DNA from: a virus | Strand: one strand, 5' to 3' | Virus record (IMG/VR): IMGVR_UViG_3300046167_000533 | Coordinates: 1-55,298 of that record | DNA length: 55,298 bases | Shown here: positions 1 through 55,298 of the stretch, piece by piece | Layout of the letters: every line of letters starts with the position of its first letter | Position numbering within the stretch: position 1 is the stretch's first letter | Notes under the pieces: model-generated | Database searches by the model: none | Seen by the model: the letters and a program-made list of their open reading frames with translations, nothing else | Told to the model about the DNA's origin: nothing | Position numbers and translations under genes: made by a program

Positions 1-11
1 TAGGAGTAAGC

Positions 12-608
12 ATGTCTTTTTACAGTGAGTTTATGGATGCCGCCGCTACTCAGTTAACGCAAAGATCAACTGCGCCGTCGCTGACCGCCTACAAAGATGG
101 GCAGGTAGATGCTGAGCAGACTCTCGCGAATATTACGCAGCGTGAGTATCAAAACTATGTTCGTGATGTGCGTCCCATCGAGATGCAGTTGATTGAGAAG
201 GCGAAGACGGACACCAGCCTCATTGATGCCGCTTATGAGGACCGCGATCGTTCGAATCAGCTGACTCAGGGCATCGTAGACCGCAACGCTGGTCGTTACG
301 GAGCTCAGCTGACCCCCGCTCAGATGCAACAGCAGCAGCGTGAGCTAAGTCGCAGCACGACACTTGGGGGTATTCAAGGCATCGCAGACGCACGTATTGC
401 ACAAAAAGACGCAAACAGAGCGCTGATGGCGGAACTTATTGACATTGGCCAAGGCGTAAACCGAGCGTCTTTAGGCGAACTAGGTAACGCCGCACAGAAC
501 GCCGCTAATCGAGAGTCTGCATATAAGAGCGCTCGCGCCCAGAACAAAGCGCAGACGTACAGCACGTTGGGCACGATCGGCGCAGCAGCCCTCATTTTTG
601 GCATATAA
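12..608 (+). CDS. Putative internal virion protein (198 aa)
   Basis: The ATG is preceded by GGAG five bases upstream. The protein is mostly helical and rich in Gln, Ala and Arg, with a hydrophobic C-terminus (about residues 185-198) that could insert in a membrane. It lies between a similar Ala/Gln-rich protein (54729 across the junction) and the 735-residue and 2030-residue proteins. This is the usual place for podovirus internal/ejection proteins made just after the head-tail adaptors. No catalytic motif is visible. The role in DNA ejection is inferred from position and composition only. Confidence 0.6.
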   Translation: MSFYSEFMDAAATQLTQRSTAPSLTAYKDGQVDAEQTLANITQREYQNYVRDVRPIEMQLIEKAKTDTSLIDAAYEDRDRSNQLTQGIVDRNAGRYGAQLTPAQMQQQQRELSRSTTLGGIQGIADARIAQKDANRALMAELIDIGQGVNRASLGELGNAAQNAANRESAYKSARAQNKAQTYSTLGTIGAAALIFGI

Positions 609-631
609 AGCACACTACCCGAGATCAATCT

Positions 632-2839
632 ATGTCAGCTTTAAGCAGTTTCTTTTCAGGCGCAAATGCCAACCAGAACTACCGCAACGACATCCGTGCA
701 GCAACGTATCAGCAGAAGCAAATTGATCTCCTTGAGGGCGAGCAAGCTCTACAAGATGACCGGCGTGCTCTGAATCAGACGCAAGCGATTGCCAGTCAGC
801 TGGGGGTTTTGTCGACCGATGGATTATCTATTGATACTAAGAAACTGACTGAACGTCTGGCGGCACAGCGAGAAAGCGGTCAAGTAGATCAGTCGCTCGA
901 AAACCTGCTGACTACGGTAGGTAACACTGATTTTTCCGTTAAGACCAACCCAGGTTTTAAGTTCCGGCAATTCAATGTAGGCCCTGATGGCTCGTTTTCT
1001 ATGATCGGTTCGTACGACGGTCAAGAAGGTAACCCTAGAGCCGCTACTGTTAATGGCGGTACAGATGATAGTGAAGATGTCTTGTTTGCTTCACCTGAAC
1101 AGGTCGCTAACGCTGCAAGTAATGGGTTCAACCAGCTTTTGCAGAAAAAAGGCAACGCGGATTACTACTTGCAAGTTAGGAACAAGGTTAGGTTAGGCAA
1201 CTCAGCTATAGATATGGCAGAAAATGAGACTCGCGCTTCGGTCGGCCAGTTAAGAAACCAAGTAGACCTTTTCTTGGGGCAGTACAAAGGCACTGATCAA
1301 GAACAAGCGGCGCAACAAGCCGCAAGAAAGCTAACGAGTGCGCTTGCAAGCGCTGAAGGTTGGGAAGCGCAGTTCGATGTGTTGCAAGATTTTGGCGAGC
1401 AGCTTGGTGTGGACGGAATAACTGAAATCGCAAACGCTGCAAAAGCTGATACTACTGGCAGTACTACTGGCAATACAGCGGCTCCTACTGCCACTGCTCC
1501 AGCTGGTCAAGCTGTTCCAGCTGCTGCACCTGCGCCCGCACCTGCCGCACCTGCGCAAGTAACCGATGCTGATATAGAAGCTTATAAAGAGGCTAATCCG
1601 CTCGAAGCGAACTTACCCGATAGGGTTATAGCGAGCAGGCTTCGTGGGCAGCAGCGTAAAGAAATGAGTCTTGCGGAGCGTGCAGGCGCAAGAAACAACG
1701 CAGGCGCAGAAGACAACAGCGCACGCATTGCAGAGATCGAACAGATCCTCGCCCGCCCTCTTCCCAAGAACGCTCGTTCGGGAGTGGCAAGACGTCGGCA
1801 AGCGCTGCAAAAAGAACTTGAAGGGCTACAAGGTAAATCGTCTGCACCCGCTGCGACTGAGAGCGCGCCAGCCAAAGACGAGGCCGCCGCCCCACCTGTG
1901 GTCGAGCTAGGGCAACAGGTGGCAGCCGCTCAAGCTAAAGGAGATACGAACGCACAAAACGTTAAACCGACACGCGAGCAGGTAGCGGCCCTTAAGGAAG
2001 CTTTGAACGACAAAGGAATAATGTCGTTTAGAGAAATGCCTAGAGCTTCGCTGGCGGAGCAGCGCGCTTTGTTAGCGGTCCTCTCTTCAGATGAGAGCGC
2101 CGACCCAGCACAGCGCGAGAGGTATCAGATCGCCCTGAACAACATGATCGAAACTGGCACGATGTCGTATGACAGAAAGTCTTTAGACGCGGCAGTTTTG
2201 GATGAGCGAAAGCAAACTTCAACCGAGTTTCAGGCCCAAACAGCGCGCGCAAACACTATACGTTTACGGGATGAATTCGTTGGAGGAGCGGTCCACAAGA
2301 GTTCCACTTTCATAAACAAACAAGGTGAGAACATTGCGAAGCTGTTTGTTGATGGCGACGGTAATGCCCTCGATCCCTCTGTTAAGCAGTATCAAACAGC
2401 CGCGCTCGGTCAGAACGGCTCCATTGCAAATCTTTTTCGACGCTTACAAGGCGCTATAACCCGTCAAAGATCTGGGGCTGGCGGACGCGATGTTGCAGGT
2501 GCCGAAAGCCGACAGCTTACTGATGCGCTCCTTGCCCAGATCAGCTTTGGTATGCAGTTTATAAGTCAAGACGACGACTTAGAGATTAGTTTTTTAGCTA
2601 CCGATTCAGGTGCAGCGCTGACGGCAAGCGACAGCCGCTTGTCTCGAATAGCAAGGGACGGTGCGCAAGATGCGCAAGGTCGCAGCGGCATAATTATCTT
2701 GAAGCCTGGCACTAACACGCAGGACGGCGACGCATTCAGCGCGAAACAGGTACAGGAGTTTTTTGGCGGCAACACTGAGCTGTCTCGATTCTTCTTTACT
2801 AAGCTTGATGAGATCGAGCGACAGAGGGCCGGTAACTAA
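632..2839 (+). CDS. Putative internal virion (ejection) protein, 735 aa
   Basis: A large, mostly helical, hydrophilic protein with Gln/Arg/Ala-rich N- and C-terminal parts. They are joined by a low-complexity Ala-Pro-Thr linker at about residues 275-310 and a second charged linker near 390-430. It overlaps the next gene by TAATG, which suggests translational coupling with the 2030-residue virion protein. Position between adaptor genes and the giant protein, as in podovirus internal core operons, supports an internal virion role. No enzyme motif was recognised. Confidence 0.6.
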   Translation: MSALSSFFSGANANQNYRNDIRAATYQQKQIDLLEGEQALQDDRRALNQTQAIASQLGVLSTDGLSIDTKKLTERLAAQRESGQVDQSLENLLTTVGNTDFSVKTNPGFKFRQFNVGPDGSFSMIGSYDGQEGNPRAATVNGGTDDSEDVLFASPEQVANAASNGFNQLLQKKGNADYYLQVRNKVRLGNSAIDMAENETRASVGQLRNQVDLFLGQYKGTDQEQAAQQAARKLTSALASAEGWEAQFDVLQDFGEQLGVDGITEIANAAKADTTGSTTGNTAAPTATAPAGQAVPAAAPAPAPAAPAQVTDADIEAYKEANPLEANLPDRVIASRLRGQQRKEMSLAERAGARNNAGAEDNSARIAEIEQILARPLPKNARSGVARRRQALQKELEGLQGKSSAPAATESAPAKDEAAAPPVVELGQQVAAAQAKGDTNAQNVKPTREQVAALKEALNDKGIMSFREMPRASLAEQRALLAVLSSDESADPAQRERYQIALNNMIETGTMSYDRKSLDAAVLDERKQTSTEFQAQTARANTIRLRDEFVGGAVHKSSTFINKQGENIAKLFVDGDGNALDPSVKQYQTAALGQNGSIANLFRRLQGAITRQRSGAGGRDVAGAESRQLTDALLAQISFGMQFISQDDDLEISFLATDSGAALTASDSRLSRIARDGAQDAQGRSGIIILKPGTNTQDGDAFSAKQVQEFFGGNTELSRFFFTKLDEIERQRAGN

Positions 2840-5800
2840 TGGCTGATCCTGTAGAGTCGCTTTTATCCTTCGACTACTCAGAGCCGGATCGCGACTATGA
2901 CGTAACTGCGCGCACGGGAACCACGCCCGATGGCCTAGGGGAAACGTTTGCCCGAGGTTTTGACGTCGGTCTTGAAAACATCCAGACGGACAACGACTAC
3001 TTTAAAGGTCTGTTCAATACTGTAATTGGGGACGAAGAAGCAGCGGCTGAAAACATTGCAGCTGCTCGTGCCCGCGAACAACGCACCTCCACATCATTTG
3101 GGGAACTACAGGACTTCGAAGGGTTTGTTGAGAACCCGACTGTCGGTGGCTTCTTTACTCAGATATCTAAGAACCTCGGTCAAATTACGCCTTATGTAGG
3201 CGCGACGCTCAGCAGCGGCCTCGCTGGAGCCGCAGTCTCGGGCCTTACCAAACTCGGCGTCAGCGCGGGAAGCCGTCACGTAACAAAGCGCCTAGTGCGA
3301 GATGCTTTTGAGAAGAAGCTCAAGGGCGAAGCAACTCCCGAAGAGGAGCGCGTGCTTGCTGTTTCCTATCGGCTCGCACAACGTAATAACGCCGCCGACA
3401 AGATCACACTTAAAGGCGGCGCTGCCGCTGGCATGTACGGCCAAGAGTACAGCAGCATGGCTGGCTCAAATTTCGGCGAGAACCTCGACTTTCTAGATGA
3501 TGAAGAAGCAGCACTAAGGTCGGCCGGTTTGGCCGTGCCGCAGGCGTTTATTGGCCTCAAGGGCGAGCAGCTTCTGACAAGAATGCTGATGAAAGATCTC
3601 GGCGATCTCGCAGCAAAGCGGTCAACGAGAGACGGCTCCTCTTTTGCAAAGCTCGCAAAGAATTTAGCGAGGGGCGGCGCTACCGAGGGTGTGGCTGAAA
3701 CTTTGCAAGAAGGTATTAGTGTAGCTAATCGGTTCGACATTGACCCTGAATACACTACGCAAGACGCTGCCCTTCGAATGGGCGAATCTGCTTTTGCTGG
3801 TTTCTTCGGCGGACTTGGTATCTCAGGAGCCGGAAGCGCCACAGTAGGTACGTTTCGCGGCGCTCAGAACGTCATGGGTAAAGCCAAGGACTACATCGAG
3901 CAGGCCCGACAGCAGCAGGTCGACGCAAAAATTGATGGTGAGCAGTATGGCGTGGACTCAATGGGGTTCACGACACCGGAACCACAAAGCTCAGTAAACG
4001 CGCAAGTTAGAGCGGCCGTAGACCCCACTACCGCGCGGCACTCCATTTGGGTCGAAGGGCCAAACCCTGAATACGATGCCTCCGAGACGGAAACAAAAGA
4101 AGTCGAGATCGAGGCCGGCGTTGATGGAGACGGGAACGTCACCTATCAAAAGTTCTATACGCGTTTTATCCCTGGTCGCGGCACGATCATCTCTAAGAAC
4201 TTTGACATAGTCGAAGAAGTTGCTGAGTCACAAGCGAACGAGGAATCGCTTGCTGCGGCACTACAATACAGCGACGTTAAGCCAATAGACGGTGACATTG
4301 TTGTAGAAGCACTAGACCGCGAGGGCAACGTGGTTTGGCAGCAAGGTACAAACGAAGACGGATTGGCTGGTGCATTTAGCGCAGCTGGTTCTCAGGTTCC
4401 TGCTGGCGGATCAGTAAGACGCCGCTCGGTTCAAGAAGCGCTCGAAGAACGGCAAACGCTGTTTAACCAAGAACAAGGTCCGCAAGTAAGAAACATCGAT
4501 GCAGAAAGCTTCGAAGATGGCTTCTCAGATATCGATAACGAGCTAAAGGTCGACCAAGAGCTTGGTTTTGAAATTGACGAATTTGGCATCGGCAGTACTG
4601 AGCTTGGCGATGCGAAAGAAATAAACATTGGTAACGAGGAAACTTATAAACCTCGCTCCGAAGCTAATAGAGTTTTTGAGTCCACGGATGAGGCGCGTAA
4701 TGCGTTTGCGGAGGCCTTCGCAGACGTAGATTTATCCGACTTAGGGAAGGACGAGTTTACGGGGGTCTCGTTCGCAGAAGGCAGCAAGTTTGCACTAATG
4801 TCTGATGCTTTCTTGCGGCAAGCCGCGAAAGCAAAGCGCGAAAACCCAGGCACAGACATCTTCGTCATTGAGAACGAGGACGGTAGTCACTCGCTCATGC
4901 AGACGGTCAGCCCTGAGGCAGAGTTATTTGGGTTTGACTCCCGCACTGACACTCTCCTTGACCCTGCAGTCGAAGCAGAGATAGACGCTGAGGCCGCGCG
5001 CGCTGAAGCGCTTGAAGCTGAACTAGATGCAGAAGAAGCTGTAAACCAGATCAAAGACACGAACGAGCTACGCCCTGGGCTCGACTTATTCGACCAGCAG
5101 CCTAAAGAAGCCCCGCCCGCCGGCCCTGTTGAGCCGGATCCTTTGCAGCGCGGCGAAGACGCCCCACGGGTTATCGGCGGAGTAGCGACAGCAGCGCAGT
5201 TTATTCGCAACGCAATTAAAAAAGCGAAAGAAAGCCGGTTTGCCCGCCAGCGCCGAACTAAGAAAGGCTGGGTAAACAAGAAGCCAGAAGAACTTGTTAC
5301 CGTAGATGGAGTCGCTGTAAACCTTGTCGATCTAGTTAAAGATGGACAGCGTCTTTTTTCAATCGAACAGCGCGGCGAGTTCACCCAAGGCGGTCGAGTA
5401 ACAGCGATGCGCAACGGCCTGTTTCAGGTAATTGGTTCGCTGATTGCTGAAGGCAAAGTGGTTAAGATTGGCGGATACGACATTCGCTCCAAGCTCCTTA
5501 AAGACCTGCAAGACATATCGACCCAGATCGCTCAAGAAGAGCAAGCAGTGGCGGATGCAGCGTTGGAGTGGGACTTAGATCCTGACAGCCCCGATTTAAA
5601 TGCGCGTCTTGCCGAGGTTCAACAGTACCTATCTGAAGTTGAAGGCAGAGTCGCTCAAGGGCGTCGTGCTGACAGAGAGGCCCGAAGAAACTCGCCACTG
5701 GATCGATTAAAAATTCAGCGCGCGAAATGGGCACGCGACTACGCCGAGTATCAAAAGCTTACGGCGCAAGGCGTGAAAGGCCTGACGGAACCTGTGAAGC

Positions 5801-8800
5801 CGCCGCTTCTTGCGCTAATGGACGTGCAGGCTGGGATGGAAGACGGACGGTCAATCACCGTCGGCAAGCTCCTAAATAAAACCCCTGAAAACACGCCCTC
5901 TAAAGATGCGATCTACACGCTGACAAACGAAGACGGTTTTGTTGTTTTCGAAGGTAACAAGCAGCAGGTGCAAGAGGAGATTGAAAGCTCCAACAGGCCT
6001 TACATCATCAGCAAGAACGGCAAGCGCCTAACTGACGAAGAGTTTGCACAAGAGCGCAACGTGGGCTTCAACGACCGTCCGACTAATTTCCGGCCCGACG
6101 AGCCTGTGGCGGACACGCCTAGTGAAGACTTGAGGCCGATCGGCTTCTCAGAGCAAACCACGGACGCTGACGCTGATTACGCTTTTGACCCTGAAGCGGA
6201 AAACTTAGGTGACCTCAAGCCCCTTGGCGTAAAGGCTGGTACGATCGCTGCGCGGGTTGTTGATATCGCACGCCGAACGTTGAACTTGGATAAGCCTACG
6301 TCAGTCTTGTCAGTCCGCGAGTTGCTTCGTATGGACAACTTTGAAGACGCATTCAGCGACCCTAGGGTAGCTGCATACGTTAAGGAAGTCGCAGAGCAGC
6401 TTATAGCGGACCCACAAGGCGGCGGTCGATACATCGGATTTGGCGATGCGCACATTATTCTTATTGATGAAAGCGCGGGCAAGAACGACCTGGACACGGC
6501 GCTGATTGTTGCTCACGAACTCGGGCATGCCCTGTTCAAAGAGCAGCTCTCTTCAACTCTAAAGAACCCTGCGTTATATAACCGCCTGTTTGACGAGTTC
6601 CAAAAAGCGCGCGACGCCGACGACGCGCCTACTGCGTACCGAGGGAAGCACGGCTTCGAAGAGTGGTACGCAGATCAGACTGCTAACTGGGCGATTGCTG
6701 AATACGCCAAAGACAGAAAGAAAGGCTTGGTAGGCGCGCACTTCCAGAAAGTTGCTCGTAAGCTAAAGCAGTTTTACAAAGCCTTCTCTGCTGACATGAA
6801 GAAACGTTTTGGCCGTGACGCTGCTTCGCCAGAATTCCGTGGCTATATGGATGAAGTTATACGCCGTCGCTCCGAAGGCAGCACGGCATCTGGTGCGCAA
6901 ACAGCATCGATGCAAGAGAAAGTTATTGTCCGCAAGATGGCAGAAGTTGTTGAGAAACAGCAGCCAGGCTTCGTCGGCGCGGTTAACAAGAAAGTACAAC
7001 AGCTGATTAGAAGCGATGGCTTCACACCTGTTTATAACTTTATCTTCACCGCCGACTCACGACTCCGAAAAATCGCCGGCAATAAGGTGGCTGACCTGTT
7101 CTACGGCAGAGCGCAACAGGCCAACGGTAAAGGACGGAATAAGCTTGGCTTTATCAAGACCTCGATGCTTGAAGGCAACCGCTGGTTTAACAAGTTGGAG
7201 GACGCAATCGATGGCGACCTAGATTCGCCGGAAGTACAAGCTGACATTGATATAGCGTTTTCAGACACGCCCACGCGAGACCTTACGAATAAAAACGCGA
7301 TCGCGGTACGCAAGTGGTTTGACCAGTTCTACGATGAGTACATAGAGCCGTCTCAGGCTGACATCGGCAGGCAGACTGATTATGCGCCTGTCGTGCTAAA
7401 GCTCTCCGAAATTGAGCAAAACCCAGACGTACTTATTAAGCTGATCCTCGAATCTGATCCAGAAGCAAAGCCTGCGGACATCAAGTTTGCCGTGCAGAAA
7501 CTGGTCGATTATCAGCAAGCCGTTATGGACGGTGCCCCGATAGACATCAAGGGGACTAATCCTGCGCAATCAGCTGAAGCGGCAATTAAGCTGACGAAGG
7601 CTGTAGGACGAGACAAGTTGAAGGCTGCCGGTCTTCTCGAAGACACAGACGTCGCGTTGATGACCTACATCACGAAGACTGTGAAGCGCGTCGAGTGGAA
7701 GCGTAATACTGAAGACGAATTCGGTAACAGCATCTACGAAGAAGAACTGCGCAAACTGTCAGGCAAAGATCAGGCAGAAGTACAGAAAATTGTACATAAG
7801 TATCTCGGCTACCAAGAGTCTCCGCTTAGCCCTATGTGGCGGACGATCAACAGCTGGGGTTCTGTATTGCAGATCTTCGCTATTCTTCCACTGGCGGTAT
7901 TGGGGTCTATCCCAGAATTGGCTGGGCCTGTTATAGCGAGCAAAGAATTCAGTTCGGTTACTGAAGGTATGAAGGAGATTGTCAGAAGTATCCGCAACAG
8001 AGATGAAGCGCGAGCCTTAGCTAGGGATCTCGGAGTTGTAACCAGCCAATCAGTCGCGAACATCATGATGTCGCAGGCAGAACTAGATTTTATGAGCGAA
8101 GGTGCGCGCAAGCTGACAGACGGGTTTTTTCGAGTGACTCTACTAGACACATACACCAAGTTTACGCGCGAGTTTGCTTCGAATATGGGCGTACGGTTTA
8201 TTATTAAGCACGCTGATATCGACGGGAACGCGAACGCCTTTTCCAAGAAGTACCTCGATGAGCTAGGCGTGTCCGCTGCCGATGTGCAGGCATGGTCTAA
8301 GTCAGATCAGAACTTCAACACTCCAGAGGGTCAGCGCGTCAGAATGGCGCTTCAACGTTTTGTCGAGTCATCAACGCTACGACCGAACGCTGCTGAACGA
8401 CCTGTATGGGCGTCTGACCCGCATTGGGCGCTGTTCTGGCAGTTAAAAGGTTTCTTCTACTCGTACGGCAAAGTAATGCTTGCAGGCGCACGACGCGAAG
8501 CAGCTTCACGTTTGAATGGCGCTACCGCAACCGACGCAAGCAAGTACGCGGCATTGACCGGCGCAGCAGGCGTATTTGCCTTGATGGGTATAGCTACTAT
8601 GCCACTGGCTATGGTGGGCATGGAGCTTCGTGAATACGCCAAGTTTGGTCTTGCTTACGCCATTCCAGGCATAGACCACGACGCGAAAGATTACTTCCGC
8701 ACGGACAACCTCAGTTGGCCTGAATACCTAGGCGCTGCATTTGACCGCTCTTTTGCCGCCGGCCCCATAACGATTGCTCAACAAGCGATGCAGGCAGCTG

Positions 8801-8931
8801 ATTGGGGGCGCGGCGTTACAGGCGCTGCCGCAGTTGTCGCCGGCCCAACTGCTGAAACCGTGCAGCGTATCTTTACCGATGGGTTTTCCAGCACGTTTGA
8901 AAATCGAATGTTACCAACAGGACTTCTGTAA
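2839..8931 (+). CDS. Giant internal virion protein with HELGH metallopeptidase-like motif
   Basis: This 2030-residue protein is the largest in the genome. Hydrophobic stretches occur near residues 105-140, 275-340 and 1700-1725, and again near the C-terminus at about 1900-1945; these could span a membrane when injected. At residues 1226-1230 it has HELGH inside a hydrophobic helix (LIVAHELGHALF), the zinc-binding signature of gluzincin/metzincin peptidases. Acidic regions and Ala/Glu coiled segments fill 450-900. In podoviruses the largest internal protein often carries a wall-degrading domain (T7 gp16 transglycosylase); here a peptidase-like domain may take that place, which is inference. 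Start ATG overlaps the previous stop. The frame is intact over 6.1 kb. Confidence 0.7.
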   Translation: MADPVESLLSFDYSEPDRDYDVTARTGTTPDGLGETFARGFDVGLENIQTDNDYFKGLFNTVIGDEEAAAENIAAARAREQRTSTSFGELQDFEGFVENPTVGGFFTQISKNLGQITPYVGATLSSGLAGAAVSGLTKLGVSAGSRHVTKRLVRDAFEKKLKGEATPEEERVLAVSYRLAQRNNAADKITLKGGAAAGMYGQEYSSMAGSNFGENLDFLDDEEAALRSAGLAVPQAFIGLKGEQLLTRMLMKDLGDLAAKRSTRDGSSFAKLAKNLARGGATEGVAETLQEGISVANRFDIDPEYTTQDAALRMGESAFAGFFGGLGISGAGSATVGTFRGAQNVMGKAKDYIEQARQQQVDAKIDGEQYGVDSMGFTTPEPQSSVNAQVRAAVDPTTARHSIWVEGPNPEYDASETETKEVEIEAGVDGDGNVTYQKFYTRFIPGRGTIISKNFDIVEEVAESQANEESLAAALQYSDVKPIDGDIVVEALDREGNVVWQQGTNEDGLAGAFSAAGSQVPAGGSVRRRSVQEALEERQTLFNQEQGPQVRNIDAESFEDGFSDIDNELKVDQELGFEIDEFGIGSTELGDAKEINIGNEETYKPRSEANRVFESTDEARNAFAEAFADVDLSDLGKDEFTGVSFAEGSKFALMSDAFLRQAAKAKRENPGTDIFVIENEDGSHSLMQTVSPEAELFGFDSRTDTLLDPAVEAEIDAEAARAEALEAELDAEEAVNQIKDTNELRPGLDLFDQQPKEAPPAGPVEPDPLQRGEDAPRVIGGVATAAQFIRNAIKKAKESRFARQRRTKKGWVNKKPEELVTVDGVAVNLVDLVKDGQRLFSIEQRGEFTQGGRVTAMRNGLFQVIGSLIAEGKVVKIGGYDIRSKLLKDLQDISTQIAQEEQAVADAALEWDLDPDSPDLNARLAEVQQYLSEVEGRVAQGRRADREARRNSPLDRLKIQRAKWARDYAEYQKLTAQGVKGLTEPVKPPLLALMDVQAGMEDGRSITVGKLLNKTPENTPSKDAIYTLTNEDGFVVFEGNKQQVQEEIESSNRPYIISKNGKRLTDEEFAQERNVGFNDRPTNFRPDEPVADTPSEDLRPIGFSEQTTDADADYAFDPEAENLGDLKPLGVKAGTIAARVVDIARRTLNLDKPTSVLSVRELLRMDNFEDAFSDPRVAAYVKEVAEQLIADPQGGGRYIGFGDAHIILIDESAGKNDLDTALIVAHELGHALFKEQLSSTLKNPALYNRLFDEFQKARDADDAPTAYRGKHGFEEWYADQTANWAIAEYAKDRKKGLVGAHFQKVARKLKQFYKAFSADMKKRFGRDAASPEFRGYMDEVIRRRSEGSTASGAQTASMQEKVIVRKMAEVVEKQQPGFVGAVNKKVQQLIRSDGFTPVYNFIFTADSRLRKIAGNKVADLFYGRAQQANGKGRNKLGFIKTSMLEGNRWFNKLEDAIDGDLDSPEVQADIDIAFSDTPTRDLTNKNAIAVRKWFDQFYDEYIEPSQADIGRQTDYAPVVLKLSEIEQNPDVLIKLILESDPEAKPADIKFAVQKLVDYQQAVMDGAPIDIKGTNPAQSAEAAIKLTKAVGRDKLKAAGLLEDTDVALMTYITKTVKRVEWKRNTEDEFGNSIYEEELRKLSGKDQAEVQKIVHKYLGYQESPLSPMWRTINSWGSVLQIFAILPLAVLGSIPELAGPVIASKEFSSVTEGMKEIVRSIRNRDEARALARDLGVVTSQSVANIMMSQAELDFMSEGARKLTDGFFRVTLLDTYTKFTREFASNMGVRFIIKHADIDGNANAFSKKYLDELGVSAADVQAWSKSDQNFNTPEGQRVRMALQRFVESSTLRPNAAERPVWASDPHWALFWQLKGFFYSYGKVMLAGARREAASRLNGATATDASKYAALTGAAGVFALMGIATMPLAMVGMELREYAKFGLAYAIPGIDHDAKDYFRTDNLSWPEYLGAAFDRSFAAGPITIAQQAMQAADWGRGVTGAAAVVAGPTAETVQRIFTDGFSSTFENRMLPTGLL

Positions 8932-9308
8932 TGAGCATAGTAGGACAGCTGATAGGCCCTGTAAGCGGGCTGCTTGGCAAGGTTATCAAAGATAAGGACA
9001 AGGCGGCGGCTTTGGCCCACGAGATCGCCACGATGTCCGAGAAACATGGGCAGGAGATTGCGCTAGAGCAGATAGAAATCTTGAAGCTTGATGCAAAAGG
9101 CAACTGGTTTCAGTCGTCTTGGCGTCCCTTAGCCGGTTACACATGTGTGCTGGGGCTCATGGTGAACTTTCTAATAGCGCCCATCGCGGCGGGGTTCGGT
9201 GTTGAAATACCGCAGGCCGATGCAGGCGTCATGATGCCTTTGCTTCTTGGGATGTTAGGGCTGTCTGGCGGTAGAAGTTACGAGCGAATCAAGGGAGTAG
9301 ACAAGTAA
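8931..9308 (+). CDS. Holin, 3TM / GTA-holin type
   Basis: A 125-residue protein with a charged N-terminal half (KVIKDKDKAAALAHEIATMSEKHGQEIALEQIEI) followed by FQSSWRPLAGYTC and two to three hydrophobic segments at about 60-80 and 88-106. This layout matches the three-helix phage/GTA holin family, whose members carry the S(W/F)RP motif before the membrane helices. It would form the inner-membrane lesion that lets endolysin out. TAATG overlap with the virion gene upstream and with the endolysin gene downstream shows a compact lysis cassette. Confidence 0.8.
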   Translation: MSIVGQLIGPVSGLLGKVIKDKDKAAALAHEIATMSEKHGQEIALEQIEILKLDAKGNWFQSSWRPLAGYTCVLGLMVNFLIAPIAAGFGVEIPQADAGVMMPLLLGMLGLSGGRSYERIKGVDK

Positions 9309-9655
9309 TGGAGTACCTGTACTTCAAAATCAGTGATTTCGATTGCCAAGAAACTGGCGAGAATAAGATGGATCCTGAGTTCATACGCAAGGTCGACGAG
9401 CTTCGATCAGCTGTCGGTAGGCCGCTGTATGTAACATCAGGTTACAGGTCTCCAACTCATAGTATTGAGGCCAAGAAATCGCAGCCAGGAACTCATGCGC
9501 AGGGGATTGCTTGTGATATCAAAGTGTCTGGCGGTGCCGAGAGACGTGAGCTTGTGAAGCACGCCTTTTATCTTGGATTTACGGGGATAGGCATAGCTAA
9601 GACCTTTGTTCACGTTGATATAAGGACCTCTACTCCTGTTTTGTGGTGCTATTAA
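9308..9655 (+). CDS. Endolysin, M15-type D-Ala-D-Ala/L-Ala-D-Glu peptidase
   Basis: A 115-residue peptidase M15_3 type protein. Visible motifs are SGYRSPTHS (about residues 40-48), the zinc ligands in GTHAQGIACDI (H and D of the HxxGxAxD pattern, about 60-70), and a late FVHVDI (about 101-106) that gives the third ligand. It should cleave peptide bonds in peptidoglycan. There is no signal peptide, fitting release through the adjacent holin, whose stop codon overlaps this start. It is the last gene before a promoter/operator at 9666-9686. Confidence 0.85.
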   Translation: MEYLYFKISDFDCQETGENKMDPEFIRKVDELRSAVGRPLYVTSGYRSPTHSIEAKKSQPGTHAQGIACDIKVSGGAERRELVKHAFYLGFTGIGIAKTFVHVDIRTSTPVLWCY

Positions 9656-9665
9656 TTTGCGGTAA

Positions 9666-9686
9666 TATATTAGCAAAGCTAATATA
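9666..9686 (+). promoter_or_regulatory. Operator/promoter O1 for the tail-appendage operon
   Basis: A perfect 21-bp palindrome, TATATTAGC-AAA-GCTAATATA. The right arm holds a TAATAT -10 box (9680-9685), with TTGCGG 17 bp upstream as -35. It precedes the gene at 9711 in a gap that separates lysis from tail genes. It is the best-formed member of the dispersed 19-bp family described in the findings. Confidence 0.8.
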
Positions 9687-9710
9687 CAGCCGATACGTAC
9701 AGGTGAATAC

Positions 9711-10085
9711 ATGGCTTACTCGGACACATTGAATTTAGTAGTGGGGGACACTCTGCCCCAGTTGAACCTTACTCTTAAAGATTCAAATACTGCGGCGGCT
9801 GGGGTGACGCTAGACCCCAATAACAGCGCGACGTGGGCACCCATTGACCTGACGGGCGGTACGGTTCGTATCCGCATTCGCGAGCTTGGCGGTACGACTG
9901 TCAAATCAACTCTCACGGGCACCATAACGGACAATACGGGCGGCGTAGTGCAGACTAATTTTCCTACAGGGACTTTAGACACCGCAGGTACTTTTGAAGC
10001 AGAGGTTGAGATTACTTTTGCTAATGGTGGAATTCAGACCGTAAACGACCTTATAAAACTTAAGGTTAGGGCGGACTTCGACTGA
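9711..10085 (+). CDS. BppU-like N-terminal domain phage structural protein
   Basis: A 124-residue all-beta protein. It begins with LNLVVGDTLPQLNLTLKDS and continues with the pattern of phage baseplate upper-protein (BppU) N-terminal domains: a D...VRIRIRE strand, then TGTFEAEVEITFANG. Such domains connect receptor-binding parts to the virion. First gene after O1, overlapping the next by TGATG. Confident as a virion appendage component; the exact family is from pattern memory only. Confidence 0.6.
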   Translation: MAYSDTLNLVVGDTLPQLNLTLKDSNTAAAGVTLDPNNSATWAPIDLTGGTVRIRIRELGGTTVKSTLTGTITDNTGGVVQTNFPTGTLDTAGTFEAEVEITFANGGIQTVNDLIKLKVRADFD

Positions 10086-11065
10086 TGCCGTCTAAGGTAG
10101 TCGTTCAGTATGTAGACTTAAAGGCGGAGGTCAGCGTAGTTGATCTCCAAGTTGCTGCTGCGTCTATCGAAAGCTCTACGATTACGATTGACCAAGTTAA
10201 CCCTACACTTACCGTTGGGGTCTCAGCGCCCTACGCCTCTATCTCTTACCGTGCATTAAAGAGCGTAACAACTTGGTTGCAGGCTACGCTTACGGACGTG
10301 TTCCTTGATCCCGATCCGAAGTTTGCCGTTCTTTTCGACGGCGTGTCAGTTAGCGATCTTTTCGCACTGCATTATGGCAAAGAAGAGTCAGAGCAAATTG
10401 CGCTTCAAGAACTTGTCGGTTTATCGCTGGCAAAGTCTGTTGTAGACACTGCCACCATCACCGAAGTTATCGACATCTTACTCACGACGATACGCGAGTT
10501 AGAGGAGTCGCTTGTTGTATCAGATACGTTAGCGAGCGCAGTCACGAAGCCTTTGCCAAGTGAAACGACTTCGGTCAGTGACGATGCCGTATTGGAACCA
10601 CAAAAAGGTCTTGATGAGACTATTGGGTTTGAAGATACAACTATACGCGCTACTGGGATTGCTCCAACAGATACGCCTGTTGTTTCTGATTTGGCACCCG
10701 TGCTGGAGCCAGCGTTAGTAAAAGAAGATGCGGTATCGCTGGTGGACGTACAGTCGCTCTCCTTGGGCGTGGTATCAGCCGATACTACTTCTTTAACAGA
10801 TGCTCTTGTTACCGCGTCAGTCAAAAGTTTGGCTGACAGTTTTTCAGTTGCTGAGGTCTTCTCTCGCGTATCTGTTTTCAATGTGCCGCTGTCCGACTCG
10901 TTCACTATTGACGACCTTGCCAACGTAGATGCTCTGGACGTTGATACAACGAGTACCAAAGGCAACGTTTTCAGTGTCACTGACTCCCTCGTCTCGACTC
11001 TCGTATCCACCAACAGTGGCGTGTTAAACGCCAACACTCTTAATCAAGGAACCTTAAATGCTTAA
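10085..11065 (+). CDS. Repetitive tail-associated protein, 326 aa
   Basis: After an N-terminal beta-rich part (about 1-100), the protein is built from degenerate repeats around a Leu-Ser-Asp-Thr / V(S/T)D core (SVSDD, VVSDL, SLTDAL, PLSDSF, SVTDSL). It is acidic and Cys-free. Similar repeats are common in tail appendage proteins of aquatic phages. The gene overlaps both neighbours within a tail operon. Its function beyond a structural role is unknown. Confidence 0.6.
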   Translation: MPSKVVVQYVDLKAEVSVVDLQVAAASIESSTITIDQVNPTLTVGVSAPYASISYRALKSVTTWLQATLTDVFLDPDPKFAVLFDGVSVSDLFALHYGKEESEQIALQELVGLSLAKSVVDTATITEVIDILLTTIRELEESLVVSDTLASAVTKPLPSETTSVSDDAVLEPQKGLDETIGFEDTTIRATGIAPTDTPVVSDLAPVLEPALVKEDAVSLVDVQSLSLGVVSADTTSLTDALVTASVKSLADSFSVAEVFSRVSVFNVPLSDSFTIDDLANVDALDVDTTSTKGNVFSVTDSLVSTLVSTNSGVLNANTLNQGTLNA

Positions 11066-11483
11066 TGAAGATTTGAAGCTGAAAGGGCATCTGGCCATTC
11101 GTTTAAACGACGAGGTAGTGCAAGAAGTCCCTAACTTAGTAGTAACCGCTGGTAAGAACTTCGTAGCTAGTCGGATCAAAGATACGACAGAAGATGCAAT
11201 GACCCACATGGCTATTGGCACGGGCACTGCAGCTGCAGTCGCATCACAGACGACCTTGTCCAGTGAGGGCGACCGAAACGCTTTGACAAGCACCACCGTA
11301 GCTAACAACACCGTGACTTACGTGGCCTCTTTTGGCGCAGGCGAAGGCACAGGTGCTGTTGTAGAAGCTGGTCTGTTCAATGCGTCAAGTGCTGGAACGA
11401 TGTTCTGCCGCACGGTTTTCAGTGTGGTCAACAAAGGCGCGTCAGATTCTATGACGATTACGTGGACGATTACCGTTAGCTAA
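11058..11483 (+). CDS. Phage tail-appendage protein, beta-rich (141 aa)
   Basis: Begins LKLKGHLAIRLNDEVVQEVPNLVVTAGKNFVASRI and carries MAIGTGTAAA and VVEAGLFNA motifs. This pattern is seen in a conserved small tail/appendage protein family usually encoded next to fibres. No membrane or catalytic features. Overlaps the preceding gene by 8 bases and sits just ahead of the S74 fibre. Structural role inferred from family pattern and context. Confidence 0.65.
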   Translation: MLNEDLKLKGHLAIRLNDEVVQEVPNLVVTAGKNFVASRIKDTTEDAMTHMAIGTGTAAAVASQTTLSSEGDRNALTSTTVANNTVTYVASFGAGEGTGAVVEAGLFNASSAGTMFCRTVFSVVNKGASDSMTITWTITVS

Positions 11484-11492
11484 GAGAAGTTT

Positions 11493-12140
11493 ATGGCTGT
11501 TCAGTTTAGTAACAACGCTGCGACTAACCTGTCGGCAGCTATAAGCGCGTCCGCAACCAGTATTACGGTAGCTGACGCTTCTGAGTTCCCTACGCTAAGT
11601 GGTTCTGACTACACCTACGTCACGCTCTCCAATTTATTGGAGACGGTAGTAGAAGTTGTAAAAGTTACCGCTATAAGCGGGAACACGGTGACGGTCGTGC
11701 GCGGTCAGGACAACACAACTGCGTCTGCGTTCGCATCTGGTGACAAGTGTGAGCTTAGGGTCACGGCGGCGTTGCTAAATGATGTTGCGGAACAAGCCGA
11801 TACCAACACCACCTACACCGCAGGCTCTGGTATTTCGTTGTCGGGCACCACGTTCTCAAATGCTGCCCCAGACCAAACAGTGTCGTTGACCGGCTCTGGC
11901 GCTACCAGTGTGAGCGGGACGTACCCCAACTTCACCATCAGCAGCACGGATACCAACACCACCTACACCGCAGGCACAAACCTCAGCCTGTCAGGAACCA
12001 CGTTCAACCTGAACACCAATCTGTCGGGATTGGGAACCATCTCCAGCGGTGCTATTACCAGCTCTGGCAGGGGTACGTTTGATGAGCTAACTCTGACCGG
12101 CGGTTCCGGACAATCTGACCTTCAACGAGGCTTCTGGTGA
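11493..12140 (+). CDS. Tail fibre, N-terminal fragment
   Basis: The 5' piece of the broken fibre gene. It begins AVQFSNNAATNLSAAISASATSITVADASEFP, a common start of virion-anchoring fibre domains, with VTVVRGQDNT at about 67-76. Two copies of DTNTTYTAG(S/T) arise from a 27-bp direct repeat (11799-11825 and 11949-11975). The fibre frame is lost near 12100; the last dozen residues before the stop are out of frame. Biologically this should continue as DNLTFNEASGDW in the +1 frame. Confidence 0.65.
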   Translation: MAVQFSNNAATNLSAAISASATSITVADASEFPTLSGSDYTYVTLSNLLETVVEVVKVTAISGNTVTVVRGQDNTTASAFASGDKCELRVTAALLNDVAEQADTNTTYTAGSGISLSGTTFSNAAPDQTVSLTGSGATSVSGTYPNFTISSTDTNTTYTAGTNLSLSGTTFNLNTNLSGLGTISSGAITSSGRGTFDELTLTGGSGQSDLQRGFW

Positions 12141-12201
12141 TTGGACGATCAATAACGCCCAGCAGAACAACGGCATCACAATCTACGACGGCACTGCTGG
12201 G

Positions 12202-12453
12202 GTGTGCCAGGTTAACTACAACGGAGCAGCCGTTGCTGAGTTTGACGGCAGCGGCGGAATGAATTTGATCAGTGGGTCGCTAAGAGTCGGCGGAACCGCC
12301 GTCATCGACTCCAGTCGGAACCTGACCAACGTCGGAACCATCGCCTCGTGGCGCGATTACGAGCAGTGGCACTGTCACTTGTCAGGCGGCAGTTCCACCA
12401 ACCAACACACGCCTACGGCTGGGGGAACCAGGCAAGTCGGGGTATTTGACTAG
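12202..12453 (+). CDS. Tail fibre fragment (second open segment)
   Basis: This open segment continues the fibre in the frame reached after the first shift (true continuity begins near 12103). It holds the first copy of the VIDSSRNLTNVGTI motif. The frame is lost again near 12350, where reading on in the next frame gives ASGAITSSGTVTC. The GTG start is almost certainly not used; the piece is listed only so that the fibre can be reconstructed. Confidence 0.4.
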   Translation: MCQVNYNGAAVAEFDGSGGMNLISGSLRVGGTAVIDSSRNLTNVGTIASWRDYEQWHCHLSGGSSTNQHTPTAGGTRQVGVFD

Positions 12454-12468
12454 CCTATCTTTACCAAC

Positions 12469-13593
12469 TTGACTGGAAAAACGTCAGGTCACTGGGGATA
12501 CTCCACATCGGGTAATCTTGCAGCGGGGCGCGGGTCAGGCTCTATTGCGCTTACAGTGAACGATGGAAAAGGCAACAGTAACCTCACCTTTAACCATGAA
12601 AACGGTGTTCCAGACCAAAGCGGTAACGCTGCAAGAATCGAGGTCAACACTGACAGCAGTTCCAGCGCGACGATGTTCTTCGAGGTCAAATCGAATGTTA
12701 CTGGGGGAACCAGTGTCGATTTAACGCCGATAGTTGCTATCAATGAAAGCGGTTTAACCTTAGAGCCAAACATGGCTTTGAAGGTTGGCAGCACAACCGT
12801 CATCGACTCAAGCCGCAATGTGACCGCAAACTTATTAACAGTTAGCGATGGAGGGGTACATTCAGACAGTACTTTTAAATTCCTTACTACAGCAAATGCC
12901 GCACAAAACATTCGCACAAAGTCAGTGTTCGCAGGTACGTCGTATGGCGACACACCGCCAGCAGGGTCGTTTAACGCAACAAATACTTACGAGTTAAACG
13001 GCACAACCGTCATCGACTCAAGTCGCAACCTTACAAACATCGGAACCATAAGCGCAAGTGGTCAAGTGACCGCCGACAGATTCCTGTCGGGTATCGGCTC
13101 AGTGGCATCACCCGCATATAAAGTTGGCGACGCAGACTCAGGGTTTTACGACAGCGGCGCTAACATGATCGGCGTGGCTCTTGGTGGCGTTCTGGAATAC
13201 GACTTCCAACCAACCAAGCTGGATATGAAAGGGAACCAACTTGATAACGTTGGAGACCTACAAGTCGATGTCACTTCTTCCAACGGTGTGCGGGTAACGG
13301 GCACAGATTCGGTCGCTGACGCGGCGTTTACAACCATGTTGATTGACCACAATGCTAGCGGCTCAACTGCGCTAACCGCAGACCGAAGCCATATTGGTCT
13401 GGCGATTGACATGGATAGTTCCGCGACAGGGGGTGATACCGCGAACGAGCACCGGCTCTTCGGCATTCACAGCCATGTAAAATCGACGGGCGATCTGACT
13501 CTCATTTACGGTCGTCTATGCCATCGCAGAAGCCGAGCAAACGGCGGGGCAAGTGTCAGCCCTTTACGGAGGGTATTTTCAAGCCAGAGGTGA
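12469..13593 (+). CDS. Tail fibre, central fragment
   Basis: The longest intact stretch of the broken fibre (about 350 usable residues). It carries two more VIDSSRN motifs and the ADRFLSGIGSVASPAYKVGD...DSGANMIGVALGG unit that recurs near 14570. The product is beta-rich and Asn/Ser/Thr-rich as expected for a fibre shaft. The first codon is a TTG without a ribosome site, so it is not an independent gene. The frame breaks near 13515, where VYAIAEAEQTAGQ continues in the next frame. Confidence 0.5.
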   Translation: MTGKTSGHWGYSTSGNLAAGRGSGSIALTVNDGKGNSNLTFNHENGVPDQSGNAARIEVNTDSSSSATMFFEVKSNVTGGTSVDLTPIVAINESGLTLEPNMALKVGSTTVIDSSRNVTANLLTVSDGGVHSDSTFKFLTTANAAQNIRTKSVFAGTSYGDTPPAGSFNATNTYELNGTTVIDSSRNLTNIGTISASGQVTADRFLSGIGSVASPAYKVGDADSGFYDSGANMIGVALGGVLEYDFQPTKLDMKGNQLDNVGDLQVDVTSSNGVRVTGTDSVADAAFTTMLIDHNASGSTALTADRSHIGLAIDMDSSATGGDTANEHRLFGIHSHVKSTGDLTLIYGRLCHRRSRANGGASVSPLRRVFSSQR

Positions 13594-14200
13594 TGTAACT
13601 GGCGGCACTTTAACTAACAGCTACGGAGTTTACGGCTACAACTCTGTGGCAAATGCCAGCGGTACAACGATCACCAACAATTACGCGCTCTACGGAAAAA
13701 CACTCGTGGGCGCAGGGCAAGACTCCAATGTCAATCTGGCGGTTGGGGTCTACGGTGAGGTTGAGATTGATCCATCGGGCGCGAGCACAACGCTATCGAG
13801 CGCACACGTTTTTCAGGCGCAGTTTGATAACGACTCCGCTGGCGATGTCACCATTAATACCGGCTATCTCTATTACGGCAACTATGCAGGCACACTGCCT
13901 TCTACCGCCTACGGCGTGTACATTGCTGACGCAGTTCGTAACTTCTTTGGAGGCACTCTTACCGCCGGTCTGGGTTCAACGACTGCTGCTTCTTATGGCT
14001 TCAATGGCGACCTCAACACTGGGATGTACTCGCCTGCAAACCACGAAGTTGCTTTTGCAGCTAACGGCACCCAGCGGCTGAACAGTCAACGCCAGTGGAG
14101 CGCAGGTTACTGGGTCGATTACAGCTACTGGGTCGATTACAGCTACAGGCGGCACTTACAGTCGGTGCCTCTGCTGACATCTCCGGCACAGTTTCTATAG
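13553..14200 (+). CDS. Tail fibre, central fragment 2
   Basis: Continues the fibre with glycine- and tyrosine-rich repeats (LYGGYF, GVYGYN, YALYGK, GVYGE) typical of beta-structured phage fibres, ending usefully at GTQRLN near 14085. After that the true frame changes twice around an 18-bp tandem duplication. The GTG start is unlikely to be used on its own. Confidence 0.5.
   Translation: MSALYGGYFQARGDVTGGTLTNSYGVYGYNSVANASGTTITNNYALYGKTLVGAGQDSNVNLAVGVYGEVEIDPSGASTTLSSAHVFQAQFDNDSAGDVTINTGYLYYGNYAGTLPSTAYGVYIADAVRNFFGGTLTAGLGSTTAASYGFNGDLNTGMYSPANHEVAFAANGTQRLNSQRQWSAGYWVDYSYWVDYSYRRHLQSVPLLTSPAQFL
14108..14143 (+). repeat. Tandem 18-bp duplication in the fibre gene
   Basis: Two perfect adjacent copies of an 18-bp unit (14108-14125 and 14126-14143). 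In the fibre frame they encode a repeated hexapeptide, TGSITA, so the duplication itself keeps the frame. Frameshifts lie on both sides within 60 bases. Confidence 0.8.
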
Positions 14201-14664
14201 GAAACGACAGTAGTCCTTACGGCGAAAGCACAGACCGCGCAGACTTGTTGCAGATTACTGGCACCACATCATCTTGGGCGGGTCTTCAGATCCGCAACTC
14301 GTCAGGCGAGGGCCGTTGGTCGTTTATGACCCTGATGGCGCTATGGCGGGGATCTATGACGATGAGAACGGCGATTGGTATTTGCAGTTCAACGAGCTTG
14401 GCGCTACGGAGCTACACCATAACTCCGTTGAAAAGCTAACAACTACAACTGGCGGAGTTACGGTTACGGCGCAGACGTTGGCACTTCACACCGTTACGGC
14501 TTCCGGCTTGAGTCACAGCCGACAGGTTTTTCTCCGGCTTAGGCACAGCGGCGTCTCCTGCGTTTCAGGTCGGCGACACCAACACCGGCTTCTTCGACAG
14601 CGGAGCAAACACCATCGGTGTCGCGTGTAACGGGGCGCATGAGTTCAACTTCACCGCCGCCACG

Positions 14665-15627
14665 TTGGACATGAAGGGCAACACGATTACCAACGGCGGA
14701 AACATCACCCTTTACAACAACGCGACCGATGCACGATACCTGCATCTGCCTCGCGGTGGCGGAATTACGATGTATGGCGATCAAAGCGAACATCACGGCA
14801 TTTTTTCAAGGAACTCATCCAACACCGCTACCGATGACATCCTGATTAGCTCATATGGTGCAATTTACTTCGACCTAGACTCAAACTCTAACAACAGCAG
14901 CGGTGCTAACTTTGAGATAACAAAGCACAACGGAACCGCTGCTATTTTCACGGTAAACGGGGAAAACGGAAGAGTTACTCTTACTGAAGACCTATACATC
15001 CCAGATCAAATTGTCCACTCAGGCGACACCGACACCTACATTCAGTTCCACGCAGCCAACCAGTTCCGCGTTGTAACGGGCGGCGCAGAGCGGCTTGAAG
15101 TAAATCAAGGCACGACCACCATTGCCGGTACCCTTAACGTCCGAGCAGCAATCGACCTAGCCGACAACGACATACTGCGCCTTGGCTCTGGTGACGATGT
15201 GGAGTTCTTCTGCAACGGCTCGCACATGTACATGGATCTCAACTCTGGGATCGGAAACTTTTACATTCGAGACGGAACGACCGCTCGCTACACCTTCAAC
15301 GACAACGGGACTTTCACCGCCACCGGCAACATCACCGCCTACTCTGACCGCAGGGTGAAGGCGCAGTTTGAGCCGATCACTGACGCGCTCGCAAAGGTGC
15401 AACAGCTTAACGGTCAAACCTACATCCGTACCGATATGGATGACGCTAACCGACGATACGCAGGTCTGATTGCTCAAGACGTTGAGGCGGTACTGCCCGA
15501 AGCCGTCAGCGAGGTAGAGGATCATTTGACCCTCGACTACAGCGGCACGATTGGCTTGCTGGTTGAGGCGATCAAAGAATTGAAGCAAGAGGTTAACGAC
15601 CTCAAGGCACAGCTAGAGGACAAGTAA
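14665..15627 (+). CDS. Tail fibre C-terminal part with Peptidase S74 (endosialidase chaperone) domain
   Basis: The 3' piece of the fibre gene. The open frame really begins near 14510 after the last shift. Beta-rich repeats (IVHSGDTDTYIQFHAANQFRVVTGG, NFYIRDGTTARYTFN) lead to the S74 domain: YSDRRVKAQFEPI, then YAGLIAQDVEAVLPEAV, and a final coiled coil VEAIKELKQEVNDLKAQLE. In S74 fibres this domain trimerises the fibre and then cleaves itself off, at the Ser of the YSDRR-type motif. It stops just before the next gene's ATG at 15628. Confidence 0.8.
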   Translation: MDMKGNTITNGGNITLYNNATDARYLHLPRGGGITMYGDQSEHHGIFSRNSSNTATDDILISSYGAIYFDLDSNSNNSSGANFEITKHNGTAAIFTVNGENGRVTLTEDLYIPDQIVHSGDTDTYIQFHAANQFRVVTGGAERLEVNQGTTTIAGTLNVRAAIDLADNDILRLGSGDDVEFFCNGSHMYMDLNSGIGNFYIRDGTTARYTFNDNGTFTATGNITAYSDRRVKAQFEPITDALAKVQQLNGQTYIRTDMDDANRRYAGLIAQDVEAVLPEAVSEVEDHLTLDYSGTIGLLVEAIKELKQEVNDLKAQLEDK

Positions 15628-15888
15628 ATGGCGATCACACGAGTACGGACGGTGAACCGATTAGAGGTTTTCCCAAGAGATCCAGATTGGCTGGTGACGG
15701 TGGTTTATGAGGAAACTTTTGACGATACCGAGGACGCACAGCTTCCGTTCACCTCAGATCGCAAGGTGGTGCTGAAGCGGTATACCGAAAGCACAGACGA
15801 GAATGGCAACAAAGTGCAGAGTGTTACTGATATCAGCGGCGAAGACGCTGCGGTTCAAGCAGTCTGCAACGCGCTCTGGACTGACTGA
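15628..15888 (+). CDS. Small hypothetical protein in the tail-fibre operon (86 aa)
   Basis: A hydrophilic, beta-rich 86-residue product with no Cys or membrane segment (starts AITRVRTVNRLEVFPRD). It follows the fibre stop at once and overlaps the next gene by TGATG, so it is cotranslated with tail parts. Family not recognised; may be a small fibre-associated or assembly protein. Confidence 0.55.
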   Translation: MAITRVRTVNRLEVFPRDPDWLVTVVYEETFDDTEDAQLPFTSDRKVVLKRYTESTDENGNKVQSVTDISGEDAAVQAVCNALWTD

Positions 15889-16406
15889 TGCCACTTCAGA
15901 CCTCTGGCGCTATCAGCTTGAATCAGATCCACGTCGAAGCAGGAGGTCCGTCTGGGGGTCAGGTCAGTCTTAATGACCCAGATGTTCGCGGTCTGATCGG
16001 TAAAGGCTCTGGCGCGACGATGAGCTTTAACGAGTGGTACGGGGCAAGTGCCTCAACAAGCTACACGCTTGGTCAAGGGAACAACGGTAGCGGAACTGTT
16101 GGTTTCGCTTCAGGCTCTTACGGCTCACTCAGCCCGACAACCTTCGATGGCGTGACTGTGAGGTCAATCGGTGTTCTCACAATCGCGGTTAAAGGCGGAA
16201 GCACCAGTTACACCCTCATTGTTAGTATTAACGGCAGCCGATCACAAAATTTCTTCACGTCCATTCAAAACACCGGGATTGGCACACTGCAAACGTCAGC
16301 CGCAAACCACAGTTCCAGCAGCAGTTATAGTTCATGGTCATGGTCACTCGGCAGCAGCCCGTCGGGATGGGACGGCTCAGGAAACCTTACAGTGACGATA
16401 GCTTAG
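15888..16406 (+). CDS. Tail tip/fibre protein with SGAISLNQIHVEAGG-type N-terminus
   Basis: A 172-residue Gly/Ser-rich protein. Its first 55 residues (LQTSGAISLNQIHVEAGG...SFNEWYGAS) match a widespread N-terminal anchor module of phage tail proteins. The rest is a beta-rich Ser/Gly domain, perhaps a receptor-contacting head. Overlaps the previous gene and sits 1 base before the next. Structural role well supported by the N-terminal pattern; receptor role inferred. Confidence 0.65.
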   Translation: MPLQTSGAISLNQIHVEAGGPSGGQVSLNDPDVRGLIGKGSGATMSFNEWYGASASTSYTLGQGNNGSGTVGFASGSYGSLSPTTFDGVTVRSIGVLTIAVKGGSTSYTLIVSINGSRSQNFFTSIQNTGIGTLQTSAANHSSSSSYSSWSWSLGSSPSGWDGSGNLTVTIA

Positions 16407-16407
16407 T

Positions 16408-16941
16408 ATGTACACGATAGCCGAACATACAGATCTACCGTCAGGATTCGATTCACTGGTCGATCATTCTATACCGGCGATGGATGCAGGCACCTTCGAC
16501 TGGAGTTTTGTCGGCTCGCCAACAACGGTAGATCAGAAAAAGGCGTCCATGCGCGAAGCCTTTGAGGTCTATTGTGATGCGCCATTTGGCAAAGTTATTA
16601 GCTGGCAAAAGGACGGGCATCTCGTGCAGGTCAATGCAGGTTTGGTGATGCCAGAAGATCCCCAATTCATTCAATACACGCTCAACGTCTGTGGTGACGA
16701 TTCCACAGGGAGCAAGGCGTGGATACACGACTCCGCGTATATCAGTTCTTCGCGTGAATATATGCGGGACACGATGAGTCTGCTTGGCTACAAGGTCGTC
16801 TGCTACAAGAATCAGAGCCTCTACAACTACCATGCGAACAAGATAGACGCGGAGTTGAACTACGCTGTCACTGAGGAGAATGAGTCTGTCGATCCGTCCA
16901 ACGGCATGACCATCACGACGTTAAAATTCACCTACTTATAG
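16408..16941 (+). CDS. Hypothetical tail-operon protein (177 aa)
   Basis: A soluble protein of 177 residues without signal peptide or membrane segments. It contains SWQKDGHLVQVNAG and IHDSAYISSSREYMRDTMSLLGYKVVCYK, loosely reminiscent of GNAT-type folds, but no acetyl-CoA loop can be confirmed. It ends the operon that starts at O1; the next promoter/operator lies 28 bases beyond its stop. No firm function. Confidence 0.5.
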   Translation: MYTIAEHTDLPSGFDSLVDHSIPAMDAGTFDWSFVGSPTTVDQKKASMREAFEVYCDAPFGKVISWQKDGHLVQVNAGLVMPEDPQFIQYTLNVCGDDSTGSKAWIHDSAYISSSREYMRDTMSLLGYKVVCYKNQSLYNYHANKIDAELNYAVTEENESVDPSNGMTITTLKFTYL

Positions 16942-16969
16942 CTACCTGCGCCTCATAATTTATGTACGA

Positions 16970-16988
16970 ATATTAGCGCAGCTGATAT
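16970..16988 (+). promoter_or_regulatory. Operator/promoter O2 (ATATTAGC-GCA-GCTGATAT)
   Basis: A 19-bp palindrome with one mismatch in the right arm, giving a TGATAT -10 and a poor -35 (TTATGT) 17 bp upstream. It lies in the 77-bp gap before the gene at 17019, oriented rightward like its gene. One of the weaker promoters of the family by -35 quality. Confidence 0.65.
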
Positions 16989-17018
16989 TATTAAATACCA
17001 ACAACTAGGATTGTAAAC

Positions 17019-17267
17019 ATGGCTGAAGAAAGCATCGAACAAGAAGCAACAATTATCGTAGACGACGTCTCTTATCCAATATCCACGTTAAGTGAGTCGA
17101 CTAAGGAACTACTGTCTTTGCATGCTGAAGCAACTCAAGAAATGCTGAAGGCCCGACGGGCGGCGGCTATCCAAGAGATTTCAGTAAAGAGCTTGGCGAC
17201 GATGATTTCGGCTTCTGTAAAAGAAGGCGAACAAACTGATGCTGAATCCGATGTCAACGCAGCGTGA
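17019..17267 (+). CDS. Small conserved phage protein (82 aa)
   Basis: Acidic helical protein: a short beta start (TIIVDDVSYPISTLSEST) followed by long helices. The pattern resembles a small DUF6447-type family seen in aquatic phages, but this is only a resemblance. It is the first gene after O2 and overlaps the membrane protein that follows. Function unknown. Confidence 0.55.
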   Translation: MAEESIEQEATIIVDDVSYPISTLSESTKELLSLHAEATQEMLKARRAAAIQEISVKSLATMISASVKEGEQTDAESDVNAA

Positions 17268-17463
17268 CGATGAACGTTATTTTGAAGCGGTGCAGCGGTT
17301 AACTGCACACGAGGCTATGTGTGAAGAGCGGTCAAAAACAATTTTTAACCGTTTGGAATCCATAGAGTCCCAGTTGTCGGCTATAAACAACAACATGTTT
17401 ATTGTTGCTTTTAGTCTTATGGCCGGCATGGCTGGGGTTATCGTCACGTTACTTTTGAGGTAG
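17251..17463 (+). CDS. XhlA-like coiled-coil, C-tail membrane protein (70 aa)
   Basis: The start at 17251 is preferred over an in-frame ATG 12 bases earlier. Residues 1-45 are charged with a heptad-like ERSKTIFNRLESIESQLSAINNN coil. Residues 48-69 are one hydrophobic helix ending in LLLR at the very C-terminus. This layout is that of XhlA-type lysis accessory proteins and small phage membrane anchors. It is away from the holin-endolysin pair, so a lysis role is only possible. Confidence 0.5.
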   Translation: MSTQRDDERYFEAVQRLTAHEAMCEERSKTIFNRLESIESQLSAINNNMFIVAFSLMAGMAGVIVTLLLR

Positions 17464-17465
17464 GC

Positions 17466-19184
17466 ATGGCGTATTTTAAAAACACACGGTTTTCTGGTGT
17501 TGCTCCTGGGGTGGCTCCTAGACTACTGGCCGAAAATTTTGGTCAGACCTCTCAAAACATAGATTTTGAGTCTGGCCGACTTGTACCTACGAAAGAAGAT
17601 GTCGACACCTACACTCTTCAGAACGGGGCTCGTCGCTCAATTTACTTTTACAGGGACACAAACTGGCTGGAATGGTCAGAGGACGGTGTTGACGTAGTCC
17701 CTGGGCCTATCCCCAACGACACCAACGAACGATTGTATTTTACTGGGGACGATTACCCCCGTGTGGGCACGGTCACCTCTATGGTTAGCGGCGGTAGCGG
17801 TTACCCCGTGGTCAGCTATAGGCTTGGCGTTCCCGCGCCATCAGCGGCTCCGACAATTAGCAAGAGCGGCACAGCGGCGGGTGCGGAGACCCCTGAAACT
17901 CGCGCATACGTTTACACATTGGTTACCGATTTAGGGGAGGAAGGTCCACCTAGCCTTGTCTCAAGCACGTTAGACGTTACAAGTACTGAGACAGTTACGG
18001 TCTCCATGCCGTCTGGCGCTAATCCTTCGGGTAACTACTTCTTCAGTACTAATGCGAAGAAGCGTATTTACCGTAGCAACACCGGCTCGCAGTTTACTGA
18101 TTTTCAGTTTGTCGTCGAAGTCCCATTTACGACTACGTCTTATCAGGACTCCGTGGCGTCTACATCTTTAGCGGAAGTATTACCAAGTGGTACGTGGATC
18201 GGCCCACCAGATGACGACACATCTCTTTACCCTGACGGGCCAATGCTTGGGCTAACAGCTGTAGGTAATGGGGTCATGGCTGGTTTTTCTGGTAAACGGT
18301 TCTGTCTTAGCGAGCCGTTTCTACCTCATGCGTGGCCGATCCAATATAGGATTACGCTCGAAGACGATATCGTTGATATCGCCGCGACGGGCAACGGCGT
18401 TGTCGCTCTTACAGACGGTACGCCGTATTTTATAACAGGCACCGACCCCGCAGCGTTGACTCCAATACGAGTAGATTTGGCGCAGGCTTGTGTAAACAAA
18501 AACAGCGTCGTCGACATGGGCGAATATGTTTTGTATGCCGCACCTGACGGATTGGTAGCAGTGTCAGGCAGTACTGGCAAAGTTGTGTCGCGCGGTTTGA
18601 TTTCAGTTGATCAGTGGAACACTGATTTTTACCCTACGTTGATACGAGCGTTTCGCCATGAAGGTACGTATGTGGCGTTCTACAAAGATGGGAGCACTCT
18701 TGGTGGTTGGGTTTATGACCCTCGCGCTGATGAAGCCGCGTTCGCCACAATAACTGTATCCAATGAAATACGTGGTGGGTTTGAAGACCCTAAATCTGGG
18801 CAGTTGTACGTCATTGAAGGCAATAAAATTCGCAAGTACCGAGGCGGATCAGCGAGCAAGACTCTTACGTTTAAGACTAAGAAGTACACGACCTCCAGCC
18901 CAGGCAGCATGGCTTGGGTATCTGTACACGCCGAAGGCTACCCAATTACGGTCAAAGTGTATGGAGATGGGGTGTTGGTGGCACATTATCAGCTGTCCGA
19001 ATCTTCCGGTGTCTACACGCAAGCGACAACCGTTCCTAGTGGTATCGGGAGTGGCACGTTACGGGAACCAATTATGAGGCTTCCTGCTACTGTTGCCACG
19101 GAGTGGGAGGTGGAAGTTTCTGGAGCCGTGACAATCAACGAGATTTGTTTGGCACAAAGCATGGATGAAATCCGTGACAGCTAA
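17466..19184 (+). CDS. Virion structural protein, beta-propeller/tail-needle-like (572 aa)
   Basis: A 572-residue, almost wholly beta-stranded protein with no membrane part. It has repeated blade-like stretches (GNGVVALTDGTPYFITGTD, EYVLYAAPDGLVAVSGSTGK) and an Fn3-like segment near 135-230 (ETRAYVYTLVTDLGEEGPPS). The start AYFKNTRFSGVAPGVAPRLLAENFGQTSQNIDFESGRL is typical of podovirus tail tube/nozzle-type proteins. Its 3' end overlaps the J-like fibre by 20 bases. Structural role is fairly safe; exact part is inferred. Confidence 0.65.
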   Translation: MAYFKNTRFSGVAPGVAPRLLAENFGQTSQNIDFESGRLVPTKEDVDTYTLQNGARRSIYFYRDTNWLEWSEDGVDVVPGPIPNDTNERLYFTGDDYPRVGTVTSMVSGGSGYPVVSYRLGVPAPSAAPTISKSGTAAGAETPETRAYVYTLVTDLGEEGPPSLVSSTLDVTSTETVTVSMPSGANPSGNYFFSTNAKKRIYRSNTGSQFTDFQFVVEVPFTTTSYQDSVASTSLAEVLPSGTWIGPPDDDTSLYPDGPMLGLTAVGNGVMAGFSGKRFCLSEPFLPHAWPIQYRITLEDDIVDIAATGNGVVALTDGTPYFITGTDPAALTPIRVDLAQACVNKNSVVDMGEYVLYAAPDGLVAVSGSTGKVVSRGLISVDQWNTDFYPTLIRAFRHEGTYVAFYKDGSTLGGWVYDPRADEAAFATITVSNEIRGGFEDPKSGQLYVIEGNKIRKYRGGSASKTLTFKTKKYTTSSPGSMAWVSVHAEGYPITVKVYGDGVLVAHYQLSESSGVYTQATTVPSGIGSGTLREPIMRLPATVATEWEVEVSGAVTINEICLAQSMDEIRDS

Positions 19185-22062
19185 CAGTAACACGCGGACA
19201 AATACGCCTACGCAAGTACCTTCAATGCCTAAGGTGCCTGCAGATGCCTCGCCTGAAATGCGTAGGTACCTTGAGACTTTATCTCAAGTGGTGTCTATTC
19301 GGTTGGGCAGACGGGGCGATCCACGAGACCGAGCGGTAACTCTTCGTGAGTTAATCGATAGCGGTTTAGCGGATGAGTTAACGTCGTCGCCTTTCAATCC
19401 AAACAGTGCGGGAGCTGTAGGATTTGCTCGTCCTGGAGAGCGTCTTACAGACCTAGCTGTACCGCCAGCCCCAACTGGGTTTACGGTCGATGGCGCTTTC
19501 TCCCAGATACATCTTCGTTGGAATTTCCCCGCCTATTCCAATCATTCTCACACCGAAGTGCATGTACACACGTCTGATGTGATTGGCGATGCTACTTTGC
19601 TGGGCATACAGACTGGCAGGGTCTTTATTGACCCTGTAGGTTCCGGTCAGACTCGCTATTATTGGGTTCGGCATGTAAACACGCAAGGTATAGCTGGCCC
19701 GTTTAACGCTGCTGCTGGTACATCCGGTCAGACAGCTATTGATGTAACTCATATTCTTGGTCTTTTGACTGACTCTATAACGAGCAGTCAGCTGGCCCAG
19801 TCTTTGACAGATGCGATTGACGGAGCTGGTTCAGCAACGGACATATCTAACCTTGAGTCGTTCGTCGGGTTTGTTTCTAGCTATTCCGGTAGCAGCTTAC
19901 TTTCTCGAATAGGTAGCGCTGAAACAGGTATTACGAATCTAAATAGCACATTCGGTAGTACGACTGCAGCAGCAGCTTCTGCTACAGCTGCAGCGCAATC
20001 GGAGAGTGCTGCAATAGCTGCTAAAGCGGATGCTCTGCTTGCCCAAGCTGCAGCAGAAACTGCTCAAAGCAACGCGGAGACCGCAGAGACTGCAGCGGAA
20101 ACTGCCCAAGCGGCGGCGGAAACATCTCAAACAGCTGCTTCCGCATCAGCAACCGGTGCAGCTGGCAGCGCTTCTACTGCTTCTCAAGAAGCTACTACTG
20201 CAGCTAACTCAGCCTCAGCGGCAGGTAATTCAGCGTCAGCAGCAGCGACCAGCGCCACAAATGCAGCGACGTTTGCTACAGCGGCGGGTTCTTCAGCTAC
20301 TGCTTCCCAAAATTCTAGGCTCGCCGCTGAAACTGCAGAAGGCAATGCGGAAACTGCGGAAAGCGGAGCTGCGTCTTCTGCTAGTGCAGCAGCGACTAGC
20401 GCAACAGCTGCTAGTGCCTCGCAATCAGCAGCAGCGTCTTCGGCATCAGCAGCCGATTCAGATCGGATAGCTGCGCAGACAGCTAAGGCAAACGCCGAGA
20501 GTGCAGAGACAAGCGCCGTGTCGGCTAAAAACGACGCAGAGTCTGCTGAAGCAAATGCTGCGACATCAGAAACCAATGCAGCCAACTCAGCGACGTCTGC
20601 GGGTAACTCAGCAACTGCGGCAAACACTAGTGCATCGAATGCAGCTACATCTGCAACGGCTGCCGGTACTGAGAGTAGCGCTGCGACAACAGCGCGGACA
20701 GAAGCTCAGTCTGCGAGGAACACTGCACAAACTGCTCAAGCAGGTGCGGAGCAGGCTGAAACAGATGCGGTCGCAGCAAAAAATGCTGCTCAATCAAGTG
20801 CATCTGCGGCGGCTACTTCTGCGCAAACAGCTTCTACGCAGGCAACTGCAGCAGGTACTGCAGCTACAGCGGCGTCTACTTCTGCAACTAATGCGGCGTC
20901 GTCTGCAGGCAGCGCGTCTACGTTTTCGCAAAACGCATCAGCTTCCGCTACGTCTGCGGCGGGCAGCGCGACAAGCGCAGCACAAAACTTCAATTCCATC
21001 ACGGCTCGATTAAACAATATAGATGGCGCTGGTTCTGGCGTCACCGTTGAGCAGAAATTTACTGCGGTTGCGTCGGACGTTTCGGGCCTAGAAGGTCAGT
21101 ACACCGTAAAGATAGATAGCAACGGCGCTGTCGCTGGGTTTGGTTTAGCCAGTTCTACAACCGCTGCTGGCGGCATTACGTCAGAGTTTATCGTCAACGC
21201 TGATCGGTTTGCGATTATGCGAGGCGGGTCAAATACCACTCCTGCGACTGTACCGTTTGTTGTACAGGCCCAGCCAACAACACTTAACGATGAGTCTGTT
21301 CCCGCAGGCGTTTACATGGCTGATGCGTTTATCAAGAACGGATCAATTGAGTCTGCAAAGATTGGTTCTCTAGCCGCAGATAAAATAAGTGCGGGTTTTA
21401 TAAGCTCTGAGCGTATCGACGTCAACAGCATCGAGGCGTCGAAGCTAAAACTCGACAGCAACTACATGTCGGTTAATAGCAACAATCAACTTCAGTTAAT
21501 TACTAGCAACGGCTCTAACGGGATTAAAGTTGAAAATCTGTCGAACGACGCAGTGGGGACGATACATTTTGCGAACGGCGGGTACGTTTCAGCAGCCAAT
21601 ACGACCTACTACACTGGATCGGGTTTATCTTTTAACGATTTCACCAGTAGCTCGCCGTATAGCAAGCACTCAGCATTTTCGATCTACTTGCCCTTGATTC
21701 TTACGACTACAGTTTCTAAGGCTAAGATCAAGGAGTCAGGGAATTATCAACTGGACTTTGGCTCTCAAGTAGTTGGGATTCAAAGCGGCAGCGGTAAAGT
21801 CGGTATAGCGTGCGTAATAAAGCGGAGTACCACTTTAAGTTTCCCCTCAAGTACATACAACAATCGAGCCACCTCCTACATGTTTGGTGACTACGCTATC
21901 GCTCTTACGCCGATGACTTCGCGCTCGTCAATATACCTCTACAAAAACTACAACTATCAATTCAACCTTTACGGATTCAAAGACGGGATCACTGCTACTA
22001 ATAGTAAAAACGGGTTTGCAGGCACCCATCTACGACTATTCAGGATCTTTTCTGCGACATGA
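19165..22062 (+). CDS. Central tail fibre / host-specificity protein with Fn3, Ala-rich shaft and DUF1983-like domain
   Basis: 965 residues in three parts. An N-terminal region carries an Fn3 domain (about 95-190, PAPTGFTVDGAFSQIHLRWNFP). A very Ala/Ser/Thr/Glu-rich shaft at about 270-610 is a long regular coiled coil (repeats of AETAE, AATSA, NSASAA). Then comes a lambda-J-like segment (VEQKFTAVASDVSGLEGQYTVKIDSNG, DUF1983 type) with a VNADRFAI motif, and a C-terminal beta domain of about 170 residues likely to bind the receptor. It overlaps the next gene by ATGA. Confident as a receptor-binding fibre. Confidence 0.75.
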   Translation: MKSVTANSNTRTNTPTQVPSMPKVPADASPEMRRYLETLSQVVSIRLGRRGDPRDRAVTLRELIDSGLADELTSSPFNPNSAGAVGFARPGERLTDLAVPPAPTGFTVDGAFSQIHLRWNFPAYSNHSHTEVHVHTSDVIGDATLLGIQTGRVFIDPVGSGQTRYYWVRHVNTQGIAGPFNAAAGTSGQTAIDVTHILGLLTDSITSSQLAQSLTDAIDGAGSATDISNLESFVGFVSSYSGSSLLSRIGSAETGITNLNSTFGSTTAAAASATAAAQSESAAIAAKADALLAQAAAETAQSNAETAETAAETAQAAAETSQTAASASATGAAGSASTASQEATTAANSASAAGNSASAAATSATNAATFATAAGSSATASQNSRLAAETAEGNAETAESGAASSASAAATSATAASASQSAAASSASAADSDRIAAQTAKANAESAETSAVSAKNDAESAEANAATSETNAANSATSAGNSATAANTSASNAATSATAAGTESSAATTARTEAQSARNTAQTAQAGAEQAETDAVAAKNAAQSSASAAATSAQTASTQATAAGTAATAASTSATNAASSAGSASTFSQNASASATSAAGSATSAAQNFNSITARLNNIDGAGSGVTVEQKFTAVASDVSGLEGQYTVKIDSNGAVAGFGLASSTTAAGGITSEFIVNADRFAIMRGGSNTTPATVPFVVQAQPTTLNDESVPAGVYMADAFIKNGSIESAKIGSLAADKISAGFISSERIDVNSIEASKLKLDSNYMSVNSNNQLQLITSNGSNGIKVENLSNDAVGTIHFANGGYVSAANTTYYTGSGLSFNDFTSSSPYSKHSAFSIYLPLILTTTVSKAKIKESGNYQLDFGSQVVGIQSGSGKVGIACVIKRSTTLSFPSSTYNNRATSYMFGDYAIALTPMTSRSSIYLYKNYNYQFNLYGFKDGITATNSKNGFAGTHLRLFRIFSAT

Positions 22063-22427
22063 CGATTATCTATAACACAGACACAGGCCTCATACGCATT
22101 AGTGCTTCTTATTCAGAGGAAGAAGTGGCTATGAATCTTAAAGAAAACGAAAGCTCGGTAGACGGTTTTGCTGATCCTGACCTATTTCAAGTTGTAGACG
22201 GGGCAGTTGTGCCATTAGGAAATACAATCCCATTCCAGATCGAGCTTAGAGTTGCACGGGACGCAGAGCTAAGCGCCTGTGACTGGACACAAGTACCTGA
22301 CTCCCCACTGACTGCCGAACAGCGCAGCGAGTGGCAAATGTATCGGCAACGACTGCGCGATTTACCTAGTGATTATTCTCACGTCACGTCATTGGAAGAT
22401 GTGGTTTGGCCTGACCCACCGAGTTAG
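22059..22427 (+). CDS. Tail fibre assembly chaperone (Phage_tail_APC-like)
   Basis: 122 residues. The C-terminal half holds the signature of fibre assembly proteins: LRVARDAELSACDWTQVPDSPLTAEQRSEW, then YRQRLRDLPSDY (about 66-108). These proteins help fold or attach the fibre encoded just upstream, here the 965-residue J-like protein whose stop overlaps this start. Confidence 0.75.
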   Translation: MTIIYNTDTGLIRISASYSEEEVAMNLKENESSVDGFADPDLFQVVDGAVVPLGNTIPFQIELRVARDAELSACDWTQVPDSPLTAEQRSEWQMYRQRLRDLPSDYSHVTSLEDVVWPDPPS

Positions 22428-22429
22428 TC

Positions 22430-22894
22430 GTGGTTATCGAATCGGTAGCCGCCGCTGGGATGCTGTTAAGTCAGATTAACTCGGTCATAAGCCAAGTTAA
22501 CGAAACGGGATCCGGTGTTCAGCAGGCTATGGGCTTGATCTCAGATTTTGGCGAAGCCCTAAATCAGTTTGAAGTCGATAGAAAAGCATCGACGTTTAAG
22601 CCTTTGAGTCAGAACGACCTGCTCAAGATTCAAATGCTTCGCAGACAGTATGAGCGGCACTGGCAGTCGGTAAATGATCTCCTGCTAGTGGCAGATCCGA
22701 AGCTACTCGACGACTTTAAACGGGCAAAAGCTGAGCAGGAGCAGGCCCGTCAGCAGCACATGGCTTTGCTAGCTCGAAAGAAAAAAGAGCGGGATAAGTT
22801 GATGAATCAGCTACTCGTCGGTGGCGTGACGTTGGTGATTGGGGGCGGCATTGCCATCGCGGTGCTGTATCTCACGATTAGAGCATTTACCTAA
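22430..22894 (+). CDS. Putative C-tail anchored membrane protein (154 aa)
   Basis: The listed start is GTG; ATG at 22460 is an alternative with equally poor ribosome site. The protein is helical with a basic, coil-like middle (KAEQEQARQQHMALLARKKKERDKLMNQ) and one strong membrane helix at about residues 128-150. It overlaps the EF-hand membrane protein by one codon. May belong to a second lysis or membrane-associated set; no family recognised. Confidence 0.5.
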   Translation: MVIESVAAAGMLLSQINSVISQVNETGSGVQQAMGLISDFGEALNQFEVDRKASTFKPLSQNDLLKIQMLRRQYERHWQSVNDLLLVADPKLLDDFKRAKAEQEQARQQHMALLARKKKERDKLMNQLLVGGVTLVIGGGIAIAVLYLTIRAFT

Positions 22895-23217
22895 TGAACA
22901 AACGTTTAGAACCCAACAGTGAATATGCGGCTTACGACGCTGATGGTGACGGGATCGTCACAGATGAAGAGCTGAACACCAGCAAAGAACTGCAAGAACT
23001 GAAGATTAGCCACGAGCGAGCAGACGCGCAGCGGGCTATGTCTTGGTTCGCGTTGTGGGGAATGCTGCTTTACCCGTCGCTTGTAGTGGCCAGCAGTATG
23101 TTTGGGCTAGAGCAAGCGGCATCAATTCTTGGTGACATGGCGTCGGTCTACTTCGTCAGTGTTGCCGGTATCTTGGCCGCGTTCTTCGGAGCGCAGGCTT
23201 GGTCTAATAAAAAGTAA
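22894..23217 (+). CDS. Two-helix membrane protein with an EF-hand loop
   Basis: 107 residues. Residues 15-27 read DADGDGIVTDEEL, a canonical calcium-binding EF-hand loop with all liganding positions filled. A helical linker follows, then two membrane helices at about 47-67 and 80-101 with short polar ends. EF-hand plus two membrane segments suggests a calcium-sensitive membrane protein made at the end of the tail-fibre operon. Function is not known. Confidence 0.6.
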   Translation: MNKRLEPNSEYAAYDADGDGIVTDEELNTSKELQELKISHERADAQRAMSWFALWGMLLYPSLVVASSMFGLEQAASILGDMASVYFVSVAGILAAFFGAQAWSNKK

Positions 23218-23229
23218 ACGGAGACTGAT

Positions 23230-23331
23230 ATGCACAAAGGCTACTCATGCATCAATGCAAAACAAAAGCCCGCCAAAAAATCTAAGGCGAAGAAAACCAA
23301 GAAGAAGGCGAAAAGAAATTATGGGTACTAA
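23230..23331 (+). CDS. Very small Lys-rich protein (33 aa)
   Basis: An ATG nine bases after ACGGAG opens a 33-codon frame. Its second half is almost all Lys and Ala (AKKSKAKKTKKKAKRN). Its stop overlaps the start of the next gene (ATG at 23321), which supports translation. It may bind nucleic acid, or serve mainly to couple translation. Too short for a firm call. Confidence 0.4.
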   Translation: MHKGYSCINAKQKPAKKSKAKKTKKKAKRNYGY

Positions 23332-23554
23332 ACGGAACTACGACAAAGAGTACGAGTACCACGGAACGGCTGAACAGAAACGACGACGCGCGGGCCGTAA
23401 CAAAGCTCGCCGCGCTGCGCTGGCTGCGGGTAAGGTTAAGAAAGGTGATAAGAAAGATGTGCATCACAAAGACGGCAACCCGCGTAACAACAAATCTTCG
23501 AATGTTACTGTTGTAAGCCGCAAAAAGAACCGTGGTAAATATCGCTTTGCATGA
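23321..23554 (+). CDS. Small basic HNH-like protein (77 aa)
   Basis: The ATG at 23321 is preferred over upstream codons because it overlaps the preceding small frame. The sequence is highly basic (EQKRRRAGRNKARRAALAAGKVKKGDKKDV) and ends with HHKDGNPRNNKSSNVTVVSRKKNRGK. That is the HH...N...N core of compact HNH nuclease-like proteins that phages often carry. Whether it cuts DNA is uncertain because the fold is minimal. The stop overlaps a 22-bp palindrome. Confidence 0.6.
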   Translation: MGTKRNYDKEYEYHGTAEQKRRRAGRNKARRAALAAGKVKKGDKKDVHHKDGNPRNNKSSNVTVVSRKKNRGKYRFA

Positions 23555-23574
23555 GTGCGTCAATTGACGCACTC
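23553..23574. terminator. 22-bp perfect palindrome after the rightward arm, possible terminator
   Basis: GAGTGCGTCAA followed by its exact reverse complement. As RNA it would fold to a strong stem, though there is no loop and no clear U-tract, so it may be a protein-binding site near attP rather than an intrinsic terminator. Confidence 0.4.
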
Positions 23575-23701
23575 AAAATTAATGTAATGTGAAATATGTA
23601 GCAATAACATGAGGTTACGCTGCATTGACTTCGTAGGGTAGATAGAAGCAAATAGACTTATAACCTACGTCGTATATGGGTTTACAGGGTTTTCGCCCAT
23701 A

Positions 23702-23721
23702 GAATCCCTCTCTCTCCGCCA
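23702..23721 (+). other. attP: attP core candidate: 3' end of a tRNA-Ser
   Basis: The 20 bases ending in CCGCCA match the T-arm/acceptor 3' end of a gammaproteobacterial tRNA-Ser (AATCCCTC plus acceptor strand TCTCTCC and GCCA). The rest of a tRNA is absent. It lies about 80 bp upstream of integrase, the standard attP position. Integration at the 3' end of a host tRNA-Ser, restoring the gene, is inferred. The flanks contain an inverted CGTAGG...CCTACG pair that could be an arm-type site. Confidence 0.65.
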
Positions 23722-23798
23722 TTATTTCAGCCCTTGTCACAGCTACGTTTCCCAGCGAGTATCTGTTTACTGACGCTCATATGACGCACGGAGGCGCA

Positions 23799-24794
23799 AT
23801 GGCAACGATTCGGCAGCGCGGAAAAAGCTGGTACGCAGAGGTACGGCTGAAAGGGAAAGTCTCGCGCAAATCATTCAAGACTAAGGCTGCTGCTAACTCA
23901 TGGGTGCTCCAGACTGAGGGGGCCATAGACAGTAACAAGTGGGTCGATGTTCGCGAATCGCGGGCCGCGCTCATCGAGAACATTATCGACTTACTGATTT
24001 ATTCCTATGAACGGTTTGGGATTCAGGTCGCTGGGCCGAAGCTGTCTGCCCTCACTCAGATCAAAACATACTTCCAAGGCACATCAATTCACCTGCTTAC
24101 AGTAGATGAAGTATTGGACTTCGCTGCGTATCGACGGCGCACGGTTTCAGGAAGCACGTTGCAGAAGCAGATGTACTACTTCAAGCAGGCGATCGACAAC
24201 AGCCGTATCCGTACGGAGGTCGCTGCGGTCGACATTGCGATCGAGGAGTTAAAGCGCAAGAAAATAATCAAAGGCAGCAGACTTAGGGACAGGCGTTTGG
24301 AGCCTGGAGAGTATGAGTCGTTAATGCGTGAGGCCGAGGGACATTGGATTGGCCCAGTCATCGACTTTGCGCTAGCTACGGGTATGCGTCAGGGCGAAAT
24401 CTGGGCGTTTAAGTGGTCTGACATAGACGAAAAAGCAGGCACACTTACCTCAATGCGAAAAGACAAAGACGCTGAATCAGGTAAATCCAAGCATGAAATA
24501 CCGCTGTTAGAGGGCGTGAGAGAGGCGCTCCAGCGTGCACAAAACTTAGTTCCGCAAGGGCCAAAGCTTGTTCCTGTAAAGCAAGCGGCTTCAATTTCAG
24601 ACAAGTTTGCGAAACTTACGAAAGCCGCCAACATCGTGGACTTAAAGTTCCATGATCTGCGCCATGAAGCTATTAGTCGGATGTTTGAACGCGGTATGAC
24701 TATCGAGCAAGTGCGTGTTGTTTCAGGTCATCGCTCGTTTGAACAGTTGGCACGATACGTCAACTTGCGGGCTGGGGATCTAACCGGCTTGTAA
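23799..24794 (+). CDS. int: Tyrosine-recombinase integrase
   Basis: 331 residues from the ATG at 23799, chosen because GGAGG lies six bases upstream. It has an N-terminal arm-binding/SAM-like region (TIRQRGKSWYAEVRLKGK...) and a C-terminal catalytic domain with Arg in ATGMRQGEIWAFKW, HDLRHEA, GHR, and the nucleophile Tyr in ARYVNL. All of R-H-R-H-Y are present, so it should be active. It would recombine attP with a host tRNA-Ser gene. Its 3' end overlaps the convergent excisionase-like gene by 35 bases. Confidence 0.92.
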   Translation: MATIRQRGKSWYAEVRLKGKVSRKSFKTKAAANSWVLQTEGAIDSNKWVDVRESRAALIENIIDLLIYSYERFGIQVAGPKLSALTQIKTYFQGTSIHLLTVDEVLDFAAYRRRTVSGSTLQKQMYYFKQAIDNSRIRTEVAAVDIAIEELKRKKIIKGSRLRDRRLEPGEYESLMREAEGHWIGPVIDFALATGMRQGEIWAFKWSDIDEKAGTLTSMRKDKDAESGKSKHEIPLLEGVREALQRAQNLVPQGPKLVPVKQAASISDKFAKLTKAANIVDLKFHDLRHEAISRMFERGMTIEQVRVVSGHRSFEQLARYVNLRAGDLTGL

Positions 24795-24972
24795 AAAACT
24801 CAGCGACCATTGGTGTCGGAAACAGGTACTTTTTGCCGTGTTTAACGTGGGGGATTTTTAAAGTACCTCGGTAGATTTGCTGGTAGATGCTTTCTTTTTT
24901 GATTCTCATTAATGTGGCTAATTCTTCAAGATCCATGAAGGGGCCGAACCGTTCCAGTAGTAGTTGTTCCAA
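24760..24972 (-). CDS. Excisionase-like HTH protein (recombination directionality factor candidate)
   Basis: 70 residues from a TTG start, or about 58 from an internal ATG (MDLEELATLM). It has the HTH_17/excisionase fold pattern: FMDLEELATLMRIKKESIYQQIYRGTLKIPHVKHGKKYLF. Frame-consistent coding character extends upstream of the TTG (ALKWRIAL), so the true start is unsettled. It converges on and overlaps int, and O3 just upstream has the strongest -35 of the family. A role in excision is inferred from fold and context. Confidence 0.6.
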   Translation of the reverse strand: MEQLLLERFGPFMDLEELATLMRIKKESIYQQIYRGTLKIPHVKHGKKYLFPTPMVAEFFTSRLDPQPAS

Positions 24973-25013
24973 TGCTATTCGCCATTTTAGTGCTAAGTCG
25001 AACTCGGTAGTAG

Positions 25014-25032
25014 ATATTACTTATACTAATAT
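25014..25032 (-). promoter_or_regulatory. Operator/promoter O3 for the excisionase-like gene
   Basis: Palindrome variant ATATTACT-TAT-ACTAATAT. Read leftward it gives TAATAT as -10 with TTGACG, 5 of 6 to consensus, exactly 17 bp upstream. It sits between the end of the repressor gene and the excisionase-like gene, so repression here would keep the prophage integrated. Confidence 0.75.
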
Positions 25033-25050
25033 CCGCCGTCAAATTTCAGG

Positions 25051-25593
25051 TTAGCTAAGTCGGTTGATACCCGAATGGACGGCGAGTATTGGGTACTTTT
25101 TCTTGATTTTTGCTTTAGCAGGAAGCTCGTCGTGCGAGCATATGCGGCCTTCTTTGTCTCCCTTTAGGACAACAATGTATCGAGCTGCATCTAGCCCATC
25201 GTCTTCACATACCTCTAGTACAGCATCTGGCCAGCGAGCTGAAGAATCCAGTTCAACAAAGAAAGAATCCCTTTTCCGTTTGAAATGGACTTTGTTGTTA
25301 GTTTTACGCGTCATGTTTTTTGAGCTGTAGCGCGTCGTGATGGTCAGTACTTCTGGCAAGTGCTCGGTGATGTTTGGATCAATTTCATGCGGGTCAACTT
25401 CCATGAAATTAGCAAGCTTGATGATGGCTGCTGGGTTCATCTCGGTGATGTTGTTTAGGTACTGGGAAATTGCACCTTGTGTCCACCCAAGTTTTTTTGC
25501 CGCTTCGATTTGTGTGTATTGCGGTTTGATTTTTTTGTTCCAAAGCTTGCGTAAATTAGTCACGCTGTTTGGTACTTGAGTGTTTTTCGTCAT
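25051..25593 (-). CDS. CI-like repressor, XRE-type HTH (180 aa)
   Basis: From the ATG at 25593 (an earlier in-frame start at 25638 would lie deeper in the upstream gene). Residues about 22-65 form a classic HTH: YTQIEAAKKLGWTQGAISQYLNNITEMNPAAIIKLANFMEVDP. The C-terminal part is beta-rich (VLKGDKEGRICSHDELPAKAKIKKKYPILAVHSGINRLS). It resembles a repressor effector domain but shows no obvious Ser/Lys self-cleavage pair. It lies next to int/xis, and three operator half-sites lie just upstream. The most likely lysogeny repressor and reader of the dispersed palindrome; both are inference. Confidence 0.7.
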   Translation of the reverse strand: MTKNTQVPNSVTNLRKLWNKKIKPQYTQIEAAKKLGWTQGAISQYLNNITEMNPAAIIKLANFMEVDPHEIDPNITEHLPEVLTITTRYSSKNMTRKTNNKVHFKRKRDSFFVELDSSARWPDAVLEVCEDDGLDAARYIVVLKGDKEGRICSHDELPAKAKIKKKYPILAVHSGINRLS

Positions 25594-25987
25594 AGCCTGG
25601 TCCCTGGCAAACGGTGGAATAAATCCACGAAGCGACATCCTGTCGCGGTATGTTTTGTTCTACATACTCAGACTTGCATATATTAGTAGAAAAGTCATCC
25701 GTTAATATTAGCGCTGTATCTCCAACACCTAATATTAGTGCTACTGGGGTACTTAGTCTTATGCGTTCTAACCAGGCACACTGGAGCGCGGACAACGAGT
25801 GTCGAATCACTGTGCTGTCTTTCTTCGGTAATGCTTTGACATATTTGTATTCGACAAACAGCAGTCCTGCGGGCCCTGCATACATGGCGTCGGGCACGCC
25901 TCCCGTGTAGGTATCGTGGATCTTCCACTTGTACACATCAGGGTGAAGAGCGTTATGTATGGACCTAACAAAACTGTGTTCGTTCAT
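25556..25987 (-). CDS. VRR-NUC-like PD-(D/E)XK nuclease (143 aa)
   Basis: The start at 25987 gives MNEHSFVRSIHNALHPD. The core is KIHDTYTGGVPDAMYAGPAGLLFVEYKYVKALPKK: the Asp of GxPD and the ExK of VEYK are the active-site residues of VRR-NUC type nucleases. LSALQCAWLERI follows, as in this family. It could act in recombination or replication-fork processing. The 3' end overlaps the repressor by 38 bases, and its coding sequence carries three operator half-sites. Confidence 0.6.
   Translation of the reverse strand: MNEHSFVRSIHNALHPDVYKWKIHDTYTGGVPDAMYAGPAGLLFVEYKYVKALPKKDSTVIRHSLSALQCAWLERIRLSTPVALILGVGDTALILTDDFSTNICKSEYVEQNIPRQDVASWIYSTVCQGPGYDEKHSSTKQRD
25678..25743 (-). promoter_or_regulatory. 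Cluster of three operator half-sites upstream of the repressor
   Basis: ATATTAGT, ATATTAGC and ATATTAGT recur about 30 and 25 bp apart inside the nuclease gene, 85-150 bp upstream of the repressor start. None has a good second arm. Their density and place suggest autoregulation of the repressor, although they are also codons of the nuclease. Confidence 0.45.
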
Positions 25988-26085
25988 AAATTCAGTGATC
26001 CGTTGCGGCACCAAGTGGATCAGGCTTGGGGATAAAACTGCCGCGTGTAAAAGGAGAAAACACACGGCAGCTCCTGCCATAGATG

Positions 26086-26775
26086 TTACTGCGCGTACTG
26101 CTTGTACAGATCTTCAGCAACTTTGTAGTCGGCTTCCTGTGCCCAACCGATGAACGTGACTTCGCAATTCATAAATGCTTTGCCCATCTTGTTCTCGGTA
26201 GGTACGCCGGACACTTTCCACAAGCCAGCGAAACGGTCACCGCCTTTCATACCGATCTGTGAGTTCCATGCTTTGGATACGCGTAGCTTGGAGCTAGCGA
26301 AGTCCATGATGGCTGGTGAGCGTTCTAGCTCTCCGGTCACAGGATCTTTGATCAGGATGACGTGTGCGTGCGTTTCGTTGATGTCGTACTCATCAGGCTT
26401 GTCTTGAGCAGACACGTACGCGTCAGCTTCTGCCTGAGATGTATATGCACCACCGTAACCGCCGCCAGCTTCTAGCTTGCGCCAGACAACGAACTCAGTT
26501 CTGAAGTGCAGGCTGATGCAGTACAGATCATTACCGTAGTTGTGGTTGGTCAGGGTGTTGACCAAGTGGCCTGGCTCGCAGCCCTCAACGTATGATTGAT
26601 GGTGCTTGTCGACCTCATTGGACATCTTCTGCAGAAGTTTGACCCGAGGGATCTGTACATTCTGGCCGACGTTCTCGTTGCCACGACCTACGCCTTCGAC
26701 AGCTTTGAGGTGGGCAGGAAGTTTGTCGGTTGATGCGACAAGGTTTGCTGTTGTAACTGCTACTGATTTACTCAT
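26086..26775 (-). CDS. Conserved phage protein, possible ssDNA-binding protein (229 aa)
   Basis: A soluble, beta-rich 229-residue protein with an NVQIPRVKLLQKMSNEVDKHH...EGCEPGHLVNTLT segment, a pattern known from conserved phage replication-region proteins often placed beside recombination nucleases. It has no catalytic signature. The neighbourhood (helicase, VRR-NUC, polymerase arm) makes ssDNA binding a fair guess but not a demonstrated one. Ribosome site AAGAG before the ATG. Confidence 0.5.
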   Translation of the reverse strand: MSKSVAVTTANLVASTDKLPAHLKAVEGVGRGNENVGQNVQIPRVKLLQKMSNEVDKHHQSYVEGCEPGHLVNTLTNHNYGNDLYCISLHFRTEFVVWRKLEAGGGYGGAYTSQAEADAYVSAQDKPDEYDINETHAHVILIKDPVTGELERSPAIMDFASSKLRVSKAWNSQIGMKGGDRFAGLWKVSGVPTENKMGKAFMNCEVTFIGWAQEADYKVAEDLYKQYAQ

Positions 26776-26799
26776 AGAAATACTCTTCTTTATTCGTGT

Positions 26800-27165
26800 T
26801 TAAAGGGATCGAAAGTTAATGCGTCGTATGTCGCGAGGGGCTACGCCTGGGACTTCCTGCCCTAGCTTCCACATTTCTTTGCAAGCCGTAGAACTCGCAC
26901 GACGTTGAAGGTAGCTGTAGTCCTCGGTTGCTGAGCAGTGCGCATAGAGCGCATCCCAATCAGTAACGTCAGGTACAGTGTCTTCGTTTATGGACACGCT
27001 GGCTTTGCTGTTCGCGGTGCGCGACAAACCCTGCTCGTCCAATTTGGCGAAGAGTTGGTGATCAAGATCGTCCTTGGCTTTACCCAACTCTTTTAGCTGA
27101 GCGTTGAGACGAGCGATCTCGTCTTTGACGCCAGCGTATTCGTTAATTAGTTCATCAATTGTCAT
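26800..27165 (-). CDS. Coiled-coil phage protein in the helicase operon (121 aa)
   Basis: The N-terminal half is a coiled coil (VKDEIARLNAQLKELGKAKDDLDHQL). The C-terminal half has a conserved-looking WDALYAHCSATEDYSYLQRR...GQEVPGV block. It is encoded between the SF2 helicase and the possible ssDNA-binding protein. It may be a helicase or SSB partner, but no family function is known to me. Confidence 0.5.
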   Translation of the reverse strand: MTIDELINEYAGVKDEIARLNAQLKELGKAKDDLDHQLFAKLDEQGLSRTANSKASVSINEDTVPDVTDWDALYAHCSATEDYSYLQRRASSTACKEMWKLGQEVPGVAPRDIRRINFRSL

Positions 27166-27182
27166 AAGGTTTTCTCTTCGTT

Positions 27183-28532
27183 TTAGGCTGCAGGTTTAAG
27201 GTTGTTTAAAATTCCTAGTAGCTCGTCCATGCGATCGACTTTGCTTTGGAGCTTTTCGTACACGTCGGTCTCCCAGGTATCGCGTGCTGCAATCTGTATG
27301 ACTTCGGTCTTTTCGGTTTGACCGGCTCGGTAGATGCGGCGATTGAATTGCTGGTAGTGCTCGGCGTTGTACGTGGGTGATGCCCAGATAATTGTTTTAG
27401 CCTTGGTCATGGTCAGACCATGACCGGCTGATTGAGGATGGCAGAACACAACTTGCAGCTGACCAGCTTGTAGTCGGTCTACAATTTCTTTGCGCTTGGG
27501 AGCGGCTGTACCGCCGTCGATTGTGGCGTGTGCAAGGCCAAGCTTGTCTGCAAGCTCAGCCATGTAGCGTTGTTCGTGCTTCCAATTGAATGCGACAAGT
27601 GTCTGTGCGCGCTCGGAGACCAACTGCATGACAAGGTCGTAGCGTTCTTTGTGGATACGTTGAGTGTCGCCGTGTTCGTCGTAGACAGCTCCGGTACACA
27701 GCTGCAGTAGCTTTTTGACTTTACTGCCTGCATGCACGGCGTTGATTGTTGCAGCACCCGTGTATAACACTGAGTCCTCACTCAATGTTCGGTACTGCTG
27801 CATGATCTTTTTAGGCAGTGTTACGAACATTGTTTGGATACTTTGCTCAGGCATGTCGATACATTCCGTAAGCTCGTATCGGATGTTGATGTCACTGAGC
27901 GCGGCAGCTACTACTTCTTCTGCGTTTTCTTTTTGGACCCACTCGTTGGCAAATCCGTTGAAGCGGGGTGTGCAAACTGATGAGCGGAAGCTGTAGAAGC
28001 GATGACCTAGTCGCTGACCATCGTCTACGATAAGTGTTGGGTGCCAGACGTCGAGTATGCCGTTGCTGTTTGGTGTGCCGGACATAGCAATCCGGTGGTC
28101 AAACGCCTGTGCAATTTTGTAACAAGCTTTGCTGCGCTGGCTGTCTTTGTTTTTGAACGCGGTGAACTCGTCGATAACTAACGTGTCGAAGTTCTCAAGA
28201 ACGTGTGCATTCTTTGCGATCCACTTAACTGCGTCGTGGTTGGTAATAACTACTCGTGCATCGCTTTTGAATGCTGCTTCACGGTTTTTTGCGTACGCAA
28301 TTGCGTACGTTAGTTCTGGTTGGAACTTATCGATGTCATCGCCCCACGACGCTTCGAGTATGGACAGCGGTGCGAGAACCAAGGTACGCGATTCGCGGCC
28401 CACGATTGCATCGAGCACAGAACGAGTCTTGCCTGTGCCAGGGTCAGAGGTGATCAAACAACGTGGCTGCTGCTTGATGAAGTCAGTTGTGACTTTTTGA
28501 TGTTCGAATGGTTCGTACATAGCATCACTCAT
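27183..28532 (-). CDS. SF2/SNF2-type helicase
   Basis: 449 residues with all helicase landmarks: FEHQK motif near residue 9, Walker A DPGTGKT (30-36), Walker B VIDEF (119-123), motif III MSGTP (about 154-158), and the second domain with LVAFNWKHEQ, GHGLTMTKA and motif VI QQFNRRIYRAGQT (about 404-416). The last motif is of the SNF2/phage helicase type. It should use ATP to move on or remodel DNA at phage forks. First gene downstream of O5; MYEPF four codons in is an alternative start. Confidence 0.85.
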   Translation of the reverse strand: MSDAMYEPFEHQKVTTDFIKQQPRCLITSDPGTGKTRSVLDAIVGRESRTLVLAPLSILEASWGDDIDKFQPELTYAIAYAKNREAAFKSDARVVITNHDAVKWIAKNAHVLENFDTLVIDEFTAFKNKDSQRSKACYKIAQAFDHRIAMSGTPNSNGILDVWHPTLIVDDGQRLGHRFYSFRSSVCTPRFNGFANEWVQKENAEEVVAAALSDINIRYELTECIDMPEQSIQTMFVTLPKKIMQQYRTLSEDSVLYTGAATINAVHAGSKVKKLLQLCTGAVYDEHGDTQRIHKERYDLVMQLVSERAQTLVAFNWKHEQRYMAELADKLGLAHATIDGGTAAPKRKEIVDRLQAGQLQVVFCHPQSAGHGLTMTKAKTIIWASPTYNAEHYQQFNRRIYRAGQTEKTEVIQIAARDTWETDVYEKLQSKVDRMDELLGILNNLKPAA

Positions 28533-28544
28533 TGATGGATTGTA

Positions 28545-28563
28545 ATATTAGCAGTACTAATAT
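28545..28563 (-). promoter_or_regulatory. Operator/promoter O5 for the helicase operon
   Basis: ATATTAGC-AGT-ACTAATAT. Read leftward: TTGAGC, 17 bp, TAATAT. A further overlapping half-site (ATATTAGT at 28560-28567) extends it, the same arrangement as at O8. Confidence 0.75.
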
Positions 28564-29157
28564 TAGTGCTCAAGAAAAACTACTGGGTCTGAGGAAGACC
28601 AGCAGTAGCCACATGTGGTGCAGCTGGCGGTAGCACCTGTTTGCTCTGGGCAGACAATACCGCCACCAGTGTTTACGGTTGCTCTGAAAGGAGTATCCAT
28701 GTCATCAGAAAACCGGATCGCCGCTCTGTCGGGATAGCTATTGTTTAAGCTGGCGTTGATGTATTTGCCTAGACCCCTCTTGCTTTTGTGGTGGGTATAA
28801 CCAAAGACTTTTAGATCTGGCAGCAGATCTAACATGATGTGCCAGAACTCTACGTACTCATCTGAAAAGAAATCACCAAGGACGTGCAGTCCGTACGACG
28901 ACGCCTTGTTGTTTCTTTCGATGTTTGTGTACGAGGCGAGCTAATTGTGTACCGAGGTTCTCAAGGAACAGTGGTCCTGTGTGATCAAACCGGTGCGCAA
29001 ATGGCATGTTGTTACCGTAGCAGTTGTCCCATTGGTCACAGTCGGATGGGCACGTCTTGCGTTCTTCAAGTGTAAGACTGTACATGACGTGGTTCTTCCA
29101 CTTCTTGACCGAGACAATGTCACCAAGCTTTGCGTTTTGTTTTCCGCGTTTTAGCAT
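28563..29157 (-). pseudogene. Gp88-like phage protein split by one frameshift
   Basis: Two frames join into one sensible protein. 29157-28873 gives LKRGKQNAKLGDIVSV...TCPSDCDQWDNCYGNNMPFAHRFDHTGPLFLENLGTQLARLVHKHR. Then, after dropping one base near 28891, the text continues VVRLHVLGDFFSDEYVEFWHIM to the C-terminus at 28563, including a CPEQTG...CTTCGYCW zinc-like cluster. The GxHVxGDFFSxEYVxFW block is typical of the Gp88 family of phages, whose function is unknown. Either a real mutation or a single-base sequence error. Confidence 0.6.
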
Positions 29158-29416
29158 TTGCAGGCTTGGCGGCTTTACGCCTTTTCTGTACCTCGTTCTC
29201 GGTGGGTGCAGATTTTTTGCTGGGATTAGGTTCACGGCTGATGATGTCATCGAGTATCTCCTGTCGTAACGCTGCTGCAGTTTCACGGTCGCACTTCGTC
29301 ATGATTTTTATTTCAGATTTTTTCAGGCGATGGGTTGTCCAGTACTCAGCTTCCGACGGGTCGGTAACCAATTTGTATTGGATGAATTTGCCTTTCCGTT
29401 TGTAGTACATGTTCAT
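29120..29416 (-). CDS. Small basic hypothetical protein (98 aa)
   Basis: 98 residues with a long Lys/Arg-rich C-terminus (SKKSAPTENEVQKRRKAAKPANAKTRKTKRKAW). The N-terminal half has a KLVTDPSEAEYWTTHR motif. It overlaps the Gp88-like gene by 38 bases and the membrane protein upstream by ATGA, so it belongs to one coupled operon. Function unknown; the tail may bind nucleic acid. Confidence 0.5.
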   Translation of the reverse strand: MNMYYKRKGKFIQYKLVTDPSEAEYWTTHRLKKSEIKIMTKCDRETAAALRQEILDDIISREPNPSKKSAPTENEVQKRRKAAKPANAKTRKTKRKAW

Positions 29417-29703
29417 GGCTGAACTCCTACCCAGCGCACTGCGCGGTACGGGAACTGCGATACTTTGACCACGCGTAGTTCTTCGCGGTTCATGGTCCGC
29501 TTCATGATGAACAACGTGATGGAAACGATGAGCCCGCCGATCATGGCAGCGAACATGCCGCTATATGTGCCGGAGAATGCCCAGATGAGGAAGCCGGTTA
29601 CGGCGATGTCGATAGGTATGTCGTATGCAATGACACGACGAACACCAAATTTAAAGATCAGAAACAGAAGACCGAGTGCTGAAAGAAGACCGGCAAGAAT
29701 CAT
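29413..29703 (-). CDS. Multi-pass membrane protein (96 aa)
   Basis: Three hydrophobic helices (about 1-17, 26-46, 48-66) are followed by a basic cytoplasmic-type tail (KRTMNREELRVVKVSQFPYRAVRW). Encoded among other tiny membrane proteins in the leftward arm. Phage early membrane proteins often modify the host envelope or block superinfection, but nothing here shows that directly. Confidence 0.5.
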   Translation of the reverse strand: MILAGLLSALGLLFLIFKFGVRRVIAYDIPIDIAVTGFLIWAFSGTYSGMFAAMIGGLIVSITLFIMKRTMNREELRVVKVSQFPYRAVRWVGVQP

Positions 29704-29779
29704 AGGCTACTCCGATAATAGCTGCGACGAGGAAAAGAATTTCGTAAACGCTGAAAAGCGAAAATATGGCTTGGATCAA
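29651..29779 (-). CDS. Possible tiny membrane peptide (42 aa, TTG start)
   Basis: A TTG at 29779 follows an AGGAG seven bases upstream and overlaps the stop of the preceding small gene (TTGA). The peptide is hydrophobic over residues 2-24 (IQAIFSLFSVYEILFLVAAIIG). It overlaps the next membrane gene by 53 bases, which weakens the call. Confidence 0.3.
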   Translation of the reverse strand: MIQAIFSLFSVYEILFLVAAIIGVAYDSCRSSFSTRSSVSDL

Positions 29780-29949
29780 TGTGAACTCCTGATAAGTAGA
29801 AACACCAACGCGCCGGCCGCAGCAATGAGCAGGAACATGTAGAGCCCAAGCGCAAGTGCTTGGCCGACGATGGTGAGGAAAAGAACGATAGCGGTAACGC
29901 TTGCGATGAACACAAGCGCGTTATTGCAGATGGTTTTGAATAGTTTCAT
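29776..29949 (-). CDS. Small two-helix membrane protein (57 aa)
   Basis: The ATG at 29949 opens a 57-codon frame. After KLFKTICNN come two hydrophobic helices (about 10-28 and 32-53). GAGAGA lies upstream as a modest ribosome site. It is the first gene downstream of a terminator, so it needs its own promoter, and none with an operator was found. Function unknown. Confidence 0.45.
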   Translation of the reverse strand: MKLFKTICNNALVFIASVTAIVLFLTIVGQALALGLYMFLLIAAAGALVFLLIRSSH

Positions 29950-29999
29950 TGGGATTCTCTCTTCATGTTTCGTTTGGATCAGTTGAATTCCGATCGGGA

Positions 30000-30047
30000 A
30001 TAAAAAAGCCCCGACTAAACAGTGGGAGAGATGTTTAATCGGGGCTT
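30000..30047 (-). terminator. Rho-independent terminator, leftward
   Basis: A 15-bp stem (30006-30020 with 30033-30047, one wobble/mismatch) with a 12-base loop. On the leftward transcript a run of U follows GGGGC. It ends the single-gene unit of the Cas4/RecB-like nuclease. Confidence 0.85.
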
Positions 30048-30078
30048 AGCTACTTGCTTGGAGGGAAAGCAAGTTCGG

Positions 30079-30828
30079 TTAGCTCACACCCCATGTGCAT
30101 TCGGGTTCATCACCTTTACGGAACGAACACCATCTGCATGAGTCTTTGCTGGGCGTGGGAGCAAATTCTGTTTCGGTCGTCATTTTTACAGCACGTCGAT
30201 GGAAACCAGGTGCGAACTGCATAGCTTGTTCTCGTGTGTAGCCCTTCTTGGTTGTCTCGCCTTTATCGAGATACCAAAATTCTGTTTGTACGAACTGCAA
30301 ATGTGGGTAACGAAAGAACGTACCAATGGCATAAAGCAGACCTTGTTGACCGTGGGCGATTTCGTTCCCCCACTTCTTTCCGGTTTTGTAATCGATGACA
30401 CGCGCGGATTGTTCGTCTTCATTAACAAGGGCATCGAGTTTGATGCGGGCCCATGTTTCTTTTTGCATCCAACCAACAGGTGCCCAGTCAAGGTCAAAGC
30501 CCCATTCGCCTTCTAGTTCTACTTTCGCTTCCGCAAAGAGCGCACGTAATTCCTCAAATTCATCTTTAAACTTGAGAAGCTCGTCTGCCATTTCGGCCAT
30601 AGTCCCATTAACGTAGTCTTCTGCGTACTGATGTACTTGCGTGCCACGATCAGCTGCTGGACCACTCGGCTCTTTAATGCCTTTAACGCGGGCAATGTAC
30701 GTGCGATAAGGACATTCTTCGTAGACTTTAAGCGCGCTATAACTCCAAGCTCTGACATCTCCTAACTCCTTTGGTTTTTCGAAATCAACAACTGAATCCG
30801 GCCGAACATCCTGCGTAAGCTTGATCAT
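30079..30828 (-). CDS. Cas4/RecB-like PD-(D/E)XK exonuclease
   Basis: 249 residues. Nuclease motifs in order: RGTQVH (about 61-66, the His), IKLDALV (Asp), VIDYKTGK (the DxK core, about 145-152), QQGLLYAIG. Cysteines ECPYRTY near the N-terminus and CRWCSF...C near the C-terminus match the Fe-S cluster layout of Cas4/AddB-like nucleases. It probably resects DNA ends for phage recombination or replication. It stands alone between O6 and a strong terminator. Confidence 0.8.
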   Translation of the reverse strand: MIKLTQDVRPDSVVDFEKPKELGDVRAWSYSALKVYEECPYRTYIARVKGIKEPSGPAADRGTQVHQYAEDYVNGTMAEMADELLKFKDEFEELRALFAEAKVELEGEWGFDLDWAPVGWMQKETWARIKLDALVNEDEQSARVIDYKTGKKWGNEIAHGQQGLLYAIGTFFRYPHLQFVQTEFWYLDKGETTKKGYTREQAMQFAPGFHRRAVKMTTETEFAPTPSKDSCRWCSFRKGDEPECTWGVS

Positions 30829-30860
30829 TCACACTCCTGATGTGTGTAGTACGAAGTCGA

Positions 30861-30879
30861 TAATATTAGCACAACTAAT
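30861..30879 (-). promoter_or_regulatory. Operator/promoter O6 for the Cas4/RecB-like gene
   Basis: ATATTAGC-ACA-ACTAATAC, one mismatch in the last base. Leftward -10 is TAATAT; the -35 is poor (TGTAGA at 17 bp). Lies 33 bp before the nuclease start. Confidence 0.65.
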
Positions 30880-30886
30880 ACTTGAT

Positions 30887-32197
30887 CTACACGGCAAGCA
30901 GTCCACGATCTTTATCAGTGAAATGCTTGTTCGTTACTTCGTTGAATTGGTCTTCAGGCAGGGACCAGTTTGTTACAACTCCACGGATTGGAGGGTTGCT
31001 GCGCGGAGCTTTGAACTCTCGTTTCTGTGACTTAGTTACGCCACATCGCTCTGCTTTCTTTTGGAACTCACGTTGCGATAATCGGTCGTCTGTCAGTACT
31101 CCATACACAACGCGCAGATGCTCCATTGGTATAACTGAGTACTCCCATTTAGATTCAGCAATCCATTGCTTAACGAAACGTTGTGCCGTGGTAATTTCCT
31201 GGCCCTGCATTACGTTGGTTACACTGATGTCGAGTACTTCGGTGAAGAAGTCTAGCTTTCCATGCCGCACTGCTGCGAAGAACTCTTCCATAACAGACAT
31301 CGTAACTTGTGCCATTTGCGCTTTTGCGTTGTTGGCAATTGGTGTGCGGACTAGCTGCTTGTTCACGCTGTAGTGGCGTAGCAGTGCTGCAAATCTGTGC
31401 AGCTCCTTGTCGATGTCATCAATACCTTCGATGACTTCTGGGTACACATGTTCGAGTTTCTGCTCTTGGCGAGGCGCGATGTTGTATCGGCGGTCGCCTT
31501 CTTCGATTTTTACTGCGTCCATCCTGTTCGTGAGGAAGATGAAGTTCGTATAGTTTGGTAGTTCAACTTGATTAGAACGCATCGCACGAATAGTCATGGT
31601 GTTTTCTGTGATTGCGTTCTTGAGCTTGTCAGCAATCTTCATAGTCCCTGAATTAGCAGATGCCATGTGGAACTCGTCAACTACAAGGAACAAGGCTTGT
31701 CGCATGTACAAGTTGAATTGTTCTTCGATGTTCTGCAGCGCACGCATAGGTACATGTTCGTTGCCGAACAGCGGTCTGAGTACTTTGGTATAAAAGATGC
31801 CTTTACCTGTACCTGGTACACCTTGTAGAACCCAAGCAGTCATGGCTTTCTTTCTGGTCTGAAAGATGTATGCGAGCCAGTTGGTGAAGTGTTCTACTTC
31901 TAAGTTTTCACCACCGAGTATGTGCTTCATCAGTTTGTAGATCAGCGGACAGGAATCCGCGATCTTGTGTGCGTCGCCCATGCTTAGCGATTCGTGCTCA
32001 CGGTTCGATAACAGATACTCGCTTTTGCGGAACATGTTGATGAAATACGGCACGTTGGTCAGGTTGACTGCGTTTTCTTCTGACGCTGGGTCGAATACGA
32101 CTTTGGCATCGGGTACGAAAGTCTGGTTTGCTGCGACCGTGTGACCGCATAAATCCTTCGAGGCTAGACTGCGATGCAGGGTTGAGCGGAAAGTCAT
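30887..32197 (-). CDS. Phage/plasmid primase, SF3 helicase part
   Basis: The intact C-terminal piece of the primase-helicase (436 codons; true continuity from about 32150). Walker A GVPGTGKG, Walker B LFLVVDEFHM, and motif C NFIFLTNR with the following Asp/Arg identify a D5/P4-type SF3 helicase that loads at the phage origin. The C-terminal 190 residues are a helical region likely to hold a winged-helix origin-recognition part, as in the P4 alpha family; this last point is inferred. Confidence 0.8.
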   Translation of the reverse strand: MTFRSTLHRSLASKDLCGHTVAANQTFVPDAKVVFDPASEENAVNLTNVPYFINMFRKSEYLLSNREHESLSMGDAHKIADSCPLIYKLMKHILGGENLEVEHFTNWLAYIFQTRKKAMTAWVLQGVPGTGKGIFYTKVLRPLFGNEHVPMRALQNIEEQFNLYMRQALFLVVDEFHMASANSGTMKIADKLKNAITENTMTIRAMRSNQVELPNYTNFIFLTNRMDAVKIEEGDRRYNIAPRQEQKLEHVYPEVIEGIDDIDKELHRFAALLRHYSVNKQLVRTPIANNAKAQMAQVTMSVMEEFFAAVRHGKLDFFTEVLDISVTNVMQGQEITTAQRFVKQWIAESKWEYSVIPMEHLRVVYGVLTDDRLSQREFQKKAERCGVTKSQKREFKAPRSNPPIRGVVTNWSLPEDQFNEVTNKHFTDKDRGLLAV

Positions 32198-32214
32198 CGC
32201 AGAACTGGTTCAGA

Positions 32215-32496
32215 TTAGGGTCGAATACACCGTTGTAGTAGGTGTCGGTCATGTAGTCTCGCAGGACTACAGGGAACGACGGCACGTCCTTCCTTCTCCA
32301 TTTCTTCTTGATACACATCAAACAGTGTCTTGTAGAACTCTGGGTCAGCATCTTCGATGGACCAGATCGGCTCACCCTTGAAGTTGTACATGTATGTTGG
32401 GTCTTCAAGTTTGAAGTAGTACGCGTTGCTGTCTCCGCCGTTGACGTTGCACCGGATGTACGGAGGGTTGGTATCGTCTGCTATTGCGATCGACAT
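32215..32496 (-). CDS. Primase-helicase linker fragment
   Basis: Central fragment of the same broken gene. The residues from MSIAIADDTNPPYIRCNVNGGDSNAYYFKLEDP to YQEEMEKE belong to the linker between primase and helicase. The last 17 residues are out of frame. The continuation (DVPSFPVVLRDYMTDTYYNGVFDPN) lies in the next frame from about 32290 to 32155. Not an independent gene. Confidence 0.4.
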   Translation of the reverse strand: MSIAIADDTNPPYIRCNVNGGDSNAYYFKLEDPTYMYNFKGEPIWSIEDADPEFYKTLFDVYQEEMEKEGRAVVPCSPARLHDRHLLQRCIRP

Positions 32497-32607
32497 GCGG
32501 TCAGGGGTTTTTTAAGACTTCTTCTGTCTTGGCGTTGACCGTAACAATCTCTGTGCGTTCTTTCTTTCGCGTTGAACCCGCGTTGTGTACGCAGCTTGTT
32601 TTTTAAC

Positions 32608-33387
32608 TCACGCCCTTTTTGGCTGACTAGCTCGGGGCTTATATCGTTCATGAGCGCAGCTAAGTCCAACGTATCGGAGAGACCGGAGACGCGCACGATC
32701 CGCTCGGAGGAAGAGCCGAACGGATCGTGGGTTCCGTCTTCGAAGGTAGGAGGGGCTACGAAGATCAGCTTTTGAGTTGTCAGCTACGCTGGTGTCCAGT
32801 GGGTACTTCAACGAATGACCGTTGGAAGATAGCTCTAACTGGGATGAGAACAGCTTCGACTCAAAATTGCAGTTCTGTAACCACAGCTTCACAGCCGCAG
32901 CTGGCATCGCATAGGTCAACAGAATAAAAATATGGAGCGATACCTTGTCGCCTTTTAAACCAAGACTCGAAGACGCTTGTGCGATAAAGCTGCAGTCCTG
33001 CACTTCCGGTGGCAGTTCTCGCATCACGGACTTCGCAATCGAGCCGACATCTTTGTCGGTGAATTGTTTTGGGTTTGTGTGGTTCGGCAGAGTTATACCG
33101 TCGATATCTAGAACAAGGAGGCTGGTATAGCCAACGCGATCAGTCTTACCTGCTCGCGATTCGTTCTGGAGATTTCGTTTTAAGTTTCCTTTCAGTAAGC
33201 AAAAACCTTGTTCGCCTTTATCCCGTATTGACTGCTCAAGCATGGCTAGGCCAGTGACGTCAGTGGGCAGCTGTTCGGTATGCGACGTTACGTTTTTTAC
33301 ATGTGGGTAAGGGGTAAAACCATTTGTTGGGCTGTGCCGTTTACTGAGCCGCTGTCCATTAGCGGCTTCTAAAAACGTTATTTGCAT
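32608..33387 (-). CDS. Phage primase, AEP domain (N-terminal fragment)
   Basis: N-terminal piece of the primase-helicase from the ATG at 33387. TSLLVLDIDGITLP carries the DxD metal-binding pair, and KVSLHIFILL the sxH motif, of archaeo-eukaryotic primases. The frame is good to DTSVADNSK near 32770; the remaining residues to the stop are out of frame, and LIFVAPPTFEDGTHDPFG continues in the next frame. Confidence 0.65.
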   Translation of the reverse strand: MQITFLEAANGQRLSKRHSPTNGFTPYPHVKNVTSHTEQLPTDVTGLAMLEQSIRDKGEQGFCLLKGNLKRNLQNESRAGKTDRVGYTSLLVLDIDGITLPNHTNPKQFTDKDVGSIAKSVMRELPPEVQDCSFIAQASSSLGLKGDKVSLHIFILLTYAMPAAAVKLWLQNCNFESKLFSSQLELSSNGHSLKYPLDTSVADNSKADLRSPSYLRRRNPRSVRLFLRADRARLRSLRYVGLSCAHERYKPRASQPKRA

Positions 33388-33409
33388 GACTCCTCCTACA
33401 GAGCTACGC

Positions 33410-33428
33410 ATATTAGCATGGCTAATAT
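33410..33428 (-). promoter_or_regulatory. Operator/promoter O7 for the primase-helicase
   Basis: Perfect ATATTAGC-ATG-GCTAATAT. Leftward -10 TAATAT; no convincing -35 at 17 bp (TACTTA). Lies 23 bp before the primase start and just past the csrA stop. Confidence 0.75.
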
Positions 33429-33431
33429 AAA

Positions 33432-33617
33432 TTAAGTAGGATTTGCGTCTTTTTCAAATACTTCCTGTCGGTCGATCCTGACCGATTCGTCTGCTTCAAA
33501 TGTCAGACGAACTTGATTCCTGTCAACTTTGGAGATTTTAACTCTCGCGAGGACGCCGTCATCGCTGTGGATGACTACTGTTTCTTGGATTTTTCTCGTT
33601 AATACCAAACGTGGCAT
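33432..33617 (-). CDS. csrA: CsrA/RsmA-family translational regulator
   Basis: 61 residues from the ATG at 33617; a GTG three codons earlier overlaps the polymerase stop. It aligns by eye along the whole CsrA length: LVLTRKIQETVVI (beta1-2), VLARVKISKVDRNQVRLTFEA (beta3-4), and VRIDRQEVFEK with the RNA-binding Arg/Glu (beta5-helix). Family members dimerise and bind GGA motifs in mRNA leaders, blocking or helping translation and changing host carbon and motility programmes. It is the last gene of the polymerase operon. Whether it acts on host or phage mRNA is not known. Confidence 0.8.
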   Translation of the reverse strand: MPRLVLTRKIQETVVIHSDDGVLARVKISKVDRNQVRLTFEADESVRIDRQEVFEKDANPT

Positions 33618-33622
33618 ATGGC

Positions 33623-35440
33623 TCACTTGCTGTAACTAACGTCATAACCGCCTTCGGCATCCAAGGGGATGTCTGGTGCCCATGCTGGCGGGGTACACAT
33701 GTGCTGTATTAGCTTCCGCATTGTAGCATCAGGATCATTAGCTTCACTAATAATAATGATCTCGTCATGCACGGTGAGTACGATGTCAGCGTCCAGTGTT
33801 GGGTCGTTTTTGATACGGAGCATTGCGTCTGTAACAACGATACGCGATAGCGCTTGTACGACATTTTCTGCGATGCGCCCTCCCCAAGTGGTTTCAGGTG
33901 CTAGCCCTCTGCCTTTGTAGGTGAGTTTGCCGTGCCACAAGTGTAGCTCGTTGTAATGTAGGGCCATTCCATTAGGCAGATGGATCTTTTTGTCTTTGAA
34001 TTTTAGGCCGTGCCAGTCTTCTTCGTGGCTTGCCTGCAATGTCTGCGTTAATTTGAGTTCGAGTTTTTGCCAAAGCAGCGGGATACCGAAGTAAGTGTTG
34101 CGATAGGTCGATACAACACCAAGTGCCTGGTCATTGGTGAACGTCATTGGGGGGCCCATTGCACCAGTCTCCAAAGTGGACTGGAATTTTGCTGCGCCCA
34201 TCCCGTAACCCAGCCCAAGTACTGCGGTCTTGCCAACAAAGCGCTCTGTTGGATCATCGTTTTTATTGATTGGTCGGTCGTAGATGATGCTGGCGAGGTT
34301 GCTGTAGATGTCGTCACCATTACGGAACTGATTGAGTAGATCTTGTTCGTCTGCGAGCCATGCGAGCATACGGGCTTCGATGTTCGACAAGTCAGCAACA
34401 AACACAAGTTTGCCTGGTGGGGCGCACAACGCTTTGCGCATCGGTGAGTTGCGGGGCATGTTCTGCATGTTAATTTTTTCGGTGCCCCCGAAGCGGCCGG
34501 TGTGTGCTGCGTAGTATCGCAATGGGACTGAGAGCGTGCCGTCTTTATTGGTAGCATCAATGAAACGCTGAGCCCTGGTCTCGTTGATGCGACTCTTTGC
34601 AGCTTTGCGGGCATCCCATATCAGTTGATGCTCTGGGTACATACTTTGTAGCTGGGTAAATGCTTTGTCGTTCTTACCAAGAGCGGGTATGAATTTACCA
34701 GTTGTAGGGCTGCGTTTGGTTGGCGGGACTAGGTGTAGCTCGTTCTCAATGTACGCAGCGAACTGTTGATTGGAACTGAGAATTTTTCGTTCGACGCCGC
34801 TTTTTTCAATTGCTGTCTTACTGGCAGTGATTTCTGAGTCGCGGAACTCGATCAGTGCTTCGTGGTCCACGACAAGCTTTGGCTCGCAGAACATACGGCA
34901 AGTGATGTCGATAAGATCCATCTCTGACGTAGGCATATCTACGACCCATTGGTCATAGATTGCGCGGGTCAAGTCGACATCTTGGATGCAGTAGCCTGCA
35001 ATAGATGCTTCGAGTTCGGGATCAAGGTCATAGATACCTTTTGCGTCTGAAAGCTCGTCGCCTTTTCGCATGGTGTCGTCTGTTGGGAACGCGCGTATTG
35101 CGCAGTCTTTCAAACGTGCGCTTTGCCCTGGAAAGAGGCCGCGACTCATTGCTGCAGTGTCGACGTAATACTTGGGGGTTAGTCCGTAATACTGTGTGAG
35201 TATGTACGCATCGAATAGTGTGTTGTGACATAGGAGCGTTACGTTGTCCCAGTCCAGGGCACGTAGCGCGTCTTCGCACTCATCTTCTCCGTACCATTCT
35301 GTAGCATCATGATTGATCTTGATGCCAACACCCCAGACCTTGAAGCGATCGTCTTGGACGTACTCCATCGTCGTCATCTTGGTCAGGGAAAAAGATTTAT
35401 CGTAGAACGTTTCGAAATCCAACGTGACGAGGCAGTTCAA
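33623..35440 (-). CDS. Family A DNA polymerase with 3'-5' exonuclease
   Basis: 605 residues from a TTG start that overlaps the previous stop (TTGA) and has GAGGAG upstream. Exonuclease: LDFETF (D8, E10), CHNTLFDA (D77), YCIQDVDL (D154). Polymerase: motif A VFVADLSNIEARMLAWLA (D350), motif B ERFVGKTAVLGLGYGMG (R400, K404, Y412), motif C LTVHDEI (H558-D559). All catalytic residues are present; there is no 5'-3' exonuclease. This is the replicative polymerase of the phage. The frame is intact, unlike the neighbouring primase. Confidence 0.93.
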   Translation of the reverse strand: MNCLVTLDFETFYDKSFSLTKMTTMEYVQDDRFKVWGVGIKINHDATEWYGEDECEDALRALDWDNVTLLCHNTLFDAYILTQYYGLTPKYYVDTAAMSRGLFPGQSARLKDCAIRAFPTDDTMRKGDELSDAKGIYDLDPELEASIAGYCIQDVDLTRAIYDQWVVDMPTSEMDLIDITCRMFCEPKLVVDHEALIEFRDSEITASKTAIEKSGVERKILSSNQQFAAYIENELHLVPPTKRSPTTGKFIPALGKNDKAFTQLQSMYPEHQLIWDARKAAKSRINETRAQRFIDATNKDGTLSVPLRYYAAHTGRFGGTEKINMQNMPRNSPMRKALCAPPGKLVFVADLSNIEARMLAWLADEQDLLNQFRNGDDIYSNLASIIYDRPINKNDDPTERFVGKTAVLGLGYGMGAAKFQSTLETGAMGPPMTFTNDQALGVVSTYRNTYFGIPLLWQKLELKLTQTLQASHEEDWHGLKFKDKKIHLPNGMALHYNELHLWHGKLTYKGRGLAPETTWGGRIAENVVQALSRIVVTDAMLRIKNDPTLDADIVLTVHDEIIIISEANDPDATMRKLIQHMCTPPAWAPDIPLDAEGGYDVSYSK

Positions 35441-35631
35441 AATAGCTCCTCATTTTTGGCAGCTTCAGATTCGTAATGGGCATACAAATTGCCCTCGATT
35501 GCTTTGAACTGTTCGTTGAGTTCGTTGAAGGTGCCAGGCATACGAGACTCGACCCACACTTTTACAAAGCTGGCTAGCTCAGGGGGGGACGATTGCTCTT
35601 CGTTCAAACGGATGTATTCGTCGATATCCAT
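35437..35631 (-). CDS. Small acidic protein upstream of polymerase (64 aa)
   Basis: Start chosen at 35631 because AAGGAG precedes the ATG by eight bases. The product (DIDEYIRLNEEQSSPPELASFVKVWVESRMPGTFNELNEQ...) is acidic and helical. Its final codons overlap the TTG start of the polymerase, so translation is coupled. No family recognised; may be a polymerase accessory. Confidence 0.55.
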   Translation of the reverse strand: MDIDEYIRLNEEQSSPPELASFVKVWVESRMPGTFNELNEQFKAIEGNLYAHYESEAAKNEELF

Positions 35632-35659
35632 ACTAGTACTCCTTACGTTGGATATTTTT

Positions 35660-35842
35660 TTAGGGTTTGAAGATCTCCAGTACTGTGACTGCACTCCATT
35701 CAGCGGTTTCGTATTCGGGACGCGATAGAACAATTAGCTGACCGGTTTTATCGTGCGCGATCATTGCTGTTTCGTGTAGCTGATCGGCTATGAACTCGGC
35801 TTCTTCTATTGCGTACTCGATGGTGGTGAACTTAGTTGCCAC
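35660..35842 (-). CDS. Small hypothetical protein (60 aa)
   Basis: The probable start is the GTG at 35842, inside the last codons of the DUF3310 gene, giving (V/M)ATKFTTIEYAIEEAEFIADQ. A compact alpha/beta protein of 60 residues with no motif. Coupled to the gene before it in the polymerase operon. Confidence 0.45.
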   Translation of the reverse strand: MATKFTTIEYAIEEAEFIADQLHETAMIAHDKTGQLIVLSRPEYETAEWSAVTVLEIFKP

Positions 35843-36152
35843 CTGAAAGGCGCTCAATTTCGGCGTCGATGTAAAATTTAATCTTCTTTGCATCGCGCAG
35901 TTGGTTACTGTGGGATGCTTCGCCGTATCTGTAGCAGCTGCGAAAGATCTCACCGATTTGCGCGTTCATGTTTTTATCGGAGATAAGGTGTTGAAGCTCA
36001 GTGGCATGACTTGGCAGTTGGTAGTACGAAGCGGTTGATCCGTCAGACCGTGATGCGTTAGGGGGTGCATCATCGGTGGGGGCAACGGTTTGTCGAAGAT
36101 ATTTGCGATTGAGGTTGTCCCAATCGGCGGGGTTGGCTTTATCGATGCTCAT
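35832..36152 (-). CDS. DUF3310-type small protein (106 aa)
   Basis: Start at 36152, with AGGAGGT eight bases upstream. The C-terminal half shows the DUF3310 pattern: YYQLPSHATELQHLISDKNMNAQIGEIFRSCYRYGEASHSNQLRDAKKIKFYIDAEIERL. This family is common in phages beside replication genes and is sometimes labelled a nucleotide kinase, without proof. First gene of the operon that holds the polymerase and csrA, driven from O8. Confidence 0.65.
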   Translation of the reverse strand: MSIDKANPADWDNLNRKYLRQTVAPTDDAPPNASRSDGSTASYYQLPSHATELQHLISDKNMNAQIGEIFRSCYRYGEASHSNQLRDAKKIKFYIDAEIERLSGGN

Positions 36153-36177
36153 CTTGTTACCTCCTGATAAGCATTCA

Positions 36178-36196
36178 ATATTACTGTTACTAATAT
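36178..36196 (-). promoter_or_regulatory. Operator/promoter O8 for the polymerase-csrA operon
   Basis: ATATTACT-GTT-ACTAATAT, with an extra overlapping half-site ATATTAGC (36193-36200). Leftward: TTGAGT, 17 bp, TAATAT. The TACTAATATTAG..CTCAAGA flank is shared with O5. Confidence 0.75.
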
Positions 36197-36202
36197 TAGC
36201 AC

Positions 36203-37324
36203 TCAAGATAAATACGCCACTTGTTTCATTTCTTCCATTTGGATTCGGCAGATGCTGCCCCACGGGGCATCGCGGTCTGTTGTTGATACCCACAGAACTG
36301 GGTAATTTGGTTCATCGCCAAAGTCGTCGCTGATTAAGTCGGTCAAGTAAATTGCTGCATCAACGTCGTGGTGTTCGTTGAGGTACTCAAACGCTGGAGC
36401 GAATGATGTGCCGCCACCTCCTTTGATCGGCGTCATGGGGAACGCTTCGTCGGGTTCGACCTCATCTATATGAGCTACTTTTGTATCTACATGTAGAATG
36501 GTGAGCTTAGATGGCTGTAGCTCGGTATGAACTGCAGCAACTTCACTTATGAATTGATTCCAGTAGGCACTGCATGACCCAGATGCATCGATAATGAATG
36601 CTAGATGGCCAGCACCTTCTGAGTACAACGAGGGAAGATACTCGTCTTCACTGATGTACGCGCGGTTAGGCTTGCGCCAGCTGTAATCGTTATTCACAAT
36701 TTCTGTGCAGAAAGGCCACATAACAGATCGCCAGTCGATGATTGGCTTGACCACATCTTTGATAAAAGTCTCAAGGTGACCAGGCAGCTTGCCTGCTGCT
36801 TTTGCAACTTGCGCTGCTTGTGTCACTGCGACTTGCCATTCTGATTCTAGCGAGGCATTCGAGCCTGCATCGATTTGGGAAGCATTAGCATCGAGGACGA
36901 TGCCCCAAGCACATTGCTTAACGCCTTCGTCTTTGATTTTGTTGTAGATCGCTTCGGCGCTCATGTCATCGTACTGCGAGTCAATGAGTCCACCTTCAGG
37001 GAGTATGAATCCTGATTGCACTAGGTGGCTATTGATCGCGAAGTCACATGCTGCGTTCCAGATCTTATGATCGCGTTCTTGCCGTCGCGTCATATGATTG
37101 AACACACAGTGCATGACTTCGTGTGCGATGAGCCCTTTGCGAGTCAAAGGGTCGAGCTTGCCGATGAACTTGCTGTTGTACACAAGCTGCTTACCATCGG
37201 TAGCAGCTGTGTCGCAGCCGTCATCGTCTTGCACTAGTTTAAGCCGCAACGCCAGCGTGCCGAAGAACGGATGTTCCATCAGCAGCTGGGCTCGGGCTTT
37301 TACCATGTCAGCTTCTGCGGACAT
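36203..37324 (-). CDS. VWA-like protein with N-terminal metallopeptidase domain (DUF2201 type)
   Basis: 373 residues. The N-terminal domain has LIAHEVMHCVFNH (H68-E69-x-x-H72), the zinc site of DUF2201_N putative peptidases. The C-terminal domain is VWA-like, with FIIDASGSC as a DxSxS MIDAS motif (246-250) and later TPIKGGGGTSF and LTDL. Such proteins are partners of MoxR AAA ATPases, encoded here two genes upstream (38061-39059). Starts after GGAGG. Whether it cleaves proteins or acts as a metal-dependent adaptor is not known. Confidence 0.8.
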   Translation of the reverse strand: MSAEADMVKARAQLLMEHPFFGTLALRLKLVQDDDGCDTAATDGKQLVYNSKFIGKLDPLTRKGLIAHEVMHCVFNHMTRRQERDHKIWNAACDFAINSHLVQSGFILPEGGLIDSQYDDMSAEAIYNKIKDEGVKQCAWGIVLDANASQIDAGSNASLESEWQVAVTQAAQVAKAAGKLPGHLETFIKDVVKPIIDWRSVMWPFCTEIVNNDYSWRKPNRAYISEDEYLPSLYSEGAGHLAFIIDASGSCSAYWNQFISEVAAVHTELQPSKLTILHVDTKVAHIDEVEPDEAFPMTPIKGGGGTSFAPAFEYLNEHHDVDAAIYLTDLISDDFGDEPNYPVLWVSTTDRDAPWGSICRIQMEEMKQVAYLS

Positions 37325-37325
37325 A

Positions 37326-38051
37326 TTAGCCTCCTAGGAGTTTTGCCGTTAGCACGGCTTGGTTTGCAACAGTTGGGTCGAAAGAGATTTCTTCTTTGAT
37401 TGTTTGAGCACGTTGCGCACGAGTAACCTTGCGGTGTAACTCTTGCAGTTTGTTGTTTGGGACAAGCGACTCAGCGCCAGGCCAAATCTGCAGCAACTGC
37501 TTGAGTGTTGTGCATTTGCGCACCAGATCTTTGATCTGTTTTTCGTACTGGTCTTTTGCTTCGCGGTGCGTTTTTTCCGAGTCTTTGAACTTGGTGAACA
37601 TATCGATGACATCTGACTTGTCTTCGTCACGGAAGTCGTTGATATAAATGGTTGCGTCGCTCCATGAGTAACCGCCTCTTGGGGTCATTGTTCGGTAGAG
37701 CATTGGAGTTGCAAGAGTGATGTCGCAGCAAGGGTCACGATCAGGGTTACGGATGGATGAGTCTGCAAGTACATTCGAAAGAGATTTGAGCTTGACCTTT
37801 ACGTTTGTGATGTCGTTTCGCTTAGGTAAGCAATGGTCACCGTAGATATATTCGCCGGTAACCTCTTTATCCGCTGCATCTTGCGCAACTTTCTCAAGGA
37901 ATTTTTGTACAGGTGAGTTGGTTATACCGTCACGCACAGCTTGTACAAACTCGTTGCTAGGCTTGGGCTGAGGGTTTGCGGTGTCGTACGCATCTCGCGC
38001 GGCTCGAAAGATGTCATCGCCAAGTTGAATTGTCATTCTTACTGAGGCCAT
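37326..38051 (-). CDS. Hypothetical protein between MoxR and VWA genes (241 aa), possibly Nmad5-like
   Basis: 241 residues with an acidic and helical second half (IDMFTKFKDSEKTHREAKDQYEKQIKDLVRKCTTLKQLLQIWPGAESLVP). The TLKQLLxIWPxxExLVP stretch resembles the nucleotide-modification-associated domain 5 (Nmad5) of phages, a weak resemblance from memory. Always within the MoxR/VWA operon here, with a good AGGAGA site. Could be the substrate or third part of that pair. Confidence 0.5.
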   Translation of the reverse strand: MASVRMTIQLGDDIFRAARDAYDTANPQPKPSNEFVQAVRDGITNSPVQKFLEKVAQDAADKEVTGEYIYGDHCLPKRNDITNVKVKLKSLSNVLADSSIRNPDRDPCCDITLATPMLYRTMTPRGGYSWSDATIYINDFRDEDKSDVIDMFTKFKDSEKTHREAKDQYEKQIKDLVRKCTTLKQLLQIWPGAESLVPNNKLQELHRKVTRAQRAQTIKEEISFDPTVANQAVLTAKLLGG

Positions 38052-38060
38052 AAGTTTCTC

Positions 38061-39059
38061 CTAAAGTAGTACGTCTGCGTTTTTTACAGACCAGTCAGTG
38101 AAGGTTTGGGATTGGATTAAGGTGCGGTCTTTTGCGAGAGCGTCTTTCATAACTAACACGCCATACTCTGTAGGCAGTCGGTTTGCGTATTTGACGATCG
38201 CCGCAAAGTTTTCTTTGGTTACACGAACGGTCAGCGCACCAATAACAGCGAAGATGACCGAAGTACTGGTCGGTACTTTCGCAGTGGTTGGATTAGCGAT
38301 GACATCATCGATGTCGGGTAGATCTTGGTAGATTGATTTGAATGCAGCGAACTCACCTGCAGCTGCGTCGCCTACCAGGGACGCAACGCCGTAAAACTCG
38401 TCGTGCATGAATGGCAGTTTACGATTGACGTATGCCCATGCGCGCGGCGTTGGGAATGCGTTTTGTGTTGCGTCCACTTGTGACAACAGCTGTGGTCGGA
38501 AACGTAAGAAGCTGATTAGGGTCTCGTCAATGCCGTTGTTTACAGCCCACGCAATCCAGTCATCGATGTTTGATTCGAGAACGAAGTGCGAGAAGCGGTT
38601 TTTGACAGGTGTCGGCATCTCATGCACAGCGGCTCGGTCAGTGGATCGGTTACCAGCAGCGATGAAGGTGGTGTTTGGCGGGCAGGTGTATGTACCAATC
38701 TTGCCAGTGGTGAGCAGCTGCAGAAGTGAGTTCTGTGTTGCTTTGGGAGCAGTTGTAAGCTCGTCGATTAGGATGGTAACAGCGCCTTGGTAGTTGCTGT
38801 CTGGGTAATCCTCGGGCACACCATATCGCGTTCGGTATGTGCCATCTTCTTGCTCGACAACTTTTAAGCCACCACGCACGTCGACTGGGTCAAACAAGTT
38901 GGCGCGGATTTCAAAGAGTTTTGAGTTCAGGTCCTCTGCAACTTGGTATGCGATTTCAGACTTACCCTCGCCGGGTGCGCCGTGCATCATGCTTGGGATT
39001 CGGGCTAAGGCATTCGCCTTGAGTTCTTCTTTGAGGGCGGAAGGACGGATAGTTCTCAT
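38061..39059 (-). CDS. MoxR-family AAA+ ATPase
   Basis: 332 residues. Walker A GAPGEGKS (27-34), Walker B TILIDELTTA (D99-E100), sensor-like FIAAGNRSTDRAAVHEMPTPVKNRF with the Arg finger region near 150-165. This is the MoxR/CbbQ pattern of chaperone-like AAA ATPases that act with VWA partners to activate or remodel a target complex. The VWA-metallopeptidase gene lies 0.75 kb downstream in the same operon. The phage target is unknown. Confidence 0.85.
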   Translation of the reverse strand: MRTIRPSALKEELKANALARIPSMMHGAPGEGKSEIAYQVAEDLNSKLFEIRANLFDPVDVRGGLKVVEQEDGTYRTRYGVPEDYPDSNYQGAVTILIDELTTAPKATQNSLLQLLTTGKIGTYTCPPNTTFIAAGNRSTDRAAVHEMPTPVKNRFSHFVLESNIDDWIAWAVNNGIDETLISFLRFRPQLLSQVDATQNAFPTPRAWAYVNRKLPFMHDEFYGVASLVGDAAAGEFAAFKSIYQDLPDIDDVIANPTTAKVPTSTSVIFAVIGALTVRVTKENFAAIVKYANRLPTEYGVLVMKDALAKDRTLIQSQTFTDWSVKNADVLL

Positions 39060-39292
39060 ACGTTATCTACTCCTAAGATAAAGGTTTGATTCAGGCTTGA
39101 TGCCATGTCATAGATGAGTTCCCAGATTTGGTTGGGCTCCCAGTGCTCAAAAGGCTGCCAAGCCGTATCGGACACAAATTCCATCAAGCGGTCTTCAGAA
39201 AGGTGCATCCAGTTCGGTGGCAACGGGTGGCTTAGATAGTGTGTCGCTGCGTAAGCAATTAACTGTTCTCTATTCCACATTTGTTTTTGCAT
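39056..39292 (-). CDS. Small hypothetical protein (78 aa)
   Basis: Start at 39292, preferred because AAGGAG is six bases before it; an ATG two codons earlier abuts the ribosome site. The product is Trp-rich (W at several positions: PPNWMHL, DTAWQPFEHWEPNQIWEL) and overlaps the MoxR start by ATGA. No family recognised. Confidence 0.5.
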   Translation of the reverse strand: MQKQMWNREQLIAYAATHYLSHPLPPNWMHLSEDRLMEFVSDTAWQPFEHWEPNQIWELIYDMASSLNQTFILGVDNV

Positions 39293-39494
39293 CGGCATCT
39301 CCTTCTAGTGCAGTGATGTATGGATCGAGGGACGACTTGAGTGCATTGAACAGCCAATCATCCTTCGCGATTTGCGCATCGCGGTCCGCGTCTGGGTCTC
39401 CTTCAGTCACGGGCGCAAATACGCCTTCACCGTCTAACCAGTCCGAGTAATCGGAGTAAGGGTCGTCGGTGTTCCGGCAGGGCATTCGACTCAT
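39270..39494 (-). CDS. Small acidic hypothetical protein (74 aa)
   Basis: Very acidic (DDPYSDYSDWLDGEG..., DPDADRDAQIAKDDWLF). Good AGGAG six bases before the ATG. Its end overlaps the next gene by 23 bases and its start overlaps the HTH gene upstream, so it is translated as part of a chain. DNA-mimic or anti-host roles are possible for such acidic early proteins but not shown. Confidence 0.5.
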   Translation of the reverse strand: MSRMPCRNTDDPYSDYSDWLDGEGVFAPVTEGDPDADRDAQIAKDDWLFNALKSSLDPYITALEGDADAKTNVE

Positions 39495-39970
39495 GCATGT
39501 CTCCTAAATGAATCGTTTCGGAATTGACGGAATGCTTTGTCTGATTCGATGAACTGTTTCATTAACTGTTCAAGCACGGCTTTTTGGCGTTCTGTGACGC
39601 GGCAATCCATCAGCTGTGTGATTATGTTGATGTTGAGAAGCTCGCGCGGTTCAGGCCGTTTCATGTTTATGGTTTTGCCGTCAGCCGCTTTGATTTGCTC
39701 CGTTTTTGGTGATTCCGCACGTGGAGCTGGTTGCGGAGGCGCTGCTTTTACTTTGCTAGAGCGTTTTTTGCTGGTGATGGTGCCGACTGGCACAGACAGC
39801 AGTTCAGCAACTTCAGTTGCATATTTCTTACTTACGCCATGAAAACACCATTGGCTTACGCTTGTTGGGTGAACACCTAATAGGTTCGCTAGCTCGCCTT
39901 GGTTGATGCCGTTGGCTTTGAGCGCGGCTCGGGTGTTATGCCCTTTTGCGCATTGGATTAGCTTGGTCAT
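39491..39970 (-). CDS. XRE-type HTH regulator (159 aa)
   Basis: N-terminal HTH at about residues 20-60: INQGELANLLGVHPTSVSQWCFHGVSKKYATEVAELLSVPVGTI, the Cro/CI-like pattern in which the Gln and Ser-Val-Ser-Gln recognition helix are clear. A basic, Pro-rich linker and a helical C-terminus (VTERQKAVLEQLMKQFIESD) follow. AAGGAG site. It sits in the early arm, far from integrase, so it may be a Cro-like or late-switch regulator and a rival candidate for reading the palindromes. Confidence 0.65.
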   Translation of the reverse strand: MTKLIQCAKGHNTRAALKANGINQGELANLLGVHPTSVSQWCFHGVSKKYATEVAELLSVPVGTITSKKRSSKVKAAPPQPAPRAESPKTEQIKAADGKTINMKRPEPRELLNINIITQLMDCRVTERQKAVLEQLMKQFIESDKAFRQFRNDSFRRHA

Positions 39971-39990
39971 AGTGACTCCTTTTGTTTGGG

Positions 39991-40230
39991 TTAGAGGGTG
40001 CGGTTTACTGTGTTGTAGACCGAGTAGTACGAGAGGTTTAACTGCGCGGCGATTTCGCGGTATCCGAGTCCTGTGTTTCGAAGTTCACGGATCGCTTCTT
40101 TTTCTTTTTGTGTCAGCGCTGCACGTCTTGATTTACGTGCGCCCCATCCGTCGTATAACGCATGCACATGTTTGCCGCGTTCACGTACAAATTCTTGAGC
40201 TTGGATTGCTTCGAGGAATTTCTTTGACAA
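39991..40230 (-). CDS. Small HTH protein (79 aa, TTG start)
   Basis: C-terminal HTH of the resolvase/homeodomain-like type: LTQKEKEAIRELRNTGLGYREIAAQLNLSYYSVYNTVNRTL. The N-terminal 35 residues are basic. The only in-frame start without truncating the protein is TTG at 40230. A second putative transcription factor beside the XRE gene. Confidence 0.5.
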   Translation of the reverse strand: MSKKFLEAIQAQEFVRERGKHVHALYDGWGARKSRRAALTQKEKEAIRELRNTGLGYREIAAQLNLSYYSVYNTVNRTL

Positions 40231-40245
40231 CGTGTTTCGCCTTTT

Positions 40246-40425
40246 TTATTTGTAATTTTGGTTGCCAGAAACAAGCTTTGCGAAGCTTGCGTTTTTCCGA
40301 CCTCGTTTGATTCCGCCCCAAGTGTTTTTACGCACGGGTTCTACCTGGGGAATCGTGTTGTTCGACGCTTTGGCGACGGATTTGCGGAAAGCCTTCGTGT
40401 TCCGCGATGCGCGTTTCTTGCTCAT
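40246..40425 (-). CDS. Small basic hypothetical protein (59 aa)
   Basis: Start at 40425 (SKKRASRNTKAFRKSVAKASNN...). Strongly basic, no motif. Follows, on the same strand, a 120-bp non-coding stretch with a GC-rich repeat. May bind nucleic acid. Confidence 0.4.
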   Translation of the reverse strand: MSKKRASRNTKAFRKSVAKASNNTIPQVEPVRKNTWGGIKRGRKNASFAKLVSGNQNYK

Positions 40426-40508
40426 GGTCTTCGTACCTCGGTTTGTGATTCGCGGTTCACGGGCACGACGGTCGGAAATGATGATAGTGAAGCAGGCACA
40501 CCATCTCC

Positions 40509-40524
40509 GCCCATCGCGCCCCCC
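40509..40524 (-). repeat. 16-bp inverted-repeat copy (partner at 43645-43660)
   Basis: The complement of these bases is identical to 43645-43660 (six G followed by CGCGATGGGC). The two copies point toward each other's strand and frame the leftward block of small genes and the iteron array. Both lie in non-coding sequence. Confidence 0.6.
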
Positions 40525-40548
40525 TGCCGCCGGAGCCATACAGCGGCA

Positions 40549-40582
40549 TAAAAAAACCCACACACTCGAAAGAGTGCATGGG
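40549..40582 (-). terminator. Rho-independent terminator, leftward
   Basis: Stem CCCA/TGGG plus CACTC/GAGTG with a GAAA loop and a two-base internal bulge. On the leftward transcript it is followed by a U-run (A-run 40549-40556 on this strand). It ends the gene at 40594-41391. Confidence 0.75.
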
Positions 40583-40593
40583 CTTTGGTGGTG

Positions 40594-41391
40594 CTAAGCG
40601 GCTTTGGCTTTAGCATTGCGCTTGATGGTGCGCTTGTTGGACAAGTTGGATTGCAGCGCTTCGAGGCGTTCCTGCGACGGGTGGCGAGGATCGTCTTCGA
40701 GCGAGAAGTCTGCGTTGAGGTCAGACTCGTCGAGTGCGTCGGCGCGCTGCAACTGCTTGGCGATCTCGTCCATGTAGGACATTGCCTCGTCCCAGTCGCG
40801 TGTCTGAATCTCGTTGACCCACTTATCGTCTTTGAGGGTAGAAGGCGCGAACAGATACAACGGCTCGCTGTTCGAGACTCGAAGTTTGGCGCTGATCAAC
40901 ACTGCGGTACGTTCGAGCAGCGTGTATACGTGCTCAACCTCGCTTTTGATCATGGCCTGCGACTCGGCGTTGAAGCCGTGCTCTTCGCCAAAGTCGTTAG
41001 CGAAGTCGAGACCGTTGCCGCCGAGCATCATCTCCTCAAGCTCGTCAACGTCGTGGCGTTTGGTAGCGCCTTTACGAACGTTCCAGCAGATTTTGTCCAT
41101 GACATTCTGCAAGAAGCCGTAGAACGAGATGTCGTAATACTCAGGTTTGAACGCTTCGCCAAGCTCGTTGGCTTTCTCTTCAGCGCGGCGGTTGTCGATT
41201 GCGTTACGGATAGACGCTTTGTACAGCGCGTGGAAGATCGTCGGTGCGGCGTTGTCGCCGTGTGTCGCTTTGGACATCTCGGCGTGAACTGCGATAGCCA
41301 TGCCGGATTTGTAGGTGGAGTTGCCGTTGGCGATATCAGTGATAGCGGTTTCGACAATGAGATTAACGTTGTTTACGTCTACGTTTTCCAT
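40594..41391 (-). CDS. Hypothetical early protein (265 aa)
   Basis: A soluble, acidic, helical protein of 265 residues with no recognised motif (NGNSTYKSGMAIAVHAEMSKATHGDNAAPTIFHALYKASIRNA...). It forms its own unit: O9 170 bp upstream with a good TTGGCT/TAATAT promoter, and a strong terminator right after the stop. That isolation suggests high or separately timed expression. Function unknown. Confidence 0.6.
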   Translation of the reverse strand: MENVDVNNVNLIVETAITDIANGNSTYKSGMAIAVHAEMSKATHGDNAAPTIFHALYKASIRNAIDNRRAEEKANELGEAFKPEYYDISFYGFLQNVMDKICWNVRKGATKRHDVDELEEMMLGGNGLDFANDFGEEHGFNAESQAMIKSEVEHVYTLLERTAVLISAKLRVSNSEPLYLFAPSTLKDDKWVNEIQTRDWDEAMSYMDEIAKQLQRADALDESDLNADFSLEDDPRHPSQERLEALQSNLSNKRTIKRNAKAKAA

Positions 41392-41498
41392 GATTGGAAT
41401 TTCCTATTCAAGTTTAAAAAAATGAAACAGATCCTCTGTTTCAAAAACAAAACCGACGCGCCACGTCGGAGACGTAGGCGCAGGTTTACGGGCTTACC

Positions 41499-41687
41499 TC
41501 AAGAGGCGCTGGGCTTTGGATTCCAAAAACCGATGTCCTCGCTGAAATGCGACTCAGCAAATATATTAGCATCGCTAATATCGTCAGCCAAGTTTAAGAC
41601 GTCCACGGACTGAGGCCGTGCCTCCGCGTGATCGATTACTGAATCCAGTAGAGACCAACGCTCTACGTTGAGATTAAGTTCTTTCAT
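41499..41687 (-). CDS. Small acidic protein with an operator inside its gene (62 aa)
   Basis: Start at 41687 with AGGAG upstream (KELNLNVERWSLLDSVIDHAEARPQSVDVLNLADDISDANIFAESHF). Acidic, single domain. Codons for the DISDANIF part are the O9 palindrome, so this coding region also serves as promoter for the next gene. Modest confidence that it is translated. Confidence 0.45.
   Translation of the reverse strand: MKELNLNVERWSLLDSVIDHAEARPQSVDVLNLADDISDANIFAESHFSEDIGFWNPKPSAS
41563..41581 (-). promoter_or_regulatory. Operator/promoter O9 for the 40594-41391 gene
   Basis: Perfect ATATTAGC-ATC-GCTAATAT. Leftward: TTGGCT, 17 bp, TAATAT. Lies within a small upstream reading frame, leaving a leader of about 165 bases. 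Confidence 0.75.
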
Positions 41688-41711
41688 ATGATTGCTCCTA
41701 CGCAATTGAGA

Positions 41712-41948
41712 TTAACGGGAATGATAGTCGTGCAGATCCACTGCGGCTGAGACGCCAGTGTGGTCTTCCAGATCGTCGACATCGGACTCAATATCCATGA
41801 GCAGCAATGTCATGATACCTAGCATTACGTCGCTAGGATTTTCTTTTGCATACGTTGCAGCGCGTTCTGCGTACGGACGAGCTGCGCTGATGTATGCATC
41901 TTTGCGTGCGAACACACGGCTCGCGGTAGCTTTGAGGTTACTAATCAA
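41712..41948 (-). CDS. Small hypothetical protein (78 aa, TTG start likely)
   Basis: A GGAGG lies eight bases before TTG at 41948, so that codon is preferred over the ATG at 41963, which itself forms the ribosome site. Helical, amphipathic (NLKATASRVFARKDAYISAARPYAERAATYAKENPSDVMLGIMTLLLMDIESD), with a short hydrophobic patch. Overlaps the preceding stop (TTGATTAG). Function unknown. Confidence 0.45.
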   Translation of the reverse strand: MISNLKATASRVFARKDAYISAARPYAERAATYAKENPSDVMLGIMTLLLMDIESDVDDLEDHTGVSAAVDLHDYHSR

Positions 41949-42228
41949 GGGTGATACCTCCATTGGTTTTGTAAGAAAGATAGGTCTCTTCGTGATCGAG
42001 GCGTCCTATCCGTGGGACTACATCTGTAGTCAAGAAAGAAGGTGCGAACGGGTGGAGATCGTCTTGGTCTTGGACGCAGAGATATGCGTCGTTCCACTCG
42101 TTATGCAGACAGATGAGGTTGCCGTGCGGTAGATCGGACGAGTACATCATTTCGCGATTGAAGTGGTTGTTGAGCATCGCGAGTACCAACACGATGAAAA
42201 TTATAGAAGCGGTGAGAATACGGGTCAT
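41941..42228 (-). CDS. Membrane-anchored or exported small protein (95 aa)
   Basis: Residues 4-20 are a hydrophobic helix (ILTASIIFIVLVLAMLNN) after a short positive start: an uncleaved signal anchor or signal peptide. The rest is soluble with two Cys (LICLHNEWNDAYLCVQD) that could form a disulfide in the periplasm. GGAGG before the ATG. No family recognised. Confidence 0.5.
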   Translation of the reverse strand: MTRILTASIIFIVLVLAMLNNHFNREMMYSSDLPHGNLICLHNEWNDAYLCVQDQDDLHPFAPSFLTTDVVPRIGRLDHEETYLSYKTNGGITLD

Positions 42229-42407
42229 CAGTGAACCTCCGGTTGGTGTTGTTCGGTGTCATCGGTGACAGCGTTGAACATGTAGAACATTGCGTTGCGG
42301 TAGTCTTCGTTGATCACGAACATGACACCTGCGATAACGAGTGCAGCGGTCGTGATAAGCAAAGCTCCGCATAAAAAAGCGAAGAAAATAGCGAAGAAAG
42401 TAGCCAT
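42228..42407 (-). CDS. Single-pass membrane protein (59 aa)
   Basis: Start at 42407 with GGAGG seven bases upstream. Residues 2-34 are very hydrophobic (ATFFAIFFAFLCGALLITTAALVIAGVMFVI), one or two helices, with an acidic tail. Overlaps the next gene by ATGA. First gene left of the iteron array. Confidence 0.5.
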   Translation of the reverse strand: MATFFAIFFAFLCGALLITTAALVIAGVMFVINEDYRNAMFYMFNAVTDDTEQHQPEVH

Positions 42408-42464
42408 ATGGCCCTCCAATTGATGATAGTCATTAATGACCGTGATTCGTGGTTCGCGGTCAGT

Positions 42465-42774
42465 GTGTAGCAGGAACGGGGGGTGTGTAGCAGCTTGGTA
42501 GCAGCTTTGGTAGCAGGTTCAAAACACACAAAATGTAATGAAAACAATGATGTAGCAGTGTGTAGCATGTGTAGCAGGTAAATTTGAGTTGAAGTTCGAT
42601 TTAGAAAAAAAAACGGTGTTTTTGAAAAACGATCTGAACAAGTCAAAAAAGCTGCTACACATGCTACACATAGGGTGTTTAGACCTAAGTGGTTGAATAC
42701 AAAGGAAAACTTTGTGTAGCAGAATCGGAAAAATAGCTGCTACACACCTGCTACACACTTCAAAGCTGCTACAC
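42465..42774. repeat. Iteron-like array, candidate replication origin
   Basis: Thirteen copies of a 8-9 bp unit, GTGTAGCAG or one-base variants, fill most of the non-coding gap 42408-42776. Seven direct copies lie at 42465-42577. Six more lie at 42652-42774, five of them inverted and one direct (42714). Between the clusters is an A/T-rich tract (42589-42650). Two iteron clusters around an AT-rich core recall the ori/crr pair used by P4-type primase-helicases, and this phage encodes such an enzyme. Function as origin is inferred. Confidence 0.6.
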
Positions 42775-42776
42775 AC

Positions 42777-42962
42777 CTAAATCTGTAACAGACCGCGAGC
42801 GTGATCCAAGAGCCGCGCTTCACGAACCGAGAGCTTTGTTCTCCCGAAGTACTTGTCGAAGATCTTCCAACAGGCATCTCGGAGGTAATCGTTGTCGGTT
42901 ACTTCGTGGCAGTCATCGATGCTCAAGAGCATGCGTTCTACTGGGGTGTAGAATAGTTTCAT
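42777..42962 (-). CDS. Small hypothetical protein (61 aa)
   Basis: ATG preceded by CGGAGAAAG. The product KLFYTPVERMLLSIDDCHEVTDNDYLRDACWKIFDKYFGRTKLSVREAR... is helical and charged. Its stop borders the iteron array. No motif recognised. Confidence 0.5.
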   Translation of the reverse strand: MKLFYTPVERMLLSIDDCHEVTDNDYLRDACWKIFDKYFGRTKLSVREARLLDHARGLLQI

Positions 42963-42974
42963 GGGCTTTCTCCG

Positions 42975-43163
42975 TTACAGTTTCGAGGTGTGATAGTGAT
43001 AGGCCTTGAACGACGCTTCTCGGGGATCGAACCCCATACGTAGATAGCGACGATATGCCTTACGGATTGCTGCCCGCTGGGGCGCGGATCGCGGATCGCG
43101 AGCCTCCTGGCGAGCGAGCGGCGTACGGGCGAAGTGTTGTTCGAACATGTCTGACGTGGTCAT
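42975..43163 (-). CDS. Small Arg-rich hypothetical protein (62 aa)
   Basis: AAGGAG eight bases before the ATG. Arg-rich helical sequence (ARTPLARQEARDPRSAPQRAAIRKAYRRYLRMGFDPREASFKAYHY). Overlaps the stop of the gene upstream by TGA/ATG, so coupled. Function unknown. Confidence 0.5.
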   Translation of the reverse strand: MTTSDMFEQHFARTPLARQEARDPRSAPQRAAIRKAYRRYLRMGFDPREASFKAYHYHTSKL

Positions 43164-43498
43164 TACACTTCTCCTTGCTTAGCGGCTTTGTAAGCGGCGG
43201 CCTGCTCAGCGCGTTTCTGCTGGATCAGCAGTGCAGCTTCGGTCGGTGGCAGTTGAGCGCGCATGGGCTTCGCGGATCGTGGTGCTTGGGGCGCGGCCCG
43301 TACTCGCTTCCACCCGTTGAGTAGCAGCGCGCCTTGTGCGTTGATGAACTTGATCCACTGATTAGCGTCTCTACGTGACGGGGCGTTCAGTGCCCACACG
43401 CTGCCGTTCTTTAGCTGAGCGTAGATTGTTGCACTGCCTTTACTCTTGCCGAGGGAAAGCTGTACTGGGTTACCGATAACGTTGTTCAACTGTGACAT
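43163..43498 (-). CDS. First leftward early protein (111 aa)
   Basis: Start at 43498, with AAGGAG nine bases upstream. Residues 1-60 form a compact beta-rich domain (IGNPVQLSLGKSKGSATIYAQLKNGSVWALN) and the rest is a basic Ala/Arg-rich tail. It is the first gene of the leftward arm, next to the divergent region, so it is probably among the earliest made. No operator of the dispersed family lies directly before it. Confidence 0.5.
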   Translation of the reverse strand: MSQLNNVIGNPVQLSLGKSKGSATIYAQLKNGSVWALNAPSRRDANQWIKFINAQGALLLNGWKRVRAAPQAPRSAKPMRAQLPPTEAALLIQQKRAEQAAAYKAAKQGEV

Positions 43499-43588
43499 CT
43501 CTGTCTCCTTGATTGTGATTGGACGAACCATTCATCCAATTCATAACGACACCGACGACGAGCGACGCTAGGAGCGAGGCGTTTTTCC

Positions 43589-43625
43589 GACAAGGTTCCA
43601 CAGATGAATACGGGACAAGGTTCCA
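43589..43625 (+). repeat. 12-bp direct repeat in the divergent region
   Basis: GACAAGGTTCCA occurs at 43589-43600 and 43614-43625, 25 bp apart (about 2.4 helical turns). In non-coding DNA just upstream of the terminase unit; could be a protein-binding or packaging-recognition element. Confidence 0.5.
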
Positions 43626-43637
43626 ACACTGCGGATC

Positions 43638-43669
43638 GGGGTACGGGGGGCGCGATGGGCCAAGGGGGG
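43638..43669 (+). other. G-quadruplex motif next to an A/T-rich tract
   Basis: Four G runs of 4, 6, 3 and 6 separated by 3, 6 and 4 bases satisfy the G4 pattern. It is followed about 25 bases later by a run of A7/T6/A3/T7 (43697-43728) of strong bending or melting potential. It lies in the 295-bp gap 43499-43793 between the divergent arms, which otherwise holds no supported gene. It may serve replication, packaging or transcription. Confidence 0.55.
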
Positions 43670-43765
43670 AGATAGTCCGTGAGCGATACAGACGTAAAAA
43701 TGAAAAAAATTTTTTGAAATTTTTTTGCAGGAACATGCAGTTAAGCGTGTATGCTCCGGTCCGTA

Positions 43766-43784
43766 TTAATAGTGACGCTAATAT
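43766..43784 (+). promoter_or_regulatory. Operator/promoter O10 for the HNH gene
   Basis: Right arm GCTAATAT is perfect; the left arm (TTAATAGT) is degenerate. The -10 TAATAT ends nine bases before the ATG at 43794, so transcription would begin almost at the start codon. No good -35. Confidence 0.55.
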
Positions 43785-43793
43785 TCATACGTT

Positions 43794-44264
43794 ATGCCAG
43801 CAACCACTCTCGTATGTTCAGGCTGCGGTTCCGCAAAGCCAAAAAAGGAATTTGAGCGCAACCGAGTTCAGTGCCAGGCGTGTCGCACGACCGCAGCCCA
43901 AAAACGCATATCCGCGAGCTACAAATCGTACTTGCGGAACCTCTATTCAAAATCCAAGAACTCCAACAAACGCGATCCCCGAGCCGCGAACCGTGATTGG
44001 CACATAACGTATGAAGATTTAGTTGCGAAGTGGACTGAGCAAGGTGGGCGCTGCGCGCTTTCCGGTGTATACCTAACGCATCACGTTGATGGCTCTGGTG
44101 TAAAAGACAACAACGCGTCAATCGACAGGATTTCACAAGAAGTTGGCTACACCGCTGCAAACACGCAGCTGGTTTGTTATCGCGTCAACATAATGAAGCA
44201 CAATTTGCCTGAAGATATGTTCTTTTGGTGGATCAAGACCATCGGTGATTTCACTTGTGATTAA
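43794..44264 (+). CDS. HNH endonuclease
   Basis: 156 residues. Zinc-ribbon-like CSGCG...CQAC near the N-terminus (8-11, 27-30), then the HNH core WTEQGGRCALSGVYLTHH...NASIDRISQEVGYTAANTQLVCYRVNIMKH. The fused order GGRCxLSG...ASIDRIxxxxGY...N is that of the phage/bacterial HNH family. Phages often place an HNH gene beside terminase, where it helps packaging cleavage; that is likely here. It heads the rightward arm and would have almost no leader on its mRNA. Confidence 0.75.
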   Translation: MPATTLVCSGCGSAKPKKEFERNRVQCQACRTTAAQKRISASYKSYLRNLYSKSKNSNKRDPRAANRDWHITYEDLVAKWTEQGGRCALSGVYLTHHVDGSGVKDNNASIDRISQEVGYTAANTQLVCYRVNIMKHNLPEDMFFWWIKTIGDFTCD

Positions 44265-44283
44265 ATATTAGTGACGCTAATAT
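44265..44283 (+). promoter_or_regulatory. Operator/promoter O11 for the terminase-portal operon
   Basis: ATATTAGT-GAC-GCTAATAT with TTGTGA, 17 bp, TAATAT. The -10 ends six bases before the ATG at 44290, so the predicted mRNA is leaderless. Confidence 0.75.
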
Positions 44284-44289
44284 GCCGGA

Positions 44290-44556
44290 ATGAGCGAAGT
44301 AGAAGTCATCACTATTGAAGGTCTTGACGCCGCAATCATCGGGTCAACCATTCGCGATGGCCGTGAAGTCCTCGCATATGACATCGACAAAGCTGTCGAA
44401 ATACTTGTGTCCCACGGGTACTCCGAGGAGTACGCGGAAGAATGGATCACGGAGATGTGTTCGAACGAGTTCGACGGATCACCTGCATTTGTGTATGTAA
44501 ATGAAGAACCAGAGTTTCATGGAACAGGCACCCCAATCGGAGTCACAGTCCACTGA
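44290..44556 (+). CDS. Small acidic hypothetical protein (88 aa), probably leaderless mRNA
   Basis: Acidic alpha/beta protein (VEVITIEGLDAAIIGSTIRDGREVLAYDIDKAVEILVSHGYSEEYAEEWITEM...). No family firmly known. It starts at or within a base of the predicted transcription start from O11, and overlaps the terminase small subunit by up to 56 bases. First gene of the packaging operon. Confidence 0.6.
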   Translation: MSEVEVITIEGLDAAIIGSTIRDGREVLAYDIDKAVEILVSHGYSEEYAEEWITEMCSNEFDGSPAFVYVNEEPEFHGTGTPIGVTVH

Positions 44557-45034
44557 CTTAGTGAGCGAACATACGGAGTTTCAATCGCACCTGCCCTACA
44601 TGGGCCTGACGCGCGGTTCACTGACCATGCAGCAGGAAAAGCTGGTCTCGCTTATCAGTTCAGGAATGACGATCGCGGCCGCAGGTCGCGGCGCTGGGTA
44701 CTCTTCGCCCCAAGCAACCTACGAAGCCGCAAAACGGCCCTCTGTGGCACAAGCCATCGAGTATTTCCGTCAAGAAATGCGTGAAGAGGTGAAGTTTACC
44801 AATCAGCACGCGCACATGATGTACATGGAGGCGTACAACTCGTCGGCAAACGCCACCGAGATGAAAAACACCACCGATTCCCTGGTCAAGCTGCACGGTT
44901 TGGCCGCGCCGGAAAACGCCACGCAGGTAAACATCAGCATCAACGGCACCAAGCAGCTAGAGCGCATGAGTGACGAGGATCTGCTGAAGATTGCAGGTAA
45001 GGATCTGGACTACCTCGAACCTAAGAGCGATTAA
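44501..45034 (+). CDS. terS: Terminase small subunit
   Basis: 177 residues from the first ATG, or 171 from ATG 44519; neither has a strong ribosome site. MTMQQEKLVSLISSGMTIAAAGRGAGYSSPQATYEAAKRPSVAQAIEYFRQE is a helix-turn-helix DNA-recognition region of small terminases. A central helical part follows, then a C-terminal tail (ERMSDEDLLKIAGKDLD) that would contact the large subunit. Immediately upstream of terL with stop/start overlap. Confidence 0.75.
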   Translation: MKNQSFMEQAPQSESQSTDLVSEHTEFQSHLPYMGLTRGSLTMQQEKLVSLISSGMTIAAAGRGAGYSSPQATYEAAKRPSVAQAIEYFRQEMREEVKFTNQHAHMMYMEAYNSSANATEMKNTTDSLVKLHGLAAPENATQVNISINGTKQLERMSDEDLLKIAGKDLDYLEPKSD

Positions 45035-46677
45035 TGACAGATGTCATAAAGATCGAATGCGTACGCTGCAAAGCGTCTCATCCCGAGACTTTGTACTCGG
45101 GAGACGACCGTCTCTGCGTGTACTGCAAATCTGATATCGCGGAGCAAGAACCGCAGCCCGCGAGCCCCGAACCGGAGGTCGAGCAGGAATCCACTGTCGA
45201 AGAGAAGGCACGCGCGGAACTTGCTCTACGGTTCCTGACTCGTCGTAAGTTACTGCCTTTCGTCGAGCGGTTTAACCCAGATTATCAAGCCGGTTGGGTA
45301 CATAAGGACATATGTAAACGATTAGAGGAGTTTTCCCGAGATGTTGCAGCAAAGAAGTCGCCTCGACTCATGCTCTTCATGCCCCCACGGCACGGTAAGA
45401 GCACGCTTGCATCGGTTGGATTCCCAGCTTGGCACCTTGGGCGACATCCTGAGCATGAGTTTATTAGTTGTTCTTACTCGGGTTCACTCGCAATGGGCTT
45501 CAGCCGCAAGGTTCGTGGCCTCCTTCGCGAGGAAGGATATAAGTCTGCCTTCAAGACCCGCCTCGACCCTCAGTCTCAGTCTGCTGAAGCGTGGCTTACT
45601 ACTGTTGGTGGTGGTTACGTTGCTGCCGGCGTGGGCGGCGGTATTACTGGTAAAGGGGCTCACATCCTCGTTATTGACGATCCGGTAAAGAACCGAGACG
45701 ACGCGGAATCACAAAACGCGCGAGACAGTGCCTGGGACTGGTATACGTCAACCGCTTACACACGTCTCGCGCCAGGCGGGGGCGTGTTGGTAATTCTGAC
45801 GCGCTGGCATGACGACGACTTGGCGGGTCGTCTGCTTAAAGCTGCCGCAGATAACGGCGAGCAGTGGGAAGTTGTGAACTACCCAGCCAGAGCCGAGGTG
45901 GACGAGGAGTTTCGTCAGCAGGGTGAAGCCCTCCACCGCGAGCGATACGACGAAGAAGCGCTCGCACGGATTGAAAAAGCGGTTGGGCCCAGAGACTGGT
46001 CAGCACTGTACCAGCAGAACCCCGTAGCCGATGACGGTGACTACTTCACCAGAGACATGATCCAGTACTACGACCGCGACGAGGTCGACGAGGATCGCAT
46101 GCGTTACTACTGCGCGTGGGACTTGGCGATCGGTAAGAACGACCGGAACGACTACACAGTCGGAATTGTCGTTGGCGTCGACGAGTACGACCAGATGTTC
46201 GTTATGGACATGGTGCGCGGACGGTTTGACGGCTTTGAACTGGTTGAGCAGATCCTCGATCTGTACGAATCGTGGAAGCCGTCGATCATCGGGATTGAGA
46301 AAGGACACATCGAGATGGCGCTCGGGCCGTTCCTAGAAAAGCGCGTCCGTGAGCGTGGGCTCTACGAGGCGTATTTCAAAGATTTGAAAACTGGCCGCAG
46401 GGACAAGGAGGCACGCGCCAGAGCAATCCAAGGCCGGATGCAACAGGGCATGGTCTTCCTGCCCAGAGATGAGGAATTTACTGGGCCATTAGTCGCAGAA
46501 CTTCTGCGCTTCCCGAATGGGGTCCACGACGACCAAGTAGATGCCTTGGCTTGGATCGGTCTGATGATGACCGAGTTCAGCACCTTCGTAGAGAAGATTG
46601 AACACGTCCCAAGCTGGAGAGACCGGCTCCCTGGATTACTTAAGGGCGAACGCAATAAATCAGCAATGAGCGCATAA
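45034..46677 (+). CDS. terL: Terminase large subunit
   Basis: 547 residues. An unusual N-terminal zinc-ribbon-like CVRCK...CVYCK (about 4-30) precedes the motor. Walker A PPRHGKST (117-124), Walker B HILVIDDP (about 210-217), coupling TRWHDDD (about 256-262). Nuclease: CAWDLAIGKNDRNDYTVG (first Asp about 362), IGIEKG, and GVHDDQVDALAW (about 496-507). All ATPase and RNase H-like nuclease residues are present. It packages DNA into the prohead; family type suggests headful or cos packaging cannot be told from sequence alone. Confidence 0.93.
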   Translation: MTDVIKIECVRCKASHPETLYSGDDRLCVYCKSDIAEQEPQPASPEPEVEQESTVEEKARAELALRFLTRRKLLPFVERFNPDYQAGWVHKDICKRLEEFSRDVAAKKSPRLMLFMPPRHGKSTLASVGFPAWHLGRHPEHEFISCSYSGSLAMGFSRKVRGLLREEGYKSAFKTRLDPQSQSAEAWLTTVGGGYVAAGVGGGITGKGAHILVIDDPVKNRDDAESQNARDSAWDWYTSTAYTRLAPGGGVLVILTRWHDDDLAGRLLKAAADNGEQWEVVNYPARAEVDEEFRQQGEALHRERYDEEALARIEKAVGPRDWSALYQQNPVADDGDYFTRDMIQYYDRDEVDEDRMRYYCAWDLAIGKNDRNDYTVGIVVGVDEYDQMFVMDMVRGRFDGFELVEQILDLYESWKPSIIGIEKGHIEMALGPFLEKRVRERGLYEAYFKDLKTGRRDKEARARAIQGRMQQGMVFLPRDEEFTGPLVAELLRFPNGVHDDQVDALAWIGLMMTEFSTFVEKIEHVPSWRDRLPGLLKGERNKSAMSA

Positions 46678-46679
46678 CG

Positions 46680-48815
46680 ATGGCTAAGACACGAAAGATT
46701 GACCCCGCAAAAGAAGAAGAGATTACACGCACCCAGTGGGCGCGTTATGAACGCGCTCGGGATAACGGCCACCTCGATTACGTGGAGATGGCACTCAAAT
46801 GCGACGAGTATTACCAAGGCGACCAGTGGGACCCAGATGATCAGGCTGTGCTTGAGAATGAGGGCCGCCCTGCTCTCACGATTAATACTATTTTGCCGAC
46901 CATTAATACAATTCTGGGCGAACAGTCGACTCGCCGCGCAGACATTAAGTTCAAGCCCCGTCGCGGCGGCGACGAAGAAGTAGCACACACGCTGTCCAAG
47001 CTGTACATGCAGATTGCTGACAGCAACAAGCTGGACTGGGTCGAACAGCAAGTCTTCAGTGACGGCCTGATTATGGACGGTCGCGGATACTTTGACGTTC
47101 GCATGGACTTCAGCGATCACGTTGAAGGTGAGATCCGCATCACGGCTAAAGACCCACTGGACATTCTTATCGACCCAGATGCTAAGGACGCCGACCCAAA
47201 GACTTGGAACGAGGTGTTTGAGTCTAAGTGGATGACGCTCGACGAGATCGAGGAGCTATATGGCGAGGACAAGGCGGAGCGCCTGCTGTTCGTCGCTGAG
47301 AACGGTATGAGCTTCGGCCCTGATTCGGTCGAATATCAGGAAACCCGCTTCGGTGATACCGAAACAAACGACGATTACTTCGGCGCAGGCGTCCCTGGGG
47401 ACGAGGAGTACCGTAACGTTAAGGCACTGCGCGTCGTCGAGCGCCAACACAAGAAGCTGCACCGTGCATCTTTCTTCGTCGACCGACTGACTGGCGACCA
47501 AAGGCAGTGCCCTTCCGAGTGGGGCGAGGCGAAATGTAAAAAATTCGCCAAGAAATACGATATGGAGCTCATATCCAAGGTCATCCGCAAGGTTCGGTGG
47601 ACTGTTACGTGCGATCAGGTGGTCTTACACGACGACTGGTCTCCCTATGACCAGCTGACCATCGTCCCGTTCTTCTGCTATTTCCGTAGAGGGCGTCCGT
47701 TTGGCGCAATCCGCAACCTGTTGTCCCCACAGGAGCAGCTGAACAAGATCGCGAGCCAAGAACTGCACATCGTGAACACCACCGCGAACAGCGGATGGAT
47801 GGTTGAGAGCGGATCGCTCGTTGGTATGACGGCCGATGACCTCGAAGAGCACGGCGCAGAGACCGGATTGGTGCTTGAGTACAATCGAGGAACGAATCCC
47901 CCATCGAAAATACAAGCCAATCAGATCCCTACTGGCCTCGATCGTATTGCACAGAAAGCAGCAGCGAATATTCAGGCCATTTCGGGCATCAACGACTCAA
48001 TGTTAGGCACAGATAGTGCTGAAGTGTCTGGAATTGCTATCCAAGCTAAGCAAAATCGCGGCGCAATCATGATTCAGGTGCCTTTGGATAACTTAGCGAA
48101 GGCTAGACAGTACCTAGCAGAGAAGATCCTGAACCTGATCCAGACTTTCTACACCGAAGAGCGCGTTATTCAGGTCACAAACGAAGAAGACCCGCTACAG
48201 CCGCGTGAGCCACTGGTTTTGAACACAATGTCGCCCGAGGGAGACATCATCAACAACCTCACGCTGGGCGAATACGACGTAATTGTCTCCACTGCCCCTG
48301 CGCGGGACAGCTTCGACGAGACTCAGTTCGCAGAAGCACTGAGTTTACGCCAAGCAGGTGTCGCAATACCTGACGACGCAATCATTCAGTACAGCCATCT
48401 AGTGAAGAAGCAGGAACTGGCCAAACGTATACGTCAAATGACCGGTCAAGAGCCACCAACACCAGAACAGGCACAGGTAATGCAGCAACAGCAGATGCTG
48501 GCGATGCAAAACCTGCAGCTGGAGACCATGAAGCTCCAAGCTGAAGTCGAAAAACTCCAGTCCGAAGCGGCTGTAAACGTCGCCAAGGTACAGGAAGTAG
48601 CGGAAGTGAATCCGCAAGCGCGTCTGGCTGAGCTACAAGCGAAGCTCCAGATGAACCAAGAGCAGCTAGCCCTCCGCAGAGAGCTTTCTGCTGCTACCAA
48701 CGAAATCCGCCAAGGGCAAAGTGAGACTACTGCCGCAGCCAAGATAGCTGCGGAGGCTATGAAGCAAGGTAGAAGCGCTACGCGCACAGCTGGACCAACC
48801 CAACCAACCCAATAG
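46680..48815 (+). CDS. Portal protein, P22-like
   Basis: 711 residues, the usual P22-portal length. The N-terminal YYQGDQWDPDDQAVLENEGRPALTINTILPTINTILGEQ is typical, with later DPLDILIDPDA and GRPFGAIRNLLSPQEQLNKIASQELHIVNTTANSGW. The C-terminal 120 residues are a Gln/Glu-rich helical barrel (QQQQMLAMQNLQLETMKLQAEVEKLQSE). It forms the dodecameric channel for DNA and connects to the adaptors at 52962-54332. Confidence 0.9.
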   Translation: MAKTRKIDPAKEEEITRTQWARYERARDNGHLDYVEMALKCDEYYQGDQWDPDDQAVLENEGRPALTINTILPTINTILGEQSTRRADIKFKPRRGGDEEVAHTLSKLYMQIADSNKLDWVEQQVFSDGLIMDGRGYFDVRMDFSDHVEGEIRITAKDPLDILIDPDAKDADPKTWNEVFESKWMTLDEIEELYGEDKAERLLFVAENGMSFGPDSVEYQETRFGDTETNDDYFGAGVPGDEEYRNVKALRVVERQHKKLHRASFFVDRLTGDQRQCPSEWGEAKCKKFAKKYDMELISKVIRKVRWTVTCDQVVLHDDWSPYDQLTIVPFFCYFRRGRPFGAIRNLLSPQEQLNKIASQELHIVNTTANSGWMVESGSLVGMTADDLEEHGAETGLVLEYNRGTNPPSKIQANQIPTGLDRIAQKAAANIQAISGINDSMLGTDSAEVSGIAIQAKQNRGAIMIQVPLDNLAKARQYLAEKILNLIQTFYTEERVIQVTNEEDPLQPREPLVLNTMSPEGDIINNLTLGEYDVIVSTAPARDSFDETQFAEALSLRQAGVAIPDDAIIQYSHLVKKQELAKRIRQMTGQEPPTPEQAQVMQQQQMLAMQNLQLETMKLQAEVEKLQSEAAVNVAKVQEVAEVNPQARLAELQAKLQMNQEQLALRRELSAATNEIRQGQSETTAAAKIAAEAMKQGRSATRTAGPTQPTQ

Positions 48816-48824
48816 GACTTTGAT

Positions 48825-49853
48825 ATGAGCACCAAAGACGAATCAACTGAAGACAAGCCGCTGGAATTTGACGTAATGCCAGGGGCTGATCGCCCCGAAG
48901 AGGACGACACGCCTGCGCTTGACCTAAGTTTTACGCAGGAAGAGGAACCAGAAGCCGTTGTCGAAGAGGAACCCACTGTCGCTGAAGCCGAAGAATCGGA
49001 AGAAGAACCTGAAGCCGAAGATTCCGAAGAGGACGTGGCCGAAGATGAAGCCGAAGAAACCGAAGCAGCTGTCGAGGAGGTAGAGGAAGCCGAAGAAGCG
49101 CCGGAAGAACCTGCCCCCGAGCCTAAGAAAGCGACTAAAAGCAAAATGGTTCCTAAAGCCCGCCTCGATGAGGTGCTTGCAAAGCAGAAAGCCCTACAGA
49201 AGCAGCTTGATGAGATAAATGCTGCCAAAGAAAAAGCTGAAGAAGCGCCCGAAGCCTACGATTTCGATGAGAAAGAAGTCGAATACCAGAACATGGTGCT
49301 CGATGGGGAGACAGAAAAAGCTGTAGCTCTGAGACGAGAGATTAGAAAGGCGGAGCGCGAGCAGCTTGAGTACGAAATGCGCCAAGAAATGACGCAAACC
49401 GTAACTCAAGACCGCCAAATGAACGCGCTTCAGCAGGCTGCGACCGCTATGGAAGAAGCGTATCCCGTTTTCGACCGTAACTCAGCGGAGTTCAACGAGG
49501 ATTACACGAACGAAGTCCTCGAACTGCGTGATGCGTTCATGTCCACCGGCTATGACGTAGTAGACGCGCTGTCAAAAGCCGTCAAATACGTCGTGAAAGA
49601 CCACGATTTAGATCAAACGGAAGAAAGCGCACCGAGTTTGGCTGGGAAAGCGCCGTCTGTAGACGAAGTTGCCAAGAAACGCGCGCAAGTGAGCAAAAAA
49701 CTGAAGGCCGCAGAAGCCCAACCACCTGAATTGCCAGGTGAAAGTTCCTCGGTTCATGGAGAGAAAGGTCTAGACGTCTCCAACATGACCGAAGAAGAGT
49801 TTGATGCGCTGCCTGAAGCCACCCTGAGACGCCTACGCGGCGATATTTTGTAA
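48825..49853 (+). CDS. Scaffolding protein
   Basis: 342 residues. Residues 1-100 are extremely acidic (runs of Glu/Asp broken by Ala, Pro, Val), followed by a basic/coiled helical part (KARLDEVLAKQKALQKQLDEINAAKEKAEE) and a helical C-terminus with short basic end. This composition and the place between portal and capsid identify a phage head scaffold. It is present in the prohead and leaves or is lost on maturation. Confidence 0.8.
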   Translation: MSTKDESTEDKPLEFDVMPGADRPEEDDTPALDLSFTQEEEPEAVVEEEPTVAEAEESEEEPEAEDSEEDVAEDEAEETEAAVEEVEEAEEAPEEPAPEPKKATKSKMVPKARLDEVLAKQKALQKQLDEINAAKEKAEEAPEAYDFDEKEVEYQNMVLDGETEKAVALRREIRKAEREQLEYEMRQEMTQTVTQDRQMNALQQAATAMEEAYPVFDRNSAEFNEDYTNEVLELRDAFMSTGYDVVDALSKAVKYVVKDHDLDQTEESAPSLAGKAPSVDEVAKKRAQVSKKLKAAEAQPPELPGESSSVHGEKGLDVSNMTEEEFDALPEATLRRLRGDIL

Positions 49854-49865
49854 GGAGCAGCCTAA

Positions 49866-50156
49866 ATGGCGAGTGAAAGAGACCCACGATTAGCCCGAGC
49901 AGGTGTCTCGGGCTTCAATAAACCTAAGCGGACGCCTAATCACCCGAAAAAATCGCACATTGTTGTGGCTAAAGAGGGAGATAAGATCAAAACCATACGG
50001 TTTGGTGAGCAAGGGGCTAAGACTGCGGGCAAACCCAAGGCTGGGGAAGGCGACAAGATGCGTAAGAAGCGCGCCAGCTTCAAAGCACGCCACGCTAAGA
50101 ACATATCCAAGGGCAAAATGAGCGCGGCCTATTGGGCCAATCGCGTGAAGTGGTGA
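49866..50156 (+). CDS. Small basic phage protein with conserved KARHAKNIxKGKMSAAYWA motif (DUF6321-like)
   Basis: 96 residues, strongly basic. The C-terminal DKMRKKRASFKARHAKNISKGKMSAAYWANRVKW is a conserved short motif found beside capsid genes in aquatic phages. AGGAG lies ahead of the ATG. May be a packaged basic protein or head cofactor; no function proven. Confidence 0.6.
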   Translation: MASERDPRLARAGVSGFNKPKRTPNHPKKSHIVVAKEGDKIKTIRFGEQGAKTAGKPKAGEGDKMRKKRASFKARHAKNISKGKMSAAYWANRVKW

Positions 50157-50160
50157 TCTG

Positions 50161-50586
50161 ATGGCTAGAACAGACGAACCTAAATGGAAACGCATTGTCG
50201 CGTCGGTTAAGGCGGGCTCAGCTGGCGGAAAACCTGGCCAGTGGTCAGCCCGTAAGGCGCAAATCGCGACGCAGCGCTACAAAAAGTCAGGTGGCGGTTA
50301 TAAGGGCCCCAAAACAAAGGCTCAGAAGTCGCTGTCTAAGTGGACTAAAGAGGAATGGGGGACAAAGTCCGGTAAAAACTCAACTCAAGGAAGTAAAGCG
50401 ACAGGTGAAAGGTATCTCCCGAAGAAGGCTCGAAAAGCTTTATCAGACAAGGAGTACGCTGCCACTTCCCGAAAGAAGCGGGAAGACACAAAGAAAGGCA
50501 AGCAGTTCTCAAAGCAGCCAAAAAAGATAGCGAAGAAGACAGCGCGGGTTCGAAAAGCGAGCCACCGCCCTAGCCGACGCAGTTGA
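50161..50586 (+). CDS. Small basic protein, DUF5872-like
   Basis: 141 residues. LSKWTKEEWGTKSGKNS...TGERYLPKKARKALSDKEYAATSRKKREDTKKGKQFSKQPKKIAKKTARVRKAS follows the DUF5872 pattern, a family I recall from phages and also large eukaryotic viruses. Highly basic, so DNA contact inside the head is plausible. Begins four bases after the previous stop. Confidence 0.6.
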   Translation: MARTDEPKWKRIVASVKAGSAGGKPGQWSARKAQIATQRYKKSGGGYKGPKTKAQKSLSKWTKEEWGTKSGKNSTQGSKATGERYLPKKARKALSDKEYAATSRKKREDTKKGKQFSKQPKKIAKKTARVRKASHRPSRRS

Positions 50587-50604
50587 TTTAGGTGTTGCAT
50601 ACGT

Positions 50605-50623
50605 ATATTAGTATCGCTAATAT
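50605..50623 (+). promoter_or_regulatory. Operator/promoter O12 for the capsid gene
   Basis: ATATTAGT-ATC-GCTAATAT with TTGCAT, 17 bp, TAATAT. It starts a transcript with a leader of about 220 bases before the capsid ATG. Confidence 0.8.
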
Positions 50624-50629
50624 TCTATG

Positions 50630-50848
50630 TATATTCGTCCATCAGAGCGATATCTGATCGGCCCGTAGCCGTAAAAAACGTAACCATCGCCTGCACAAGG
50701 CGTTAAACCTGCCGAGGTCGCTCTCGTTAAAACGCGCTAGTTCGTCGTCCCACGACACGGGAACACGGATTAGCCGCTCCAGTAAGTCGGCTAAACGAGC
50801 AGGCTTTATTAGCTGCGCTATTAATACGACAATTTTATGGAGGCCATC
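50630..50848 (+). other. Long hairpin-rich leader of the capsid mRNA
   Basis: A non-coding stretch with a row of perfect short stems: ATCAGA/TCTGAT (50641-50658), CGCCT/AGGCG (50688-50702), CGAG/CTCG (50713-50726), GTCGT/ACGAC (50744-50756), and TTAGCCG/CGGCTAA (50770-50794). It could stabilise the capsid mRNA, be a CsrA or other regulator target, or hold a small RNA. No start-codon frame of note lies in it. Confidence 0.5.
50806..50824 (+). promoter_or_regulatory. Degenerate operator O13 near the capsid start
   Basis: TTATTAGC-TGC-GCTATTAA, three mismatches to the family. No usable -35. It lies 24 bp before the capsid ATG and may be a second, roadblock-type site. Confidence 0.4.
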
Positions 50849-51994
50849 ATGGCTTTAACGAACTTCGGTACGCTTACGGGCGACCAACTGCAGATGTGGT
50901 CGCGTGAATTCTGGAAAGTAGCACGCAACCAATCTTTCATTAACCAGTTCGCTGGTACTGGCTCTAACGCGATGGTTCAGCGAATCACTGAACTGACCAA
51001 GAACCAGAAAGGCACGAAAGCAAACATTACGTTGCTTGCTGATATGACTGGTGACGGTATCACTGGTGATAACACGCTAGAAGGGAACGAAGAAGCCCTA
51101 CGCGCGTATGACATCACCATTGAGCTAGATCAGCTACGTTTTGCTAACCGCATCGCTGGCCGTATGACGGACCAGAAGACAGTGGTTAACTTCCGTGAGC
51201 AGTCTCGCGACGCCCTTGCGTATGCAATGGCTGACCGTTGTGACCAGTTGGCATTCTTGACTCTGTCAGGTGTTGCTTACACTCACAAAAACAATGGTGC
51301 TCTGCGTACTACCTCTTCTTCTGCTGGCCACGAGTTGGTAGATCTGGAGTTTGCGTCTGACGTTTCTGCACCTACTGGTGATCGCCATCGTCGAATAAGC
51401 GGAACCTCGATAGCGGCTGGCGACACTACCGCTGTTACAGCTTCTGACAAGTTGGCCTACCGCCACGTTGTAGAACTGAAAGCCTACGCTAAGGATAACT
51501 ACATCCGAGGTATTCGCGGTGCTGGTAACCAAGAAACCTTCCATATGTTTGTTACTCCGCAGCAAATGGCTGACCTCAAACTTGATAGCGATTTCTTGGC
51601 CAACGTGCGTAATGCCGGTGTCCGAGGAACTGGCAACAGCTTGTTTGCGGGTTCTTCAAGCCTGATGGTAGACGGCGTGATGATCCACGAGTTCCGTCAT
51701 GTGTTTAACACTACTGGCGCAACTTCTGGTGCTTCCGCTAACGCTGGTGCAGCTGGCTACAAGTGGGGTGCTGACGCTGACGTAGACGGTGCTCGCGCAT
51801 TGTTCTGCGGTGCGCAAGCGCTCGCACTGGCTGATATCGGTCTGCCTGAGATGGTTGAAGACACCTTCGACTATGGCAACCAGTCAGGCATCTCTGTAGG
51901 CAAGATCTTCGGTCTCCGTAAGCCTAAGTACAACTCAGACATTTCTGGTAGTGCTCAGGACTTCGGTGTTATCGCCCTCGATACTGCCCAGTAA
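50849..51994 (+). CDS. Major capsid protein, N4-gp56 family
   Basis: 381 residues from the ATG at 50849, with GGAGG five bases upstream (an in-frame ATG at 50837 forms part of that site). MWSREFWKVARNQSFINQFAGTG...MVQRITELTKNQKGTKANITLLADMTGDGITGDNTLEGNEEALRAYDITIELDQLRFANRIAGRMTDQ is the hallmark of the N4-gp56/DUF4043 capsid family with HK97-like fold. It is under its own promoter and followed by a strong terminator, as expected for the most abundant virion protein. Confidence 0.92.
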   Translation: MALTNFGTLTGDQLQMWSREFWKVARNQSFINQFAGTGSNAMVQRITELTKNQKGTKANITLLADMTGDGITGDNTLEGNEEALRAYDITIELDQLRFANRIAGRMTDQKTVVNFREQSRDALAYAMADRCDQLAFLTLSGVAYTHKNNGALRTTSSSAGHELVDLEFASDVSAPTGDRHRRISGTSIAAGDTTAVTASDKLAYRHVVELKAYAKDNYIRGIRGAGNQETFHMFVTPQQMADLKLDSDFLANVRNAGVRGTGNSLFAGSSSLMVDGVMIHEFRHVFNTTGATSGASANAGAAGYKWGADADVDGARALFCGAQALALADIGLPEMVEDTFDYGNQSGISVGKIFGLRKPKYNSDISGSAQDFGVIALDTAQ

Positions 51995-52001
51995 GACTGT
52001 C

Positions 52002-52028
52002 GCCCCCTCTTCGGAGGGGGCTTTTTTT
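52002..52028 (+). terminator. Rho-independent terminator after the capsid gene
   Basis: Perfect 8-bp stem GCCCCCTC/GAGGGGGC with a TTCG tetraloop, followed by seven T. One of the strongest terminators in the genome; it would limit read-through into the adaptor operon. Confidence 0.93.
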
Positions 52029-52039
52029 GGAGTGTACGG

Positions 52040-52564
52040 ATGAGAAAAAGACCCTACGCGAAGCCGAAGAGCTCACCTACAACCAGCCGTAGCGCCCGAT
52101 TGAAAGCGACGGTGGCTCGTATGAAAACGAAGAGACAGGCGGCTAGAGCTGAAGAAGCGAAGAAAGAAGCTGAGAGGCTAAACACTGTATCTAGGAAGAG
52201 AAAGGCCCCTGCGACAACTGGGCAAAAGAAAAAGGCCGGCTCCTCTACCAAGAAGGTCGCGGCCAAGAAGCCGGTTCCACCTAAAAATCCAAGAACAGGT
52301 CGTAGAGGTGGTTCAGTAGATTCAAAAACCAATATGGACTTCGACGCGGCACCTCGAAACACGAATAGAAACCCCCGTGCTCGTGCTCTTAGTATGCAAC
52401 GCGACAAGACCGGTGGCGTAAAGACCAAAGCAGGCGAGTACAAAGTATTCAAGAAGAAGTCACAGGCTGCAGGCAGCTTTCGCTCAGCTTTCGCTACGGC
52501 GAAGAAAGCAGGCAAGAAGACATTCACTTGGAACGGCAAGAAGTACACCACCCAAACTAAGTAG
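52040..52564 (+). CDS. Basic virion-associated protein (174 aa)
   Basis: Residues 1-100 are Lys/Arg/Ala/Pro-rich, like histone tails. The C-terminus has a conserved-looking GKKTFTWNGKKYTT block (about 155-170) seen at the end of several phage structural proteins. Located between capsid and adaptors. It may be a packaged DNA-binding or minor head protein. Confidence 0.6.
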   Translation: MRKRPYAKPKSSPTTSRSARLKATVARMKTKRQAARAEEAKKEAERLNTVSRKRKAPATTGQKKKAGSSTKKVAAKKPVPPKNPRTGRRGGSVDSKTNMDFDAAPRNTNRNPRARALSMQRDKTGGVKTKAGEYKVFKKKSQAAGSFRSAFATAKKAGKKTFTWNGKKYTTQTK

Positions 52565-52574
52565 GCAATAAATC

Positions 52575-52952
52575 ATGAAGATTGTTAGCAGCGAAGGCTT
52601 ACGCGTCACAACAATGGGCGGAACCGCCGTCTTGTTCGAAGCAGGCGTACCTCGGGAAATATCTGAGGAGATTGGTCTTTTAGCGATCCAACAGGGAGCA
52701 AAAGAACTCAAGGGTTCTACTGTTGTTGAGGAAGAAATAGATGTCTCGGTTGTCGAAGAAACAGCTGTCGAGGAGATCGTGCAGCTGGACTCAGAGTTAG
52801 TAACCGTCCTTGAAAAGATGATGGATGAAGGTGACCCAGACAATTTTAAGACGGACGGCTACCCGAAGGCAGCGGCTGTAAACAAAGCTGTTGGGAGAAC
52901 TGTTGATACAGACGCCCGAGAAGCTGCTTGGGAATCAATTCTGAACTCATAG
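52575..52952 (+). CDS. Small head protein (125 aa)
   Basis: A beta-rich N-terminus (MKIVSSEGLRVTTMGGTAVLFEAGVPREIS) and an acidic linker are followed by a C-terminal helical block, DNFKTDGYPKAAAVNKAVGRTVDTDAREAAW, that recurs in small phage head proteins. Likely a head-completion or decoration component. No enzyme motif. Confidence 0.55.
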   Translation: MKIVSSEGLRVTTMGGTAVLFEAGVPREISEEIGLLAIQQGAKELKGSTVVEEEIDVSVVEETAVEEIVQLDSELVTVLEKMMDEGDPDNFKTDGYPKAAAVNKAVGRTVDTDAREAAWESILNS

Positions 52953-52961
52953 GTATATGAC

Positions 52962-53648
52962 ATGACAGTATCAGTACAAAGCGTAATCGACCGAGTGCAG
53001 ACCGTGCTCCAAGATACAACAGGTGTCAGATGGCCCATAGTGTCCGAGCTTGTGCTTTGGGTGAACGACGCTCAGCGCGAAATCGCTTTGCTGAAGCCCG
53101 ACGCGTCGGCTAAAAACGAGACCATAACTTTGGCCACGGGCACCAAGCAGGATATACCTTCTGGCGGCAACCGCCTGTTAAAGGTCGTACGCAACATGTC
53201 TGCTGCGTCTGGTGGCACGGGTAAGCGCTCTGTAAGGCTCGTAGATGCTGAGGTGCTAAACGGTCAGACCCCCGACTGGCATGACCCCTCCGTAACAGGC
53301 GACGCTGCTCACACTAATATCGTGAAGCATTACGTCTATGAAGAATCGAATCCTCGAAACTTCTACGTCTACCCAGGTGTCGCAGGTAGCGCGTACTTAG
53401 AGATTATCTACTCTGCCAACCCCGACACAGTTGCGCAGGACGGGAATCTAGATATCCCAGACATTTTCGCGAACGCTGTAATGAATTACGTGATGTACAT
53501 GGCTTATATGAAGGATGCCGAGTACGCAGGAAATGCTCAGCGCGCTGGCACTCATTATCAGATCTTTCAAGCGCAGGTAACTGGGAAAGGCCAGATTGAC
53601 GCGATCACGAACCCCAATATAGAACGCAGAGAAACAGCGGGAGCGTAA
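52962..53648 (+). CDS. Head-tail adaptor, DUF6682-like (228 aa)
   Basis: SVIDRVQTVLQDTTGVRWPIVSELVLWVNDAQREIALLKPDA at the N-terminus and DIPDIFANAVMNYVMYMAYMKDAEYAGNAQRAGTHYQIFQAQV near the C-terminus are the pattern of the DUF6682 adaptor family. These are helical ring proteins below the portal. It is followed after three bases by the next connector. Confidence 0.75.
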   Translation: MTVSVQSVIDRVQTVLQDTTGVRWPIVSELVLWVNDAQREIALLKPDASAKNETITLATGTKQDIPSGGNRLLKVVRNMSAASGGTGKRSVRLVDAEVLNGQTPDWHDPSVTGDAAHTNIVKHYVYEESNPRNFYVYPGVAGSAYLEIIYSANPDTVAQDGNLDIPDIFANAVMNYVMYMAYMKDAEYAGNAQRAGTHYQIFQAQVTGKGQIDAITNPNIERRETAGA

Positions 53649-53651
53649 CGC

Positions 53652-54332
53652 ATGGCGATTTCGTACGAAACGCTACTTCCTGAGATTCTACCGATGGTGT
53701 CTGGGTGCTCCGACACAATGGTAGAGAACAGCGTCCGCGCGGCCGTTATCGAGTTGTGTGAGATGTCTGAGGTATATCAGTCTGAGCTTGATCCAGTGAC
53801 CACTGTCGGTGGCATTTTTGAGTATGACCTCGAACCGCCAAGCGGTACTTCGGTCCAAAAGATCCTCTGGGTTACGCACGAAGGGAAAGATTTAGAACCG
53901 CTGTCAAGCACGTTGCTTGAACAGCGGATCCCCAAGTGGAGAGAAGGCAACGGTGTACCCGAATACTTCGTGCAGCAAAGCTCCCAGACGTTTTGGCTAA
54001 CCCCTGTGCCTACAACGACGTCTGTATCTAGCACGATTGTGCGCGCAGTGCTGAGGCCGACTCACACAAGCACCGCCTGTGACGACGATGTAATGGACCG
54101 TCATAGGGACACGATTGTCAACGGAGCCTTATTCCGATTGCTGCGGATACCAAACAAAGATTGGACGGATTTGACAGGCGCAGGCATGTACGGGTCTTTA
54201 TTTAACGACGGTTTGAAGCGCGCTGAGTTACATGCTCGCGGAGCGGACACCGGCATAGCTAGGAAGGTTCGATATGGCGGAAGTTCAGGCGCTTTGCGCA
54301 CAAGACGCCGACGTTACGGTAGCGGAGGATAA
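53652..54332 (+). CDS. Second head-tail connector protein (226 aa)
   Basis: Starts ISYETLLPEILPMVSGCSDTMVENSVRAAVIELCEMS, beta core near 50-150 (FEYDLEPPSGTSVQKILWV), and an Arg-rich end. This arrangement is common for podovirus adaptor/tail-tube A-like proteins. Its last 59 bases overlap the next gene in another frame. Role inferred from order adaptor-connector-acetyltransferase-internal proteins. Confidence 0.65.
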   Translation: MAISYETLLPEILPMVSGCSDTMVENSVRAAVIELCEMSEVYQSELDPVTTVGGIFEYDLEPPSGTSVQKILWVTHEGKDLEPLSSTLLEQRIPKWREGNGVPEYFVQQSSQTFWLTPVPTTTSVSSTIVRAVLRPTHTSTACDDDVMDRHRDTIVNGALFRLLRIPNKDWTDLTGAGMYGSLFNDGLKRAELHARGADTGIARKVRYGGSSGALRTRRRRYGSGG

Positions 54333-54729
54333 ACCAGTTTTCGCGCAGGTCCGTGAAGAATGGGACTGGGTGAAGTGCGGAATAGAAGAAATTTTAGCTG
54401 AGCAGACTCAGCTTACGTTTAGACCAGAAGATGTATATGCAGCTTGTCTAAACGGAGAAGCCCACCTTTGGGTAGCACCAGAGGGGTTTGTAATCACCAC
54501 CACAGAGGTGGACGAATTCACTGGTGCAAAGACATTTTTGGTGTGGCTTGCATGGGCAAAGAAACGCGGAGCTAGTTGCGTGATTAAGTACTACTCCTTC
54601 TTTGCGCGGGTCGCGAAAGACAGCGGCTTCTTAAATATAGAAGTCAGAACGCCCCTAACGGCGCTGGAGGATTACCTACTCGCCGAGGGTTGGAAGAAAG
54701 ACACAGTGGTTTATACGAGAGAGTTGTAA
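54274..54729 (+). CDS. GNAT-like phage protein (151 aa)
   Basis: A compact alpha/beta protein with GEAHLWVAPEGFVITTTEVDEFTGAKTFLVWLAWAKKRGASCVIKYY and a C-terminal EDYLLAEGWKKDTVVYTREL. It is the pattern of small GNAT-fold proteins that many podoviruses carry between connectors and internal virion proteins. The acetyl-CoA loop is not obvious. Overlaps both neighbours. Confidence 0.6.
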   Translation: MAEVQALCAQDADVTVAEDKPVFAQVREEWDWVKCGIEEILAEQTQLTFRPEDVYAACLNGEAHLWVAPEGFVITTTEVDEFTGAKTFLVWLAWAKKRGASCVIKYYSFFARVAKDSGFLNIEVRTPLTALEDYLLAEGWKKDTVVYTREL

Positions 54730-55298
54730 TGGGTAGCAAACCGAAGAGAAGCGATTACAAGGCATCTCCTGCAGAGATCGCAAACGCGAAGATCGGGGCC
54801 GAGAAAGCAGAATTTTTTGAAAGGAACTACCAGCCTTTAAACGTGGCCGAGCTAAAAGACGCTCTGTCCGATGATGTGACAAAGCTGGCCCGTAGCAGAG
54901 CAAACGCGGACGTTATGCAGTCCTTGACCTCCGCGCCAACCTACCAACAGACGCAGAATGCAGGGCAGTTTTCGCGAGATTTCTCGCAGGCATACCAAGG
55001 TCAACTGGGCAAAGCCACTGCCGGTGCTGAAACGCTGCAAAACCAACGCGCAGCAGCAGCTGTGGGTGTAGCTCAGGGTCAGAGCGCGGCGAGTGGAACC
55101 GCGCGCTCTGCGCTCGCTGATATCGGCACGTCCCGACAACTTGATCGAGCTAAAAATAACGCACTGGTTCGGGCGGCTAAGGTCGACGCCGGTATGCGTA
55201 TCGCGGGTGCAGCTGGGGATAAAGCCTTCGGTTCGGGTGATCCTACGAAGCCCAACGCCTGGGACAACATGCGTAACGCGTATAACAAAGCGTCAGGG
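54729..55298 (+). CDS. Putative internal virion protein, continues across the window end to a TAG at base 1
   Basis: The ATG overlaps the previous stop. The frame is open for 190 codons to the last base; joined to base 1 it ends at TAG (1-3). The product is helical, Ala/Gln/Asn-rich (QNQRAAAAVGVAQGQSAASGTARSALADIGTSRQLDRAKNN) like the next internal proteins. This clean closure is the main evidence for a circular or terminally complete genome. Confidence 0.7.
   Translation, partial: MGSKPKRSDYKASPAEIANAKIGAEKAEFFERNYQPLNVAELKDALSDDVTKLARSRANADVMQSLTSAPTYQQTQNAGQFSRDFSQAYQGQLGKATAGAETLQNQRAAAAVGVAQGQSAASGTARSALADIGTSRQLDRAKNNALVRAAKVDAGMRIAGAAGDKAFGSGDPTKPNAWDNMRNAYNKASG

What the first reader, a model, noticed from the sequence alone, without database searches (positions are those of the whole stretch)
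9666..50824. One promoter/operator cassette repeated through the whole genome
The palindrome ATATTAGY-N3-RCTAATAT occurs at 9666, 16970, 25014, 28545, 30861, 33410, 36178, 41563, 43766, 44265, 50605 and, weaker, 50806. Nearly every site lies just upstream of a transcription unit and in the same orientation as its genes, with the right arm forming TAATAT. Seven have TTGnnn exactly 17 bp upstream of that box (TTGCGG, TTGACG, TTGAGC, TTGAGT, TTGGCT, TTGTGA, TTGCAT). So the operator sits in the promoter spacer and -10. Excisionase, replication, terminase, capsid and tail operons all share it. Most temperate phages use a cascade; here a single regulator could hold every stage directly, closer to L5-like stoperators but fused to promoters.
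Basis: partly seen in the sequence, partly recalled or inferred. Interest (0 to 1): 0.92.

Follow-up and report, generated by a model that had tools for sequence, protein, structure and literature searches.

The report
One repressor operator in every promoter
This marine phage, and dozens of relatives, carry the same palindromic switch built into the promoter of nearly every gene block from replication to capsid, most likely so that one phage repressor can hold the whole virus silent inside its host without a chain of regulators.

Summary
ATATTAGY-N3-RCTAATAT occurs 14 times at <=3 mismatches (0.32 expected); 12 sites lie in the 5.7% of the genome that is non-coding.

Relatives turn it into a regulon. 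Among 247 non-redundant sites, TTG sits at spacer 17 on the gene side in 99 and on the other side in 8 (p 1e-25). The palindrome is therefore fused to sigma70-type promoters. An RNA hairpin is unlikely: the innermost pair does not covary (p 0.79).

The likely regulator is the lambda-CI-like HTH protein at 25051-25593. Its gene, xis and int usually travel together; relatives that lost them usually lack the motif (77/6/5/14, p 5e-9). One clade has an operator changed on both arms and an altered recognition helix. A Motiliproteus prophage holds nearly all its host genome's copies. The second proposed regulator, 39491-39970, is not conserved.

Single repressors with scattered operators are known (P1, L5, SPbeta). 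New here is a symmetric operator fused to early and late promoters alike, terminase and capsid included, apparently without a late activator. Binding and transcription starts are untested.

The parts
9667..9685 (+). operator/promoter cassette upstream of structural gene 9711-10085; -35 TTGCGG 9657-9662
   Evidence: 0 mismatches, intergenic
16970..16988 (+). operator/promoter cassette upstream of structural gene 17019-17267; -35-like TTATGT, -10 TGATAT
   Evidence: 1 mismatch, intergenic
25014..25032 (-). operator/promoter cassette of xis (leftward); TTGACG-17-TAATAT
   Evidence: 1 mismatch, between xis and repressor gene
28545..28563 (-). operator/promoter cassette of the helicase..gp34..nuclease..repressor operon; -35 TTGAGC
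   Evidence: homologous position in many relatives
30863..30881 (-). operator cassette upstream of 30079-30828 (PD-(D/E)XK-type nuclease by inspection); no -35 hexamer
   Evidence: 1 mismatch, intergenic
33410..33428 (-). operator cassette upstream of primase-helicase block starting about 33387; no -35 hexamer
   Evidence: 0 mismatches, intergenic
36178..36196 (-). operator/promoter cassette upstream of the DNA polymerase/csrA block starting about 36153; -35 TTGAGT
   Evidence: 1 mismatch
41563..41581 (-). operator/promoter cassette of the leftward operon starting at 41391; -35 TTGGCT, leader about 171 nt
   Evidence: 0 mismatches
43766..43784 (+). operator cassette upstream of 43794-44264, in a divergent gap; no -35 hexamer
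   Evidence: 2 mismatches, recurrent in relatives
44265..44283 (+). operator/promoter cassette of the small protein/terS-like/terL/portal operon; -35 TTGTGA; 6 nt before the start codon
   Evidence: 0 mismatches, recurrent in relatives
50605..50623 (+). operator/promoter cassette of the major capsid gene; -35 TTGCAT; 213-nt leader
   Evidence: 0 mismatches, recurrent in relatives
50806..50824 (+). weak second operator-like site in the MCP leader, 201 bp after the first
   Evidence: 3 mismatches; a second site near 190-200 bp recurs in L005, L006, L007, L034, L036, L042, L054, L057, L068, L079
25682..25741 (-). three RCTAATAT half-sites in direct repeat (starts 27 and 25 bp apart) upstream of the repressor gene; proposed autoregulatory region (approximate bounds)
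   Evidence: sequence read; half-sites
25051..25593 (-). proposed repressor: lambda-CI-like HTH plus beta-rich C-terminal domain
   Evidence: PF01381 1.6e-8; fold; co-occurrence
24760..24972 (-). excisionase-like HTH_17 protein
   Evidence: PF12728 5.1e-8; co-occurs with repressor
23781..24794 (+). tyrosine integrase, no operator upstream in this genome
   Evidence: phrog_1 2.8e-39

Best explanation
The cassette is a sigma70-type promoter (TTGnnn, 17 bp, TAATAT) whose spacer and -10 form a symmetric operator for the phage's own lambda-CI-like repressor (25051-25593). In the prophage, repressor dimers occupy the operators of the xis, replication, terminase, capsid and tail units and block RNA polymerase directly at each of them. 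When repressor is absent or lost, host RNA polymerase can read all these promoters at once, with timing set by promoter strength, operator affinity and gene order rather than by a protein cascade. The repressor gene is the last gene of one of the repressed operons and has extra half-sites about 100 bp upstream, so it probably also regulates itself. Shown by computation: the motif, its promoter geometry, its conservation, its link to the repressor/int/xis module. Inferred: binding, repression, start sites, absence of a cascade, autoregulation.
For: Enrichment and intergenic placement. 176 hits at <=3 mismatches versus 10 for the reversed pattern in the terminase loci. TTG at spacer 17 on the gene side 99/247, opposite side 8/247, other spacers at background. 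Six relatives with the motif all carry int, xis and repressor orthologues (repressor 35-69% identity); the 56-kb relative G015 has none of the three and no excess of motif over control. 102 helicase-anchored loci: 77 both, 14 neither, 6 and 5 discordant, Fisher p 5e-9. Three of the six repressor-positive, motif-negative loci carry a two-arm variant, ATAGTAGY-N3-RCTACTAT, with repressor helix KQSNFSHY in place of the usual [ST]QGAxSxY. Motiliproteus coralliicola C34: 15 of 17 hits in 4.2 Mb lie within a 52-kb stretch that holds a related prophage with an int and a repressor homologue. Parendozoicomonas prophage: variant ATATWGGY-N3-RCCWATAT, 20 sites versus 4 control. 103 of 106 newly fetched loci with the full cassette encode window-protein relatives. 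The N-terminal domain matches lambda CI (TM 0.76 to 3kz3) and the best full-length hits are lambda repressors.
Against: No binding or start-site data. With phylogeny removed, only 6 well-supported independent pairs remain; on average 4 agree and 1 disagrees, sign test not significant. L245, L246, L254, L255 keep 2-3 sites without a detected repressor, and L215 and L216 have a repressor but no recognised operator. About 60% of the 247 sites lack an exact TTG at -35. The operator-change/helix-change link rests on one clade and is confounded with descent.
Confidence: 0.83

Rival explanations
1. The repeats are phage-specific promoters bound by an activator or alternative sigma/RNA polymerase; the palindrome is part of a promoter recognition element and no lysogenic repressor is involved.
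For: Promoter geometry is clear and late genes share it. Small HTH proteins such as 39991-40230 (sigma70_r4-like, below cut-off) exist.
Against: The -35/-10 geometry is ordinary sigma70; the only regulator found to track the motif is the repressor of the int/xis module; the 39491 and 39991 families are found in 6 and 7 loci; relatives that lost the repressor mostly also lost the motif though they keep the same operons.
Confidence: 0.07
2. The palindrome acts as an RNA hairpin in 5' leaders (processing or translational control).
For: An 8-bp inverted repeat with a 3-base loop just before start codons would fold if transcribed (sequence).
Against: The expected start site is downstream of it; the innermost pair shows no covariation (51 C-A mismatches among 232, p 0.79) and no arm position shows clear compensatory change; position relative to TTG is fixed at 17 bp.
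Confidence: 0.03
3. The repressor binds the sites, but late operons are in practice governed by another, undetected activator (P1-like), so the late operators are only a back-up lock.
For: P1 has 22 operators yet its late genes need Lpa (PMC8546580). Some late sites lack a TTG -35 (43766).
Against: The terminase and capsid cassettes have TTG-17-TAATAT like the early ones, and no activator candidate conserved across the family was noticed.
Confidence: 0.25

Closest known systems
Phage P1 C1 repressor and its dispersed operators
   Same: One repressor, 22 operators spread over the genome, controls many units; the operator also contains CTAATA (PMC8546580)
   Different: P1 operator is a 17-bp asymmetric sequence and late genes are switched by the activator Lpa; here the operator is symmetric and forms the spacer and -10 of the terminase and capsid promoters themselves
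Mycobacteriophage L5 / TipsytheTRex repressor and stoperators
   Same: More than twenty repressor sites over the whole genome, oriented with transcription (PMC9283540)
   Different: Those are 13-bp asymmetric sites read by a monomer and many are proposed to stop elongation between genes; here sites are symmetric and coincide with promoters
SPbeta MrpR and SPBRE
   Same: Master repressor bound at repeated elements in promoter regions of a prophage (ten ChAP-seq peaks, PMC10516654)
   Different: MrpR has a tyrosine-recombinase fold and a 15-bp motif; this repressor is an HTH_3 protein
Phage lambda CI
   Same: HTH domain fold and symmetric operators bound by dimers (PMC9283540)
   Different: Lambda CI acts at two control regions of the early switch and later genes follow by a cascade (general knowledge); here the operator is at about eleven units
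Phage phiC31 repressor and conserved inverted repeats
   Same: Palindromic repressor sites repeated through a phage genome (from memory, no paper found)
   Different: From memory, those lie mainly at early promoters; not tested here

Membership tests
Single-repressor, scattered-operator temperate phage (P1/L5/SPbeta kind) | same operator at many separate transcription units, far above chance | tested here: met
Single-repressor, scattered-operator temperate phage (P1/L5/SPbeta kind) | operator tied to a phage repressor gene | tested here: met
   co-occurrence; supported by one clade with altered operator and helix
Single-repressor, scattered-operator temperate phage (P1/L5/SPbeta kind) | repressor binds the operator and maintains lysogeny | not testable with these tools
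   needs EMSA, ChAP-seq or a lysogen; a prophage with sites was found
L5-type stoperator system | asymmetric 13-bp site | tested here: not met
   sites are symmetric 8+3+8
L5-type stoperator system | sites that stop elongation within operons | tested here: inconclusive
   nearly all sites coincide with promoters; 50806 lies in a transcribed leader
Lambda-CI-type repressor | HTH_3 DNA-binding domain of the lambda CI fold | tested here: met
   PF01381; TM 0.76 to 3kz3
Lambda-CI-type repressor | self-cleaving S24 C-terminal domain (Ser-Lys dyad) | tested here: not met
   no Pfam S24 match for window-type repressors; no invariant Ser or Lys in the C-terminal domain; weak S24 match only in the Parendozoicomonas homologue
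P1-type late control | dedicated late activator | tested here: inconclusive
   no candidate conserved across relatives was found, but absence is not proof

The most novel reading that the evidence does not exclude
A widespread family of marine temperate phages runs without a regulatory cascade: one repressor directly gates early, replication, packaging and capsid promoters through the same promoter-embedded operator, and timing after induction is set only by promoter/operator strength and by the repressor's own return.
Probability: 0.45. Interest if true: 0.8.

Novelty: new variant of a known kind. Interest (0 to 1): 0.64.

Why it matters
It gives a large, mostly uncultured family of marine phages a readable regulatory code: operator counts predict which members are temperate, operator type may predict immunity groups, and repeated loss of the repressor module beside loss of operators shows how temperate phages may turn lytic. 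It also poses a clean question: can a phage order its life cycle without an activator cascade? A cultured Motiliproteus coralliicola C34 lysogen offers a place to test it.

Tried and rejected
Second candidate regulator 39491-39970 and the small HTH 39991-40230: in only 6 and 7 loci, rejected. RNA-hairpin reading: no covariation. Known RNA families: none in the window or MCP leader. Search with the repressor sequence alone found only one relative; a profile built from helicase-anchored loci was needed. No near relative among sequenced phages; the closest by terminase, Aeromonas phage phiA008 (49%), has no motif, and no repressor, int or xis match. Promoter retention without operator in repressor-less relatives was looked at but gave only a few cases: G015 keeps TTGACC-17-TAATAT at one homologous place without the left arm, and the wider count is too small to conclude. 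The independent-contrast test on the tree had too few pairs. The C-variant operator (ATAATAC) did not go with a helix change. Literature searches for a phage with the same arrangement returned none. One paper query was malformed and gave nothing.
Full report
Observation. The motif ATATTAGY-N3-RCTAATAT was scanned on the window: 14 hits at up to 3 mismatches against 0.32 expected from dinucleotide shuffles and 0.35 from an order-4 Markov model. Twelve of the 14 lie in non-coding DNA, which is 5.7% of the genome; the two exceptions (3713, 33735) are 3-mismatch hits inside genes. All seven quoted TTG hexamers are at a spacer of exactly 17 from the right-arm hexamer. The site at 50806 is real but weak and has no promoter hexamer.

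What kind of genome. The window is a 55-kb virus record with terminase, portal, capsid, polymerase, helicase, primase and integrase genes, an HTH_17 excisionase-like protein and a CsrA homologue. It has no near match among deposited phages for the 40000-55298 stretch, but over 590 stretches in viral contigs encode a related terminase, and the motif recurs in them at corresponding places: 176 hits against 10 for the reversed pattern. Six large relatives have 5-22 sites each at up to 3 mismatches, mostly between genes.

Promoter geometry. Sites with up to two mismatches from all loci were oriented by the flanking genes only and made non-redundant (247). Upstream of the palindrome, and only on the gene side, a TTG appears at spacer 17 in 99 sites; on the opposite side in 8; other spacers stay low on the gene side (p 1e-25). 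A T-rich stretch precedes it. Since the palindrome is symmetric, this one-sided signal is independent evidence that these are promoters pointing at the genes, with the operator filling the spacer and -10.

DNA operator, not RNA hairpin. In these sites the innermost Y/R pair is combined at random (69 C-G, 51 C-A, 67 T-G, 45 T-A; p 0.79), and no arm position shows clear compensatory change. Exact half-sites occur at few spacings: the canonical one 176 times, and one with 10 bp more, about a helical turn, 13 times, nearly all about 100 bp upstream of the repressor gene; the reversed control gave 2 in all. The window instead has three direct half-sites there. These upstream half-sites lie in the coding sequence of the preceding nuclease gene, so part of their conservation could be protein-driven.

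Which regulator. All six large relatives with the motif carry orthologues of int, xis and the HTH protein 25051-25593; the relative G015, of similar size, has none of the three and no excess of motif, though it keeps terminase, capsid, helicase and polymerase. In 102 loci anchored on the helicase gene, repressor and motif agree in 91 (77 both, 14 neither) and disagree in 11. Repressor absence arises several times on the helicase tree, but only 6 well-supported independent pairs are available and the sign test on them is not significant. Of the exceptions, L219-L221 have a changed operator, ATAGTAGY-N3-RCTACTAT, altered on both arms, and a recognition helix KQSNFSHY instead of [ST]QGAxSxY; the related group L206-L214 is mixed in operator type, with helix TQSAFSHY. 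The 39491-39970 protein is in 6 loci only.

Prophage evidence. In the isolate genome of Motiliproteus coralliicola C34, 15 of the 17 hits (<=2 mismatches, 4.2 Mb) fall within 52 kb that encode a distant relative of this phage with helicase, polymerase, terminase, capsid, int and repressor homologues. A Parendozoicomonas haliclonae prophage of the same family has its own operator variant, ATATWGGY-N3-RCCWATAT, 20 sites against 4.

The protein. AlphaFold2 with 40 homologues gives a confident model (pLDDT 90, pTM 0.71): a lambda-CI-like HTH (TM 0.76 to 3kz3) and a beta-rich C-terminal domain; the best full-length matches are lambda repressors, with a poor overall superposition. No invariant Ser or Lys is present in the C-terminal part, so LexA-type self-cleavage is unlikely and the induction signal is unknown.

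Mechanism and limits. The best reading is a prophage lock in which each lytic unit, early or late, is shut at its own promoter by the same repressor. The repressor gene ends an operon that carries the operator (28545), which with the half-sites suggests self-limitation. That early and late promoters are alike suggests no late activator is needed, but this is inference, as are all statements on binding and timing. The 44265 and 43766 boxes are 6-9 nt from the start codon, which would make those messages leaderless if the starts are as expected.

Comparison. P1 C1 has 22 dispersed asymmetric operators but its late genes depend on Lpa (PMC8546580). L5-type repressors bind more than twenty 13-bp asymmetric sites as monomers, partly to stop elongation (PMC9283540). 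MrpR of SPbeta binds ten promoter regions (PMC10516654). The present system shares their logic but differs in a symmetric operator that forms part of the promoter and is used at terminase and capsid promoters as well. It is a new variant of a known kind.

Noticed in passing
window 50624-50836: The leader of the major capsid gene is a conserved structured RNA: 14 relatives, 76% mean identity, 44 predicted pairs with 12 showing two-sided changes; no Rfam match. A similar leader is visible in the repressor-less relative G015.
   Followed up: partly
window 33432-33626: Phage-encoded CsrA homologue (PF02599), conserved in relatives with and without the repressor.
   Followed up: no
upstream of repressor genes, e.g. 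L148:10709-10737, L100:10336-10364: Half-sites ATATTAG and CTAATAT spaced 10 bp wider than in the canonical operator, almost only upstream of the repressor gene.
   Followed up: partly
window 50605 and 50806; L005, L034, L036, L042, L054, L068, L079: Paired sites at the capsid gene 187-190 or 200-201 bp apart, near whole numbers of helical turns, which would suit DNA looping.
   Followed up: no
window 36203-37324 and 38061-39059: MoxR-type AAA ATPase and DUF2201 metallopeptidase/VWA pair inside the replication region.
   Followed up: no
window 33735-33753; G001, G002, G008, G009 homologous place: A weak operator-like sequence recurs about 121 bases before the end of the polymerase gene, upstream of csrA.
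   Followed up: no
L177 12812-13072 and relatives L171-L182: Truncated repressor (HTH only) without int or xis and with only 1-2 operators left, a possible step from temperate to lytic.
   Followed up: partly

What the first reader, a model, noticed from the sequence alone, without database searches (positions are those of the whole stretch)
42465..42774. Iteron array in a coding gap, candidate origin
Thirteen GTGTAGCAG-type units in two clusters around an A/T-rich core occupy the longest gap of the leftward arm. The phage encodes a primase-SF3 helicase of the kind that, in P4, recognises iterons at ori and a distant crr. The unit is not the dispersed palindrome and not seen as a cluster elsewhere.
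Basis: partly seen in the sequence, partly recalled or inferred. Interest (0 to 1): 0.72.

Follow-up and report, generated by a model that had tools for sequence, protein, structure and literature searches.

The report
Phage replication origin with switching repeats
This is very probably the replication start site of an aquatic phage: thirteen short repeats placed symmetrically around an A/T-rich core, and across dozens of related phages the layout stays fixed to about one base pair while the repeat sequence itself keeps changing.

Summary
Thirteen GTGTAGCAG-type units lie at 42465-42774, and all seven exact copies in the 55 kb window are there. It is the PICI/SaPI-type origin: two iteron sets flanking an A/T-rich core, used by an initiator with an SF3 helicase.

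I found 62 array-bearing relatives (53 non-redundant), array at the same place. Inner repeat doublets are exactly 9 bp apart in about 90%, around a ~75% A+T core. The unit differs by lineage: TGTGTAGCAG, TTGTGCCAG, TGTGTGACGG, CTGTGTCAG and more. An IHF-consensus site sits at fixed places (exact in 29/53, 1 expected). KPP25, a cultured relative with no detectable integrase, has the array in an unannotated gap.

Distant phages whose primases share the DUF5906 helicase module (NrS-1, Mcat4, S1) carry such an array directly behind that gene; in the window family it lies ~9 kb away. This ties the array to the helicase.

No protein, the helicase included, was shown to co-vary with the unit. Origin function and binding are inferred, not shown. 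Novelty: detachment from the gene, the IHF site, the unit turnover.

The parts
42465..42516 (+). Outer left iteron cluster: four plus-strand units starting at 42465, 42485, 42496, 42508 (spacings 20, 11, 12)
   Evidence: Sequence and repeat search; the same spacing within about 1 bp in relatives
42550..42577 (+). Inner left iterons, inward-pointing: 42550, 42560, 42569; the last two form the 9-bp doublet
   Evidence: left doublet spacing exactly 9 bp in 39 of 45 measurable arrays
42578..42651 (.). A/T-rich core, presumed melting region
   Evidence: 72% A+T against 49% for the window; median 75% in relatives, core gap IQR 69-73 bp
42652..42669 (-). Inner right iterons, inward-pointing doublet 9 bp apart (a triplet in many relatives)
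   Evidence: 42652-42670 is the exact inverse of 42559-42577; right spacing 9 bp in 41 of 45
42686..42698 (+). IHF-like site TAAGTGGTTGAAT, one mismatch to YAANNNNTTGATW
   Evidence: exact in 29/53 relatives' arrays (1.05 expected), at most one mismatch in 51/53 (20 expected)
42714..42774 (.). Outer right cluster: plus unit at 42714, minus units at 42737, 42748, 42766
   Evidence: same order (+ - -) in relatives
30887..33411 (-). Primase-SF3 helicase gene, proposed initiator, broken by frameshifts in this record; pieces 32608-33411 and 30887-32197
   Evidence: phrog_24712 N- and C-terminal matches; frames; intact 853-codon frame in L238; DUF5906 hit in L238

Best explanation
The array is the phage's replication origin, of the bipartite PICI/SaPI layout. 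Shown: inward-pointing iteron clusters with 9-bp inner doublets flank an A/T-rich core of nearly fixed length; an IHF-consensus site lies between inner and outer iterons; the layout is conserved while the unit sequence changes. Inferred: the C-terminal domain of the phage's primase-SF3 helicase binds the units on both sides; two rings assemble, IHF bending brings outer and inner units together, the core melts, the helicase loads itself, and the fused primase starts synthesis. Turnover of the unit implies that a sequence-specific binder changes with it; the helicase is the leading candidate, but its co-variation was not demonstrated.
For: Same-place arrays in 62 relatives with fixed spacing and changing unit. 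IHF consensus at fixed places. Homologous array in KPP25. In NrS-1, Mcat4 and S1, whose proteins share the DUF5906 SF3 domain, the array lies directly downstream of that gene, whether or not a Toprim domain is hit. The predicted structure of the intact homologue matches NrS-1 C-terminal region (E 2e-24), PriRep1 and SaPI5 primase-helicase. Literature: PICI origins have two iteron sets flanking an AT-rich region (PMC6092414); SaPI Rep and Cch2 bind such repeats by the C-terminal domain (PMC7581432).
Against: No co-variation between unit and helicase: Mantel r=0.04, p=0.34; the C-terminal windows are also near zero. The array is ~9 kb from the initiator gene. GC skew shows nothing. The initiator gene is broken in this record. 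No binding, depth or replication data.
Confidence: 0.83

Rival explanations
1. Origin-like array bound by a different, lineage-specific phage initiator or loader (for example one of the small HTH proteins), with the primase-helicase recruited second.
For: Helicase and unit do not co-vary; HTH proteins are encoded nearby (39491-39970; L238 8803-9057).
Against: The HTH genes have few homologues among the relatives (9 and 15 loci), while the array is general; in NrS-1, Mcat4 and S1 the array sits behind the helicase gene itself. No widely shared gene family stood out.
Confidence: 0.08
2. Packaging (pac/cos) site read by the small terminase, with IHF as an accessory as in lambda cosB.
For: It lies ~1.7 kb from the small-terminase gene; IHF-like site; some contig ends fall at the array.
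Against: TerS does not co-vary with the unit (r=0.09, n=56). The G027 contig ends are a ~200-bp overlap differing in a poly-T run, and L006/L117 overlap by 16 bp, so these ends are assembly breaks. The symmetric A/T-core layout and linkage to helicase genes in distant phages do not fit.
Confidence: 0.03
3. Operator array for a repressor or early regulator.
For: It lies upstream of a leftward gene, in the arm of early genes.
Against: No sigma-70-like promoter inside; rigid dyad layout around an A/T core; same layout behind helicase genes in unrelated phages.
Confidence: 0.04
4. attP site with integrase arm sites and IHF.
For: The window encodes a tyrosine integrase (23781-24794).
Against: The integrase is about 18 kb away. 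KPP25's whole genome and several array-bearing records have no integrase match.
Confidence: 0.02

Closest known systems
PICI/SaPI replication origins (PMC6092414) and SCCmec Cch2 with its putative origin (PMC7581432)
   Same: Short iterons in two sets flanking an A/T-rich region (PICI); SF3-type initiator, structurally similar (SaPI5, PriRep1); recognition by the C-terminal domain there
   Different: Here in a phage, ~9 kb from the initiator gene instead of directly behind it; fixed IHF-like site; rapid unit turnover with fixed spacing
Nitratiruptor phage NrS-1 primase-polymerase
   Same: Closest solved structure; 13 AAGTGT hits (6-mer, both strands) at 17065-17369, with an inner GTTACACTT doublet 9 bp apart beside an A/T-rich core
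   Different: Array directly behind the gene. The structural paper proposes two 8-nt sites as possible origin and does not mention the array (PMC7102993)
Phage P4 ori/crr
   Same: Primase-SF3 helicase initiator and short iterons (from general knowledge)
   Different: One bipartite site; no second distant cluster found
ICP1 Odn versus PLE origin iterons (PMC8263062)
   Same: Precedent for selection on iteron sequence by a rival's origin-directed nuclease
   Different: Different initiator; three ~30-bp iterons; the pressure acts on a satellite

Membership tests
PICI/SaPI-type origin | Two iteron sets flanking an A/T-rich region | tested here: met
   definition from PMC6092414
PICI/SaPI-type origin | Located directly 3' of the initiator gene | tested here: not met
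   Array about 9.1 kb from the gene (33411 to 42465); met in NrS-1, Mcat4 and S1
PICI/SaPI-type origin | Initiator related to SaPI Rep, binding iterons by its C-terminal domain | tested here: inconclusive
   Fold match to SaPI5 and PriRep1; binding untested; no co-variation
PICI/SaPI-type origin | Drives autonomous replication with its initiator | not testable with these tools
   Needs a plasmid assay
PICI (as an element) | Satellite island without its own virion genes | tested here: not met
   The window encodes terminase, portal and capsid
P4 ori/crr | Two separate iteron sites | tested here: not met
   Single cluster
NrS-1-like SF3 initiator group | DUF5906 SF3 domain | tested here: met
   Intact near-identical relative L238, E 4e-20; NrS-1, S1, Mcat4 and KPP25 also
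attP of a tyrosine integrase | Integrase present and linked | tested here: not met
   Integrase 18 kb away in the window; absent from KPP25

The most novel reading that the evidence does not exclude
These phages carry a diversifying origin: the layout is frozen but the recognition word is repeatedly replaced across all units, giving origin types under selection from origin-targeting rivals, origin-parasitising satellites or co-infecting relatives, and the binder changes specificity through a few residues.
Probability: 0.35. Interest if true: 0.78.

Novelty: new variant of a known kind. Interest (0 to 1): 0.62.

Why it matters
[quoted passage not shown] It is found here in a widespread aquatic podophage family, in a cultured Pseudomonas phage and behind the DUF5906 initiator genes of unrelated phages. 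That bears on where satellites got their replicons, and it supplies candidate origins for phages with none described in the papers read here. The fixed layout with a changing unit is a natural data set for how an initiator and its site change specificity together.

Tried and rejected
Co-variation of the unit with whole helicase and 50-residue windows: none overall; weak signal (partial r up to 0.33) within residues 326-725, none in the C-terminal windows. Column-wise association: top columns follow clades. Gene-family scan: the highest correlations come from small, narrowly distributed families, some of them reverse-frame ORFs. L285/L286, near-identical over ~4.5 kb with different units: the helicase diverges (90%), but so do the genes near the array, so not decisive. 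Contig ends at the array as physical genome ends: rejected as assembly breaks. DnaA boxes: exact in 6/53 arrays, not pursued. Skew: uninformative. DNA-level similarity to known phages: none. Host: the three GTDB contigs with related helicases sit in MAGs of different phyla and look like phage contigs, so no host is assigned. Geezett and YuA, more distant primases, showed no comparable array; neither did Aeromonas phage phiA008 nor L341/L342 in the stretches read, so the array is not universal or was missed there.

Full report
What is there. The array at 42465-42774 is real and far beyond chance. Seven units on the left all point inward; the core 42578-42651 is 72% A+T; two units on the right point inward, followed by one plus unit and three minus units. 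The inner arms 42559-42577 and 42652-42670 are perfect inverted copies. The array fills the gap between two leftward small genes, and no sigma-70-like promoter was found inside it.

What the phage is. The record is an IMG/VR contig of 55,298 bp. Its capsid protein is 53% identical to that of Pseudomonas phages KPP25 and phiR18. Its replication genes include a family-A polymerase, an SNF2-type helicase, an exonuclease and a primase-SF3 helicase. The last gene is broken by frameshifts in this record and intact in 98-99% identical relatives.

Relatives. Four viral-contig scans and later region fetches gave 62 contigs with an array in the same place, 53 of them non-redundant. The layout is nearly fixed: outer plus units at about 0, 21, 32 and 44, a doublet 9 bp apart at about 97 and 106, a core with a median gap of 71 bp between 14-mers and median 75% A+T, then minus units 9 bp apart, a plus unit, and more minus units. 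In 8 of the 53 the core could not be placed by this rule. The unit changes: TGTGTAGCAG (window), TTGTGCCAG, TGTGTGACGG, CTGTGTCAG, TGTGTGTACGG, GGTGAGACAG, TGTGTTCCA, TGTGTGCAG and others. Helicases 87-89% identical can go with different units (L006 with L293 and L244), and the window's unit recurs with a helicase only 65% identical (L308/L330), though that contig carries only part of an array and in a different arrangement. Two arrays (L234, L324) carry one word in the left inner doublet and another in the right, as expected of an array caught during replacement.

IHF. A YAANNNNTTGATW site is exact in 29 of 53 arrays (1.05 expected from block shuffles) and present with at most one mismatch in 51 (20 expected), mostly between the inner and outer iterons on one or both sides. 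The arrays are related by descent, so the counts are not independent; but the site occurs in both orientations and at mirror places while the flanks differ. The window's copy has one mismatch.

Beyond the family. KPP25 has the same kind of array, units GTTACGA/GTCACGA, in an unannotated gap at 26387-26819, and its genome has no integrase match. A 48%-identical helicase on a contig binned as Neomarinimicrobiota (L340) also has one, with mixed units. Phages whose primases share the DUF5906 helicase have the array directly behind that gene: NrS-1, Mcat4 and S1. In S1 the spacings run 9, 9, 12, 44, 9, 89, 9, 9, 43, 12, 9. Vibrio phage LP.1 and Serratia phage JS26 have looser clusters behind theirs. 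S1 and Mcat4 have weak Toprim hits, so the array goes with the SF3 helicase rather than with one kind of primase. This is the strongest evidence for the partner.

Mechanism. The AlphaFold model of the intact homologue (pLDDT 85) best matches the NrS-1 C-terminal region, then poxvirus D5/E5-type helicases, PriRep1 and the SaPI5 primase-helicase. Its last ~110 residues have a winged-helix-like order of elements, an inference from secondary structure. SaPI Rep and Cch2 recognise short repeats through their C-terminal domain (PMC7581432), and PICI origins have two iteron sets flanking an A/T-rich region (PMC6092414). By analogy: binding on both sides, IHF bending, melting of the core, self-loading of helicase rings, priming. 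Layout, IHF enrichment and gene linkage in distant phages are shown; the steps are inferred.

What does not fit. Unit and helicase do not co-vary at the resolution tested. Either a few residues decide, or the unit changes too fast for a distance test, or another protein reads it. TerS does not co-vary either. The papers read on KPP25-type phages and NrS-1 describe no such array.

Verdict. An origin of the bipartite PICI/SaPI layout, in a phage, detached from its initiator gene, with an IHF-like site and with unit turnover: a new variant of a known kind.

Noticed in passing
window 30887-33411 (-): Primase-helicase gene broken by frameshifts in this record; intact in near-identical contigs, so perhaps a sequence error.
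   Followed up: partly
window 23781-24794 (+): Tyrosine integrase (PF00589), present in 10 of 17 records searched and absent from KPP25.
   Followed up: yes
window 33432-33626 (-): CsrA-family gene (PF02599, E 1.5e-12) directly upstream of the primase-helicase gene, found in most relatives.
   Followed up: no
L351 17065-17369: NrS-1 phage: 13 AAGTGT units on both strands behind its primase-polymerase gene, under an annotated hypothetical ORF.
   Followed up: yes
L352 5247-5517; L354 2472-2726; L357 9076-9480: Origin-like arrays behind primase genes of Moraxella phage Mcat4, Stenotrophomonas phage S1 and Vibrio phage LP.1.
   Followed up: partly
L234 (7698), L324 (6566): Arrays with TGTGTCA in one inner doublet and TGTGCCA in the other, possible intermediates of unit replacement.
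   Followed up: partly
L343/L344 (G027 ends), L006/L117, L330: Contigs break inside the array; overlaps show assembly breaks rather than genome ends in the first two cases.
   Followed up: yes
L238 5801-6166: YspA-type SLOG protein (PF10686) near the array in several relatives.
   Followed up: no
window 43794-44264 (+): Endonuclease VII-like protein that also hits a PHROG labelled decoy of host sigma70 (phrog_4592).
   Followed up: no
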